Shown here: positions 1-64,000 of the stretch, piece by piece
How positions within the stretch are numbered: the first letter of the stretch is position 1
How the letters are laid out: every line of letters begins with the position of its first letter
Source of the DNA: Antedon mediterranea
Lineage: Eukaryota; Echinodermata; Crinoidea; Comatulida; Antedonidae
Length of the DNA stretch: 64,000 bases
Assembly (NCBI RefSeq): GCF_964355755.1
Contig: NC_092672.1
Coordinates: forward strand, 31,306,501 to 31,370,500
Direction of reading: 5' to 3'
Translations under genes and position numbers: made by a program
The notes under the pieces: generated by a model
Databases searched by the model: none
Told to the model about the DNA's origin: nothing
What the model saw: only the letters and a program-made list of their open reading frames with translations

Positions 1-642
1 TTCATTTAAGGAAATATTACATTTAATGTTAAAATTTCAATAAAATAGTAGCTATCAATGTTCAATACCCAGTAAAAATATTTTTGTTTTAATTTCTTTG
101 TTTATTTAGGGCCTAGTTTCTTACATTTTTATGTATTTTTTCTAGCTTTAAGATGAATTTAATAAGATAATGGAAACCATAAGTTCAAAATTATAATTTA
201 AAAATTCTATAAATTGGCTAGAGGGTGAACTCATAATGTTATAGTTCAAAAAGTAGAGGGTGAACCACACAATGGTGGCTGCAAACGACCATTCACCACG
301 CAGTCCCTCACAATGCCTGCACGTGCAATGCTAGAGTTGGACTTTACGAAACACTTCCCTCCCCTCATATTTCATAAAATCCCTGTAACGCGAGACTAAG
401 AAATTACTTTTCTTTTCATTGTGATTAACAATATGAGTATATAATATAAGGAGTTCACTGCTTTATATACTAAATAATATTTATGGCAGCCATTTCGAGC
501 GGACCCCCTCCTGTTGGAATCACCTCTTGTGACTATAGTGGACGATCTAGTACTTATATGCTTACACGCGTAGTATGATCTATGAAAATAACCTTAAAGT
601 TCAGAGTTCAAAGTAACCGATAAAAATATATTTCTTTTACAG
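1..642. other. No recognisable exon; intron or upstream flank of the Y-box gene
   Basis: AT-rich sequence ending in a polypyrimidine tract and AG acceptor at 641-642. The cold-shock exon at 643 begins in mid-codon, so an upstream exon carrying the N-terminus must exist. I looked for an ATG-containing exon with a donor in a compatible phase and could not defend one. The short frame from the ATG at 483 runs to a stop without a convincing donor. Confidence 0.5.
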
Positions 643-3015
643 CCACCAAAGTCTCTGGAACCGTAAAATGGTTTAATGTCAAGAATGGATATGGTTTTAT
701 CAACAGGTAAGTTTAGTCACATAAAACCGCTCGGTTTCATTGAAAATCTGCTTTTAATTTTAATGCATTCAATATTCGCGAATCAATACTATATTTGCAT
801 GGTGTTCACATTCTGCATAGGTGCCATTGTGGAATATGGAAAGTCTGTTGGACTTTGAGTGTTTTCATTGTTCATATATTATTGATTGTTCCTAACAACC
901 TATTGTGTTGAATACTATCTTTAAACGGGTTGTCACCTTGTTTTATTTTGTTTAGTAGTTTTGTAAGTATAGAAATACTGTATTAAATTCAAAATATTAC
1001 TTGAATTTAGGTTACATGTTTAATTTGACCAGTTTAAAAAATATTAGTCAACTGGAGGAATAATATATCTATAGAGGGCAGTAAAGTAATATTATATTTG
1101 GTTAAAGATGTCCCCCAAAAACATGAAAAATTAGGATTAATTTAACGTTAGTCACTTCTATAAAAAAAAATTTGAAAATACAAAATAAACAAATACATTT
1201 AACCAAAAAGCTTGACTATTTCTTTGCGCTTTTTTTTCAGCTAAAGCTAAATAAAAATTTTTTTTTCGATCCACTTTTTGGTCAAAATTGGTAACTATTA
1301 TTTTTTTTCCAACAGAGATGATAATAAAGAAGATGTTTTTGTACATCAGGTAAGTTGAGAAAATGTTGATTTTTAACTTTATTGAATGTATTGTAGGTAA
1401 CCCCCTACTTGTCTTGAAAGATGCATATGAGTATTATTTTGTACCTGGGACCTACGGTTCATATGACTTCTAGAACCATGGAACGAATGAGCCTTGAACC
1501 CATGCCATGAGACTACGGTTTCACTTTAACCGCTCGGCTACTCCTTGGATTCTACAGTATTTACCCTGATAGTTATAATTAACATTTTCAACAATGTTAC
1601 TTTATAGACTGCAATTAAAAAAAACAACCCAAAGAAATATCTACGCAGTGTAGGAGATGGCGAGGCTGTAGAATTTGACGTTGTAGAGGGCGACAAAGGC
1701 ACAGAGGCTGCCAACGTCACAGGGCCAGATGGTGCCCCTGTCGAGGGCAGTAAGTATGCTGCTGAGAGACGTAACTTCCGCCGGCGGTATTACCGTAGAC
1801 GGCGCCCACAGAAGGAGAATGGAGAGGTGGGCGAAGGAAGCGCAGGTGAGGGTGAAACATCCGAAGGAGGTGGAGATGGTGAGAAAAAGAATGTCCGCAG
1901 AAGAGGACGAGGTGGTGGAAGGTATCGCGGAGGAGGATACCGCAGATATCGTGGTCCACCTCGTAACCGCTCCGAAGATGATGACGATAAGGAGGTAGGG
2001 TAGCCTATATTTTCACCATTCTTTCCATATACCACTTCTTTACTTGTACTGTAGTAAGTTAATAATATCATTAATTTGTAATGGACAATTTTTGTTAACA
2101 TGCCTGTTATACAGTCCTGGATCCAAATCCTTGTATGAGTTTGTTTCCTATCCTATGATTGACCAGGATAGGATGTAAATAATAATAAACTAACTAAAAA
2201 AACCACCAATAAAAATATTTGTTTCTATAGAATCGAGAAGAGGGCGAGGATAGAGATAACCAATCTGAGCAAAGACCTCGCCGAGGTGGGTACAGAGGTG
2301 GTCGTGGTGGCCGAGGTGGTGGTAGAAATCGCAGATACCGAGGACCACCGCGTAACGATGGTGAATTGGCTGATGGTGATGAGGAAAATCGGGCCCCTGC
2401 TGACGGTGAGAAGCGTGGACGGCGCCGAAGATTCCGTCGTCGACGTGGACCTCCAAGAGAAAGCAATGAACAGAAGGAGGGGGATGAGGTATGTTACTAT
2501 CAAATCTCTGTCATCGTTTAAATATCTCTAACTTGGCTGAATGTGGACATTACAATGTCCGTTAGCCTTTATCAAGAATAATACAATTATTTAGACTAGT
2601 ACATTGTCAACACATACATGTGATGTTGTTTGATTCTAAATTTAGAGCATGTTTTATGCAATTTAAACTTTTTCATTAAAGGCCAATGTACACAGACGGA
2701 CAGTGACGGTAATACAAATATAGAATTTATGTTATTCCTTATGACCATTTACACAAAGCATGGAGCGGACGGTTTCCGCTAAGGATACAGATTCTATGTG
2801 GGATAAGCTACGCGGTTTTCCGCTTACCGTCACTGCTGTAAATTGGCCTTAACTGTAATATTGTGGAATCGAAGCCATGAGAAGAAGTACAAATGTTCAC
2901 TTAAATTGTTTTTATTTTGCAGGGAGGTCATGATGATACCACAATTACACCAGTGGCATCCGTGATTGAGCCCGACAGCAAGCCAATAGAAAATGGCGTG
3001 ACTGCCAGTGAATAG
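643..3015 (+). CDS. YBX1: Y-box binding / cold-shock domain protein, 5' incomplete
   Basis: Nucleic-acid-binding protein that packages mRNA and regulates translation and stability in the cytoplasm (family knowledge). Coding exons seen: 643-706, 1316-1349, 1608-1994, 2231-2488 and 2923-3015 (stop TAG 3013-3015), all with GT/AG borders and consistent phase. The first three encode the cold-shock domain, with the RNP1 core [11 protein letters not shown]2-type DVFVHQ, and the [15 protein letters not shown] and [10 protein letters not shown] segments typical of Y-box proteins. After the domain come alternating basic and acidic stretches rich in Arg and Gly ([32 protein letters not shown]), the usual YBX C-terminal architecture. 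About 235 codons are present and the N-terminal exon is missing. The paralogue cannot be fixed because invertebrates usually have a single Y-box gene. The gene is convergent with PPIH. Confidence 0.93.
2680..2848. mobile_element. TTAA-flanked MITE, GGCCAAT family, copy 1
   Basis: Imperfect terminal inverted repeats (GGCCAATGTACACAGACGG against the complement of the GTAAATTGGCC end), flanked on both sides by TTAA (2676-2679 and 2849-2852). It lies in the last YBX intron. Two more copies with the same ends occur at 31133-31305 and 33301-33499. TTAA duplication suggests mobilisation by a piggyBac- or Kolobok-type transposase (inference). Confidence 0.75.
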
Positions 3016-3700
3016 GATGTTATAGCCCATCTTATGAGTAACATGTCACGAGGAATTATTAACAGTTACTCCGTACTACATGGTTAATTTAATACCAACA
3101 TTATTTTAAAAAATCAATTTTACTTTTTTTCTGAGACGTTCTCCAATTTTTGAACAGAAAAGATAATAAAAAAAAATAGAAAAACTTGTAAAAAAAAATA
3201 TAAGCAATAATTTCTACAATTCTTTTGTACTGAAAAACCAACAAATAAATTTCATGAATTCAAACTTTAGAAGTTACTAAATGAAAAAGGAATCTTTTTA
3301 TACACATTACTTGCTCTTAAAAAGTTAATTTTCTCCATTTTTGTTTGTAAGACCTTTTTTTTTTGGAGTACAGAAATTAATAGTTCTAAAAGATAGAGCT
3401 GTTCTATATAAGAGTCTATCCCGGAATTCTTGTAGATGTTTTCGAATTAGAATTTAATTCTATAGTTATGTTTGATAACACATTAAATAGCTTGTCAAGT
3501 GATATTTCTTGTTCAGTTGACCACTTGCAAGATGGCTCTTTTTCATTTGCAAAAAGCTTTTCTGTTTCGTTCTGTTGATCTAATTAACATCTATACAATT
3601 GTTTACTAGTCAACATGTGCTCAGTAAGGGCGTGATGAATAACACCATTAAAGAAAAAATATTAGAAATGGTTTCGTTTTGTCTTTAATTTATTCGCACA
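3016..3700 (+). other. Presumed 3' UTR of the Y-box gene
   Basis: AT-rich, non-coding sequence directly after the stop codon. A canonical AATAAA lies at 3244-3249 and a weaker AATAAA-like run near 3165. No transcript evidence is available, so the cleavage site is a guess. Nothing else is recognised up to about 3700. Confidence 0.45.
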
Positions 3701-3829
3701 AATACTACGTCACTCGCACTACCATTTTGTAATTTTCCAATACAAGAGCGAATAGCTGCGATTTTCATTCCCATTCGTGTCTGCTGACCTGTTCGATTCG
3801 CATTAGTGCTCATAAACGTGTCTTAACTC

Positions 3830-4390
3830 ATTTCCGGAACTGTTTTTCGCTTAGTTTGAAACTATAGAGTGCTGACGTCACCACTGTACGTGGCGCTGCA
3901 TGGTTGCTAGCCAACCAAAAAATGTGTTTAACCTGCCTGAGTGACTCTAATGTCACCAATGGTTTGAAATAGGCTTATTGAAGTAGTCATTTTAAATCTT
4001 AATAATTTTAAATAAAAACAAATTAAAAATTTCAAAAGATCATTAATTATTTGTTTTTAATCTATTTATTCTTCAACTACAGTTTAAGTTTAAAAAAATC
4101 AAGCTAAGATACATAATTTGATCGAAATACAGATTTATACAGTTTATCAACATAGTAGCATTGAATGCATTTTTTGGTTGGCTAGCAACCATGCAGTGCC
4201 ACGTACCGTATTTATGTACATTTGTGGATATCATACTAGTGAATTTTGTTTTTTTAATGTAGTGAGTTTTCATTTTACCATGTTCCTTACTTACAGTTAC
4301 ACCGCAGAACTCTATAGTAGTAATTTCGCTGCATTTATAAAGGAAATTGGAAAATGCATAAGATGGAGGTTTCGATTCGTGTGAATAAAA
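3830..4390. repeat. Imperfect inverted repeat in the YBX-PPIH spacer
   Basis: The segment around 3889-3932 (TGGCGCTGCATGGTTGCTAG and onward) recurs inverted around 4163-4206 (GGTTGGCTAGCAACCATGCA). Weaker inverted similarity extends outward, with an ACTATAGAGT motif at 3862-3871 paired with ACTCTATAGT near 4310. It is probably a decayed fold-back element; ends and target duplication are unclear. An ATTTTTATTAAA at about 4449-4460 (AATAAA on the - strand at 4451-4456) could be the PPIH polyadenylation signal. Confidence 0.45.
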
Positions 4391-5062
4391 TTGCCTAGTG
4401 GTCAAGAGGCTTTAAATTAAAAGAAAACCGTACAATATACTTTCATCATTTTTATTAAAAATTGTTTGCAGGAACACATTCTGTTTTCTTGTTGGTAAAA
4501 GGGAACTATAGAGATTATTCCAATAGAAAACTTTACATTATCGTACTGAAGAAGATAATAGTGAGCTTTTGATGGTTAGGATACAGTAATTTATACAAAA
4601 TATTAATCTGCGTATGCATATAAAACCTGTATACTCTGTTCGTTCTTATCGCAAATTTCCTTGGTTGATTTAACGTTCTCTGATGCGAAAGCTCCCTAAT
4701 AAATACATGCACGGTTGACTTCCACGCAGTACTTTTATAAAGACATACATTTCGCGAAAAATTGTAATCTTGTTAATTAATGAACTACTATGTTAAGGCT
4801 AAACATTAGTGTCTCTTTGTTAAAAAACACAAAAACTCCATTTCCTGCGCGTAGTGTCTAGTCACTCGACTGACATCTGCATGGTTGTTGACTGTACCGA
4901 AAATCACGTTTGTGTAGGATACCATTTTAACATGAGAATTCAAACTGTAAATAGTGGACTCTCAAGAGAGTGCCGATCTTTATGATTAAGGTAAATAGTT
5001 CAATCCTCATCTGCTTGTAAGGTCTCCAAAATGTTCATATTCATTTGGTTGTCTGTTTTTTT

Positions 5063-8000
5063 TCACATCTCCCCGCATTGCGTAATTACTACAGGAATTT
5101 TCGGTCTGTTATTAGACCCAACAGGAATGTTCTGAAATTATTTAATTTATATAATTTGATTAATTATTATAAATAATTTAAAGCACTCAGAAAATGAGTG
5201 TAGTACTTGGTAAAATATATCAGTGAAATGTATATACAGAGAGAGAGGGGACTCATCATTATACAGAGGGCATGCTATATTTAATATTTCAGCAAGATAC
5301 AGGTAAGTTAAATTTGTGACATCACTATTGCATCAATTTTCCTTGAAATCAATATATAACTGGACGATGAATTAAAAATTCTGGACGCTATCGTGCAAGC
5401 AAAGTACTCTATGTATTGTTTGAAGGTTTGCATAGCAAAATTAAATGTTGATATAAAGTTTGCGGTACACCACAGATAATAGTTCTGAAAAGAACTGTTG
5501 AGTTTCTCGACGTTTTGATCAATATGCTTTGATCTTTCTCCTCTAACTCCCAAGGACGATCAAAGCATATTGAAACTCATAAGAAACTCAACAGTTCTTT
5601 TCAGAACTAATATACGTGGTATACTGCAAACTTTATATCAACAAAGTACTATACTTTTACCAAGTAAATAATGATTAATCATTACACTACAAAAAGATAC
5701 TTACCTCAATTTTTCTCATAACTAATAAGCCATCGATAACTTTGCCAAATACAACGTGTTTACTGTCAAGAAAATCACACTTTGCGCAAGTGATAAAGAA
5801 CTGACACCCATTAGTACCAGGTCCGGAATTAGCCTAAGTAAATAAAAAGTAAACAAATCATAAGGTTCCGAATGAGTGGTGTTGTGGCTTGGTGGTTATG
5901 ATGCTTGCCTACCAATCCAAGGGTCCTGGGTTCAAGTCCTGTCATGTCAGGTTTCTTTTTCTAATGACAATTTTAACTTCACTCCCAAAGATTTGTAATA
6001 AGACTTCGTTTATGTAAAGCATCTTGTGTAATATTTGTTTTATGAACAGGATTGCTACCTGAATAATGAATGAATTCACTTATGGTTATCCTCAGCAATT
6101 TGCCTAAATATATAAATTTCTAAATTTAATTTTTTTTTTTTAAACTTCAAGTCTGTTGGTTGCAAGGATATCTACAGAGAAGTTCGTTTTTTTACAAAAT
6201 GGACAAAATCATCATAACTAGGTTACATTCTGTTTACCATCAATTCTCCTGCTGGCCTCTAGTTTGAATTTCGGGCAAAAGCGGGTTTGTTCAAACACTC
6301 AACCCCTCCCACTGACTAGGGTCCTGAAGTGTAGGGGTGGGTTTCAAAAGTTAGGGTACTGTTGGTGAAAAAAAACTATTTTATAATAATATAATATAAA
6401 CACAACAGGCACAGAATATTAATTCTAAACCACTCAGTAAGTTCATACTGAAATTTAATCAATTTATTTAAAATGATAAAGATGAGGAAATCTGTGAGAA
6501 TGAGAAAAGGTGCAGTCTCCATACCCACCACAATTTATTAATGTAATTGTGTTTTAAAATGTTTATTACTCTTATTCTATTGGGCGTCTAGAAAACTCAG
6601 ATCTCAGATATATCTGAGTTTTCTAGATCTAGAAAACTCAGCTATATCGGAGATCTGAGTTTTCTAGATCTGAGTTTTCTAGACACCCTATTCTATTTTA
6701 TAATATACAAACCATTGACAGAAGACCAGGGGAATCGTGCTTTAATTTAAAATTCTCATCTGCAAAAGAAGTGCCGTAGATACTGCTCATTCCTGTACCA
6801 TCACCCTAGGTAAATAATAAAAAAATTAAAACAACATGAAACAAGTAACTTTAATTTTAGTTTTTATGTAGATACATAGACGGATCCAGTGGGGAAAGGG
6901 AAAGCCAGCCCAGGCAGCAATTTTTTTTCCGTACATAAGTTGGGGACCCTACCCTTTATGTGAAAGATAGCCGGACTACTTCCTAAATATAACTAAACCT
7001 AATCGTCTAAATAATCTCTCTCACTATAAAGTAAAAAGAAGTTGCTCATCATCACATAAACACTATGAGAGGAGGCAGCCTATATGAGTAATTACTCTTT
7101 GCCTCCTTATTTCACTAAGGTAAGCATCAATATTGTAAGCATCGGATTCGAACCCCATACATCGACATGCAAAGTTCATAGTCTAATCCACTTGACTAGA
7201 CAGACAGCTCAACAGAAAGCATTTGTATTAGTAAATTGTTAGCTCCACACCTTATGGATATGATTAATAAATATTCATGTTTCAGTAATTACAATGCAAA
7301 TGATAGGACCTAAGTGCAGAACAATGGAGATTCAGAGGGTAATTCCTGGTACCGTATCGGGCTAATGATTGCTTTTTAGGGTATTGAAATAAATCAAACA
7401 AAAACCAACTGTTTAACTATTGATAATGATTAACAAACTAGAAGACATTTTTGTTTAATACAGCATAACTTAACTTTTTTTTTAGGACACCCTATTAAAT
7501 GGACAATTTTCTGTGAAATGAACAAGGGGCAATATATTATGTTTTAACACTTTGACTTATAGTCTCTATTCATGGGACACTCCTATTATGGCGACACTTT
7601 TGGGTTCGTGAGGTGTCCCTTAATAGAGGTTTTACTGTATACCTTGACAAAGTCACCGCCTTGTATCATGAAATCCTTTATAACTCGATGAAACGTTGCT
7701 TTTTTGTAGCCAATAGGAACTCCGTCTTTTCTATAAAAAAAAATCTAAAACTTTAAATCTTAATACCACCATGGTTCTATGTCAAAGGCCTTTTAGTTTT
7801 TTTAATAGCTTGTACCAAGTTATTTATCAAGAACTTGTACATTTAGTTTAATGTACAGAGGAAGAACACTTAAGCGTGGTTCCCACTAGCGACGCAACAC
7901 AAGGACTCAACGCAACGCAAGTGAATTGACCAATCACAAGCGATGGCTTATTCGCTTGTGATTGCTAACTGTCTATAACTTCGCTTGTGATTGCTAACTG

Positions 8001-11000
8001 TCTTTAACTTCACTTGTTAAAACGCTTGCGTTGCGTTTACGTCCTTGCGTTACGTTCTAGTGGTAACCAAGCTTTAACGTCCAATCTGAAGAGCCGGACA
8101 ATGAGAGTAATGCACATAAATAAGATGGTACAGACAGGTATTCAGTTTATGTTCATGTGACCAATTTTCTTTGTGAATACAGTTAATAAATAAAATACTG
8201 TATACGTCAATACTAATTCAATGGTACAGTATAAATATCAATGATCTTTTGGTTCCAAATTCTATTCCATTTGTGAAAATTCAAAATTTTTTCAAATTCA
8301 AATTCAAATATTCTTTATTCATCCTCTATCATGAAAATATACAACAACAAAATATGAGAACATAAAAAAGATGAAAAGGAAACACATAAAAACTCAAAAG
8401 AGCTTGATTAGTTGTGTCCCCCTATGTCCCTAACTAGCCTAAAAAACTAAAACATAAATAATAAAAAAGCTAAATCCTGCAACAAGTATAATTTTTAAAA
8501 TTATTTGTAAAATGATAATAAATGTTCTTTAAACAATGATTTAAATATATATATTGATTTGGTACTTTGTAGTTCGTAATTCAAGTCATTCCACAATTTG
8601 GGTCCCACACATGACACAGTAAAACTAGTAGAAGTACGATTACGTTTTCTGAGTCTCATTTTGTCTTTAGATCTTGTATTATAATTATGGTAAGAACCAT
8701 TTTTAATAAAGAGCGATGAAAAACGCACGTCCTGATTAGTAGTAACATTATACATGAAAAGCCCAATTTGGTACTTATTGATATTCGCAATTTTAAGAAG
8801 TTTAAATTTATAGAAACATTCAGTCATTGAATCATTAAACTTTGACCATGTTATAGCTCGTAATGCCCTTTTCTGGAGTTTAAATAACTCATCTAAATAA
8901 CTTGGAAATGTGCTACACCATATTATGTTGCAATAATTTAATACTGGTTCAATGAGTGATTTGTATATTGTCCAGAGAGCATAGGTTGGTAAAAAATGTC
9001 TTACTTTATATAGTATGCCTACATATCGAGATATTTTCCTAGCTGTAACATTGATGTGGTTCTTATATGTGAGAAATTCATCAATATGTACTCCAAGGAA
9101 TTTAGTCGATTTAACTCTATCTATTCTTTTATTGTTGACATAAATATTTACATTCTCTAAATTACTTGGATTTCGCTGATTGCGGAAAATTATGTAATTA
9201 GTTTTTTTAACGTTGATTGATAGTTTATTGCACATGAACCAATCCGAAACATTTTTTAGTTCACCATTAACTAGTTCTATGAGCGTATCCAAGTTTTCGT
9301 GAGATGCAGATATGTTTGTGTCGTCAGCAAATAAAACAAAAGATAACGAGTTTGAGCAATTAAATACATCGTTAATGTACAAAATAAAAAGTAGAGGCCC
9401 CAGAATTGAACCCTGTGGTACACCGCAATTTATATCCATCAAACACGAACTTGTGTTATCAATAGACGTAAATTGTTTCCTTCCACTAAAATAAAAATAT
9501 ATAAAATTGATATCACTGTACACAAATTAAATATAATTCACACGTCTTTGTAAATCATCCAATACTGTACAATAAGATTACATAATATTTAAATTACTAA
9601 TATATTTACTTATGTTCTCCTGTACAAAATTGTCTGAAATTTTCTGCTGTTTTCGGTACGACATCTGCAAATAGCTCCATCTTCATACGGCCTATTTCCT
9701 GTAATTGAATTTTGAATAATTTAATATAGTCGAGTCGCATTTTATACACCGCGATATAATAATTAATATAGCTTAGTTATTTCTATGTCAAAGGCCTTTT
9801 AGTTTTGTGATTGCTAACTGTCTATAACTATTATATTATATTATATTATAGTTGCGGACTCTCCAGAAGGTGCAAAATTGGGCAGCTCGCTTGGTGATGT
9901 GTGCCAAGAAGTATGATCACGTCACACCATTGTTCAAAGAGTTAAATTGGCTACCCATGGAGTCACATGTTAAATTTAAGATCCTGCTGCTGGTGTTCCG
10001 ATGCCTAAATAGTTGCGCTCCAAAATATCTCTCAGAATTGTTGACAGTCAAGAAGGGAAAGCGAGAACTAAGATCTAGTCATCAGGTGCTACTGGACATT
10101 CCAAGGAGCAAACATAGTTGGGGAGATCGGACTTTCAGTGTTGCTGGATCTAGGCTCTGGAACCACTTACCTTAAAGCCCCATTCCCTACGTTTTTTAGA
10201 TCTAATTTAAGATCACAAACTATATTTAATGTAAAAATAATACTATATGGTCCTATTGCGATAACTTTTTTCGTCTTTAAACGGTTAAAAATGTGAAAAA
10301 TAAATCGATTCTAATAATTATAGCGGCCCGCTATAAATCCCAAAATGCATTACGCGCGGATTGATATTTTTGTTTTTCACCTGTAATTCGCCCACGTTTC
10401 GATCGATCGTGAAGCCAAAACAAATGGAAGACTCCTAACTTTTCAGCGAAAATACCGGGTTTTCCCCAATTTGTATCAACGGAGTCTGGCAAAAATAGAA
10501 AGACAATTAATGCAGCAATTATACAACGTCAGGCTAGGTATATAGCTAGCGTACGATGTTCGTACGTTATCGATGTTTACCAGCTAGGCCTACAAAACTA
10601 AGCCTAGCTAGGCTAGGCCTAAGACCGTCCACGAGAGGTCGATCGCCGCGAGCTACTTAGGTAGTGCATTGTTTCTCACTTTTTATCATAATTTACCATA
10701 AAACGTACATTTAAGACAAGGAATGACATGGTTTAATGTTTTTAAAGTGATATATATGTATTAATTTCCAAAAAACGTCCAAAATTGCAGGGAAGGGGTC
10801 TTTAACATTAAACACACATCATTATTGAGTCACTTTAAGTCACTACTCAAAACTCACCTTTTCTGATTTTTTTTTTTACAGCGCCATGAGCAATGAATGT
10901 TGGAATGGCGCTATATAAATCGAACGATTGATTGATTGATTGATTCTTCTACTTAATAAACTTAGTCTTATAATATTCATAACGTTTTAATTTAAATTCC

Positions 11001-11283
11001 CAGCTAAGATTGAGTACTGTACTGTAAATAGACCGCGACCAAAAGTATTCGGTTACTGTGGTAGGGATTTCCATTCATCTTACGCGGCATTGTGCTGTGT
11101 TGTGTGTCTGTCTTATTGATCCTTACTACAATAAATATAGGCCTACTAGCTAGGCCTAGCTTAGGCCTTTTATTTTTTAATAATATAAGGTCTACTTTCA
11201 ACTTTGTAACTTACTTGCCCACCGATTTCAATATCAACGAATACAACAGGATTGTCTGGATTTGAAGCTTGTACTTTCTGCAT
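5063..11283 (-). CDS. PPIH: Peptidyl-prolyl cis-trans isomerase H (spliceosomal cyclophilin)
   Basis: Cyclophilin that in other animals binds PRPF4 in the U4/U6-U5 tri-snRNP. Coding exons (- strand): 11215-11283 (start ATG), 9610-9698, 7643-7730, 6713-6805, 5705-5833 and 5063-5131 (stop TGA). Phases join exactly to give 178 codons, against 177 residues in human PPIH. Evidence: [31 protein letters not shown], the PPIH-type insertion [42 protein letters not shown] and the C-terminal VVITQCGEM. Catalytic residues equivalent to CypA Arg55, Phe60, Gln63, Phe113 and His126 are present. The position of CypA Trp121 is Phe ([12 protein letters not shown]). Introns carry several transposons, including two LINE fragments. 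Diverges from ARMC9; converges with YBX. Confidence 0.96.
5458..5641. mobile_element. Near-palindromic fold-back element, TTGATATAAAG family, copy 1
   Basis: TTGATATAAAGTTTGCGGTA at the left end pairs with the complement of ...CTGCAAACTTTATATCAA at the right end. Inner arms around AGTTCTGAAAAGAACTGTTG are also mirrored, giving stems of about 80 bp around a short loop. A second full copy is at 49653-49825 and a partial one at 20969-21060. About 40 bp to the left of the palindrome is also shared between the full copies, so the mobile unit may be larger. It lies in the last PPIH intron. Confidence 0.7.
5868..6100 (+). mobile_element. tRNA-derived SINE
   Basis: A-box-like TGGCTTGGTGG and, about 40 bp later, a B-box-like GGTTCAAGTCC, in tRNA-like spacing but without a complete cloverleaf. 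Related heads occur at 18255 and 31385. It lies in a PPIH intron. Confidence 0.6.
6582..6688. mobile_element. Small palindromic MITE
   Basis: Ends GGGCGTCTAGAAAACTCAG and the inverse TGAGTTTTCTAGACACCC. The same TAGAAAACTCAG word recurs internally in both orientations, making nested hairpins. TATT is present on both sides and could be a 4-bp target duplication. It lies just left of the PPIH exon at 6713. Confidence 0.6.
7020..7220 (-). mobile_element. tRNA-derived SINE fragment
   Basis: On the - strand, an AAGTGGATTAGAC A-box-like word is followed by a GGGTTCGAATCC B box in tRNA spacing, then a non-tRNA body ending in an AT-rich tail near 7020. Confidence 0.55.
7455..7641. mobile_element. 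CAGTAGAACC-family MITE abutting the PPIH exon
   Basis: The right end reads ...CCCTTAATAGAGGTTTTACTGTA, the inverse of the family terminus (TA)CAGTAGAACC, with characteristic internal words such as GGGACACTCCTATTA. The left end is decayed. The terminal TA lies within the 5' splice site of the PPIH exon ending at 7643: on the - strand the donor reads GTATACAGTAAAACC. Confidence 0.7.
7874..8073. mobile_element. TTAA-flanked MITE with CGCAACGC-rich arms
   Basis: Flanked by TTAA at 7870-7873 and 8074-8077. Arms GCGTGGTTCCCACTAGCGAC and the inverse CTAGTGGTAACCAAGC continue through CGCAACGCAAG/CTTGCGTTGCG. The middle holds a direct duplication of CGCTTGTGATTGCTAACTGT. It lies in a PPIH intron. Confidence 0.75.
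8280..9497 (-). mobile_element. 5'-truncated non-LTR retrotransposon (RT C-terminal half)
   Basis: A - strand open frame (stop near 8501) encodes the reverse-transcriptase motifs [14 protein letters not shown] and [10 protein letters not shown], then the thumb and C-terminal region ending [11 protein letters not shown]. The 3' UTR ends in a short (GAATTT)-type tail near 8284-8320 with an AATAAAG motif. The endonuclease and N-terminal RT are absent, as expected for a 5'-truncated LINE insertion. It lies in the PPIH intron between exons 9610-9698 and 7643-7730 and is in the same orientation as the gene. The frame is intact over about 330 codons, so the insertion may be fairly recent. Confidence 0.85.
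9781..9828 (+). repeat. Chimeric patch copied from two sites about 2 kb away
   Basis: CTATGTCAAAGGCCTTTTAG here matches about 7775-7799, and the directly following GTGATTGCTAACTGTCTATA matches about 7960-7980 inside the 7874-8073 MITE. The two donor segments are joined here without a spacer. Confidence 0.6.
9850..10945 (+). mobile_element. 5'-truncated CR1/L2-like LINE, interrupted by a TTAA element
   Basis: A frame from 9852 encodes the C-terminal RT segment typical of CR1-like LINEs ([33 protein letters not shown]). It is interrupted at 10172 by a 626-bp insertion. The remaining C-terminus (SLLKTHLF) and 3' UTR resume after 10802, slightly frame-shifted. The 3' end contains GGCGCTATATAAAT and an (ATTG)n tail at about 10922-10945, the tail type often shared with partner SINEs. 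Confidence 0.8.
10176..10801. mobile_element. TTAA-flanked non-autonomous element nested in a LINE
   Basis: Flanked by TTAA at 10172-10175 and 10802-10805. Terminal inverted repeats AGCCCCATTCCCTACG and AGACCCCTTCCCTGCA (reading inward from each end) agree at 12 of 16 positions. No long frame inside. It contains several TAGGCCTAG-type palindromic words. The LINE coding similarity continues on both sides, which fixes the boundaries. Confidence 0.75.
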
Positions 11284-12021
11284 TTTCTTGGATGAAGTTT
11301 TAATGACAAATTCGTAATTCTATTGTTGTAACACCTTGCCTCCGACCCTTTATATTTAGCGCTTTGAATATTGATTTTTTGATTTTCACACATGGAGGAT
11401 GTTTGAAGAAACAACAATCGACGAATCCAAAACGTTATAATAACCTCTGAACTATGACCGTGGAGAAGGGCAACTAAAAATATTTACATCCATGATGTTT
11501 TGATCGAGTGTTGAATTAGAAAAAACCAGCATTTTACTGCCGGTTTGTAGAATATTTGAGTATTTAAATAGCGCCGTTTAATGTTATCACTATCAGCTTT
11601 AGTGTTAACTTTATTTTTTCATTATATTTACATGAATATAAATTAATTTATGCTAGGGCTAGGCCTTCCTTCTTTTTTCTAACCTTCCTTTTGCTAGCGT
11701 ACTGAGACTGAGCTAGCCCGGCTAGGGCTGAGGCCTATAAAATAATTAATACTATTTATAGCCGCCAGCCTAGCTAGTAGTAGTACCGTGGAGGCCTCCT
11801 ACCTACTAGCCTAGTACTATTATTATTAAATATAGCCTAGGCCCTAGGCCTAGTAGGCCAACATAATCAGTAATGACATGTTAACAAAAATATGGGAAAC
11901 TGATTTTGAGTAGGCCTCTATTCTAATAAGTAAAAACAGTGCCAAATTAATTCCATCCATCCCATGTGTTTCAAGTTTGGCTATTGAAATTGATTATCAT
12001 TTTATTTTCACAGTTTAGAAA
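11284..12021. promoter_or_regulatory. Shared PPIH/ARMC9 divergent promoter region
   Basis: 739 bp between the PPIH start codon (11283, - strand) and the ARMC9 start codon (12022, + strand). A CACAG acceptor just before the ARMC9 ATG (ending 12013) suggests that ARMC9 has an additional 5' UTR exon further left, inside this spacer. Clusters of TAGGCCTAG/GCTAGGC words occur at 11650-11860. No TATA box is placed with confidence. Confidence 0.55.
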
Positions 12022-15000
12022 ATGGGCTCCAGAAAACCAGGAGATTCTGGCAACATAGTTGCAGCATTTGAGGGAGACCTTAATGCTATTGTCAAAGAGG
12101 TACTGTATCAACCTCATTGTGATGTTTACGTAACTGTGTTGATGTTGTTAGTTTGTTGTTATATAAATCATCAAGACCATATGATAATGCATAATATTCA
12201 TTACATTTATTTTTTTTTCACAGTATTTGGCATATTGTGGATTTCAAAAAACAGAATTAATTTTTGAAAAAGAGGTCAAAGAAAAGAGTCGACCAATTAG
12301 AGATTCTCCCGCTCGAACATGGAATAAGAAAAAGAAAGATTTACAGGTAAAGGATGTTAACGCTTGTGGAGAGGGAAGGTGGGGGTGTAGGTTTTATGAT
12401 CAACAAGTTCTTTCCAGAAATTAGTTAAAATCAGTTAAAATATTGTTAAACTTTTCATTTGTCACAACATGAACAACAAAACATCACTTATCCCAGAGGG
12501 CGGTCTTTAGTTTCGGAATAAACATATAGTAATACAAAATTTATAAAACGTACAAATAAATATCACAATTAAATATTAAATATAATGTTAGCATGTACAT
12601 TTTATATCATAAAACCCTACCGGATGATACCGAGCCTAGCGGGCGAAGATTAGTATGATCCTAGTAATCTGTACATTTTGTAGTACGATTTATGGCAAGG
12701 ATCTTAAAAATGTAATTAAATTATCCTTTATCTTTAATTTTTCAGACTGATATTATGAACCTCTTCAATATGGGAGCACGGAAAGAATTTTTCCGAATTT
12801 GGGATGAGAATATTCCAGAAGGAATACGCAGAGGAGACGCTACATGCAAGAAGCTTGAGTTTTATTTAAATATTTATTTTGCAATATTTCCCATAAATTA
12901 TCAGATGTCAACTGGAAAGAAGGTTAATATTTTGAAAAGTTTTTGGACATATCAAAAGTACAGTTAATTGTTGAATTAGAAACCTGGGGTTTAATCCCAC
13001 CTATAAACAATAATAATAATAGTTCATTCTTATATAGCGCATATAAGCAAGCTCTCAATGCGCTGAACATTATTACCCCAGTCATTTCCTGATCAAACAC
13101 CTATGGAAACATACTCCCATGTATGCAGCTAGTAATCAGTGCAAAGTTGTGTCTTGATCTAACCGGGTTCCCAATTATACACCTGGGTGGAGAGAGGCAA
13201 ACGTAAGTAAAGTATCTTGCCTAAGGATACAAGCAACGCAGCGAGAGTTGGATTCGAACCTCGGTCTAACGATCAGTAGTCGAACGTCCAACACACAGCG
13301 CCACACGCCCTCACAATGTTGTTCTATAGGTGGAAATTAAATGGGTAGTTCTGGGTTTAAAATTCCCATTGTTTACTATAAAATATATATCAATTAGCAA
13401 CATTGATAATAACCCACTTAGCTTTTGTCCACAGTAAAGCAGAGCGATAGTGTTGCTATAGAACCTTTTTTCAATGTTAAAGCTCTGTCTACAATATTGA
13501 ACTACTTTGACAAAAAAAGAGTGATGTTCCCAAATATGGTAGTGATATACCAAAGGTTAAATTCTGTCTACACTATCGAACTACTTTGACAAAAAAAGAG
13601 TGATGTTCCCAAATATGGTAGTGATATACCCAAGGTTAAAGTTCTGTCTACACTATCGAACTACTTTGACAAAAAAAGAGTGATGTTCCCAAATATGGTA
13701 GTGATATACCAAAGGTTAAATTCTGTCTACACTATCGAACTACTTTGACAAAAAAAGAGTGATGTTCCCAAATATGGTAGTGATATACCCAAGTATGGTA
13801 GTGATACGACATCATCATGTCCATATATATGGGAACATCACAATTTTTTTGTCAAATAACGTTTCCTAGTGTAAACAGAGCTTTAGTTAGAAATTCACCC
13901 CCAGGGCAATATATAACGTTTTCAATCTTTCTGAGCATGAAAGAATAAGAGTTGGTTTAACCTGAGTTGTTAAGCCAGGTTAAACAAGAAATAAATTGTT
14001 AAAAAAACAATCAATTCTAAGATTGGCTTTTTTGACCATGTAATATTATTATGGTTTGAATTTTCTTGTTTTTTTTCTAGAGCTCAATTAAAGTGGAAGA
14101 TGCGATGAACGATTTTAAATCGTTCATTGAGACACGAGGAGCTGTGTTAAGCCAAACAACCGAATTCCTACCCTTTTATGCCTTGCCATTTGTGCCAGAC
14201 CCCATCAAGCACCCGGCCTACAAAGAGCTGTTTTTAGACCAGTGGGTTCCAGACCTAAGACTGAGGGTGGAGAAATTTCTAGCACTAACACTGCCAGCTA
14301 GGCCACAACCTAGGCTCTTTGAAATCTATGTATCCTTTGATCTACCTATTTAAATTTTAGTGTACTTACTAACAATAGACTTACTGCAGCCACGATCAAC
14401 ATACTCTAAATTGTTATGAGACATTCAAGTCACTTCCCTATTTACTCTGTATAGGTGTTTAGTACTGTATAGACGGTTTTCAATCCTTTTGTGCATTTTT
14501 TTATGGTTTTTTATTGTATACTTTCTTAACATTTTTTCTCAGCAAGATGTACCAAATGGTAAGACAATTGTTATTATGATTTACTAAATTAAAAAAATAA
14601 AATTTGAATATATGAAGGTTTTAATATAAATTGTACATATCAGTGGTTGTATTCACAAATTTCACTTAAATACTAAGCAGTTCACTTAAGTCAATAAATA
14701 TTTAAAGATTTCACTTTATAGTGGTTTTTATTTTTTAATGAATTATTATCTTTAAAACCTTAAATAGGCACTTTGTTTAAGCATATAGAAATTAGCACCT
14801 CCAAACAGTTTATCATGATTTTATTCCCAACTTGAATGCAGATGTCTGTTCGTCATTTCCCTCTATTGATATCAAAGAACTTATAACACAAGAATCTCCT
14901 GTTCGTCCGAAGCGCGTAACAATTTCGAAAGGCATTGTGGGATAGAATAGAGCTATGGGTGGCGCCATTGTGAGCCATGGAGTAGGGCGCCCGCATCAAA

Positions 15001-18000
15001 TTAGAAAGTCAAAATCATAGAGGGGTTCTGCTAATGCTCTAGGGGGTATAGAGTAATTGACTGAGGAGTAGGGCGCCCGCATCAAATTAGAAAGTCAAAA
15101 TCATAGAGGGGATCTGCTAATACTCTAGGGGGGTAGAGTAATTGACTTCCTAGTTTGGAGGGGGTGCTGCTCCATGCTGTGAAATGGCGTCGCCCAGTTT
15201 GACCTTTTAACCCTGTACTTCCGATACTGTGTTTTGAATGCAAATTGAAGAACAGGAGATTCTTGTGTTATAAGTTCTTTGATTGATATTCATTTAATGA
15301 TCCTCTAAGTCAAAATACCAGAATTAAAAAGTCTTATGTTACCTTTTTCCGACAGAAATGTCTACTCAACTTCAACAACTCCAGCAGAATGTCATAGATG
15401 CCGAAAAGAAAGCCACAGGATATGTGAAGCGTTATAACTACCTACAGGTGCGCCCTCTATTGAATTGTTGCAAGATTCCTTCCTTTTTGTGTTCTGATCG
15501 CCAATTTGTAATTATGCCAATGCAATTAGCCTGTTTCTAAAAACTTAACCTATGCTAACAATATCATGGACAGACGAACGGGCATCATTTGGTGGCAGCA
15601 CTCGACATTAGGGGATCCTTAGGGAAGTGTAGAAAGTTGTGTCGTCCACACATGTGCGCAATTCGGCCGGGTAGGCTGCAAGTCACTAGTTATTCCCCCA
15701 TTTACACTTAATATATGTTGTTTATATTGTCTTTTTAGAGTGATTACCATAATTTGATTGGTATAACAGCAGAGCTAGTTGATTCGCTTGAGAACTGCAT
15801 TAATGGTAAAATGGTGAGTAAGTGAGACCCATCAAAAGTTATATAAATTAACAGTTTTGGTAGTACAGAATGATCATATTTTCTACTGCAGCTACTGAAG
15901 TAACTACATTACTGCAATAATATATGATTATTTTACTCAGTGCTGTATCTCCAAATCTGCCCAGTATCATAGGAATATTTGGTAATACAGCATCTCATGT
16001 GTATCACATATCATGTAGTGGTTAAATTTATAATTTATAATTTTTGTTTATTTAAAGGTTACACCAGAATATTTACAAACAGTATGCGCAAGGTTGTTTA
16101 CAACCCAACTGAGGGAATCAATGGATACCACGCGGCCTGGCACGGTACATATCAAATTTTGTTTGAAAATATAATTGAAATTCTATTCTTTACTTATTTC
16201 CTTAACTTTTCCTATGCTTTCTTTACACATACCACTTCATCCTTCCCAAACACAATTTTCCCTTCCCTACACACTTCCCCTTCCCACACACAATTTCCCC
16301 TTCCCAACCCCCACATACTTCTGCTCTCCCAAACACTTAATTCCTCTTTTCCAAAGCCCCTCCCCACTCTCCAACCAAACACACTTCTCTTTCCACACAT
16401 TTCCCCTTCCTACACACAGTTTCCCCTTTCCCACACACTTTTCCCTCCCCACATACTTCTGCTTTCCCAAACACTTAATTCCTCTTTTCCAAAGCCCCTC
16501 CCCACTCTCCAACCAAACACACTTCTCTTTCCACACATACTTCCCCTTCCCACACACAGTTTCCCCTTTCCCACACACTTTTCCCTCCCCACATACTTCT
16601 GCTTTCCCAAACACTTAATTCCTCTTTTCCAAAGCCCCTCCCCACTCTCCAACCAAACACACTTCTCTTTCCACACAGTTTCCCCTTTCCCACACACTTT
16701 TCCCAACCCCCACATACTTCTGCTTTCCCAAACACTTAATTCCTCTTTTCCAAAGCCCCTCCCCACTCTCCAACCAAACACACTTCTCTTTCCACACAGT
16801 TTCCCCTTTTCCACACACTTTAACCAACCCCCACATACTTCTGCTTTCCCAAACACTTAATTCCTCTTTTCCAAAGCCCCTCCCCACTCTCCAACCAAAC
16901 ACACTTCTCTTTCCACACAGTTTCCCCTTTCCCACACACTTTTCCCAACCCCCACATACTTCTGCTTTCCCAAACACTTAATTCCTCTTTTCCAAAGCCC
17001 CTCCCCACTCTCCAACCAAACACACTTCTCTTTCCACACAGTTTCCCCTTTCCCACACACTTTTCCCTCCCCACATACTTCTGCTTTCTCCTCCCCACAT
17101 ACTTCTGCTTTCCCAAACACTTAATTCCTCTTTTCCAAAGCCCCTCCACACACTCCAACCAAACACATTTCTCTTTCCACACATACTTTCCCTTCCCTAC
17201 ACAATTCTCCCTCTCCACATACTTCTGCTTTCCCAAACACTTAATTCCTCTTTTCCAAAGCCCCTTCCCACTCTCCAACCAAACACACTCTTTCCACACA
17301 TATTTCCACCACTCCACTCGCCAATAATAAAGTCAATTCCTTTTATAATCAATTTTCAAAATTGCAATTTTTCAGGCTGCACAATATGTTAGAAGCTCCG
17401 TTGCCCATTTCAGGTAAAAAAAACTTCTTACCACAATATTTTATTATACAATTATTTTATTTAATTAATCAAATTTAATTCAAATAATTTATTTTTTGCA
17501 CGATTAATTTTAAATATGTATTTTTGTTTGTCTTTTTTACACATTTCATGTTAATTCAATCAGAATCCCTACCATAGAAGAAAGGTAAAAGCCCTTTCAT
17601 ATCAGTTATTTTTATACGTTTATATTTTAGTAAAATATTAATTTGTAAATGTATTCTGCTTATGACTCTCTTGTATGTTTTACTATCTTCATAATAGCAT
17701 TTTAGACTTACTATAATGCACTATTTTTAAAAACAATGTTCCCTGAAGGGTTTAAAATCGCGCGATCACTTAAAAAAAACCAGTTTACACACATATACAG
17801 TACATATTCTGGTTTAGTTTCTGTGTATTCTTTATTTAATCTACTTTAAATTCTAGAAATTGCGCCTTTTTTACTCCGACTTCCATTAGGTCAATTAAAA
17901 AAAAAATAAAGTGATGATCTAATCTGTACAGTAACAAGGAATTTTATGATTAATGATAAATGGCAAAAAGGTACATACCAAAACAATTTAACTTTGTTAT

Positions 18001-21000
18001 ATTTAAACTTATTTAACAAAAATTAATTAGAGTACAGTTTCAGGACCCAATAAAGTGTCCCCTTAATAGGGTTTTCTCCCCTCCCCCCCCCCTCCACTAA
18101 TATAATAGGGTGGTCCCCGGAATATAGGGGTTGGCCATAGTTTTAAACTTATATATTGTTCATTTCATTGGAAAGGGTTCGTTTAATAGAGGTGTCCCAA
18201 AAAAGGGGTAGTAATGTACAAACATAGTCTGGTGGTAGTATAGTATATAATAGTAAACTATACATAGTGGTGCTATGGCTTGGTGGTTAACACACTTGCC
18301 TTGCAATATCAAGATCCAGGGTTCAATTCTGAACTAGTGCCAGGGGAGTAACTCACAGTGGTTTCCACTCCACTACCTAAGCCTCAAATAACACTTTTAG
18401 ATTAAAAGTAATTATAAAATATGGATTAATGTGCTTATCTGAGTTAATGATGAAATAAAAATACAAACTTAGCAAGGGTGTGGTCATAATTACTTGTTCG
18501 TTCTATGTGCTTAATTATTGTCGTTGGTGGTTGTTTTGTATTTCTATTTACTTTTAAAAGGAAAACAAAATATATTTTAGCTTAATGGTTCATCTGCTTG
18601 AAACCTGATGTACCTAGGTTAAATACTGGTAATGGCCTTAAACATCCTTATCACACAATCCTTAATATGAGGTAGATTTCTCATGTGAATATGCAGTTAG
18701 TAGGGAGGTTTCGCAACCTTACGATAACGAAAACGGATACGTCTCACATATGTGAAACTTTTGAGCAGATCCCCATTTTATATTCGTAAAGCGTATTCGT
18801 GTTGACGAATATCACCAGTCATATTCGTAACTACAAAACGAGTATAGTTTTTGATCTATTTTGCACATTTTGCATTCGAATCAGGAATGATTCAGGATTA
18901 TAATATAATTACATATTTATTGAAAGTAATTTTCTAAAGTAATTTACTAAAATGCCAGGCCAATTTTGATAAATAGCAGTTTTTAAAGTCCTCGCTCGCT
19001 TTGATGTTACGCTAGGCCTAGGCAGCCAACCACCAAGCAACACGTACATGCGCTTTGCTCAAATTTACCGCAGTCATATTTGGACGCGCCCCTCAATATT
19101 TCGTTGCCATGTGAAACAGATTTTTACTCTAGCTTACAAAAACGAATACGTTTGCGTGATGTATCCGTTTTCGATATCGTATTCGTAAAATTGCGAAACC
19201 TCTCTACTATGCAAAAATATTCCCTGCATGACTTGATAATTTGCTGTACTAGATAAAGTATGGGTCTGTTCTATAATAGATGACATTTATTTAATGAATT
19301 AATTTTATTTTATTTATTTATATTGGTGACAAAAAAATATTAACACATTTTCTGTTTTAGTTTCTTCTCTATCTCAGTTTGCAAATTAAGCAGATTTTTG
19401 CTGAATAATTTTTCTGAAAGTTTTTTTTTTGGTTTGACAATTGTAGTTTGGAGAACGTTGAGGAGCTGCCCTCGCTTGATTATGCTAAGATTAAAAGTGC
19501 TATGGTATGTGCAGAACCTAGAGAACAAGCCAAGCTGTTACAAGCATTACGATGGGTAAAACTGATTGATATTAAGTGTTTTCTACAGTCAATAGGGATT
19601 TTATGAAACCACAGGACGGTGCTCATGAATAATTTATGCATGAGCTTTAACAAAGTGGGCAGAGCTTCTCGTGAAATTCTTTTGTCTTAACTTTTTCAGA
19701 ATGATAAAGTTGCCATTTTCCCGTTTATGGAGAACGAATAGAAATGATGTATATATAACCTTCAATATACAGTTCAAATTAGACTTAAACGTGGAATTTT
19801 CAAAACTCTAAATAATATTTTAACTTCTATTTAAATTGTTTAATGAAATAACATTTTCATTGGGTTAAAATGGCTGTGTAAGTGGCGTTTAAATGCGAGG
19901 CCCTAGCTAGGAAGGCTATGCCTAAGGTGTATCAACGGAGCCAAGCAATTCAGAAGGGCCCGTGCCACGAGACAGGGGAGGAATCGGAGAGATATACTGC
20001 CGGACATCATCATCGCGCAAGGGTGTGTAAATAATAAAACGGCTATGTTGACTGTATATGATTTTAAGCTCTAGGGAACACAGGATATTCGGCGTCCTCC
20101 CCTAACCGTCATGTTTCGTAAAGTCCCTATTGTCAAGTACTGTGGTGCTCTCAAACACACTAATAAAATAGTGCCCTCAAGGTCAAATATGGCATAATTT
20201 GTCCAGTATTATAGGCAAATTCTGTAATACATGTATCACATGTGCTGCCTTGTATCAGGGTGCTTGTATTATGTTAAGCTTATAGACTATGATACAGGTG
20301 CACATGTGATAAATATGTGATACTGATTTTCCTGATACTGAAAAAATGTTACATACAATACAAACATTCATTTTTAGGCTAAAGTCTAGGAAAAACATGT
20401 AACATGTAACATGTTATATTAACTACTGAAAAAGTTTTAAATAGTACAATTACAACATTTTATACTGACACTAATATTATTTTATTCCGAATTTCAGAGA
20501 TTAACACAATCAGAAGAAGGTGAACAGCGCACTCGTGTGGTGAAAGATTTAGTAAACAACGACATATTAGGCTGCAGAATGGACAGTAAACTTCTTGTAA
20601 GAAATTTATGTTAAAATTGTTTTTAGTTCTTGTTCTCTTAAATTTGTTTTCGCTCATATAAAACATTAATCTTATTATTTCTAATTTTTCTGTTGTATGT
20701 TTTGTCCACAGGAACAATTATTAAACATCTTGACCTCCGATGACCTTATAGCTCAGCAGTACATGTCAAGGTTCATCAATGCTTTAGCATCACTTTCACC
20801 AGGTGAGATTAGAAATGATATTTATAAAAAAAAATTTATTTTGTTATTATGGTATTTATTTATACACGTTTACGAAAAATTGAATTAAAAAAATAATTAT
20901 TTACTTTAAAAAACTGTAATTTAAAGTATTGTTTTTCGTTGAATTAAACTGTTTATTTTGTCATTATGTTGATATAAAGTTTGCGTTAATTCTGAAGAGA

Positions 21001-24000
21001 ACTGTTTGGTTTCTCGACGTTTCAATCAATATACCTTGATTTAAAGTTTGCGGTACACATATATTTAGTTATAGTTTTCTCGTTGTGTAATTTATTGCAA
21101 TGAATGTGGTATGTCACTCTCTTAAAAACCATAAATAGCATTAATCTAAATGCCAACTTTATGTCTCTATGTAGACAGTTTCCTGAGCCAGTATCAGTTT
21201 CTTGGTGTTTCAATCAATATACTTTTGTCGTTCTCACAACTCTAAACATATTCAAAAGGATCCTATCTAACTGTTAAGATATATGTCATTTATAACTGTA
21301 TTAAACATTGTACTGTGTCTTGGTTTGCAGGGAGATCCTATCTAGCTATTGAACCATGTATTGTTACTCAGTTGAAAAAAGTAGTTCAAGATGAGAAGCT
21401 GGATTTAATAACTAGAGAGAATGCTCTTGGTGCAATGCAGAAACTCAGTTTAAGGTTAGTTTAAGCATGGATTAAAGAATAGAAGGATATGCATCGACGT
21501 GAGATCAAGGGTTCCTTGACAGACCGCGGACCGCCCACAATGTTACAGTTTAATTAACCGCATGGTAACAACGAAACGGTCGCGCGCCTAATATATTGTT
21601 TACTGCACATGTGCAACGACATTTAACCTTGTTGGCTACGCTTGTTTCGCGCTTTCTTTGGTGGTGGCATGATGTTTGTAGATAGTCAACTATTGACTAT
21701 GTTGTAATTAGTATAGGTTTCTGCCGCGATTGATCTACGCTAATGATTTTTTATGATTAAAGTAGCATTTTATGACCTGTAGTAGCCCTACATCTGAGAC
21801 AATAACTATTTGTTGTCTCATTTGTTGTAAAATTACAAAATCAGCAAGAATGCTAGCCTAGGCCCAGGCCTTCTACTAACGAGGCTAAACTGGGCTAGTA
21901 AACCCTATGATTTGCTGACATTGATACTGCCTAGGTAGGGCCTAGGCTAATCTTAAATGTAGTAGATACAACGTGTAATCTATATACTCACCGTTGTCTT
22001 ACTTCTTGTGTGAATAATAATAGGTAGGCCTACTTCGTTTGTTCGTGATCAAGTTTGCCCTGCGTGTACTTTTCAAAACGACCGCTAGGTAACGAATCGC
22101 AACTATACATAGCCAGCCAATCCCGAATCAGGGATCGCTGTTTTCATTCAATTAGGCCTGGTGATTGGATGTGATGTGGATGACATAACCACTAGCCAAT
22201 CACCAGGCACTACAGTTTAAATATAATCACATCGATAATTAAGGAGATTTATGAAGAAACCACTGCTTAGCCATATATTAAAAACACGATTGTTGTATGT
22301 CTGAACACCGGCCACGCTAACAACATACATGGTCAAATGCATAATTTAATATTCTATAGATTAACGCAAGTTTTAATGACAGAAGATGGCAGGCAAATAA
22401 TGATTTGTATTTGTATTTTGTATTAATATTTGTCCTCAGTGAGGAAATTCGGATTAGGCCCTCCACGGACCCACGGCAGCCAGCAGTGCAGCGCCTACCA
22501 GATTAGGCAATGAGAGTTAAAGCATCTTGCCTAAGGATGCAATTAGTATGGTACAGATAACCTCGAACCCATGCCTATCACATGCTAGTCCGATATTACC
22601 ATTACACCATCACTCTCCAGTATATACAGCACCCGCCACGATTTCTAGACGGTCTCCCATCCAGAACGCAACCGGGCCCAACGTTGCTTAACTTCGGTGA
22701 TCTGACGAGAACCGGTGTTTCAACGCAGTATGGCCGTATAATTCAAATATAAAAATTGCATATTTTATTAATATTACCAACTACTTAAAATTACCAGTCG
22801 TAAGAAAGTGAACTTTTCGTAGTTCGATTGTGATGAAACTAAAACAGAATTATTCAGCAATATATGTTTGTTGTCAATTAATCATCGACGCAGACATGTC
22901 AATAGAACATTCAGACTGCGCATACGATTTCTACATGGTTACGTTTTGGTCTCAAAAAATGTAACAGTTGATTCGCAGCGTTTTACAGAGGGCCGCGGTT
23001 AGAGACACGGAGTTCAATGGACGTGTTTGTTTGATTGGCAGCAGTGCTTTAGTATAGGCAAGCGCGTTGTAAAATCGTTTGATGTCACCGTCGATGCATA
23101 TCCTTCTATTCTTTAATCCATGTTTTTTATCGCTAAACAAGCTGTCGAATAACTTAACATTCATTGGGGCAATAATTTATTTAATGGAATTGAAAAAAAT
23201 GTATATTACAGTGAATATTGTAATAATAAGTTTGTATTCCTTTACACAGTAAATTGTTGTACTAAGTTAGTGTCCGCTGTCCCAAAATACTGGAACCCCC
23301 ATCGGTACCTAAGAAGTAATGGTTGACCATACTTATAAATAAAACTAAAAATGTTCTGTTTTTGGGTTATCATTTCCTCCGAAGAGGATGGGCCGATCCT
23401 GGAGGTACTGCAATACCAGGCCAACCCGTGGCCAGGATGGAGCAAGCTCCTATTCCATGGCCTAGGTTCAAAAATCAGTTTAATATAGAAGCTACTCGAT
23501 GAGTAGCGTTTCAGATATTAAGCTGAAAAGAACAGATACTACACATGATCTTAGCCAAAAGGCCGAGAAGCGATACCATGTTCTGGTATCTTTCAGTATA
23601 TATATGACCAAATGCTATGTTGATTAAGTAGTGTCATAAAATTTAAATATCCAAAAACCATACAAAAATTTTGGTTTTTATATGTAAAAAACTAAAATAA
23701 AATATTTTATTTATTTTTTAGATATGTAATAGTCTTTAATAAAATATAAATTAATGAATTATAAGTATAAAATACTTGAAAACACATATTTAAAGCATAT
23801 GCAAATTTTGACCCTTATCTGACCTCATTGATTATTGTGCTTGTCGTTCAGTCATGCATGATTGAGTATTCATTGTGCAATGGTTAGCTTTTCTTGTACA
23901 ATAGAATTCCCAAATACAATACTTACTAGATACAAATTTATTTATACAGTAGTACAAAAAAAAAAAAATCATTTATGTATTTTTTTTCCAAAGAAACAAA

Positions 24001-27000
24001 ACTGTAATATGTTTATTGATTAATAGTTAAAGAGTTTATCGTACAATGTATTTTTATTATTGTTTCACTGTATTTTCAAATAATTTTTTACTTCTTTTTT
24101 AATGTATTTTAAAATGTACCTGATGTAGACAAATATATAAAAATGCATGATACAGCTTTTTAAAAAATATTTGTTATTTCTTTTTATAGACGTGGACCAC
24201 AAAATGCTATGATAGAAAACGGCCTTGTTGATTGGCTGGTTTCTGTCCTTGAGGAACATGAGAACCAATCAGATTATATTTTAGAATTCTCAGCTGCTTT
24301 AACAATGAACCTGTGCTTAAGAACTGCTGGTAAGTTGTGTGTATTTATTCGGATAAATGCCGCTGGTTTTATTATATTTTATTATGCTGTTAATATTTAC
24401 CTGAAAAACTGTAATTCAAAGCAAAAGTCAATTTGTCAGACACTGAATTTTTTTGTTAAATTTATCTGCATTTATTTTGTCTTTTTATAATTGTAAAATC
24501 TTTATTTTTTTGTTTTTTTGTTTTTGTTTTTTTTTTCAGTGAATAAAGTGAATACATTATAAAATAATTATATAGTATTATTTATTTTTTATTTATCTTC
24601 ATTTTTTTTGTTTTTTGGGGGACAATATGCAATTAATTAAACCATCTATAAGAATTTTATATTATTTTTTATTTTATTTTCTTAATGTTCACTATAAATT
24701 GTTATGTAAATCAAATTTTATATTGTTATATATATATATAAAATGAAGGGCTAGTGTTGCCCGAAAGCTCTGCTAACTTTTCTGGCTGTTTACTTTATCG
24801 TTTTGATTTAGCTTTTCGCTTTTTATTTTTTTATCTCCATTGAGATCCAGCCTCTGATACCCACAGCATTGTCATTTTTTTCAGTAATTTGCCTTTGGAT
24901 TTATATATTTTTTATGTATATATGGCGATTCTGTATTCAACACTGTTGGATTTTGAATAAATAAAAACTACAAAAATATCTTCTCATTTATTCGGAACTT
25001 ATTACATATTTTTTATTCTATTAGGTAAGAGGCAATGCATCAAAATGAGAGGAAAAATATTAAAAGTTCTACTGGATATATTCGACCACCAAGAGGTAAT
25101 TTTTTTTTTTTTTTTATATTAATTAGATTATCCGTTGTATTAAATTCTAATAACTTTTAATTAGTATATCATAATTTCTATGTATATTTTTTATGCAAAT
25201 GGAAGTAATTTTCCACTGATGAATAAATGTATGAACATTGTTTTTTTTTTCAAATATTTTTTGTTTTTTTATTTATGTACAATATGATAATTTATTGATT
25301 GGTACTACACTTTTGTATCAGTGGTACACAAGGTGCATCTAAAAATTAAAAGAATATTCTTCTACTAAAATACTACTTCACAACAATTAGTTTACCTCCG
25401 CCAAGGAGGTATATGTAATCGGTAGCATGTGTTTGTTTGTTTGTTAGCAAAAAAAAGTAATTACAAGATCTTTACCAAAATGAATAGACAGATAGATATG
25501 TGGTCAAGGACCATTCCATTAAATTTTGGGACCATTTGGGACCACAGTCCCAATTCTGGACCACTTTTTAGTATACTTTTTTAGACCTGCTAGTGTTAAA
25601 AGATAGGACAGAATTTTTCTAAAGCCGGCGAGCAGTCTTAAAGTAACAAGTAAACTGAAATTGCATTTTCTGGAGAACTACTTGTCCAAAAAACTTCATT
25701 TTTTAACAAGAGGCAAGAGTTATAATGTGTGATTTGTAATTTTAAAACATAATTTGATTTAATGTGCACGTTTTTTGATGCGAGTAGTTTAAAAAACCTG
25801 TTTCTTTTCAAATTCACTCGTTTGATTTTCGCGTTGCTGTTCTATTGTTAGTCAACTGAAGCTATTGTTAATTGAAAGGCTTGTTACATAACCATTACAC
25901 CAAACTTGCATACACATGCTTGTAATGAAATTAGCCTAAATCACAAACAGCATTAAGACACACACAAATATATATATTTTTTTTTTTACCGGAGAAATCT
26001 TATGTAGGAGAATTTTACAGTAGGCGGAGGTATGCACTCTCGGAGTGTCTTTCTAGTTTACAATATAAATGTTCACGGCACCATGTTCACAGACAGACAA
26101 AACACAACAGACAATGCAGTCACAAAACTCTTCCATATATTCTACTGTGTATATTATATTTCTGATGTATTATTTCCGATATTAGATTCAACCGTTTCTT
26201 AATGGTACACTGTACAGTCTGTTGGACTTGCCTGAGATCAGAGAAGAGGCAAAAGAAATGGTAAATAATATTTATTGACAAACACCATTTTTACATCAGC
26301 AGCACTCAATATATATGGTATGGCAAAAAATTAAGGTGTTAAAACATCTTAAAAATGGATTAATACCATAGTTACTCGATGATTAAAATACCAATTTATT
26401 TCATTTATTTGTCTCAAAACAAGGACATTTTAAAGGTATAACTATAAAATAAAAAAAAAGAAGCAAATTACTGACAAAAATGACAATGCTGAGGGTATCA
26501 GTGGCTTCGATCTCAATGGAGATACAAAATGACAATGCTGAGGGTATCAGTGGCTTCGATCTCAATGGAGATACAAAATGACAATGCTGAGGGTATCAGT
26601 GGCTTCGATCTCAATGGAGATACAAAATGACAATGCTGAGGGTATCAGTGGCTTCGAATGGAGAAATAAATAAATAATAAGCAAAAAGCAAAAAGCTAAA
26701 TCAAAACAATAAAGTAAAACAGCCAGAAAAACTAGCAGAGCTTTCGGGCAACACTAGCCCTTCATTATAAAATATACAGGTATAAAAAATAACAGCAAGA
26801 AACATGAGACATGGAAAACCAAAAGTGAACTAAATCAAGTGATAAGAAATGCCCCTATTTGTGTACAATGTTGTTATTGAACACTTACTTATTTTGCAGG
26901 GATTGGAGGACATGTTAAAATGCTTTATGGAGGAGGAGCCAGATAGTGATCTCAACAGGCAGTTACATTATATCATTAAGAAACTTAATATAGGTTGGTG

Positions 27001-30000
27001 CTTTGCTAGTAAAACCCAAATAATACAAAAACTCAACAGACTTGCCTCAACAGACTTGACAATTCCTAAATAGGAAGAAAAAGAAAAAAAATAGTTTTCT
27101 CTGAAATTTTTTTTATATTCTTACTTGTATGTATTTCATATCAGTATTTTATTTCTATTTTATATACAAAGTATAGTTACAATTAAAGTTGTAACTATGA
27201 TGTCTACAAAGAGTTACAATTAAAATTGATGATGTCATTTATTCTTTTCTTTTCTGTTTTTATTATTTTTTTAGATGCTGTTGCCGAGGAATCTGAATCA
27301 GATGATGAAGATGAGGATGAAAATGAGGTATAATAACATATAATTTGTTACAATTCTCTGTAAACTTCTATTTTAAAGAAAATGTCAATTTTTTTTTCGT
27401 AATATTTTCTTTTTTATTTATTTTACAGGAAGATGCTGATCAAGACTCAATGGAAGCTGACCTCGACAAAAAGGAGTTATTGCGCCCTCGCTCAGGAGAG
27501 TTGACGGGAGACAAACTGTTATATACTCATTACATGATGGTAAATTTCAAAAGTATTAAATGTAAATGGGGGTATGATCTGTTACAGTCTACTGGGCTGA
27601 ATTGCGCACAGGTGTGGACGACACACGCCACAACTTTCTGCTACTCCCCTAAGGGTCCCTTCATGTCGAGTGCTGCCACCAAACTGCGGCCATTCATCTG
27701 TCCGGGTTTTTTCTTGAATTTGGGATTAATACAAACAAAATTGTAATCATTGTAACAGATTAAAAAAAGTAATGAATTCTTCCTTAATTTAAAATTATAT
27801 TCTATAAATGAATGCTTAAATAGTTCTTTTTTTATAATTTGTTTTCTTTGTAGGGAAGCGGTGATGGACCAAATCAATCAAATTATAGGTAACAAAAAAG
27901 AATTAATAAATAATATAATAAATAACTCAAAATGAAATTTCTACTCTGAGTATTTTTATGAATGGTTTTTGATATTTTTTGTGTGGATATTTTCTGATAT
28001 ATTTATTGAAATGCTATATTTTATCTTTATGTGCTACTTTGGTAAGAGGATTCACAGGCTCTTGTCAGGGATTTAGTTCACTTTTGTGTTTCCTACCACT
28101 TACTTTTTAGTTGTTTGTTGTTGTTGTTTTTGATTGGCAATAAAGAATAAGAATAAGAACAAATAATTCATAAAGGCTCTAAAACCAGTTCATTGTATTT
28201 CGCCGTCTTATAAATAAACAAAACTATGCCATACTAATTTATTTGAATTATTTTTTTAACTTAGTTATCCTCAACAGTTTAACATGAATGGACAGGTAAT
28301 TATATTTGTGATTATTCTTTATGTCTTTTTTTAATTTATTTATTTTTAAAAATTTATTTATTTAATTTGTATGTAATTATTACAGTATTTTTATTATCTA
28401 TGGATTCCAAAATAAATAAATAAAAGATTGAATTGAATATTTTAATATACAAGTAATTGTTCTCTTCATTGACCATTTCATATTCTATTTTCAATTTTGT
28501 AAAATATTTATAATTCGGTTTTTCAACCTTTACTGTATCTGTAGAATTCCAGACCGCCAACTCGTTCTGGTAGCCGTGGTGGGAGCCGACCCTCATCACA
28601 GACTTCTGCTGGTCAGTTAACACAGCCACCACCGCCGCTCAACCTAAGTATGAAAACTTTCTTATAATATAGTTACAATAATTTTTTTAAATGCTCATGG
28701 CCTAAAAAACAAAATCAACGAAACAGTAGGTAATAGTTGATGTATTTTATTACTTTGATTGAAATATAAATTACATTGTAATACCCCTATTTAGGATACC
28801 CCAGAGACAGGGACACTCTACAGTGAATCAAACAAGTGGGTAATATATGTGGCCAACACCTAATCAGAGGACACCCTATTAAGGGACCTCTTTGTTGGGT
28901 CATGAAGGACCATTAATAATGGTTCTACTATAGTATTTTATATTTTTGAAATTATTTTTCTTCTTAAACACTAATTGTCATTGCTTTTCACTTGTGTTTG
29001 CCACTCTACATGGATGTATGTGTATAGGTCAGCGTGTGACAAGTTTTTTTAATTGCCAATTACTATATTTTCATTTCAGAAAAAGATCCAGAAGCTCAAC
29101 AAATACTAGCGAATGAACTTGGGGTAAGTTTGTTTGGATGAGGTGGCACTACAGCATGGTCTTTCCATACTTGCCTTCCAATTGAAATTCATGAATTCAA
29201 ATCATTTGAATACTGTTTCTGAAAACTTCTAATCTTGGGATTTAGTACTTCAGTAGAACCTTTATTAAGGGGACACCTTTGGGACCCAACAAGTGTCCCT
29301 TGAATTTTGGCTTGTTGTAGTGTTGAAACATGGAATTCCCCTTGTTGGTTGCCGCTGAATAGGAGTGTCCCCTGAATAGGAGTGTCTCCTGAATAGGAGT
29401 GTCCCCTGAATAGGAGTGTCCCCTAATAGGAGTGTCCCCTGAGTACGAGTGTTCCCTAATAGGTGTGTCCCCTGAATAGGAGTGTCCCCTGAATAGGAGT
29501 GTCCTCTGAATAGGAGTGTCCCCTGAATAGGAGTGTCCCCTGAATAGGGGTGTTTCCTGAATAGGAGTGTCCCCTGAATAGGTGTGTCCCCTGAATAGGT
29601 GTGTCCCCTGAATAGGAGTGTCCTCTGAATAGGAGTGTCCTCTAATAGGGGTGTTTCCTGAATAGGAGTGTCCCCTGAATAGGTGTGTCCCCTGAATAGG
29701 TGTGTCCCCTGAATAGGAGTGTCCTCTGAATAGGAGTGTCCCCTAATAGGGGTGTTTCCTGAATAGGAGTGTCCCCTGAATAGAAGTGTCTCCTGAATAG
29801 GTGTGTCCCCTGAATAGGAGTGTCCTCTGAATAGGAGTGTTCCCTGAATAGGAGTGTCCCCTAATAGGGGTGTTTCCTGAATAGGAGTGTCCCCTGAATA
29901 GGTGTGTCCCCTGAATAGGAGTGTCCTCTGAATAGGTGTGTCCCCTGAATAGGTGTGTCCCCTGAATAGGAGTGTCCCCTAATAGGGGTGTCCCCTAATA

Positions 30001-31660
30001 GGAGTGTCCCCTAAATAGGAGTGTTCCCTGAATAGGAGTGTCCCCTGAATAGGTGTGTCCCCTAATAGGGGTGTCCCCTAATAGGAGTGTCCCCTAAATA
30101 GGAGTGTTCCCTGAATAGGAGTGTCCCCTAATAGGGGTGTTTCGTGAATAGGAGTGTCCCCTGAATAGGTGTGTCCCCTGAATAGGAGTGTCCTCTGAAT
30201 AGGAGTGTCCCCTAATAGGGGTGTTTCTTGAATAGAGGTGTCATAAAAGAGTGGTTCTACTGTAGTTTAATAATTTTTTTTAATGGCATAAAGAATTAAT
30301 AAAGTGATTGTAATATATTATTACAGACGGATCGTCCTGTTGTGACTGCTGTTGATAAAACTCCCATGAAACCAACAGCTCCACAAAATGGAAGACAGTA
30401 AGTACCTTGTTCAATTCTTAAAGATGTATTGTCAAAACATGACAAATTAAGATTACCAAAACCACACATATAGGCCATGTTGCAGTTTTAATTAAGTTTA
30501 ATCACTTCCATAAGTGTAAAAAATAATGATTTCACATATAAAAATACAAAATAAATGGTTACACTTTAATCAAAAACCTATCTGACAAAACAATTTGACT
30601 TGGTTTTAAATTAGTTTTTTTCATGTCAATACTTTTTTTTGTGTTGATATTATTATGTGATACTAATATGGCATATTTAACACAAAAAAAAACCCTATTT
30701 TTTAAAAGAGACAATATATCTTCAAACATTAACTTTACACTTTATTGAAAGATTCACCCAATTCTCTGTAACATATCTCTACATATACAGTATTATTGGC
30801 GAAGTCTGTAATACGGTGTCACATGTGTTTTCATTTGACAGTAATTCTGAATACAACGCAGCTTTTGGTACTAGGCCTAAGATCCCAAGGACACCAGAGG
30901 GAGGCCGCCCAGTGAGTAGGGGCATGACTCCTGTTCCAATGCCTAAACTGTCTGACTCTTTACCTCAGACCAGGCCGCCTAGTGGAGGAAACAAAACAAG
31001 TAAGTTATTACAGCTATATCATTTTTGAATCGTCATTTTGCTTTTTAATTTATCAATTACAGGATGGATAAACTATTTTATAAGTTGTCATGCTTATAAA
31101 CTAAGTCTCATTTGAGGCTTAAGGCCAATTTACACAGACAAGCGGTAATAAGCAGATAACCGTGTACCTTTGTCCCACGTAGAATCTGTATCTATCCCGA
31201 GTAGGAACCGTTTGTCCTCTCCACATTGTGTGCAAATGGTCATAAGGAATAACATAGATCATCTATATTTTTATTACCATTACCGCTTGTCTATCGAAAT
31301 TGGCCTTAAGGTAGCTCCACAAAAGATCGCTTTCAAATCTATAACAATAACTGCTCTAAACTGTTTTTATTAATAAATAAAAGAATACCGGTAGTGGAGA
31401 GCTTGGTGGTTAACATGCTTGCCTTCCAATCCCAAGATCTTGGTTCAATCCTGACCTAGTCTCACAACTCTTTCTTATCCACTCCCTACACTTCAAATGA
31501 GACTTATCCATTCTGTAAATAGTTCCTCTCTTGGGATTTGTGCCAAAAAATGTTTCGTTTCATAGATTTTTATACGTGTATCTTAGTTTGTTATATACAT
31601 TCTTTTTAAATAGTTAATAAAATGACTGTTTTCATTTTATCCACAGATAAAAGGAAGTAA
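12022..31660 (+). CDS. ARMC9: LisH domain-containing ARMC9 (ciliary basal-body protein)
   Basis: Orthologue of ARMC9, a basal-body protein of the Joubert-syndrome module (family knowledge). Exons: 12022-12099, 12224-12346, 12746-12922, 14081-14329, 14543-14558, 15356-15447, 15739-15813, 16058-16144, 17376-17413, 17564-17584, 19447-19555, 20498-20596, 20712-20802, 21331-21454, 24190-24329, 25025-25095, 26186-26260, 26900-26993, 27275-27327, 27429-27539, 27854-27888, 28265-28295, 28545-28647, 29080-29123, 30327-30397, 30842-30999, 31647-31660. Every junction has AG/GT (or equivalent) and phases close to about 792 codons (human about 817). Diagnostic stretches: N-terminal LisH-like region, [86 protein letters not shown], an acidic run, [17 protein letters not shown], a Pro/Ser/Arg-rich tail and a terminal KRK. 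The start ATG opens a frame whose next exon continues the LisH motif. Confidence 0.95.
13015..13312 (-). mobile_element. tRNA-derived SINE with a CGCTATATAAG tail domain
   Basis: Read on the - strand: a tRNA-like head with B box GAGGTTCGAATCC, a middle with ATCCTTAGGCAAGATACTTT, then a conserved 3' domain ATGCGCTATATAAGAATG and an (ATT)n tail at 13010-13025. The same GGCAAGAT and CGCTATATAA words appear in the 22440-22740 element and in the LINE tail at 10905-10920. This layout resembles Deu-type SINEs. It lies in an ARMC9 intron. Confidence 0.7.
13481..13884. mobile_element. TTAA MITE (CTCTGTCTACA family) with its left arm amplified
   Basis: Begins after TTAA (13477-13480) with AGCTCTGTCTACAATATTG and ends with the inverse GTGTAAACAGAGC. 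The left arm is present four times in direct tandem, period about 80 bp, and each repeat restarts with TTAA (13557, 13636, 13716). The single-copy form of the family is at 50342-50499. It lies in an ARMC9 intron. Confidence 0.75.
14543..14558 (+). CDS. ARMC9: 16-nt microexon of ARMC9
   Basis: TTTTTTCTCAG acceptor, 16 coding bases (encoding QDVPN plus one base), then a GTAAGA donor. Needed for phase: 16 + 92 nt of the next exon gives exactly 36 codons, and the joined product aligns to the ARMC9 segment after the IYKE-type sequence. Confidence 0.75.
14873..15281. mobile_element. hAT-like MITE with an 8-bp target duplication
   Basis: Terminal inverted repeats of about 32 bp beginning CAAAGAACTTATAACACAAG, nearly perfect at both ends. 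The flanks are the direct duplication ATTGATAT (14865-14872 and 15282-15289), diagnostic of 8-bp-duplicating superfamilies such as hAT. The interior contains an approximately 83-bp direct duplication starting GGAGTAGGGCGCCCGCATCA. It lies in the ARMC9 intron before exon 15356. Confidence 0.85.
16240..17310. repeat. Pyrimidine-rich, nearly G-free minisatellite
   Basis: About eight copies of a 120-143 bp unit (AAACACTTAATTCCTCTTTT at 16331, 16469, 16609, 16730, 16851, 16972, 17115 and 17235). The + strand, which is the ARMC9 transcript strand, is made almost entirely of C, T and A with very few G. Length differences reflect insertion of extra CCACATACTTCTGCTTTC segments. The long open frames on both strands are artefacts of this composition. 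Confidence 0.9.
17564..17584 (+). CDS. ARMC9: 21-nt microexon of ARMC9
   Basis: TCAATCAG acceptor, 21 coding bases (phase 2 in and 2 out, encoding about IPTIEE), GTAAAA donor. Because 21 is a multiple of three and both borders have the same phase, the exon could be skipped without a frameshift. The flanking exons 17376-17413 and 19447-19555 would also join in frame. Confidence 0.6.
18015..18230. mobile_element. CAGTAGAACC-family MITE, decayed copy
   Basis: Contains the family words CAATAAAGTGTCCCCTTAATAGGG, GGGGTTGGCCATAGTTTTAAAC and AATAGAGGTGTCCCAAAAA, in family order. The termini are degraded (GTACAGTTTCAGGACCCA at left, GGGGTAGTAATGTA at right). It carries a C-rich run at 18076-18095. 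Confidence 0.65.
18255..18480 (+). mobile_element. tRNA-derived SINE
   Basis: TATGGCTTGGTGGTTAAC as A-box region and GGGTTCAATTC as B-box region about 45 bp later, then a body ending AT-rich near 18480. Same family as 5868 and 31385. Confidence 0.6.
18700..19207. mobile_element. TA-flanked MITE with GGGAGGTTTCGCAA ends
   Basis: Left end GTAGGGAGGTTTCGCAACC; right end the inverse TTGCGAAACCTCTCTAC; TA on each side. Inverted similarity continues through the ATACGAAAACGGAT-type region for about 50 bp, and several CGTATTCGT words lie inside. It lies in the ARMC9 intron before exon 19447. Confidence 0.75.
20969..21060. mobile_element. Partial copy of the TTGATATAAAG fold-back family
   Basis: TGTTGATATAAAGTTTGCG, AACTGTTTGGTTTCTCGACG and a second AAAGTTTGCGGTACAC are present, but the mirrored half is incomplete. 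A further GTTTCAATCAATATAC fragment lies near 21210. Confidence 0.5.
21465..23126. mobile_element. 1.66-kb terminal-inverted-repeat element in an ARMC9 intron
   Basis: CATGGATTAAAGAATAGAAG and onward (GATATGCATCGACG) at the left is matched by its inverse at 23090-23126, giving TIRs of about 36 bp with weaker similarity to about 50 bp. No transposase frame is visible. It contains the composite 5S/tRNA SINE at 22440-22740 and a CCTGGTGATTGG/CCAATCACCAGG palindrome at 22158-22208. A target duplication is not clear. Confidence 0.65.
22440..22740 (-). mobile_element. Composite SINE: 5S rRNA-like head plus tRNA-like segment
   Basis: On the - strand, positions 22740 to 22625 align along the whole of 5S rRNA (GGCCATAC start, CACCGGTTCTCGTC, GATCACCGAAGTTAAGCAAC, TTGGGCCCGGTT, GGATGGGAGACCG, GCGGGTGCTGTA end). 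This includes the internal promoter region. It is followed without a poly-T terminator by a tRNA-like stretch with GGGTTCGAGG (about 22562), then a body with CATCCTTAGGCAAGATGC and an (ATACAAAT)-type tail. A 5S head fused to a tRNA-related segment is the layout of SINE3/AmnSINE-like elements. It is not a clean 5S gene because of several mismatches and the missing terminator. Confidence 0.7.
23386..23574 (-). ncRNA. RNU2: U2 small nuclear RNA
   Basis: 189 nt on the - strand beginning ATCGCTTCTCGGCCTTTTGG, identical to the metazoan U2 5' end. It includes the branch-point-recognition segment GTGTAGTATCTG, stem IIa with a compensated helix (GCTACTC-ATC-GAGTAGC), an Sm-like GATTTTTGA site, loop III (GGAATAGGAGCTTGCTCC) and the terminal stem CCTGGTATTGCAGTACC-TCCAGG. 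Every structural element of U2 is intact and stem substitutions are paired, so it looks like a functional gene and not a pseudogene. A TATA-like run lies 22-31 bp upstream and a candidate 3' box (CCCAAAAACAGA on the - strand) about 17-31 bp downstream. It sits antisense within the ARMC9 intron between exons 21331-21454 and 24190-24329. Confidence 0.9.
23596..23605 (-). promoter_or_regulatory. TATA box of the U2 snRNA gene
   Basis: TATATATA run centred about 27 bp upstream of the U2 5' end. A TATA box at this position is, to my recollection, a feature of sea-urchin U2 promoters, whereas vertebrate U2 genes lack it. The proximal sequence element expected near -55 (about 23625-23645) cannot be confirmed by eye. 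Confidence 0.55.
24735..24960 (+). repeat. Dispersed repeat, left member of an inverted pair
   Basis: AAAATGAAGGGCTAGTGTTG, then CCGAAAGCTCTGC, TTTCTGGCTGTTTACTTTAT, TTGATTTAGCTTTTCGCTT and CTCTGATACCCACAGCATTG. The same string of words occurs inverted at 26455-26775. It lies in the intron between ARMC9 exons 24190-24329 and 25025-25095. Confidence 0.8.
25385..26060. mobile_element. Element with CCTCCGCCAAGGAGG end
   Basis: Starts TTTACCTCCGCCAAGGAGGT and ends GGCGGAGGTATGCACTCTCGGAGTG, a pair of ends I have seen in dispersed repeats of many animals. The interior lacks a long frame. It lies in the ARMC9 intron before exon 26186. Confidence 0.6.
26455..26775 (-). repeat. Inverted partner of 24735-24960 with a 49-bp tandem expansion
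   Basis: Matches 24735-24960 in reverse orientation (TGCTGAGGGTATCAG, AGCAAAAAGCTAAATCAAAA, GGCAACACTAGCCCTTCATT). The central TGACAATGCTGAGGGTATCA segment is repeated about four times at period 49 bp (26481, 26530, 26579, 26628), whereas the left copy has it once. Confidence 0.85.
27900..28160 (+). mobile_element. LINE 3' end remnant
   Basis: Non-coding stretch ending TTGGCAATAAAGAATAAGAATAAGAA, a typical LINE 3' tail. No RT frame remains. It lies in an ARMC9 intron. Confidence 0.4.
28785..28940. mobile_element. CAGTAGAACC-family MITE, decayed copy
   Basis: TACCCCTATTTAGGATACCCC at left, ACACCCTATTAAGGGACCTC and TAATGGTTCTACTATAGT at right, with the family-specific order of internal words. 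It lies in an ARMC9 intron. Confidence 0.65.
29255..30275. mobile_element. CAGTAGAACC-family MITE whose interior became an 18-bp minisatellite
   Basis: Left terminus CAGTAGAACCTTTATTAAGG and right terminus GTGGTTCTACTGTA bracket about 50 copies of CTGAATAGGAGTGTCCCC (18 bp; 17-bp variants lack G or A). The unit corresponds to the family internal sequence around AATAGGGGTGTCCCC. The intact ends on both sides show that the amplification occurred inside one inserted element. It lies in the ARMC9 intron before exon 30327. Confidence 0.9.
31133..31305. mobile_element. TTAA-flanked MITE, GGCCAAT family, copy 2
   Basis: Perfect outer ends GGCCAATTT / AAATTGGCC with TTAA at 31129-31132 and 31306-31309. 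Internal words GTAGAATCTGTATCTATCC and ATGGTCATAAGGAATAA are shared with copies 1 and 3. It lies in the last ARMC9 intron. Confidence 0.8.
31385..31560 (+). mobile_element. tRNA-derived SINE
   Basis: GAGCTTGGTGGTTAACATGC and TTGGTTCAATCC in A-box and B-box positions. Same family as 5868 and 18255. Confidence 0.55.
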
Positions 31661-31950
31661 ATCTGTTATTACTGGAACTAGCCGTTTGGATAAAATAGAA
31701 GAACACATTTTAAAAATTAATTTATCTAGTGTTAAAAATTTACATTACAGTATTTTTAGTATAATTATTTAATAATATCAATTTAGTTCAAAATGTTTTT
31801 AAAGTGAAATTAATTTATATATTGAAAGAGACCAAACAAAATTAAATGTACAGTGTAGACAATAAAAATATATAATTTTATCGGTTTACATTAAAATGGT
31901 ATTAAAATAAATTAATGTGAATATATTTAAAAAACAACATAATCATAGCT
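31661..31950 (+). other. ARMC9 3' UTR
   Basis: AT-rich sequence after the TAA at 31658-31660. A canonical AATAAA at 31861-31866, about 200 nt after the stop, is the likely polyadenylation signal. Nothing else is seen. Confidence 0.55.
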
Positions 31951-31952
31951 AT

Positions 31953-32880
31953 AGTAGAATCCCTCATTTCCATTCAAGGTACACCCCAATTAAGGGGACA
32001 CTTCTGTGAAGCTAGCGAGGGGAAATATATGTTTTAACAATACAGACAACCTATATTCAGGGAACACCCATTTTAAGGGGACATTTCTATGCTGAGGGGG
32101 CAACATGTTTTAACAATACGACCAACCCTATTCAAGGAACACTCCAATTAAGATGACATTTCTGTTAAGTTAGCGAGGGCAATATGTTTAACAATATGAA
32201 CAACCTCTATTTAAGGGACATCCTTATTAAAGGACATTTCTGTTAAGTTAGCGAGGGCAATATGTTTAACAATATGAACAACCTCTATTTAAGGAACACT
32301 CCAATTAAGATGACATTTCTGTTAAGTTAGCGAGGGCAATATGTTTAACAATACGACCAACCCTATTCAAGGAACACTCCAATTAAGATGACATTTCTGT
32401 TAAGTTAGCGAGGGCAATATGTTTAACAATATGAACAACCTCTATTTAAGGAACAATCCAATTAAGATGACATTTCTGTTAAGTTAGCGAGGGCAATATG
32501 TTTAACAATATGAACAACCTCTATTTAAGGGACAATCCAATTAAGATGACATTTCTGTTAAGTTAGCGAGGGCAATATGTTTAACAATATGAACAACCTC
32601 TATTTAAGGGACACTCCAATTAAGATGACATTTCTGTTAAGTTAGCGAGGGCAATATGTTTAACAATATGAACAACCTCTATTTAAGGGACACTCCAATT
32701 AAGATGACATTTCTGTTAAGTTAGCGAGGGCAATATGTTTAACAATATGAACAACCTCTATTTAAGGAACAATCCAATTAAGATGACATTTCTGTTAAGT
32801 TAGCGAGGGCAATATGTTTAACAATATGAACAACCTCTATTTAAGGGACACTCCAATTAAGATGACATTTCTGTTAGTCC
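31953..32880. repeat. 79-bp minisatellite derived from the CAGTAGAACC-family MITE
   Basis: Starts TAGTAGAATCCCTCATTTCC (the family left terminus, slightly mutated), then about 11 tandem units of 79 bp containing ACACTCCAATTAAGATGACA and GTTAGCGAGGGCAATATGTT. The unit spans the left-half words of the MITE (ATTAAGGGGACA ... GAGGGGAA ATATGTTTTAACA). The array ends abruptly at 32875. Just downstream of ARMC9. Confidence 0.85.
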
Positions 32881-33689
32881 CTCTATCTATATTCCTTGTT
32901 ACTAATTTTAAAGGATGCCTAATTTTTATTACAAGCAAAATGCTATGTTGATGATGAATTGTTGTGAATTAGTGGACTTAGATATTCTTAGCTTGCTAAA
33001 TAATTGCACAGGTAGGCCTACAAGCGTAAAAACAAAATGCAATTGCAAAAGTTGTATTTATTTTGTGACCCCCAAAACATAGGACAAGGTTGAAGAGGAT
33101 GAGCCATACAAAATGACATAAAGGTCACTGATTAAGTTGTTAACTATTTTAGTAGCATCTGAAAAGATATACTTAAATATATCTAAATAGATAATATAAA
33201 TTAAAACAGTATTATTTGTAATGAGTTAGATGTGTGTGAAATTTAAATAGAATATAAATTTAATTTACTTAGTATTATTATAACAAAATGAGACAGTTAA
33301 AGACCACTTTACTTAGACGAGCGGGAACTTAAGCGGAAAACAATGTAGTAGAATCTGTATCTATCCTGAGTGGAAACCACCCTTACACTTTGCTTTGCGT
33401 TAATTCATATTTTACGACTTCCTGGTTAAATGGTCATAAGGAATAAGACAGAGTTTCTATATTATTATTACCGTTACCATTCCTCTGTGTAAATTGGCCT
33501 TAATATATTGTTATGTTAGACAGTAAAACCCTTTGGGACAACACTATTTAGATGACACTTCACATAAAACGAACGAGGGGAACCTATGTTTTAACGCTAC
33601 AAAGTGTGTGTTTTAATTCAAAGGAACAAATATATTTAAATCATCAGTATTTTATTAATGTATTTATTGTATAGGCCTTCTCCTCTATT
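32881..33689. other. Intergenic; one TTAA MITE and one MITE fragment
   Basis: Holds the third GGCCAAT MITE (33301-33499, TTAA at 33297-33300 and 33500-33503) and a left-end fragment of the CAGTAGAACC family at about 33522-33610 (CAGTAAAACCCTTTGGGACA). I see nothing else. Confidence 0.65.
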
Positions 33690-35797
33690 ATCACATAATA
33701 ATTGCATTTTCGTTATTTAAAAGGGCAATATTTTTTTCGAAAAAATCTCTGTACAGGGATTTTTTCCAAAACTGGTCACTATGGCTCTATAAAATGATAC
33801 AAAGCAATATAAGTGCATATATAGCCATATTCTCGCATAATAATTAAATTTTAAAAAAGCGATATTTTGGGCAAAAAAAATCCCTGTACTATATATAGTA
33901 CAGGGAAATTTTCAAAAAATGACCGATTTTCGACCCTTTTATTTTTTTACATAAATGGTTACTATTGCATAATAAACAAGCGCAGAGACGAATATGGGTT
34001 CTGCGCATGTCAATTGTGCTATGGTAACCAGTTTTGAAATAAATGGTTACTATATATAGCATAATAAACATGCGCAGAGTCGACTAATGGGTTCTGCGCA
34101 TGTTAATTGTGCTATAGTAATCAGTTTTATCGAAAAATAAAATGGTCGAAAATTGGCAATTTTTTTGAAAAAATACCTGTACAGGGAAATTTTCGAAAAT
34201 GGCCGATTTTCGACCCTTTTATTTTTGTACATAAATGGTTACTATTGCATAATAAACAAGCGCAGAGACGAATAATGGGTTCTGCGCATGTCAATTGTGC
34301 TATTGTAACCAGTTTTGACATAAATGGTTACTATAGCATAATAAACATGCGCAGAGTCGACTAATGGGTTCTGCGCATGTTAATTGTGCTATAGTAACCA
34401 GTTTTATCGAAAAATAAAAAGGTCGAAAATTGGCCATTTAAAAAAAAAATCCATGTACTAGTACAGGGAAATTTTCGAAAATGGCCGATTTTCGACCCTT
34501 TAATTTTTTGACATAAATGGTTACTATTGCATAATAAACATGCGCAGAGACGAATAATGGGTTCTGCGCATGTCAATTGTGCTATGGTAACCAGTTTTGA
34601 AATAAATGGTTACTATATATAGCATAATAAACATGCGCAGAGTCGACTAATGGGTTCTGCGCATGTTAATTGTGCTATAGTAATCAGTTTTATCGAAAAA
34701 TAAAAAGGTCGAAAATTGGCAATTTTTTTGAAAAATCCCTGTACTATAGTACAGGGAAATTTTCAAAAAATGACCGATTTTCGACCCTTTTATTTTTTTA
34801 CATAAATGGTTACTATTGCATAATAAACAAAATTTTCGAAAATGGCCGATTTTCGACGCTTTAATTTTTTGACATAAATGGTTACTACTGCATAATAAAC
34901 AACCGCAGAGACGAAAAATGGTTTCTGCGCATGTCAATTGTGCTATGGTAAAAATAAAAAGGTCGAAAATGGCCGATTTTCGAACCTTTTATTTTTTGAC
35001 ATAAATGGTTACTATTGCATAATAAACATGCGCAGAGACGAATAATGGGTTCTCCGCATGTCAATTGTGCTATGGTAACCAGTTTTGACATAAATGGTTA
35101 CTATAGCATAATAAACATGCACAGAGTCGACTAATGAGGTCTGCGCATGTTAATTGTGCTATAGTAACCACCAGTTTTATCGAAAAATAAAAAGGTCAAA
35201 AACTGGCAATTTTTTCGAAAAAATCCATGTACTATAGTACAGGGAAATTTTCGAAAATGGCCGATTTTCGAACCTTTTATTTTTTTACATAAATGGTTAC
35301 TACTATTGCATAATAAACATGCGCAGAGTCGAATAATGGGTTCTGCGCATGTCAATTGTGCTATGGTAACCAGTTTTGACATAAATGGTTACTATAGCAT
35401 AATAAACATGCACAGAGTCGACTAATGAGGTCTGCGAATGTTAATTGTGCTATAGTAACCAGTTTTATCGAAAAATAAAAAAGTCGAAAACTGGCAATTT
35501 TTTCGAAAAAATCCATGTACTATAGTACAGGGAAATTTTCGAAAATGGCCGATTTTCGACCCTTAAATTTTTTGACATAAATGGTTACTATTGCATAATA
35601 AACAAGCGCTGAGACGAATAATGGGTTCTGCGCATGTCAATTGTGCTATGGTAACCAGTTTTGACATTAATGGTTACTATAGCACAATTGACCTGTGCAG
35701 AACCAATTATTCGACTCTGCGCATGTTTATTATGCTATAAAAATGGCCGATTTTCGACCCTTAAATTTTTTTACATAAATGGTTACTATTGCATAAT
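33690..35797. repeat. Tandem array of hairpin units (about 282 bp)
   Basis: About six units, each made of successive inverted repeats. Hairpins A and B both read GGTTACTAT(T/A)GCATAATAAA ... TTTCTGCGCATGT(C/T)AATTGTGCTAT..GTAACC (about 75 bp each; arms GCATAATAAACATGCGCAGA). Hairpin C, about 115 bp, has arms AAATAAAAAGGTCGAAAAT and CGATTTTCGACCCTTTTATT around TCCCTGTACTATAGTACAGGGA. Unit starts (AAATGGTTACTATTGCAT) are near 33953, 34234, 34516, 35004, 35290 and 35577. The first 200 bp are a diverged flank repeated at 41410-41650. Confidence 0.85.
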
Positions 35798-38700
35798 AGT
35801 GGAGTCTGTTAGGGCTGAAATAAGGGTGTTTGGTTCAGTTTCTTCCAAAAGCACCAAATTTGGTATACAGGTTGCCCACCCTATACAAATTCAATTTTTG
35901 ATGGGCGCCAAGCAAAATGACCCCTTGGGTTACCTAATTTGCATAATTTAAAATGGCGGACATTTTCGCTTAAACAGTCTATATCTCTAAAAATAGTGGT
36001 CATAGGGAGTTGATTTTTAGCCCAAAATGTTCAGAACATAAACATTCCTAATTACTCTAATGAAGTATTTTTTTAAAAAATGACCGGAAGTACCAGTTTT
36101 AACCTTTGACCCATATTTTAAGGCATTGCCATATCTCAGTAAATATTTGTCACAGACAGTTTATTTAAGTGTCAAATTGTTCAGAATATATATGTTACTA
36201 TTTAATTTAATGAAACATTTTATCCAAAAATGACCGGAAGTACTCAGTTTTGCCTTTGACCGTTACGGTGTAATTACCAAAATTGTTTCGGTTAATACAT
36301 TTTGATATCCATAAAACTACTTGTCATAGAGAGTTAATTTTGGTGTCAAAATGTTCAGAACATAAACATTTCTATTTACTATAATAAAGTTTTTTCTCAA
36401 ATAATGACCAGAAATACCATATTTGATCTTTGACCTGTTTTTTCAGGCAAATTGCCATATCTCATTATTGGGTTGGAGTGGAAAGTTCATTTTGGTATCA
36501 GATTGTTCAGAATATATATGTTTCTATTCTGCTTAAAAGAAGATTTTTCAAAAAAATTTCAGGAAGTATAGTTATTGACTTGTTAAATACATAAAATTTA
36601 TAAATTTGTTCAGTTAATTGTATAGTTAACTGTATATTTATGATATTATCTTGCAACCCACTTTTGAGCACTTGTCGAAGATGGCTGCTTGCATGTGCAA
36701 TTGAACAAAGTATACTGAACAAAATTGAATAGATTGTCCTATTTGTAGTGAGTCTAGAGTAATGTAAATGAGAAATGAGAAAATTGTATATACAAAAAAT
36801 ACCCAATCTCATCTAATCGAGTACTTAAATGAAGTCTTCCACATATTTAGCAATAATGTGTAGGCCTACTGATGAAATCCAGAAAAAGTTTTGTTTTGGA
36901 AAGTTAGTGTTTCCGTCACTTGTGCTTGCTGTTGCATAACAATTTCATGTTGCTACATTTCTCTTTGTTGCCATAACACGAACAACCACTGAATGGGGAA
37001 AAGACACCGAAGATTTCTGTCCTCCAGACCTAAGTCCAGCTTGGTGGTTCTCAACGATTTTCAAATAAAAAAAAAAAAAAGAAACCGACCATATACAGTA
37101 ATCATCTAGAAGAGATTGGATGAATAGGAACAGTTTTGTTACTAATGACATGTTACGCTCTAGTATCCTCTTTTTCATATATTGCCCTTTTTTCAAACTT
37201 AAAATGAACTCTGTATTGCATGTCCTTGACTATGTGAACAATGCAAATTTTATGAATGGAAATGTTGTGCAAAAATCAACAAAAAGGTTTAGCCTCATTT
37301 CTAAGAAACAATATCATACTCAAGCTCAGAACATGATGGGGCATTTCGTCTTTACGAGAACACTGAAAATATTACAATTACCATACATGTGCTTATGGTG
37401 ACTGAACCAACCAGACTGTTCAAGGATTGCTAAAGAAGTTTGAATAAGCCATTATTTTCCAAATACTCGATATGAGAAAGGACACATCATTCAATACTTT
37501 GAAAATGTACATAAAAGAAATGAAAGTAATAAAAGTAAATCTGTTAATGAGGTTAAAACAGCTCATCAATACATTATGTTACACAAGCCAAGAGTTGTTA
37601 CCAATTCCAATATAACAACAATTTAACATTTACTAATCAACCAAAAATCAAGTAAAAGGGCAACAATGAAAAAGATGATACTAAGGCGTATGTCATAAGT
37701 ATCAGATTAATACTACCAAACTAATATACTCATGGTTTGTGAAAGAATATTTCATTATTCCAATGTCACAACTAAAATGGGAAGAGTACTTCAATGATAA
37801 CAACATTGATTGGAAAACTTCTTGGTTACGGAAAGTATGTAAAATGAAAGATAAGAAACTAGCACAATTCAATTATAAGATGTTACATAGAATACTGCCT
37901 ACCAACAAACGGCTGTATCAGTGGAAAAATAAGGAAACACAAATGTGTGACAAATGTGGAGAAATTGAAAATGAAAATCATTTGTTTTTTAGTTGTAGAT
38001 TTATTCAGAAATATTGGAGGAAAATGCTTAGTATCTTTGTAAGTTTAAATCACAATAATATATCATTTAAACAATTAATACTAGGAACGGAAGATAAGCT
38101 AATAGATTATATTTACACTTTTGCAGCATTTACTATTTATAGAATAAAAATGTTATCTGCACTAAATAAGCCAGTGGGTAAATCTTTATGGAATTCATTT
38201 AAAAGCAATATGTTATATAACATTGAATGTGAAACATATAACAATAAAGAAACAAGTAAGAAAAATGGGTAGCTTTAAGAAATAAGATTATGATAATATA
38301 ATTTCTAATTTGATACGATTAACTGAAAAAGAATTACAGTGATACGGGTTACTGGTGGTACTGAGCTATTATTGTTTTTTTTATCATGTATATAAATGTA
38401 TTGTATAATCCGGGTTGTAAAATGAAAACAAACAAATGAAAATGTGTGAACTATTTTAAAACGGGATAGATGATAATGATGATCCTGTCAAGTGTATAAC
38501 AAAATATAAGAAAATTAATGAAAAAAGGAGTAATACAGAATTCATATATGTAAAAATGTTACTTATGAACTGTAACAACATTTACAAGTTAAATAATACG
38601 ATTTTATGTAATATGAGATAATATGAATGTGAATAAAAGTGGTGTTTGCGCCACAAAAGAGAAAAAAAAAGTAACAAAACTGTAATACCCAAATCGTGTC

Positions 38701-40063
38701 CAGATGATGGCCAAATTTAAAAAAATTAAAATTCGAGAATTCTGCCAAGTTTGGCGGACCAAGGATTACTTTAGGTCTGGTGGAAAAAAATATATATTTC
38801 AGTTGTGGTTCGTGATATGGCAACAGTAGTCTAGTTTTTATATTGTGCATCCCGAAAATGTCCATCCTTTTAATTAGTAGGTTATACCCCAGTTTGAAGG
38901 CCCTTTAAAGAAAGATACTCAGCGAAGCAATGCAATATAGGACAATTACCCTGAATGTAACAACCAAACAAACACAAGTGATGGAAACACTAACTTTCCA
39001 AAACAAAACTTGAATAGATTTCATCAGTAAACATTATTGCTAAATGTGTAGAAGACTTCATTTAAGTACTCGATTAGATGAGAATGAGATTGGGTATTTT
39101 TTGTATATACAATTTTCTCTCATTTGCGTTACTCTAGACTCACTACAAATAGGACTATATTCAACTTCATTCAGTATACTTCGTTCAATTGCACATGCAA
39201 GTAGCCATCTTCGACAAGTGCTCAAAAGTGGATTGCAAAATAATATAAATATACAGTTAACTTGAACAAATTTATAATTTTATGTATGTAACAGGTCAAC
39301 TGTACTTCCTGACATTTTTTGGAAAAATCTTCTATTAAACATAATAGTAACATATATATTCTGAACAATCTGACACCAAAATGAACTTTCCACGCCAACC
39401 CAATAATGAGATATAGCAATTTGCCTGAAAAAACAGGTCAAAGGTCAAATATGGTATTTCTGGTCATTATTTGAGAAAAAACTTTATTATAGTAAATAGA
39501 AATGTTTATGTTCTGAACATTTTGACACCAACATTAACTCTCTATGACAAGTAGTTTTATGGATATCAAAATATATTAACCGTAACAAGGTTGGTAATTA
39601 CACCGTAACGGTCAAAGGCAAAACTGAGTACTTCCGGTCATTTTAGGATAAAATGTTTCATTAAACTAAATAGTAACACATATATTCTGAACAATTTGAC
39701 ACTTAAATAAACTGTCTGTGACAACTATTTACTGAGATATGGCAATTCCTTAAAATATGGGTCAAAGGTTAAAACTGGTACTTCCGGTCATTTTTTTCAA
39801 AAATACTTCATTAGAGTAAATAGGAATGTTTATGTTCTGAACATTTTGAGCTAAAAATCAACTCTCTATGACCAGTAGTTTCAGAGATATAGACTGTTTA
39901 AGCGAAAGTGTCCGCCATTTAAAATTATGCAAATTAGGTGACCCAAGGGGTCATTTTGCTTGGCGCCCATCAAAAATTTAATTTGTATAGGGTGGGCAAC
40001 CTGTATACCAAATTTGATGCTTTTGGAAAAAAGTGAACCAAAATATCCCTAACAGACTCCACT
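35798..40063. mobile_element. 4.27-kb fold-back transposon with about 1.1-kb inverted arms
   Basis: Ends AGTGGAGTCTGTTAGGG and CCCTAACAGACTCCACT. The arms 35798-36925 and about 38965-40063 are inverted copies at high similarity, with many shared words such as TATACAGGTTGCCCACCCTA and AAATGGCGGACA. The 5-bp direct duplication ATAAT flanks it (35793-35797 and 40064-40068). Joining the flanks restores a normal hairpin-array unit (TTGCATAATAAACAAGCGC), which proves insertion. The 2-kb centre holds a LINE fragment and no recognisable transposase. Confidence 0.9.
37739..38272 (+). mobile_element. LINE ORF2 C-terminal fragment (RT-associated zinc-finger-like)
   Basis: A 177-codon frame with WLRKVCKMKDKKLAQFNYKM, ILPTNKRLYQW, then CDKCGEIENENHLFFSC, the CxxC...H...C motif of the zf-RVT domain at the C-terminus of L1-like ORF2 proteins. 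Nothing upstream resembles RT. It sits in the spacer of the 35798-40063 fold-back element, so it was either captured or inserted there. Confidence 0.75.
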
Positions 40064-40119
40064 ATAATAAACAAGCGCAGAGTCGAATAATGGCTTCTGC
40101 GCATGTCAATTCTTCTATA

Positions 40120-41040
40120 GTAATGGTGCCACTTCCAATTCTCTCCCAGTCATCTCAGGCGTGCCTCAAGGTTCCATTCTTGCCCCCCTGCTGTTCAATA
40201 TATTTGTTAATGAAATACCAAATCTCTTTCAAAATTCCAACTGTCTTATGTTCGCTGACGACCTCAAGATTTACAAAATTATTACCACTACTGAGGACTC
40301 CGTTGCACTTCAGGCAGATCTGGAAAGACTCGGTACGTGGGTTTCAGACTGCAAAATGTCCCTGAAGTCCGAGAAATGCAAAGTCCTGTCTTGCTCTCTT
40401 AAGAAAAAACCTATTATTTTCGCTTACTCAGTTCAAGAAGAAGTCATTGAAAGTGTAAACTCTTACCGGGACCTCGGTATTTTCATCGACCGTAAACTGA
40501 CATTAATTATTTCACACGTTGATCATGTTGTCAGAAAGGCCAATAGGCTGCTTGGGCTGATGTGGCGCAATTGCAAACATTTTTCTCCATACACCAAACG
40601 TGCGCTTTATCTTTCCCTCGTCCAACAACCATCTTTTAATTTCTGTTCAATTATTTACAATTCACTCTCTGCTTCTCAAGCCTCCAGAATTGATCGGACC
40701 CATAACAAGTTCTTGCGCTTTGTCGGCCCAGCAGCCAACCTACCTGCCTCCTATTGTTTCAGGACTTGCACTTCCTGTATAAATGTCTTACTTCTAAGTT
40801 TGATTGTGATCTTGTTTATTTTAATGTTCCTGTTCGTAATCTTCGTAGTAAACCCTTTCTTCATGTTAAATATTCTCGTGTCAATGTTTGTAAAAATGGT
40901 ATTTTCTGTAGACTCTCGTCATTGTACAATTCATGTCTTTTAAAAAATAATTCTTTAGATATTTTTAACTGTAATTTTTCTCAATTTAAATGTATTATTA
41001 ATGAAATTATTTAAATTTTCTTTTTCATTTGTATATATTT
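40120..41040 (+). mobile_element. 5'-truncated, frame-shifted LINE reverse transcriptase
   Basis: From about 40130 the frame reads [20 protein letters not shown] and LMFADDLKIY (RT catalytic Asp-Asp), then WVSDCKMSLKSEKCKVL and SYRDLGIFIDRKL. Near 40770 the coding continues in another frame (FLYKCLTSKFDCDL ... to a stop at about 41014), so one frameshift is present. It directly follows the last hairpin-array remnant (40064-40120). Pseudogenised retrotransposon. Confidence 0.85.
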
Positions 41041-41399
41041 ATATTGGCTCATATTTTATAGTTTAGTTTTTATTTTCAACCTGTTATTGGTGTTTTACAC
41101 TGTTGGTTTGATATAAAGAACATTACACAGCTTGCTGTGCAATTAACACCATTGTTGTGCACTTGAATGGGTTTCCTATGACATAATAGGTGTTAATATG
41201 TCAATTGAGTGAGTCTTTCATGGCATTTGTAGTTGAGTTAGTCTTTGGTGACAATAGTAACACACACTTGTAATTGAGTGGTAATTTGATTTTTAAATTT
41301 CATATTTCTAGTTAAAATTTTGAATATCTGAATATACCACAAGGTGTATCATTCCCTAAATAGCCCAAAAAGCTAAAAAAGTGATTTTTGAAAAATGTG

Positions 41400-41650
41400 T
41401 CAGTTGAGTTGAGTGATTTTCGACCCTTTTATTTTTCGACAAAACTGGTCACTATGGCTCTATAAGATGATACAAAGCAATATAAGAGCCATATTATCAC
41501 ATAATAATTGAATTTTAAAAAGGTGATATTTTGGGCATTTTTCGAAAAAATCTCTGTACTAAATAGAACAGGGATATTTTTTTTTAAATTGCAAAATTTC
41601 GACCCTTTTATTTTTCGACAAAATTGGTCACTATGGCTCTATAAGACAAA
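41400..41650. repeat. Right flank of the hairpin array
   Basis: TTTCGACCCTTTTATTTTTC, ACTGGTCACTATGGCTCTAT and GATATTTTGGGCATTTTTCG words match 33690-33905. The fold-back element and the LINE therefore sit inside one ancestral repeat block. 41041-41399 shows nothing recognisable. Confidence 0.65.
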
Positions 41651-41939
41651 AATCCCTGTACAAAGATAGAATAGATTGAATGTCCTGTATCATTTGAAGA
41701 GCACTCGTTCCTGATTTGGTCCGAAAGGTTAAAGGTTAAGCATGAATGAGAGACACAATATATTGGTTATCGATTCCAAGTGCTTTATTTGATATTGATT
41801 AAGATGATGTTAGTGATCACAGCTAAATGTGAGCAATAGCCAAATGGAAATACAAAACAAACCTATAATTATAAAATACAGTACGAATGATATTGCTAGA
41901 AATGTCATTAAAACATAGAGATGAATGTCCATCCTATGA

Positions 41940-42425
41940 GTTTTCAAATTTTACGATGACCAGGACCGTTTTTTGATCGTTAGTTTTACGATAAGAACAC
42001 CTGTATTATGTAAATGAGATGATCATGATATTACTTGTGTAAGCTATAGCCAATTAACCGTTGTTTTTGATCATTAGAGAACCACCTTTGGTATAATGCA
42101 AATGAGATGATCGTGCAATAGGTAAAACTATCCGATTACCTGTTAGCTTTTTCGATCACTTGGAGAACTTATGCAAATTAGGCGATCGTGATATACATGT
42201 GTGCAAGCTAGCCAATTAACCATTGTTTTTGATCACCAGAGAACCACCTTGATCTTATGCAAATGAGGTGATCGTGATATACATGTGGGCAAGCTAGCCA
42301 ATTAACAGTTGTTTTCGATCACTAGAGAACCACCTTGGTCTTATGCAAATGAGGTGATTGTGTGATATGTAAACAAGCAAATTAACCGTTTTAATGAGGT
42401 GATCGAATAATTGTATGATGTCTCG
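41940..42425. repeat. Diverged 75-86-bp tandem repeats carrying octamer ATGCAAAT
   Basis: About five diverged units with GCCAATTAACC, TTTTTGATCA, AGAGAACCACCTTG and the exact octamer ATGCAAAT at 42096-42103, 42171-42178, 42257-42264 and 42343-42350 (spacing 75, 86, 86). A degenerate first copy has ATGTAAAT. It lies in the ARMC9-RAP1GAP intergenic region. A regulatory role is only a possibility. Confidence 0.7.
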
Positions 42426-43139
42426 GATCATTACGCAATATACACGAAGCCTTTAAAATGCAAGCACAATTTACTGAGGTGATTGTCACTGATATACGTT
42501 GTTGCAAGAGTCTTCAACCATTTGGAAATGTCATTGCATGACTACAATCATTAATGTAACCCATTCTCACCCCCATCCTGGTCATAGTAAAATTGAAATT
42601 TCTCATATTGTTTGATCATTTTAACAGTGTGCAAACATAAGCTCTCGCATACAGTTTTACAGTCATTTTAAGTACATTGTGTGGGCACTTGATTTAATAA
42701 TCTGCATGTAGTAGGCTAGCCATATTGTGCTTATATTGACACAAAGTTTTGAATTTTGAATAGCCATAACAATTTATCACAAATTTGGACAAGCCAAGCA
42801 TGGAGTTCAAAACGCTACAATTGTACGACATATACAATAGATCAATATTGAACAGTGAATCTAACATTTTTTTTGTTTCCTTTTTAAATTTGTAATGTGG
42901 GTTGCATAAGATGATTATTATGATTATCGAATATAACACAAAAATAATTGTAGATTAAAAAAAAAAGAATTACACTATCAATTAATCCTATTAAACAAAA
43001 AATGAGAGTTCATTTTAGAAAATAATAATTCTGGATTAACAAAACATAAATTACCCTTCCTTTTCTATAACAAAAGATATTGATACTTTTACTTAAAGAT
43101 AGTTTAAGCATGTTCTTAATGTCCACTTTAAAAAACCCA
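42426..43139. other. Intergenic, nothing recognised
   Basis: AT-rich unique-looking sequence. No coding similarity, no tandem repeat and no terminal inverted repeats were noticed. Confidence 0.5.
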
Positions 43140-43970
43140 GTAGAATTCATTTAGGATACCTCTATTTAGGAGGGTCACTCCTATTAAAGAAATACTCGTA
43201 AAATGAATGAGGAGAAATATATGATTTAACAGTCACTGTGGTCAACCCCTATCAAGGGGACACCTCTATTAAAGGGACACTTTGTTGAGCCCCAAGTATT
43301 CACTTCAAATGTATAAACAAAAATATTCTAAAATAAAACCTGAATATTGATTATGCATCTTACACTGATATTTAATAATATACATTATTTTATTTTACAA
43401 TTTCATATTTACTACGTACATATATAATTATATCTTAATATACAAAGGAAGAGCGTCGTTGGTACACTACACATATGTTACAAAATTTAAAGTGAGATCG
43501 TAGGCCTACAGTAAACAAGCTCGATTCATTATTTGTACAGTAGAACACCTATTAAGGTACCCAAGAAATGTACCCCTTAATAGGGGTTGGCTGTAACGTT
43601 AAAATATATATGTCTTGTTTGTTTCATGAGAAAGTGTCCCTTGAATATTGAATAGAGTGTTGGCCATAACGTTAAAAGATCCTCTTTCGTTTCACCGGAA
43701 GGTGGCCCCTTAACAAAAGTCCCCTGAATTGGTCATAGCATTTAAAAAATACTATTGTCCTATGTTCATTTCATGGGGAAGTGTTCTCTTAAATAGGAGC
43801 GTGTTCCCTTAATAGGGGCGTGTTCATTTCATGGGGAAGTGTTCTCTTAATAGGGAAGTGTTCTCTTAATAGGGGCGTATTCCCTTAATAGGGGCGTGTT
43901 CATTTCATGGGGAAGTGTTCCCTTAATAGGGGCGTCCCAAAGGAGGTGTTGTACTGTATTTTAAATTAAG
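43140..43970. mobile_element. Two CAGTAGAACC-family MITE copies, the second with short internal expansion
   Basis: Copy 1 spans about 43150-43300 (GGATACCTCTATTTAGG ... GGGGACACCTCTATTAAAGG). Copy 2 begins ACAGTAGAACACCTATTAAG at 43538 and ends GGCGTCCCAAAGGAGGTGTT. Its right half contains several partial repeats of CATTTCATGGGGAAGTGTTC and CCTTAATAGGGGCGTGTTC (43790-43935), an early stage of the expansions seen elsewhere in the window. Confidence 0.75.
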
Positions 43971-45055
43971 GAAGGGGATACAATAACGAATTGTGTTGGA
44001 AAACATAAAATATTCCAGAAATTAAATACACACTACATTTTAACGGTACTGTAGAATTAACATATTACAAATGAAAATATTTTTTGAGAAATAATATGAG
44101 ACTTAAATAATTATTAAAAAATTATTCTTGAAATTGTTTAGTAATTCTGTAAAAATTTCTCCATCAATTTATATCTTTTTAAAATGTTTTATGATAACCT
44201 AATTATCTAGGTCTATCTAATTAATTAATTCAATTTAAGCATAGCTTTGTGTCTGACACCCATCTGTGTTAACAGTAGTATTCAATTATACCCCCACCCC
44301 TGGGTACTGGCATCTTTTTATCTTTAAACAATTATTTTATCAAAGCCTTATTGTATTTTTAACTTTACAAATTTAAAACCAACTTCTAATTTTATTAATA
44401 TAAAAATGTTCTAATTTTCAATAAATAATACCAATAATGCTTATTAATATTTCATAAAAATATTACTTATAATTTATTTGTTTTCTAGACAATTAATTCA
44501 TTTTATAGTTTCTTTCTGTTAATATATTATTTTGTTATTATTTTTTTGGGACTAAAATGAGAAAAATCAACAATTTTATACAAATATTTGATAAATAGGT
44601 ATTGATGACAGTAAAACTATTAACAGATTAATTTTCAATTTACAATGTAATTGAAAAATAAAATTTAAAATAGTAAATAAAATAAAGTATTTACCATCTG
44701 GCATGGTTATATGTTATTTACAAGAGAAAAAAGAAAGAGAATCCATCATACCCATATTAAGATTGTCTACCAACCCCTATATTATTCTCATATAAAAATT
44801 AATTTGTATACATTGATTGCACCTTATGTTTCACTCCCTCTATTGTTACGAAAAAAAGAGAAAAAGCTAAAACGTATTTCATTAGTTCATTACCCATTAC
44901 ATTGAGGGCAGTACAACATGTTTGTGAGATATCGAATTATTATTAATTGAACAGCTGCAATACAGTTTGTGGTTATACACTGTTATAAAGTATCATGCGA
45001 TCTTACATAGAAACATTGATCGACCATTCATCACAATTATCCATAGAATCTCTAA
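43971..45055. other. Presumed RAP1GAP 3' flank, AT-rich
   Basis: No frame, repeat or element is recognised. It may include 3' UTR of RAP1GAP if a distal poly(A) site is used. Confidence 0.4.
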
Positions 45056-45215
45056 TAACCCAGTGTTCCAATCAACGGTTGCCATTAAATATAGTGTTCC
45101 AATCAACGGTTGCCATTAAATGGTGTTCCAATCAACAGTCGCCATTGAATAGTGTTCCAATCAATGGTTGCCATTAAATATAGTGTTCCAATCAACGGCT
45201 ACTATTGAGTATATC
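45056..45215. repeat. Short tandem repeat GTGTTCCAATCAACGGTTGC
   Basis: Five copies of a 28-37-bp unit, GTGTTCCAATCAACGGTTGC plus CATTAAATATA with small variants, just downstream of the RAP1GAP stop. Confidence 0.8.
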
Positions 45216-45411
45216 CTTACAAAATATCTCATCTCTCTCAGTTCTTGTATAAAAATATTCCATGTCAATGCTTAGATGATGATCACAACATTATCTCTTG
45301 CGGTTCTTGTTATCAAGTAAACCACATACTGCATTATCTAATAAATATTTCTTTCTGTAAACATGTTCACAGTCTCCACAGGTAGCGACAATAAATCTAA
45401 TATTCAACTGT

Positions 45412-45417
45412 TTTATT
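45412..45417 (-). terminator. Candidate proximal poly(A) signal of RAP1GAP
   Basis: AATAAA on the - strand, about 23 nt after the stop codon (45440-45442). It is unusually close to the stop, so a distal site may be the one used. Confidence 0.3.
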
Positions 45418-45439
45418 CAATGATTTGGTCAGTTTTCAA

Positions 45440-48400
45440 TTAAACGTCTGAAATGGATCCTCGATTTACTTCTTTTAATCGTAAGATCTCTTTTTTCGTT
45501 TGCGCAAGTTCTTCTGTTGTCTGTTGGTCTTTTTCTCGTAATGTCTGCATTTCTTGTTGACAACGCTGTAAAAGAAATCCATAAACAAACTTGTTGAAAT
45601 ATATTCATAATGATAGTAAAATGCTTATCTAAAAGGTATATAAAATCCATATTAGGCAAACTCGCATCATAGAAATTACGTTTGCGGGCTAATCAATGTT
45701 ATTTACTATTCACCTTAAACCATACTTTCAAACAGGCTTGTGACCAGATGTACTGTACATTAAATAATAAATTATTACCTAGCCCCAGAAACAAATATTT
45801 TATTTGATGTATATATTTTTGATAACCAAAATACTCACAATATTTTGTTGTAATAATTCAATTTTTTCTTCTTTCATTTTCTCCATCTCTGCTTTCATTT
45901 CTAAAAGTTGTTTGTTCATTTGTGATTCTTGTTGTACGGCTATCGAGCATTTACCCCCTTCTTGACAAAATGTACACACAACTGCTGTTGGACTTGTCTT
46001 GTTACTAGATGCACAACCGGAGGACATGCTTCCCTATGGATCAATAGTAATATATGGATAAAAAATCAATCAATTGGAATCAATAATTAATGGATATAAT
46101 ATTCAATCAAAATAAATAATCAATTAATTGGAATTAATAATCATGGATTAATAGTCAATAAGAATTGATAATCAATTATTCATGAATCAATAAATCAATG
46201 TGAATTGATAAGTAATCATGAATCAATTGAATCAATAATCAATCAATAATCATGGATTGATAATCAATAAACAATTTGAATTAATAAATCATTTATCAAT
46301 CAGAATTGATAATCAATTAATCATGAATCAATTTGAATCAATAATCAATCAATAATCATGGATTGATAATCATCAATTTGAATTATTAATAATCAAACAA
46401 TAATCATGGATAAATAATTAATCAATTGGAATAAAATATTAGAATTCTAAGATACAATGTTTCACCCTCTCTATCGTATATCATTTACATATACTAAATA
46501 TTTACTAAAACCAGCAAAACAAACAAAAGGTTTTTTATTTGTCTACGTAATTAGTAAACAAAAACAAAACTGCATGTTAAATGTGCTGTAATAGTAATCT
46601 ATTTTTTATTTCTATTCTAGCAAAGTTAAATTTCATGCACCAAATATAAAGGTGTAGAGAAACTCCAAACTGCCAAGTGATATAATAGAAATGAATTAAT
46701 GCTTAGATAATACACTGTCTGCTTGCTGATAATAGTACAATATTATAAGTATGAAACAACACATCATGTGTACACATATATTAAAGTTATTAAAAATTAT
46801 TTTAGCAAAGTGCAATAAAACCTTTGCAATCAAACATTTCAAATGAACTATCATAAACATGAAATCAAATCAAATGTAACGTTTTTCGTTTAAATCTTTC
46901 ATTACGTGACAGACAGTGTGTCGTTAACTTATCAAAAGATGTCAATAAAAGTGATAAATGTAAGAGATTATTGATAACCCTTCAGCCAGAAAAGTGCAGA
47001 GGCTGTAATATTTTATTCAATTATTCATATCGATAGTGATTCATAGGGTAATCCAGTGTGTAAAGAAGACCTCCCATGGGGTACCGGGAGCAGCCAATAT
47101 CGTACTTTCGATTTGGGATGATAGTAGATGGTAATTTATACAAATAACTATTCCACACAACCTCAGCACATAACTGTTTTTGTTTATTATCGGAATTAGA
47201 CAATCAACTAGCATAGGTGTTTAGCACCTGTTTGGTCTTTCCGTGCCATGTATATGGCAGAAATTGAATAAATAAATAAATAAATAAATTTAACGTTCAT
47301 CCATCATCTACTGTCCGAAAACAAAAGTAAACTATTGTTCATTAAAAAATGTACTAAATTATGAGAACTGTTTTTTTTTTTACATTTTTTGAAATAAAGT
47401 GATCAATAAATCAATCATATACTACGGATGAGTGCTTCGTCTCCCTTATCTTAACCTGGCTTTGTCACAAAGCCTTCTTTGTATTTTAAGACTTTAGGGC
47501 GGGGAAAAGGTGGGAGGGAGGATGGAATATGGGGTGTCAAGGATCACGATGGTTGCCACGGATCATTTTACATTAAAAAACTATACCAATTTAGGCTTAT
47601 ACAGTAACTGAATTAACATAGTGTTCATTGCTATCATTCAGTAATAAATATCAATTTCATATTCCCTTATATGGTTTGGTTATAATTCCATTAAATAATA
47701 CTCCTCCCTCTGCACAACCCCCAATTTTGAATTTATTCTTTTAGTGTATTGGCACTAGCAGCATATTAATGAAAGATAGCAAAGACAGCAAGAGTGATTA
47801 TTATTTTGCATGCGGTTATGAGAAAATATATAAAATAGAATTACATTGCAAGTAGGGCAAAGGTCACTACTAACCACTCCAGTGTCGGAATCCTCTAAGT
47901 AGTGGTGCTGGTCTTCCTCGCTGTTAAAGCTATCGTACGAGTTACTTGGCGTTAAGTTACGATGGAAGTATCGGTTATGCGATACGTCTGGCGTGCTCGG
48001 TAGCGAGTGATACGATCCAGAATTTTTGGCTGACAGCTGACTGTCGTTACTACTGTCGGATGTGTGTGATGATCGACTTAGTACACTATCCCTGGAAATC
48101 AAAATTAATATATACATATAATAATATATCTACCGTACTACAATATTAAAAAATATTTCTATAAAATACAGTATTTGATGTTTTTTTAATCTCTGTAAAA
48201 ATGTTTTGCATTGTCTTTTAGTTAAAAAAAAATTTTTGTTTTGACAGCCAATATAGTTCCAGTTCTACCTTAGCCTCATCATTATGAGACTTAGAAAACA
48301 TAGATTTCCCATCATGTAATTGGTGAGTCCGGTAGTTGGATGGTGTTGAAATAATAATGTAAATATGATTATAATTGGAATAAAATATAAAAATTCCAAA

Positions 48401-51400
48401 TACAATTTCGAATTAGACCCTCTACTTACCTTGAAGCTAGTTTCTTTTTCTTACTATCCTTCCTTTTCATCTTTTCACTTCCTGGACATCCATCATCCAT
48501 GTTATTCAAAAGTCCTCCTGAGTTATTTCGTTGCATTTTATTAAACCTAGATTTTGTCTGCACAAAAGAAATAGAGAACAAATCTTTACTTCAACAATTA
48601 GAAATAGTGTACAAATTACTATACGTAATAATTTGAAAAAATAATATAATTTTTAAATAGTATTAAATTTTAAATAATATTTTTTAAGGCATACGTACAG
48701 CAGGGCTAGTTTTTTCCGTTGGTTCTTGATTTACTCCGAGCGTTACACCGTTGGATTTTATCGTTCCGTTTTCGGTTGACTTTGATTTTTTAAACGCGTT
48801 CTTGAACGAATCTAGTATACTTGAGCTGTTGTTGTTATCCGTTCCTCTTTGTAGTCCAGTCAACATATTTGGATCAACGATTGTGCTTAGTAGATGCCGA
48901 TTCTTTTCCGTAAGTTGACAATATAAGTTATCGAATAAGGCTTTCTTTGTTCGTTCCTGTAGGTAAAAAAAACCCACAAAATTAAACATACAAATTGAGT
49001 ATAAATATTATACTGCTTAGTTAATATGCTTATTATCATTATTTATACTCATATACTATTTATGTTTACACAAAATATTAGTTGTTGTTTATTATTGCAA
49101 TCTTTAATCTATACTATATATAATGTATATATAGTATATACTATATATATACTGGAATTATAATTTATGTATACATATTTTTTTTTCATTTACAAATATC
49201 GGTAGTTATTTCATTTATAATTATCATGAAACTATTGAAATATAATTTAAATAATTTTTATAAAGAAGATGTTAGTTATGTTATTATACTGTAATTTTTT
49301 ATCCTAAATTATATAATTATATATTCTAGGTTATTTTTATTTTTTTAGTAATGTGTTTTGTTGTGGGTCCCTACGAGACAAGTTTTTAACTTCTAGAAGG
49401 GATCCATGATAATAATGACTACCAATTACTGCTTTATCTATGTTCACTTTAATATCTTTTTTCTATTTTGTATATATTCATTCATTATTATCTAAATAAA
49501 TATTATCTGAATCTGAGTAGTTCAGTTTCGTGTGTTTTATTCATTACTCCAAGATTGACACCATAGGTGGCAGCATTTATAATAAATTGATACAATTAGT
49601 AGTGAATATAAATTTGATTATTGTTTGAAGGTTTGCATAGCGAAATCAAATGTTGATATAAAGTTTGCGGTACACCACGCATATTAGTTCTGAAAAGAAC
49701 TGTTGAGTTTCGATCAATATGCTTTGATCATCCTTAAATCAAATCAAAGCATATTGATCAAAACGTCGAGAAACTCAACAGTTCTTTTCAGAACTATACG
49801 TGGTGTATCGCAAACTTTATATCAATAAATTTTATTATTATTTTTTTCAAATTATTTGTCACAGTTTCCATTCACATACCTGAATCATAGCAAACTTCTG
49901 AGCTTTATAACATGCATTCTCAGCATTAAGGAGTTTGGTAAGTAAAAATTCTCGGAATTCAGTTCCCTTCTTGAAAATAGCAGGCGACGGTAGCGCCGGC
50001 CCGAATAAAGGTACATCTTCACGTGCTGTTACACTAACCTAGAATCGTAATTGATTTTAGTAGTTAGTTGTATGACATGCGCTTCAACAAAGTGGATTAG
50101 TAAGCTAAAGTGGTCATATATTCACAATTGCTTTATCACAAGTGAAGTTTGTGTCTGCATGTATTAGATTAGGCGAGCTATAAAGGCAGTAAATAATTCA
50201 TTACCATCTCAATGAGGATGTTAACAAAATTAAATTTGATAGTTTATAAATGCCACGTCGACTATTTGAATCTGTACTAACCAAAGGTCTATTAAGGCAG
50301 TAATTCAATGGTGAGAGCACTATTTCTAAATGAATTCTTAATTCTGTCTACATTATCAAACTTAATGTGAAAAAAAATATGATGTGCCTAAATATGGTAA
50401 TGATATGCCCGAATATGGTAGTGATATGACATCATCATGTCTATATATGGGAACATCACATTTTTTTGTCACATAAAGTTTGATAATGTAGACAGAGCTT
50501 TAAATGACACAGTATTGATTGAAGTCTAGGCTAGGTTACATTATTTTGTTTATGGTATTAACAAATGAAATCCAAATGAAAAGATGAGGGGGTCATTATA
50601 GGGCAATATCTAAGGATCTTAAACAAATGTAGGCCTACCTCATATCGAGTATTTGCTGTGTTTGGTTCTATCGGTCGAACAACGATATAAGCATGAAGGA
50701 AATTTGACGCTATCATGTCCGGTATGAATGGCGTTGCCTTGTCTTGGAAGATGATCGCTACGATATCGTTTCCAATGTGTCGCTTGCGTTGTAACTAAAA
50801 TGAGGACAAAGTTCAACCATCAACATTTTGTATTCAAACTATATTTTTGGAATCAACTACAAATGATGGTTTGTCAGAAGGTGAAAATTAAAGTGAGCCC
50901 TCACTATTTATTTGTAGTTAGCTATAATTGTTGTAAATCATTGATTTATAGGAAATAATAGTTCCCACATTCACGCAAATAAAAATACCGAAATAAACAA
51001 ATAAATAAAACAAACTGTATTCATACCTGTTGCCTGTCTCCTTCTGTGTATGGTAACATAGTTGATACATGGAACATCACACCCTTGTCTTTGTGTTTTG
51101 TATAAATAGAATGTGTTCCGGTTTGGCCATGACTCACATCCAGTCCTCCACGGAAGCTGTAAGTGGAGAAATCAAGGAATTTAGGAAAACATGATGAGAT
51201 TAAGTCTGGACATTTTAGACTTGAATGTAGCAAAGAGATGAGTAATCTAACAAGATAGATATTTTATAAAATATCTATCTTCATGTTTGCTAACATTATG
51301 TAAAACATTTGACTTTCCTGGTGGCTTTTTATTTTTATTTGTACTTTTTTTACGCATACGTATTTTGTATTTAAAGGCAGAACAAATGTGTACGAACTGA

Positions 51401-54400
51401 TTGCGGTAACTAATACCTTGTGTGTGATGCAATTAATAAAAGTTTTTTTTTTGCGTTTACAGTGGTTCATTTAGTTCTAGAAAAGTTGAGCACTTATCTC
51501 ACATATTTTGCGCAACCAGTGCTTTAAGTTACAGCTTGGAGCGCTTATGTCAAAACAGTTGAATTACGTTCCATGTCAACAAAAGCCTGCTGTAAGCATT
51601 GCTAGTTTGCACATAATGTGAAAAGTGAATATATTTGATGCAACTTCCACTTGTTTTTACAGTACAAGAGAAACCCAATCTTTGTTTTTATTGTCAAAAA
51701 TAAAAATACTAATAAAGAAATTATTTTCTAACAATCATTGAGTTCTAAATTAAAGCCTTACCCTGAAAAGTTAAGTAATTGCACTTTATCTCCTAAAATC
51801 CCCAAGAATTGTTCGAGTGCTGGACTTGACGATCGATTACTGAACAACTCTTCTTCTGTGGCTTGGCCGTGTTTTTGATAAATAACACCAAACTTGAAAT
51901 TGTTGACAAGTGCGTGTTCGTCGTAAGCTGCGATAAGCTCAGAACCCTGGGAATTGAGAACAAGAGTAATGATCTTAGTTTGGTGTCGTAACAAGAATCG
52001 TTCAACCATGAAACATGTATTTGAGTTGTCAAAATGTGAAATGTCATTTGTAATTTTGTTGCAGTGTTTAAAAAATGTAATTATATATTTTCAAAATTGT
52101 GAATAAACCTTTACAACTTTTTTTGTACATTTTATTTTACAACCAATAATATCTATCTATCTCTATACTGATTACTATATCACAATCATTGTAAAAAAAT
52201 GTTTGAAATTTACATTTTTTTTGCTGAAACAGTTAATAAAATGATTTTAATTTGAATAATTTAAATACATACCTTTAGAAACAATATTGGCTGCATCTTA
52301 TCAACAGTAATTTCATCTTCGAGACGCTACGAAAAAAAAGTTTATATTTAAAAACGTGAATATCAAATGAGAATTTTTGTATTTTCTTGGGTGAGGGAAC
52401 TTTTTTTTTACTGTATTTTTATTGTCATCATTCATGTTTATTATCCTCGGTTTATTGCTGGGTAGCATTTAAATATTCTAGCTATAAAATAGAGAAACTA
52501 CTGCTATTAAATGTATTGTATCTTTTATCGCATCATCTTTGTCATTCAAACTATACATCAACTACTTATAAAACATCAATATATTTTAGTTATGGAAAAC
52601 AATGAACTGTACAACCATTAGAAAAGCTTCAATAAAAATCAAATTATATAATAAACGCAAATCAATACAATATACCGGTATCACATGAAAATGTAACTAG
52701 ATGAAAGACGATCGTAATCATTCCTGCAGACATGTTTAAAAAGACACTAACATTTTATTATGACTGCTTAAATTATGTTCTTGGGCGAACCAGTGGCAGA
52801 TCCAGCATTTTTTAAATGCGGGAGCGCTGATATATAATATTCTGTCAATCAAAAAGTTTATCATTTCATTTTAGCCGTCAAAAGGAGGAGTGTGCACCAC
52901 TAGACATACCTCCTGGACCCACACTTGCTAGAACTTTATAGAATTCAGCAAACTAGTTGATTTAAGGGGAGCCTACAACATCCAATATTACTTAACTACA
53001 CAGTCTATTATCCAAGTGCTAACTGGGCCCAATGTTGCCGAATTTGTTTAAACGAGAACTGCTGTTTTCAACATGGGTTTGCCATGAATATAGAAGCATT
53101 AAAAATAAGTCCATATAGGGCCTAATATCAAAAGAGGATTTTAACTCCAACTTTCTGGTTAAGAGATCAAACTCTACCATTTGTGCTAACTTTACAGAAT
53201 GTACAATTTAGCAATCAATGAGAGGCTTTAGTACAGTTATGTACAAGTAGGAAATGCTCAAACCAATTTAGCAGAAAATGTCTTGGTTGCCCCCTGGGGT
53301 TTCATATTCCATGTCATAACTACTACAGGATAAAAAGGGAAACCACTATGTTTTGGTCACATGGTTTATAACTGTACTGTGTACCACCAGGAAAATGTAG
53401 AGCTAGTCTTTTTAAACATTCCTGACCTTTCTCAACCATTCGGTCACTGACTGACTGCTGACAAGCTTACCGGATTTTTATTACATTAAACAGCCAGTCA
53501 CATACGCTTTAACAACATGTACAGTATACAATTACATTACTTTACATTAATACTTCCTCAATAACAACATTTTCACCTTTGACCCAAAGAAAATAATCAT
53601 TTATACCTTGGCAAGTTTGGCTGGTAAAAACTGTGAATCTCCTAGGCATGAATTGGGTAGTAACTCATGTATTGTTCGACTATGACTCCTTAACATTAAC
53701 CTCAGATGGTCCTGGGATGCGATTACTTCTTGCTTAACAGAAAGTATTAATGGGCCTAGGTTTTCATCTGTTGCTGTGTAATTTAGATGTTCCTGTAAAA
53801 AAATAAATGTAAAGATTGAAAAAAAATTGTTGTAATAAAAGAAAAAATATGGTGTCAGATGTTTAATTACAGTAGTTTCGTTTAGCCTTCTGTGGGAAGT
53901 ATTTTAATATCTTGGAATAATAATATCATAACAAATCAAACATCTATATTTTGCGAAAATTTTAAAAACATCAAAGGTGAATTGAATAATGAAATTTGCT
54001 AAATAAATGAAGTTTAAATCAATTGTAAATGAATTAAAGGTGGGTGAAAGTTTTGACAAAAGGTGGGAGTTTGTTCCAAAATGTTGAGAATGCACCAACG
54101 TAAAAGCCAAATCACACAAATGAGTTCCTGATTGTACTAAGGCATTCTAACAACAGGATGCTGAGCTCCAGCGATCAAAGGGTTTATCTGTGGCTGTTGT
54201 TAGATTGCCTTGATTGTGCCATAAACTAGTACTTTTGTATTCAATAAGGCTGAGACTATTACCTCTGTTACCTTACCTATATTACACACGCTTATGTTTT
54301 TCCACTTTTAGGATCAGCAATTTTATTTAATTCTTTGTTTGTAAAAAAAAAACTACCGGCACAAAATATTTTATTATGACCACTTTTAAGGATGTGAATG

Positions 54401-57400
54401 CATTATAAATATTAATTTTAAAAAGTTGCCGCAAAAACCTCATTTCCTCTCCTAAATCGTTACTTACTGGTACTAATCATTTTAACGTTCTAGGTTTATG
54501 ATCTAGTTGAATTATATAAAATTCTTATTTTTATTTGACGGTTATATTTTTAAAAATGAACCTAACCTTTATTATTCTATATACCATAACTAGGATAAAT
54601 CCAGTGTTTATTACAAATATTAATATGTAACCATTGACATAAAGGTCAATCCCCTTCCTTCCACTTCCCACACCTCCCTCATCCCCTCTCACACCCTAAC
54701 CCTTCCACTTTCCACACCTCCCTCATCCCCTCTCACACCCTAACCCTTCCACTTCCCACACCTCCCTCATCCCCTCTCACACCCTAACCCTTCCACTTTC
54801 CACACCTCCCTCATCCCCTCTCACACCCTAACCCTTCCACTTCCCACACCTCCCTCATCCCCTCTCACACCCTAACCCTTCCACTTTCCACACCTCCCTC
54901 ATCCCCTCTCACACCCTAACCCTTCCACTTTCCACACCTCCCTCATCCCCTCTCACACCCTAACCCTTCCACTTCCCACACCTCCCTCATCCCCTCTCAC
55001 ACCCTAACCCTTCCACTTTCCACACCTCCCTCATCCCCTCTCACACCCTAACCCTTCCACTTCCCACACCTCCCTCATCCCCTCTCACACCCTAACCCTT
55101 CCACTTTCCACACCTCCCTCATCCCCTCTCACACCCTAACCCTTCCACTTTCCACACCTCCCTCATCCCCTCTCACACCCTAACCCTTCCACTTTCCACA
55201 CCTCCCTCATCCCCTCTCACACCCTAACCCTTCCACTTCCCACACCTCCCTCATCCCCTCTCACACCCTAACCCTTCCACTTTCCACACCTCCCTCATCC
55301 CCTCTCACACCCTAACCCTTCCACTTTCCACACCTCCCTCATCCCCTCTCACACCCTAACCCTTCCACTTTCCACACCTCCCTCATCCCCTCTCACACCC
55401 TAACCCTTGTATAATTATGCAAAATGCTTATTATGGTATATTTACACCTTTTGGACCTCAGGAATACTGTACCACCTAATAGTAATACAGTATAGAACCG
55501 CTATTGAGGGGACATCTTCAGACCTCAGGAATACCTCCTAATACAGTATAGAACCGCTATTGAGGGGACATCTTCAGACCTCAGGAACACTGTACCACCT
55601 AATAGTAATACAGTATAGAACCGCTATTGAGGGGACATCTTCAGACCTCAGGAATACCTCCTAATACAGTATAGAACCGCTATTGAGGGGACATCTTCAT
55701 ACCTCAGGAATACCTCCTAATACAGTATAGAACCGCTATTGAGGGGACATCTTCAGACCTCAGGAATACCTCCTAATACAGTATAGAACCGCTATTGAGG
55801 GGACATCTTCAGACCTCAGGAATACCTCCTAATACAGTATAGAACCGCTATTGAGGGGACATCTTCATACCTCAGGAATACCTCCTAATACAGTATAGAA
55901 CCGCTATTGAGGGGACATCTTCAGACCTCAGGAATACCTCCTAATACAGTATAGAACCGCTATTGAGGGGACATCTTCAGACCTCAGGAATACCTCCTAA
56001 TACAGTATAGAACCGCTATTGAGGGGACATCTTCAGACCTCAGGAATACCTCCTAATACAGTATAGAACCGCTATTGAGGGGACATCTTCAGACCTCAGG
56101 AATACCTCCTAATACAGTATAAAACCGCTATTGAGGGGACATCTTCAGACCTCAGGAATACCTCCTAATACAGTATAAAACCGCTATTGAGGGGACATCT
56201 TCAGACCTCAGGAATACCTCCTAATACAGTATAGAACTGCTATTGAGGGGACATCTTCAGACCTCAGGAATACCTCCTAATACAGTATAGAACCGCTATT
56301 GAGGGGACATCTTCAGACCTCAGGAATACCTCCTAATACAGTATAGAACCGCTATTGAGGGGACATCTTCAGACCTCAGGAATACCTCCTAATACAGTAT
56401 AGAACCGCTATTGAGGGGACATCTTCAGACCTCAGGAATACCTCCTAATACAGTATAGAACCGCTATTGAGGGGACACCTTCAGACCTCAGGAATACCTC
56501 CTAATACAGTATAAAACCGCTATTGAGGGGACATCTTCAGACCTCAGGAATACCTCCTAATACAGTATAGAACCGCTATTGAGGGGACATCTTCAGACCT
56601 CAGGAATACCTCCTAATACAGTATAGAACCGCTATTGAGGGGACATCTTCAGACCTCAGGAATACCTCCTAATACAGTATAGAACCGCTATTGAGGGGAC
56701 ATCTTCAGACCTCAGGAATACCTCCTAATACAGTATAGAACCGCTATTGAGGGGACATCTTCAGACCTCAGGAATACCTCCTAATACAGTATAAAACCGC
56801 TATTGAGGGGACATCTTCAGACCTCAGGAATACCTCCTAATACAGTATAGAACCGCTATTGAGGGGACATCTTCAGACCTCAGAAATACCTCCTAATACA
56901 GTATAGAACCGCTATTGAGGGGACATCTTCAGACCTCAGGAATACCTCCTAATACAGTATAGAACCGCTATTGAGGGGACATCTTTAGACCTCAAGAATA
57001 CCTCCTAATACAGTATAGAACCGCTATTGAGGGGACATCTTTAGACCTCAGGAATACCTCCTAATACAGTATAAAACCGCTATTGAGGGGACATCTTCAG
57101 ACCTCAGGAATACCTCCTAATACAGTATAGAACCGCTATTGAGGGGACATCTTCAGACCTCAGGAATACCTCCTAATACAGTATAGAACCGCTATTGAGG
57201 GGACATCTTCAGACCTCAGGAATACCTCCTAATACAGTATAGAACCGCTATTGAGGGGACATCTTCAGACCTCAGGAATACCTCCTAATACAGTATAGAA
57301 CCGCTATTGAGGGGACATCTTCAGACCTCAGGAATACCTCCTAATACAGTATAGAACCGCTATTGAGGGGACATCTTCAGACCTCAGGAATACCTCCTAA

Positions 57401-58926
57401 TACAGTATAGAACCGCTATTGAGGGGACATCTTCAGACCTCAGGAATACTGTACCACCTAATAGTAATACAGTATAGAACCGCTATTGAGGGGACATCTT
57501 CAGGACCAAACAAAGTGTCACCTTATAGGGTGTCCCTATAATAGGTGTTTGCATGCTTTAAGTGTTAAAACATACAATGCCACGTTCGTTCTATGGGAAA
57601 TTGTCTCTTTAATAGGGGTTGTCTCTCCTAGTCTTTCCTCAACCATAGAGATATAATATCTCTATGCCTCAACACAATACATTAAGTTTTAGTTTAAGTT
57701 ACGTGTGCTCTTTTATATTTTTGTTGTAACAAGTATTGTGAATGATGTACCGTATAACTCTATATAATTGTATAATTGTTATGTATGTAGTGTATGAAAT
57801 GACACATTTCCAATTGTATATACTGTGTATGTAGGACAATAAAAGTTTTTTGAATTTGAATTTTGAATTTGAAAGAAGGGTTATACTGTACTAATTTTGT
57901 GTTTAAGCTGGGCATACCTGTTTGACTGTACAGTAGTTATAAATAGAATTATTAGTCCAACAATAAAACACATCTACGTGACAGCCATCCGTCACGTCCA
58001 CCATTTATAAAAATGTAAAATTTAATAACGTATTATGTCATTCTTGACTAACCTTGCCAAGAAAACATCTTCTGTACATTTTAGCCGTGTCGTCAAATTC
58101 AAGTTTATTCTCCGACGTTAAGTGTTCTGTTTTTTGTTTAATCTCCTGACTCTTTGGGGAATCGTCATGGATACCGTCAATCCAGTATCCACCATCTTGC
58201 GGTTGGATAATTGATGGCGGTTCGCTCTCTTTTTCCGTTGATGTTTTCAAAACCTGCCGAGACATACAAAAGCAATTAAATGTTGAATGTAATTTATGGT
58301 TGTATTTTGCGTAGTGTACTACTCCCTCTACTTGGACGACTGAGATGATGATACTGACAATATATAATATGAACATGATTTTGATAATAATGAATATGAT
58401 TATTATATCAAAATGATAATGATGTTCATAATAATGATTTTGGTGATAATAGTGATTATGGTGATAATAGTGATTATGGTGATAATAGTGATTATGGTGA
58501 TAATAGTGATTATGGTGATAATAGTGATTATGGTGATAATAGTGATTATGGTGATAATAGTGATTATGGTGATAATAGTGATTATGGTGATAATAGTGAT
58601 TATGGTGATAATAGTGATTATGGTGATAATAGTGATTATGGTGATAATAGTGATTATGGTGATAATAGTGATTATGGTGATAATAGTGATTATGGTGATA
58701 ATAGTGATTTTGGTGATAATACCTTTGATGAAATAGTACAGTAACGTTGATTATGATGGTAATGCTAATGTTAATAATTACGATAATGATAATGACAATA
58801 AGAAAATAATAAATACAATGTGTGTGATTATAACTTAATAAAACCTACCTCTTGTATTTTCTCTGTATTTGACCTTCGTGTTTGTGACCTTGTTCTCTTT
58901 GGAGAGTTTGGTCCTGGACTTGGAAT
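45440..58926 (-). CDS. RAP1GAP: Rap1 GTPase-activating protein (RAP1GAP/RAP1GAP2 type), 5' incomplete
   Basis: Stimulates GTP hydrolysis by Rap1 (family knowledge). Exons, in transcription order: 58849-58926, 58053-58253, 53607-53792, 52273-52326, 51762-51946, 51027-51156, 50639-50794, 49880-50038, 48699-48956, 48430-48557, 47845-48091, 45839-46033, 45440-45565 (stop TAA). Phases close throughout, about 700 codons. First exon encodes [18 protein letters not shown]; next [11 protein letters not shown] and MYRRCFLGK; then [62 protein letters not shown], the catalytic segment [17 protein letters not shown] (Asn in GND is the catalytic Asn-thumb residue of the family), [30 protein letters not shown] and [21 protein letters not shown]-terminus: Ser-rich region, CPTC and CTFC pairs, then a coiled coil. 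The N-terminal GoLoco exon was not found. Confidence 0.94.
46040..46440. repeat. Degenerate AATCAAT-rich repeat
   Basis: Irregular tandem of AATCAATAATCAATCAATA / CATGGATTGATAATCAAT with many self-complementary TTGATT/AATCAA words. It lies in the RAP1GAP intron before exon 45839-46033. Confidence 0.7.
47210..47290 (+). mobile_element. LINE/SINE 3' end remnant
   Basis: GTTTAGCACCTGTTTGGTCT ... GTATATGGCAGAAATTG followed by (AATA)n, a typical retroposon tail. It lies in a RAP1GAP intron, antisense to the gene. Confidence 0.45.
49350..49530 (+). mobile_element. LINE 3' end remnant
   Basis: GTGGGTCCCTACGAGACAAG ... TATTCATTCATTATTATCTA and a short TATCTGAATCTGA tail, resembling CR1/L2-type 3' ends. 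No coding part is left. It lies in a RAP1GAP intron. Confidence 0.4.
49653..49825. mobile_element. TTGATATAAAG fold-back element, copy 2
   Basis: Same ends and inner arms as 5458-5641 (TTGATATAAAGTTTGCGG and its inverse; AGTTCTGAAAAGAACTGTTG). The preceding GAAGGTTTGCATAGC flank is also shared with copy 1. It lies in the RAP1GAP intron left of exon 49880-50038. Confidence 0.75.
50342..50499. mobile_element. TTAA MITE, CTCTGTCTACA family, single-copy form
   Basis: TTAA at 50338-50341 and 50500-50503. Arms of about 50 bp TTCTGTCTACATTATCAAAC / GTTTGATAATGTAGACAGAGC. Centre GGTAGTGATATGACATCATC. Parent type of the amplified element at 13481. It lies in a RAP1GAP intron. Confidence 0.8.
52971..53090 (-). 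mobile_element. Decayed 5S rRNA-like sequence (second 5S-derived SINE copy)
   Basis: On the - strand, GGCAAACCCATGTTGAAAAC, CAGTTCTCGTTTAAACAAAT, CGGCAACATTGGGCCCAGTT, AGCACTTGGATAATAGACTG and TTGTAGGC follow 5S order. It is more diverged than 22625-22740. It lies in a RAP1GAP intron. Confidence 0.6.
54645..55408. repeat. 44-bp minisatellite with G-quadruplex-type units
   Basis: About 17 copies of a 44-bp unit that is entirely free of G on the + strand (CACACCTCCCTCATCCCCTC plus TCACACCCTAACCCTTCCAC plus TTTC/TTCC). On the - strand, which is the RAP1GAP transcript strand, each unit reads G3-TTA-G3-N7-G4-N4-G3 and includes the telomere-like GGGTTAGGG. Two subtypes (TTTCC and TTCCC) are interspersed. 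It lies in the 4.3-kb RAP1GAP intron 53793-58052. Confidence 0.95.
55455..57640. repeat. 56-bp minisatellite seeded by a CAGTAGAACC-family MITE
   Basis: About 36 highly uniform copies of a 56-bp unit containing TACAGTATAGAACCGCTATT and GAGGGGACATCTTCAGACCT, the MITE left terminus, plus ACCTCAGGAATACCTCCTAA, probably the flanking host sequence. After the last unit (57505) the remaining MITE body continues once (CAAACAAAGTGTCACC ... GGGAAATTGTCTCTTTAATAGGGG) to about 57640. The repeat unit therefore spans the element's left junction. It lies in a RAP1GAP intron. Confidence 0.92.
57660..57885 (+). mobile_element. LINE/SINE 3' end with (GAATTT) tail
   Basis: ...GTATGTAGGACAATAAAAGT followed by TTGAATTTGAATTTTGAATTTGAA, the same tail type as the LINE at 8280-9497. 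No RT frame. Confidence 0.5.
58430..58722. repeat. 18-bp tandem repeat GTGATTATGGTGATAATA
   Basis: About 16 almost perfect copies, with the only variants at both edges (TTTTGG). The long open frame of repeated Val-Ile-Ile-Val-Ile-Met is an artefact. It lies in the RAP1GAP intron between 58253 and 58849. Confidence 0.95.
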
Positions 58927-61900
58927 CTACAAAACAAACACAAAATTTCAAAATTAATTTTTGTTCTTTATAAACTGATTATTACCGTATATACTAATTC
59001 CAATTCAGTTTAATATTGCATAGTACAACCATAATATATTATTTTCTACATCAACCTCCTCAAGGGTAGAATTTTTTTCTTTCATTGAAGAAACGCGCTT
59101 TAGTCATAAAAATACCATTGCGATAACACATTGTGAAAGAGTACGCAGTGAACAATATAATAATTTTTTAATTTTGATAGACAATTATCCATTCTTCTGG
59201 TATAAAGAGAGACATGGGGTGGATTTAATGAGAGCCGTATTATTTAGCTTAATCCTACGACAAAGACATATGCAAATATTTTAAATTTCTAACCATTTTA
59301 AAATAAACCTTACAGTACCTATAATCATAGCATTACATTCTTAAAATAGATAAACAAAGACTTTGATAGATTTGATCTGCTTCAATTACTCCACAACAAA
59401 TTTTTTAACAAGAACTTAATTTTCCACTGAGTAATTACTTAAATATTGCAAACAATAACAATTATGTGAGTTCCAAATTGAAGGATTGTTAATATTCAAA
59501 GCCAGAGAAGAGACATTTTACGAAGAAATTGTTTTTTGTACGGTACATTACAGTAGGAATTTAAAACATATTTGTTGTAGACAATAAGAACCTAAGTATA
59601 TTACAGTTTTACGAAATATGGACAGCCATCAGGGCCAAAATAGTAAAAATATTACAGTATATGACCAGGTATAACAAATCATCTGACCATAGTCCCAGGG
59701 GCCTAGTTAAACAATTTAGGGAAAATTAGGGGGTGGGGTTATACTTGAAAGAAGTTGCTAGGATATTAATGTCATATCTCTACAATTAATAACATGGTTT
59801 ATCTTTATCTTGACACATTACGCTAACTAAGATGACAGAATAACCTAATCTTCACACCATCACCGTCTTAACAAACATAAATCACAAAAATGAATGCAGA
59901 ATGTATCAAAAACAATGACGACACATTACATCTATAGTGTAAACATACTGGCTAAAGTAGCCAGATTTAATGGGGGAAAACATTGCTTCTTTACTGGCTG
60001 AAAGAAAAAAAAATTAACTTCTCCAAAACACAAACTGGACAAAAAAAAAGAAGCCAGATAAGAAATCCCCCTCCTCCACAAAATAAATAAATGAACATTC
60101 TCCGAACCAAAACAAAACCAAAAACACTATAGTTGCAAAAAGGCCAGTTAATATATAAAAACGAAAACATTTCTTTTCTAAAACACAAGGAATGGCTACA
60201 AAAGAAAGAGTCAGATTCAATGGAAAAAAAACCCATTGCTTCTGTAAACAGTCATCAATAAGAATCACAAACTGGCCACAACAAGAATAATAAATAGACA
60301 GGTAGTATCAAAGCCAATTGGCAAAACATGTGTACAATACATCACCAATTTTGATGAGGTAATTAAGATCTTTCCGCCCTAATGAAAGCAGACAATCGAA
60401 AGCTTAGACCCATGCTGCTTTGGTCTTACAAAGTACCGCCAGCTATAGCTAGTGGAGCCAACGTGAGGCAAAAAACAGCCATGATTATATTTGATGGTAT
60501 CGGAGTCGCACTATCAAATACAAATTAGCTTTGGGAGACAGAATTCTTGTTTAATTTCTCAACGAATTAAAATTTCTCTTGAAGCTATCAAAGTTTTTAG
60601 GAGCCTTATAACGAAGCGTGCATCATTGATATTAAAACATCATGTTTATTGTACGATGACAATTAGCAGTAAAAATTATTCTGAACACCTAATTTGTCGT
60701 TTGTTTGAAAACGTGTTCAATGGTTGAGTGAAGATTTTTACAATCATAAAAAGTATGCACACAACCTAATCATACTAAATTAACATGTTCATTAGTACAC
60801 AAAATATTTCAAAATATGTACTATTAGATAATTAGTACATTATTATAATGTGATTATTATGAGAAAATTATTATTTTTATTATACATTCATTTTCTGGTT
60901 ATGATTTTTATAATGGTTTATTCATGTTACTAATAATAAAATAATAGCATTATAAGTAGTTACACAATTTTAAAAATGGTTGACCTTGGTTCAAATCACT
61001 TTATAAGTCATGACAATTATCTTTAAACAAAGGCTGACTCATATTTTACAGTTAATGAACATGGCTCTATGGGGAGGAGTTTATAGTGGGGAGGGGGAGG
61101 GGGAGATGGTGGTCTATAGACAACGCCATCACTCACATCCTCGTGAGTTATCGTTGTTACTGTGCGCCACCTTGCGCCCTATCGAGGGACATTGTTTACA
61201 TATAGAGTTAGTTTGTTCGTGTTACATTATATATTGTGTCGGTTGATATTATATTCGTTTATACATTAAAGTGTTCATATCTTTATTGCCGCAAGTGTTT
61301 ATAGAGAAGGTTGGCACCAACCCTCTTCCCACCTCTGTATATGAAGCTATATTTGTATTGCCAGGCTTAAAAATACACATATATTGATCATAAAGCTATG
61401 TGATAATACCTGATTGGAAAGTAGATGTTCTATATAAGTAGTAATAGTGTAGTAACAATACAGCTGTTGTTATCGGATTGGATTCGAACCTACGACCTCT
61501 AGATTAATCATAAAAACTAGTCACAATAGAAACCAATGATAGAATTTAATTATTATTGTATTTTAACACTTAGAAATCAAATTGACAGTTGCTTTTAATT
61601 CCAATATTGTATTTTGCTTTGTTATTGATTCTTTCACAGGTTATGTGATCTTGTTGTAGCATCCCCAGGTGGAGATCAGAGGTTTATTCCCATCAGAAAC
61701 AAATTGTATTTAATACAGTAATCTATCTCTAATCACTGGGAATGAAAATGTACTGAAAATGTATGAGAAATTACACAATTGTTATTGTTTTTTTACATTC
61801 TTAGATCAAAAGCTAGGATCATAGGAGATGATCAAGCTTGTGCTTGATGGATTGAGCCAGGATTCCTTTAGACCATAATTTGTTTTTAGTGAATAATAAG

Positions 61901-64000
61901 TAAGTCTATAGAATTACATAGAATGATTTTGATTGATCTTTGGATTGTGTTAGAATAATAAGCATTGTTTTAGTGAAATCCTAAATTTGAAATTTATCAT
62001 ATTCAGCAATTGTTAATTTCAGTTTTAACTACAAACAAGTTCTTAGAGTAAAGCCAAGTGAATCATCTATCTTTATCCCAGCCTTCATGAACAAATAACG
62101 TTGAATTAATAGTATTTGTATGATTTTAAAACTATCAAAATATGATTACTACCCCTGGATTGAACTCTTTAACAATGGCACAGTAGAATCAAAATTTTAC
62201 GTCCAGTTCAATAGTAACTGCATGAAGACTAACGAGCCATACACGATAAGCACACACATCTTGCAGATTTAAGTTTACAATACAAAATGTGAACGCATCT
62301 TTCTTGAACGGCGACTAATTGCTAGAACAATGAGCCATGCGAACAGTTCCTTCTGCATGAATTATTCACGATTGTTTTTTCAACTGTTCAACTCCAGCTG
62401 TCTCTGGCAATGTTTACAATATTAAAGGTTTACTTTTGTTTCTTGTAGAAAATCTTTTCCTGTTGCGTAGAAAGAATAACAATTTGCCAATATTTTGATA
62501 CCCAGCAATTTAAGGTTACTGTCTTGGTAAAGAATGATAATTTGTGGAATTGTAACACGAGTTGCGCACAATGCAATAGACAAATTTCTTAAAAGATGGT
62601 AATTATAGTGCCTGTTGTCATTTGTGGTATATTATGGTAATTTTTAAGTAGTTTATATGTGCAAATAATTTAAAATTACAGACAACCTGACTAAAAATTT
62701 TAAGAAGAAACCCCTTAAATTAATGTAGCAGACGACAGTAAAAAATGAACAGACTATGACAGTGAATGCAGCAGACGACAGTAAAAATGGAGCAGGAGCC
62801 AAAAATTAAGAGAAGAAAGTTAAAAAGTACTTAAAAGTACATCTTCCAAAAAAAAAATTCGGTCAGATCAGTAGTATAACCTTTGTATTACTCCCAGTAT
62901 TACTGTATTATCATAATTATAAATGAGAACTATTTTGCCCCATATACAAAGAAGGTTAAGAATAATGGCATGTACTTTACTTAACATAGCATCCTATAAT
63001 AAAGTGCTAGGGTCAATTACAAAAAACGCAATGCATCTTAATATCTGCCAACAAAATATGACACGTGTCTTTATTGAATAGGGGTTGGCCATACAGTTTA
63101 AACATATATCCAATTGGATGTCCCTTGGAAACAGGTTTCTATATTATTATAGCTTGTGATGTTGTATCGTAAATTATTAAAACATATATTTCCCTTGTTT
63201 AATGTATAATATATAACAGTAAAGTGACCCCTTAATAGGGATGTCAGCTGTATAGGGATTGAGCATAACATTAAACCTATATTGTCCCTTGTTTGTATCA
63301 AAAGAAAATGTCCCTTAAAGCAGTTGTATTAAAAACTAAGTTTCTTATCATTCTTTTTCAAGGGAAAATGTCTCCTTAATAGGAGGTTTTAGTAGTGGAA
63401 TAAAAAAAATCTATAACATCTAGGAAAGAACATCATGTATTTAAAAAATCTCAATCATCGATATCAACAGGAGGGTAAATCTTCAATTAGTTCAAATTAC
63501 TAAAGCAAAGATTTACGTCAACTCCAAAGAATGCATACAAATACATTGTTCTTCATTACGTGTTCTAAAGCAAACACATGTTTTATTGTTGTTTTTATCT
63601 GCATCAGATAAAACCGAAGACTTGGCAGAAATTCTTTATCGTATGGATCATCAAAAGGGCTTTAGCCAGCTACAGCAAACAGACTTGTAAAGTTCAGAGA
63701 GAGTGTGTTTACTCAAAATAACTAATTAGATGCATGGTAGCGGTAGTAGACATCAACAGTTAATATTTGTTCATAGATGAAATAATCTTTATAATTATTT
63801 ACACCAACTAATAAATATCAAAAGATTACTTAATTTGAATTTTAAAAAACAAATTTACAAAAAATTTAAATATATAAAACAATTTTCTTTGTGGTATGGT
63901 ATAGCATTTTTTTTAGGAGGTGGAGGGGGTGGGGGTGGAAAGGAGGGATATTATATGAAACCAAATTATCCTTTCAATTGACATAAAGTAAAATACACAC
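58927..64000. other. Upstream RAP1GAP sequence; no further exon recognised
   Basis: 5 kb searched on the - strand for the GoLoco motif and N-terminal RAP1GAP exons without success. Recognisable contents: a decayed CAGTAGAACC-family MITE at about 63060-63400 (GAATAGGGGTTGGCCATACA, TGTCTCCTTAATAGGAGGT), a GC-richer stretch at 61060-61260 with GGGGAGGGGGAGGGGGAGAT, a tRNA-B-box-like TTCGAACC at about 61486, and a G-rich run at 63918-63945. The rest is AT-rich and unremarkable. Confidence 0.5.

Follow-up and report, generated by a model that had tools for sequence, protein, structure and literature searches.

Copies of one MITE family in the crinoid Antedon mediterranea carry minisatellites built from different parts of the element

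The window, that is, the whole stretch of DNA analysed here (64,000 nucleotides of contig NC_092672.1 of Antedon mediterranea), contains reverse-transcriptase fragments (RVT_1) at 8501-9526 (reverse strand) and 40071-40943 (forward strand), as well as copies of a MITE of about 174 bp that ends in TA-CAGTAGAACC. Two of these copies could be read directly in the sequence with TA on both sides: one at 7461-7637 (reverse strand), which has no array, and one at 18035-18216 (forward strand), which has diverged ends and a pyrimidine-rich stretch inside. Further copies without a long array lie on the reverse strand at 28782-28930, at 33521-33606 (truncated) and at 43138-43290 (with a 17-bp tandem pair at 43245-43280), the far end being approximate in all three, and old, rearranged fragments occupy 63060-63400 (forward strand). 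Four copies contain tandem arrays. The copy at 29251-30262 (forward strand) has both termini exactly as CAGTAGAACC and encloses a minisatellite of 52.5 copies of a 17-bp unit (29355-30235, forward strand), while the copy at 31952-32876 (reverse strand), in which the second terminus was not seen, holds 11.5 copies of a 79-bp unit (31972-32876). The internally rearranged copy at 43538-43958 (forward strand) has a 19/38/76-bp array at 43776-43935, and the copy at 55488-57640 (forward strand; right end approximate) is associated with 35.7 copies of a 56-bp unit (55483-57503). The location of the 17-bp array appears to be intronic, with exon-like, AG/GT-bordered stretches seen by eye at about 29080-29123 and 30327-30397.

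An initial annotation of this window had proposed that one terminal word and three ordered internal words recur at ten places, and that each array uses a different part of the element. The internal words are indeed far above chance: CTATTAAGGGGACA has 93 matches at up to two mismatches (chance mean 0.59) and CCTTAATAGGGGTGTCCC has 60 at up to three (chance 0.02), the majority of both lying inside arrays, although TTGGCCATAACGTTAAAAC has only three matches at up to three mismatches (chance 0.01), and is therefore absent at this stringency from some of the ten places. The terminal word CAGTAGAACC has 10 matches at up to one mismatch (chance mean 2.5), but three of them (10085, 25065, and 62181) lie off the listed elements, and the copies listed at 18015, 31953, 55455 (left end), and 63060 retain only diverged ends. 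The derivation of the four arrays from different parts of the MITE (units of 17, 79, 19/38, and 56 bp) is borne out, and the pattern extends genome-wide. The unit given as 18 bp at 29255 is in fact 17 bp, in an array that begins at 29355, and the 79-bp unit, described as a piece of the left half, is not simply that, but a pair of 17-mers plus an A+T-rich spacer. The 56-bp unit does span the left junction as proposed, being composed of host flank, the left terminus, and the initial 35 bp or so of the element, and the smaller expansion noted near 43790 corresponds to the array at 43776-43935.

The 13 sampled copies in which the two ends could be identified gave a 174-bp consensus, which was adjusted by hand with the words of the window copies. 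It begins TACAGTAGAACC, with the inverted form at the other end, and the family has terminal inverted repeats and is short, non-coding, and dispersed in many copies, as expected of a MITE. Within the consensus, 17-mers resembling TGTCCCCTTAATAGGGG, which may be transposase-binding sites, occur as a tandem pair (47-63 and 64-80), again at 132-148, and in inverted orientation at 11-27. There is also a direct repeat of 27 bp at positions 43 and 128, 85 bp apart, the exact length of which is approximate because the consensus was hand-adjusted. In total, eight direct repeats of at least 7 bp are present (the longest 27 bp), against a mean of 1.7, a maximum of 6, and a longest repeat of 11 bp in 100 shuffles. 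Folded as single-stranded DNA, the consensus reaches -38.5 kcal/mol vs. -21.7 for shuffled sequences (z = -5.85), with a long hairpin predicted across about 11-64.

The 21-bp terminus, at up to two mismatches, has 902 matches (404 + 498) in the 354-Mb genome and none for the reversed pattern; a part of these matches are repeats within arrays (e.g., C4:15881330-15883785). A similarity search with a single copy gave at least 20 matches (16 candidates scored), which is a lower bound, and the pattern search was therefore used instead. Among 52 sampled copies without arrays, the inverted end GGTTCTACTGTA (up to two errors, at a distance of 80-330 bp) is recognisable in 13, and it has been lost or has diverged in many of the remainder. 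These two-ended copies are 85-241 bp long, and one of them (L054) contains a nested second MITE. Among array-free copies, the left half of the MITE, some 73 bp from end to end, gives a palindromic short form when scored by itself and may be a minimal subfamily in its own right; L039 (86 bp) and L059 (85 bp) are short copies in which the two ends are present. Iterating an HMM over the array-free copies led to a palindromic form of only 77 bp, and the 174-bp alignment consensus was kept.

The TA seen by eye on both sides of the copies at 7461-7637 and 18035-18216 is the flank expected for Tc1/mariner elements; at 29251-30262, the copy is preceded by TT and followed by TA (also by eye). Since TA is already part of the pattern used as anchor, at its start, the sampled loci provide no independent test of a TA target site. 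There are 47 DDE_1 matches in the genome, and among five that were examined, one (L209) has TACAGTAGAACCTCCATTTTACGTAC at both ends. This element is 2,760 bp long, with identical 26-bp ends and a 539-amino-acid frame that matches DDE_1 (1.9e-46) and HTH_Tnp_Tc5 (1.6e-17). Its ends equal those of the MITE over the first 14 bases only, so that L209 is a relative and at most a candidate source. Because L209 combines matching ends with both domains, the MITE family is probably a non-autonomous, pogo/Tigger-like member of Tc1/mariner. Separately, three DDE_1 matches (C1:22457502, C7:24065651, and C11:22016935) are nearly equal in score (142.7-142.8 bits); one of the three, L210, has identical 26-bp ends TACAGTCAACTCTCCCAATACCGGAC, and the trio may be a recently active pogo-type family.

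For a genome survey of array frequency, 108 terminus-anchored loci were examined at TRF scores of at least 150 or at least 300. These comprise 68 loci (14 + 54) and 40 from further pattern searches (40 of 41 further candidates, the last listed being left out). Of the first 30 loci extracted, 17 (L018-L034) lie in a single array and were counted once, as L018. The sample comes from one assembly and is biased to copies with a well-kept terminus. At a score of at least 150, 25 of the 108 loci have an array overlapping the element, whereas the flanks, with a total of 109,597 bp, contain 12 (p = 4e-13 for a rate ratio of 12.2). Raising the threshold to at least 300 leaves 19 of 108 loci and, in 110,568 bp of flank, 3 arrays (p = 1e-13 for a rate ratio of 37). 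The 25 include L050, the unit of which is only partly element-like, while the second arrays of L189 and L073 were scored as flank, with element sequence in them by eye. Loci L194 and L195 are 5.6 kb apart, look alike, and are possibly one duplicated locus, their arrays belonging by eye to the second MITE family described below. Sub-samples give array-bearing fractions of 9/32, 7/36, and 9/40, and without the five arrays whose unit holds the anchor terminus, 20 of 103 loci are still array-bearing. The arrays fit the definition of minisatellites (tandem units of some 10-100 bp, in arrays that reach hundreds of bp or more), and the visible span is at least 300 bp in 17 of the 25. A chance or background origin is ruled out by the flank density, which is 12-fold lower per base.

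Two other dispersed families served as controls. The first is a second MITE family, with the end GCTCTGTCTACACTATCAAACT and 15,191 + 15,413 matches in the genome, from which 40 loci were taken (all within the initial 6.4 Mb of C1); the other is a SINE-like family with 540 + 703 matches, from which 40 loci were taken on C1 and C2. Element-derived arrays scoring at least 150 occur at four of the 40 second-MITE loci (L089, L092, L095, and L098) and at one of the 40 SINE-like loci (L164), with the off-element arrays of L090, L097, and L160 left out of these counts. In equal 600-bp windows, where L051 drops out and the count of the studied family is 24 of 108, the two-sided Fisher p is 0.003 against the SINE-like family and 0.10, not significant, against the second MITE. 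At a score of at least 300, the corresponding counts are 18/108 vs. 2/40 for the second MITE (p = 0.10) and 1/40 for the SINE-like family (p = 0.025); one-sided tests on 25/108 give p = 0.055 and 0.0015, respectively. Thus, both MITE families are array-prone in this genome, the studied one nominally more so, and the proposed excess of arrays in this family holds against the flanks and the SINE-like family, but not against the second MITE. The second MITE, noted in the window at 13476-13793 and 50379-50428, has 21-bp tandem repeats and also forms arrays: by eye, these are one of 79 bp x 4 in the window and two on C1, with units of 42 bp at C1:410893 and 92 bp at C1:1406560 (loci L089 and L098).

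These comparisons bear on the explanation that the family is not special, the host making minisatellites from many sequences and above all from MITEs with internal repeats. The second MITE is not significantly less prone to arrays, and 12 of the 16 window arrays scoring at least 150 lie outside the studied family, so that the host may account for some of the effect. As a full account it is unlikely, however, given an in-element density that is 12 (score of at least 150) to 37 (at least 300) times that of the flanks of the same loci, and the single array among 40 SINE-like loci.

Compared with the flanks, the element is enriched in arrays; these are made of different segments, and units of at least 28 bp are distinct from one another. 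When 24 such units (276 pairs) are compared, the top score, that of L042 in L173, is 0.69 relative to the shorter unit, followed by 0.66, 0.65, and 0.62, so that no shared unit, as an inherited tandem core would leave, was found in this size class; units of the 17-bp class share the family 17-mer at several loci. A dimer of the 56-bp unit matches only its own locus, in a search that yields a lower bound. The dimer of the 79-bp unit also has matches elsewhere: those at C6:5932612, C5:2771043, and C7:5810050 cover 113-143 bases at 69-76% (70-71% at the last) and are each repeated there, and shorter pieces match too (40-85 bases at 77-90%, again as a lower bound). Host flank is included in the units of L018, L056, L176, and the window array at 55483. 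It would be possible in principle for the MITE to have carried its arrays, with one or a few array-bearing copies transposing and spreading an inherited tandem core. The 17-mer pair and the 27-bp direct repeat of the consensus mean that the seed is inherited, and the family 17-mer common to the 17-bp class is in keeping with this explanation, but the diversity of the longer units, the single locus of the 56-bp dimer, and the host flank within four units all speak against it, and we regard it as very improbable. For units of at least 28 bp, movement of ready-made arrays by transposition was rejected on the unit diversity and the single-locus dimer. The amplifications are in this respect independent, as the initial annotation had supposed.

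Similarity within and between arrays gives information on their timing. According to TRF, the match among repeats is 90-99% in 20 of the 25 arrays and 73-87% in L047, L058, L076, L189, and L196. Units longer than 50 bp (n = 19: 16 sampled, those of the window arrays at 31972 and 55483, and L002) were compared with the consensus over the aligned part, with gaps counted. Fourteen of them (11 sampled, the two from the window, and L002) are 90-99% alike within the array and only 66-81% identical to the consensus. Since these repeats are mutually alike yet unlike the consensus, the 14 arrays arose in place in copies that had already diverged. The units of L018, L056, and L176 are 92-97% like the consensus where they align with it (20-60 columns), and private mutations therefore do not date them. 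The loose arrays of L189 (73% within, 73% to the consensus) and L196 (82% and 67%) complete this group, and most units shorter than 50 bp are 79-92% consensus-like and carry little timing information. That the arrays might predate the MITE, which had been named as a possible refutation, is contradicted wherever the order can be read: the units are element sequence, some with host flank, and their repeats resemble each other rather than the consensus.

Junctions were read by inspection in 30 arrays (25 sampled, four from the window, and L002). Nine are built on the 17-mer (29355, 43776, L047, L058, L073, L076, L180, L196, and L206), five extend between the two 17-mer regions (31972, L055, L085, L189, and L193), two consist of the near-whole element plus flank in tandem (L007 and L051), and the remaining 14 have junctions that are of other kinds or, in L049 and L050, unclear. 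By this inspection, native direct repeats fit 14 of the 30 arrays, and 16 start elsewhere. Copies without arrays contain comparable rearrangements of small extent: 22 backward jumps along the consensus were found at 19 of 83 loci, together with 50 other breaks, mostly deletions. When copies were simulated with no duplication, nine runs gave backward jumps at 0-6 of 83 loci and 0-3 other breaks. Some of the extra 17-mers may be subfamily variation. The end points of the breaks lie at 28-107 in 77 of 100 cases (from 50 breaks), with the right half under-sampled because breaks were read from the left end to the first gap.

The explanation that we favour, and consider likely, is that the anatomy of the MITE copies itself favours duplication, and that copies duplicate in place, after which the doubled segment grows. 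The relevant anatomy would comprise the 27-bp direct repeat at a distance of 85 bp, the tandem 17-mers, and the inverted 17-mers that are predicted to fold the left third. Single copies would undergo a first tandem duplication in place, mostly (in readable cases) after acquiring private mutations, via replication slippage or unequal exchange. Native direct repeats, acting as exchange partners, could yield the 17-bp units and those of about 70-85 bp, while short microhomologies and hairpin tips could yield the remaining units, some with host flank. The doubled segment would then grow by slippage or unequal crossing-over, by which the repeats would stay alike. The suggestion that the element carries something that provokes tandem duplication is thereby answered only in part: the direct repeats fit just under half of the arrays inspected, and a role of the hairpin is a proposal.

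This role can be taken further, in that an extruded left hairpin might be cut, or might stall replication, at its loop (about 28-46), with repair of the end duplicating the sequence behind. Six of the 16 arrays not explained by direct repeats (L018, L042, L051, L056, L185, and 55483) have, by inspection, a right-hand junction within or beside the loop, and the predicted fold places the long stem there. On the other hand, this association is post hoc and involves few junctions, the loop is poorly conserved and aligns poorly, so that the placement of jumps drifts there, and the 17-bp and about 70-85-bp classes are left unexplained; as the main cause of the arrays, hairpin-tip breakage is quite unlikely. 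A broader form of the anatomical reading, which we offer tentatively, is that the MITE acts as a general minisatellite nursery, its fold and repeats stalling replication or repair at defined points (the hairpin loop and the 17-mers), such that any copy becomes an array given time and the genome would hold hundreds of independent births from one known seed at different stages. The backward jumps in 19 of 83 array-free copies would then be possible steps to 2-3 copies, where noise in the alignment is expected to give 0-6 of 83.

Minisatellites derived from transposable elements are established (reviewed in PMC6947457, PMC9659126, and PMC12628747). In human, Alu-derived minisatellites have a relative abundance of 0.18% (AluJ), 0.24% (AluS), and 0.40% (AluY) of copies and a mean of 2.3-2.4 repeats, with younger elements starting arrays more often (Ahmed and Liang, 2012; PMC3389668), and, as in the MITE studied here, they are described as mostly single-locus arrays formed in place from parts of a dispersed element. 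In contrast to the 0.18-0.40% given there, arrays occur here at 25 of 108 loci, although the criteria differ; 12 of 108 loci have units longer than 20 bp and a TRF match of at least 95%, a count to which their G+C filter was not applied and in which the identity measures may differ. Furthermore, 14 of the 25 arrays have at least five copies, unlike the Alu mean reported in that paper, and many units bear private mutations, whereas there the younger elements are the more frequent starters. The PIF/Harbinger subfamily MtPH-A6-4 of Medicago has variable tandem arrays in 18 of 23 members, but the account in PMC2213677 gives one 60-bp VNTR unit common to members, whereas here units of at least 28 bp differ by locus. 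The Xenopus MITEs miDNA4 and Xstir are linked to tandem arrays, for which microhomology and stem-loop models have been put forward, and the Xstir repeats are described as coming from internal MITE sequence, as here; by the same review descriptions (PMC12628747 and PMC9659126), each family has one named repeat, that of miDNA4 having been captured by an ancestral MITE. The Tetris foldback element is likewise a non-autonomous DNA element with tandem repeats within its terminal inverted repeats (TIR-220), which differ in being a single unit of about 220 bp also found in satellite-like arrays, as far as PMC4079207 describes them. BrickBuilt of Porphyromonas gingivalis resembles our case in that a minisatellite is enclosed in a MITE, but it is bacterial and, in the description of PMC4596501, has one 23-nucleotide unit, with forms of BrickBuilt found 19 times in one strain.

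Among the literature matches listed, none describes, in its title or at the start of its abstract, a single MITE family that generates many different array units, and no title among those listed for CAGTAGAACC is that of a transposon paper. Within these matches, a MITE family with its own unit made separately by each of a large proportion of copies is new, and the combination of array frequency and unit diversity in one family is unusual. The birth of tandem repeats is usually inferred from single cases, and here there is one known seed with apparently many arrays. The copies look like one-copy, two-copy, and many-copy stages, and may thus amount to a natural replicate experiment on minisatellite birth, in which unit choice, junction homology, growth, and homogenisation would become statistically measurable. 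The observations also suggest that variable-number repeats can become dispersed by way of a MITE family, one such repeat here being apparently intronic.

Two further arrays were noted in the window. A long composite array at 33896-35738 has units of about 89 bp grouped at 282-288 bp, and its unit ends look inverted (GGTTACTAT...ATAGTAACC), so that it looks like a further palindromic element turned array. The other, at 54657-55408, consists of 17 copies of a 44-bp unit that are 98% alike; by eye this unit is unrelated to the MITE, and the array ends some 75 bp short of the 56-bp MITE array.
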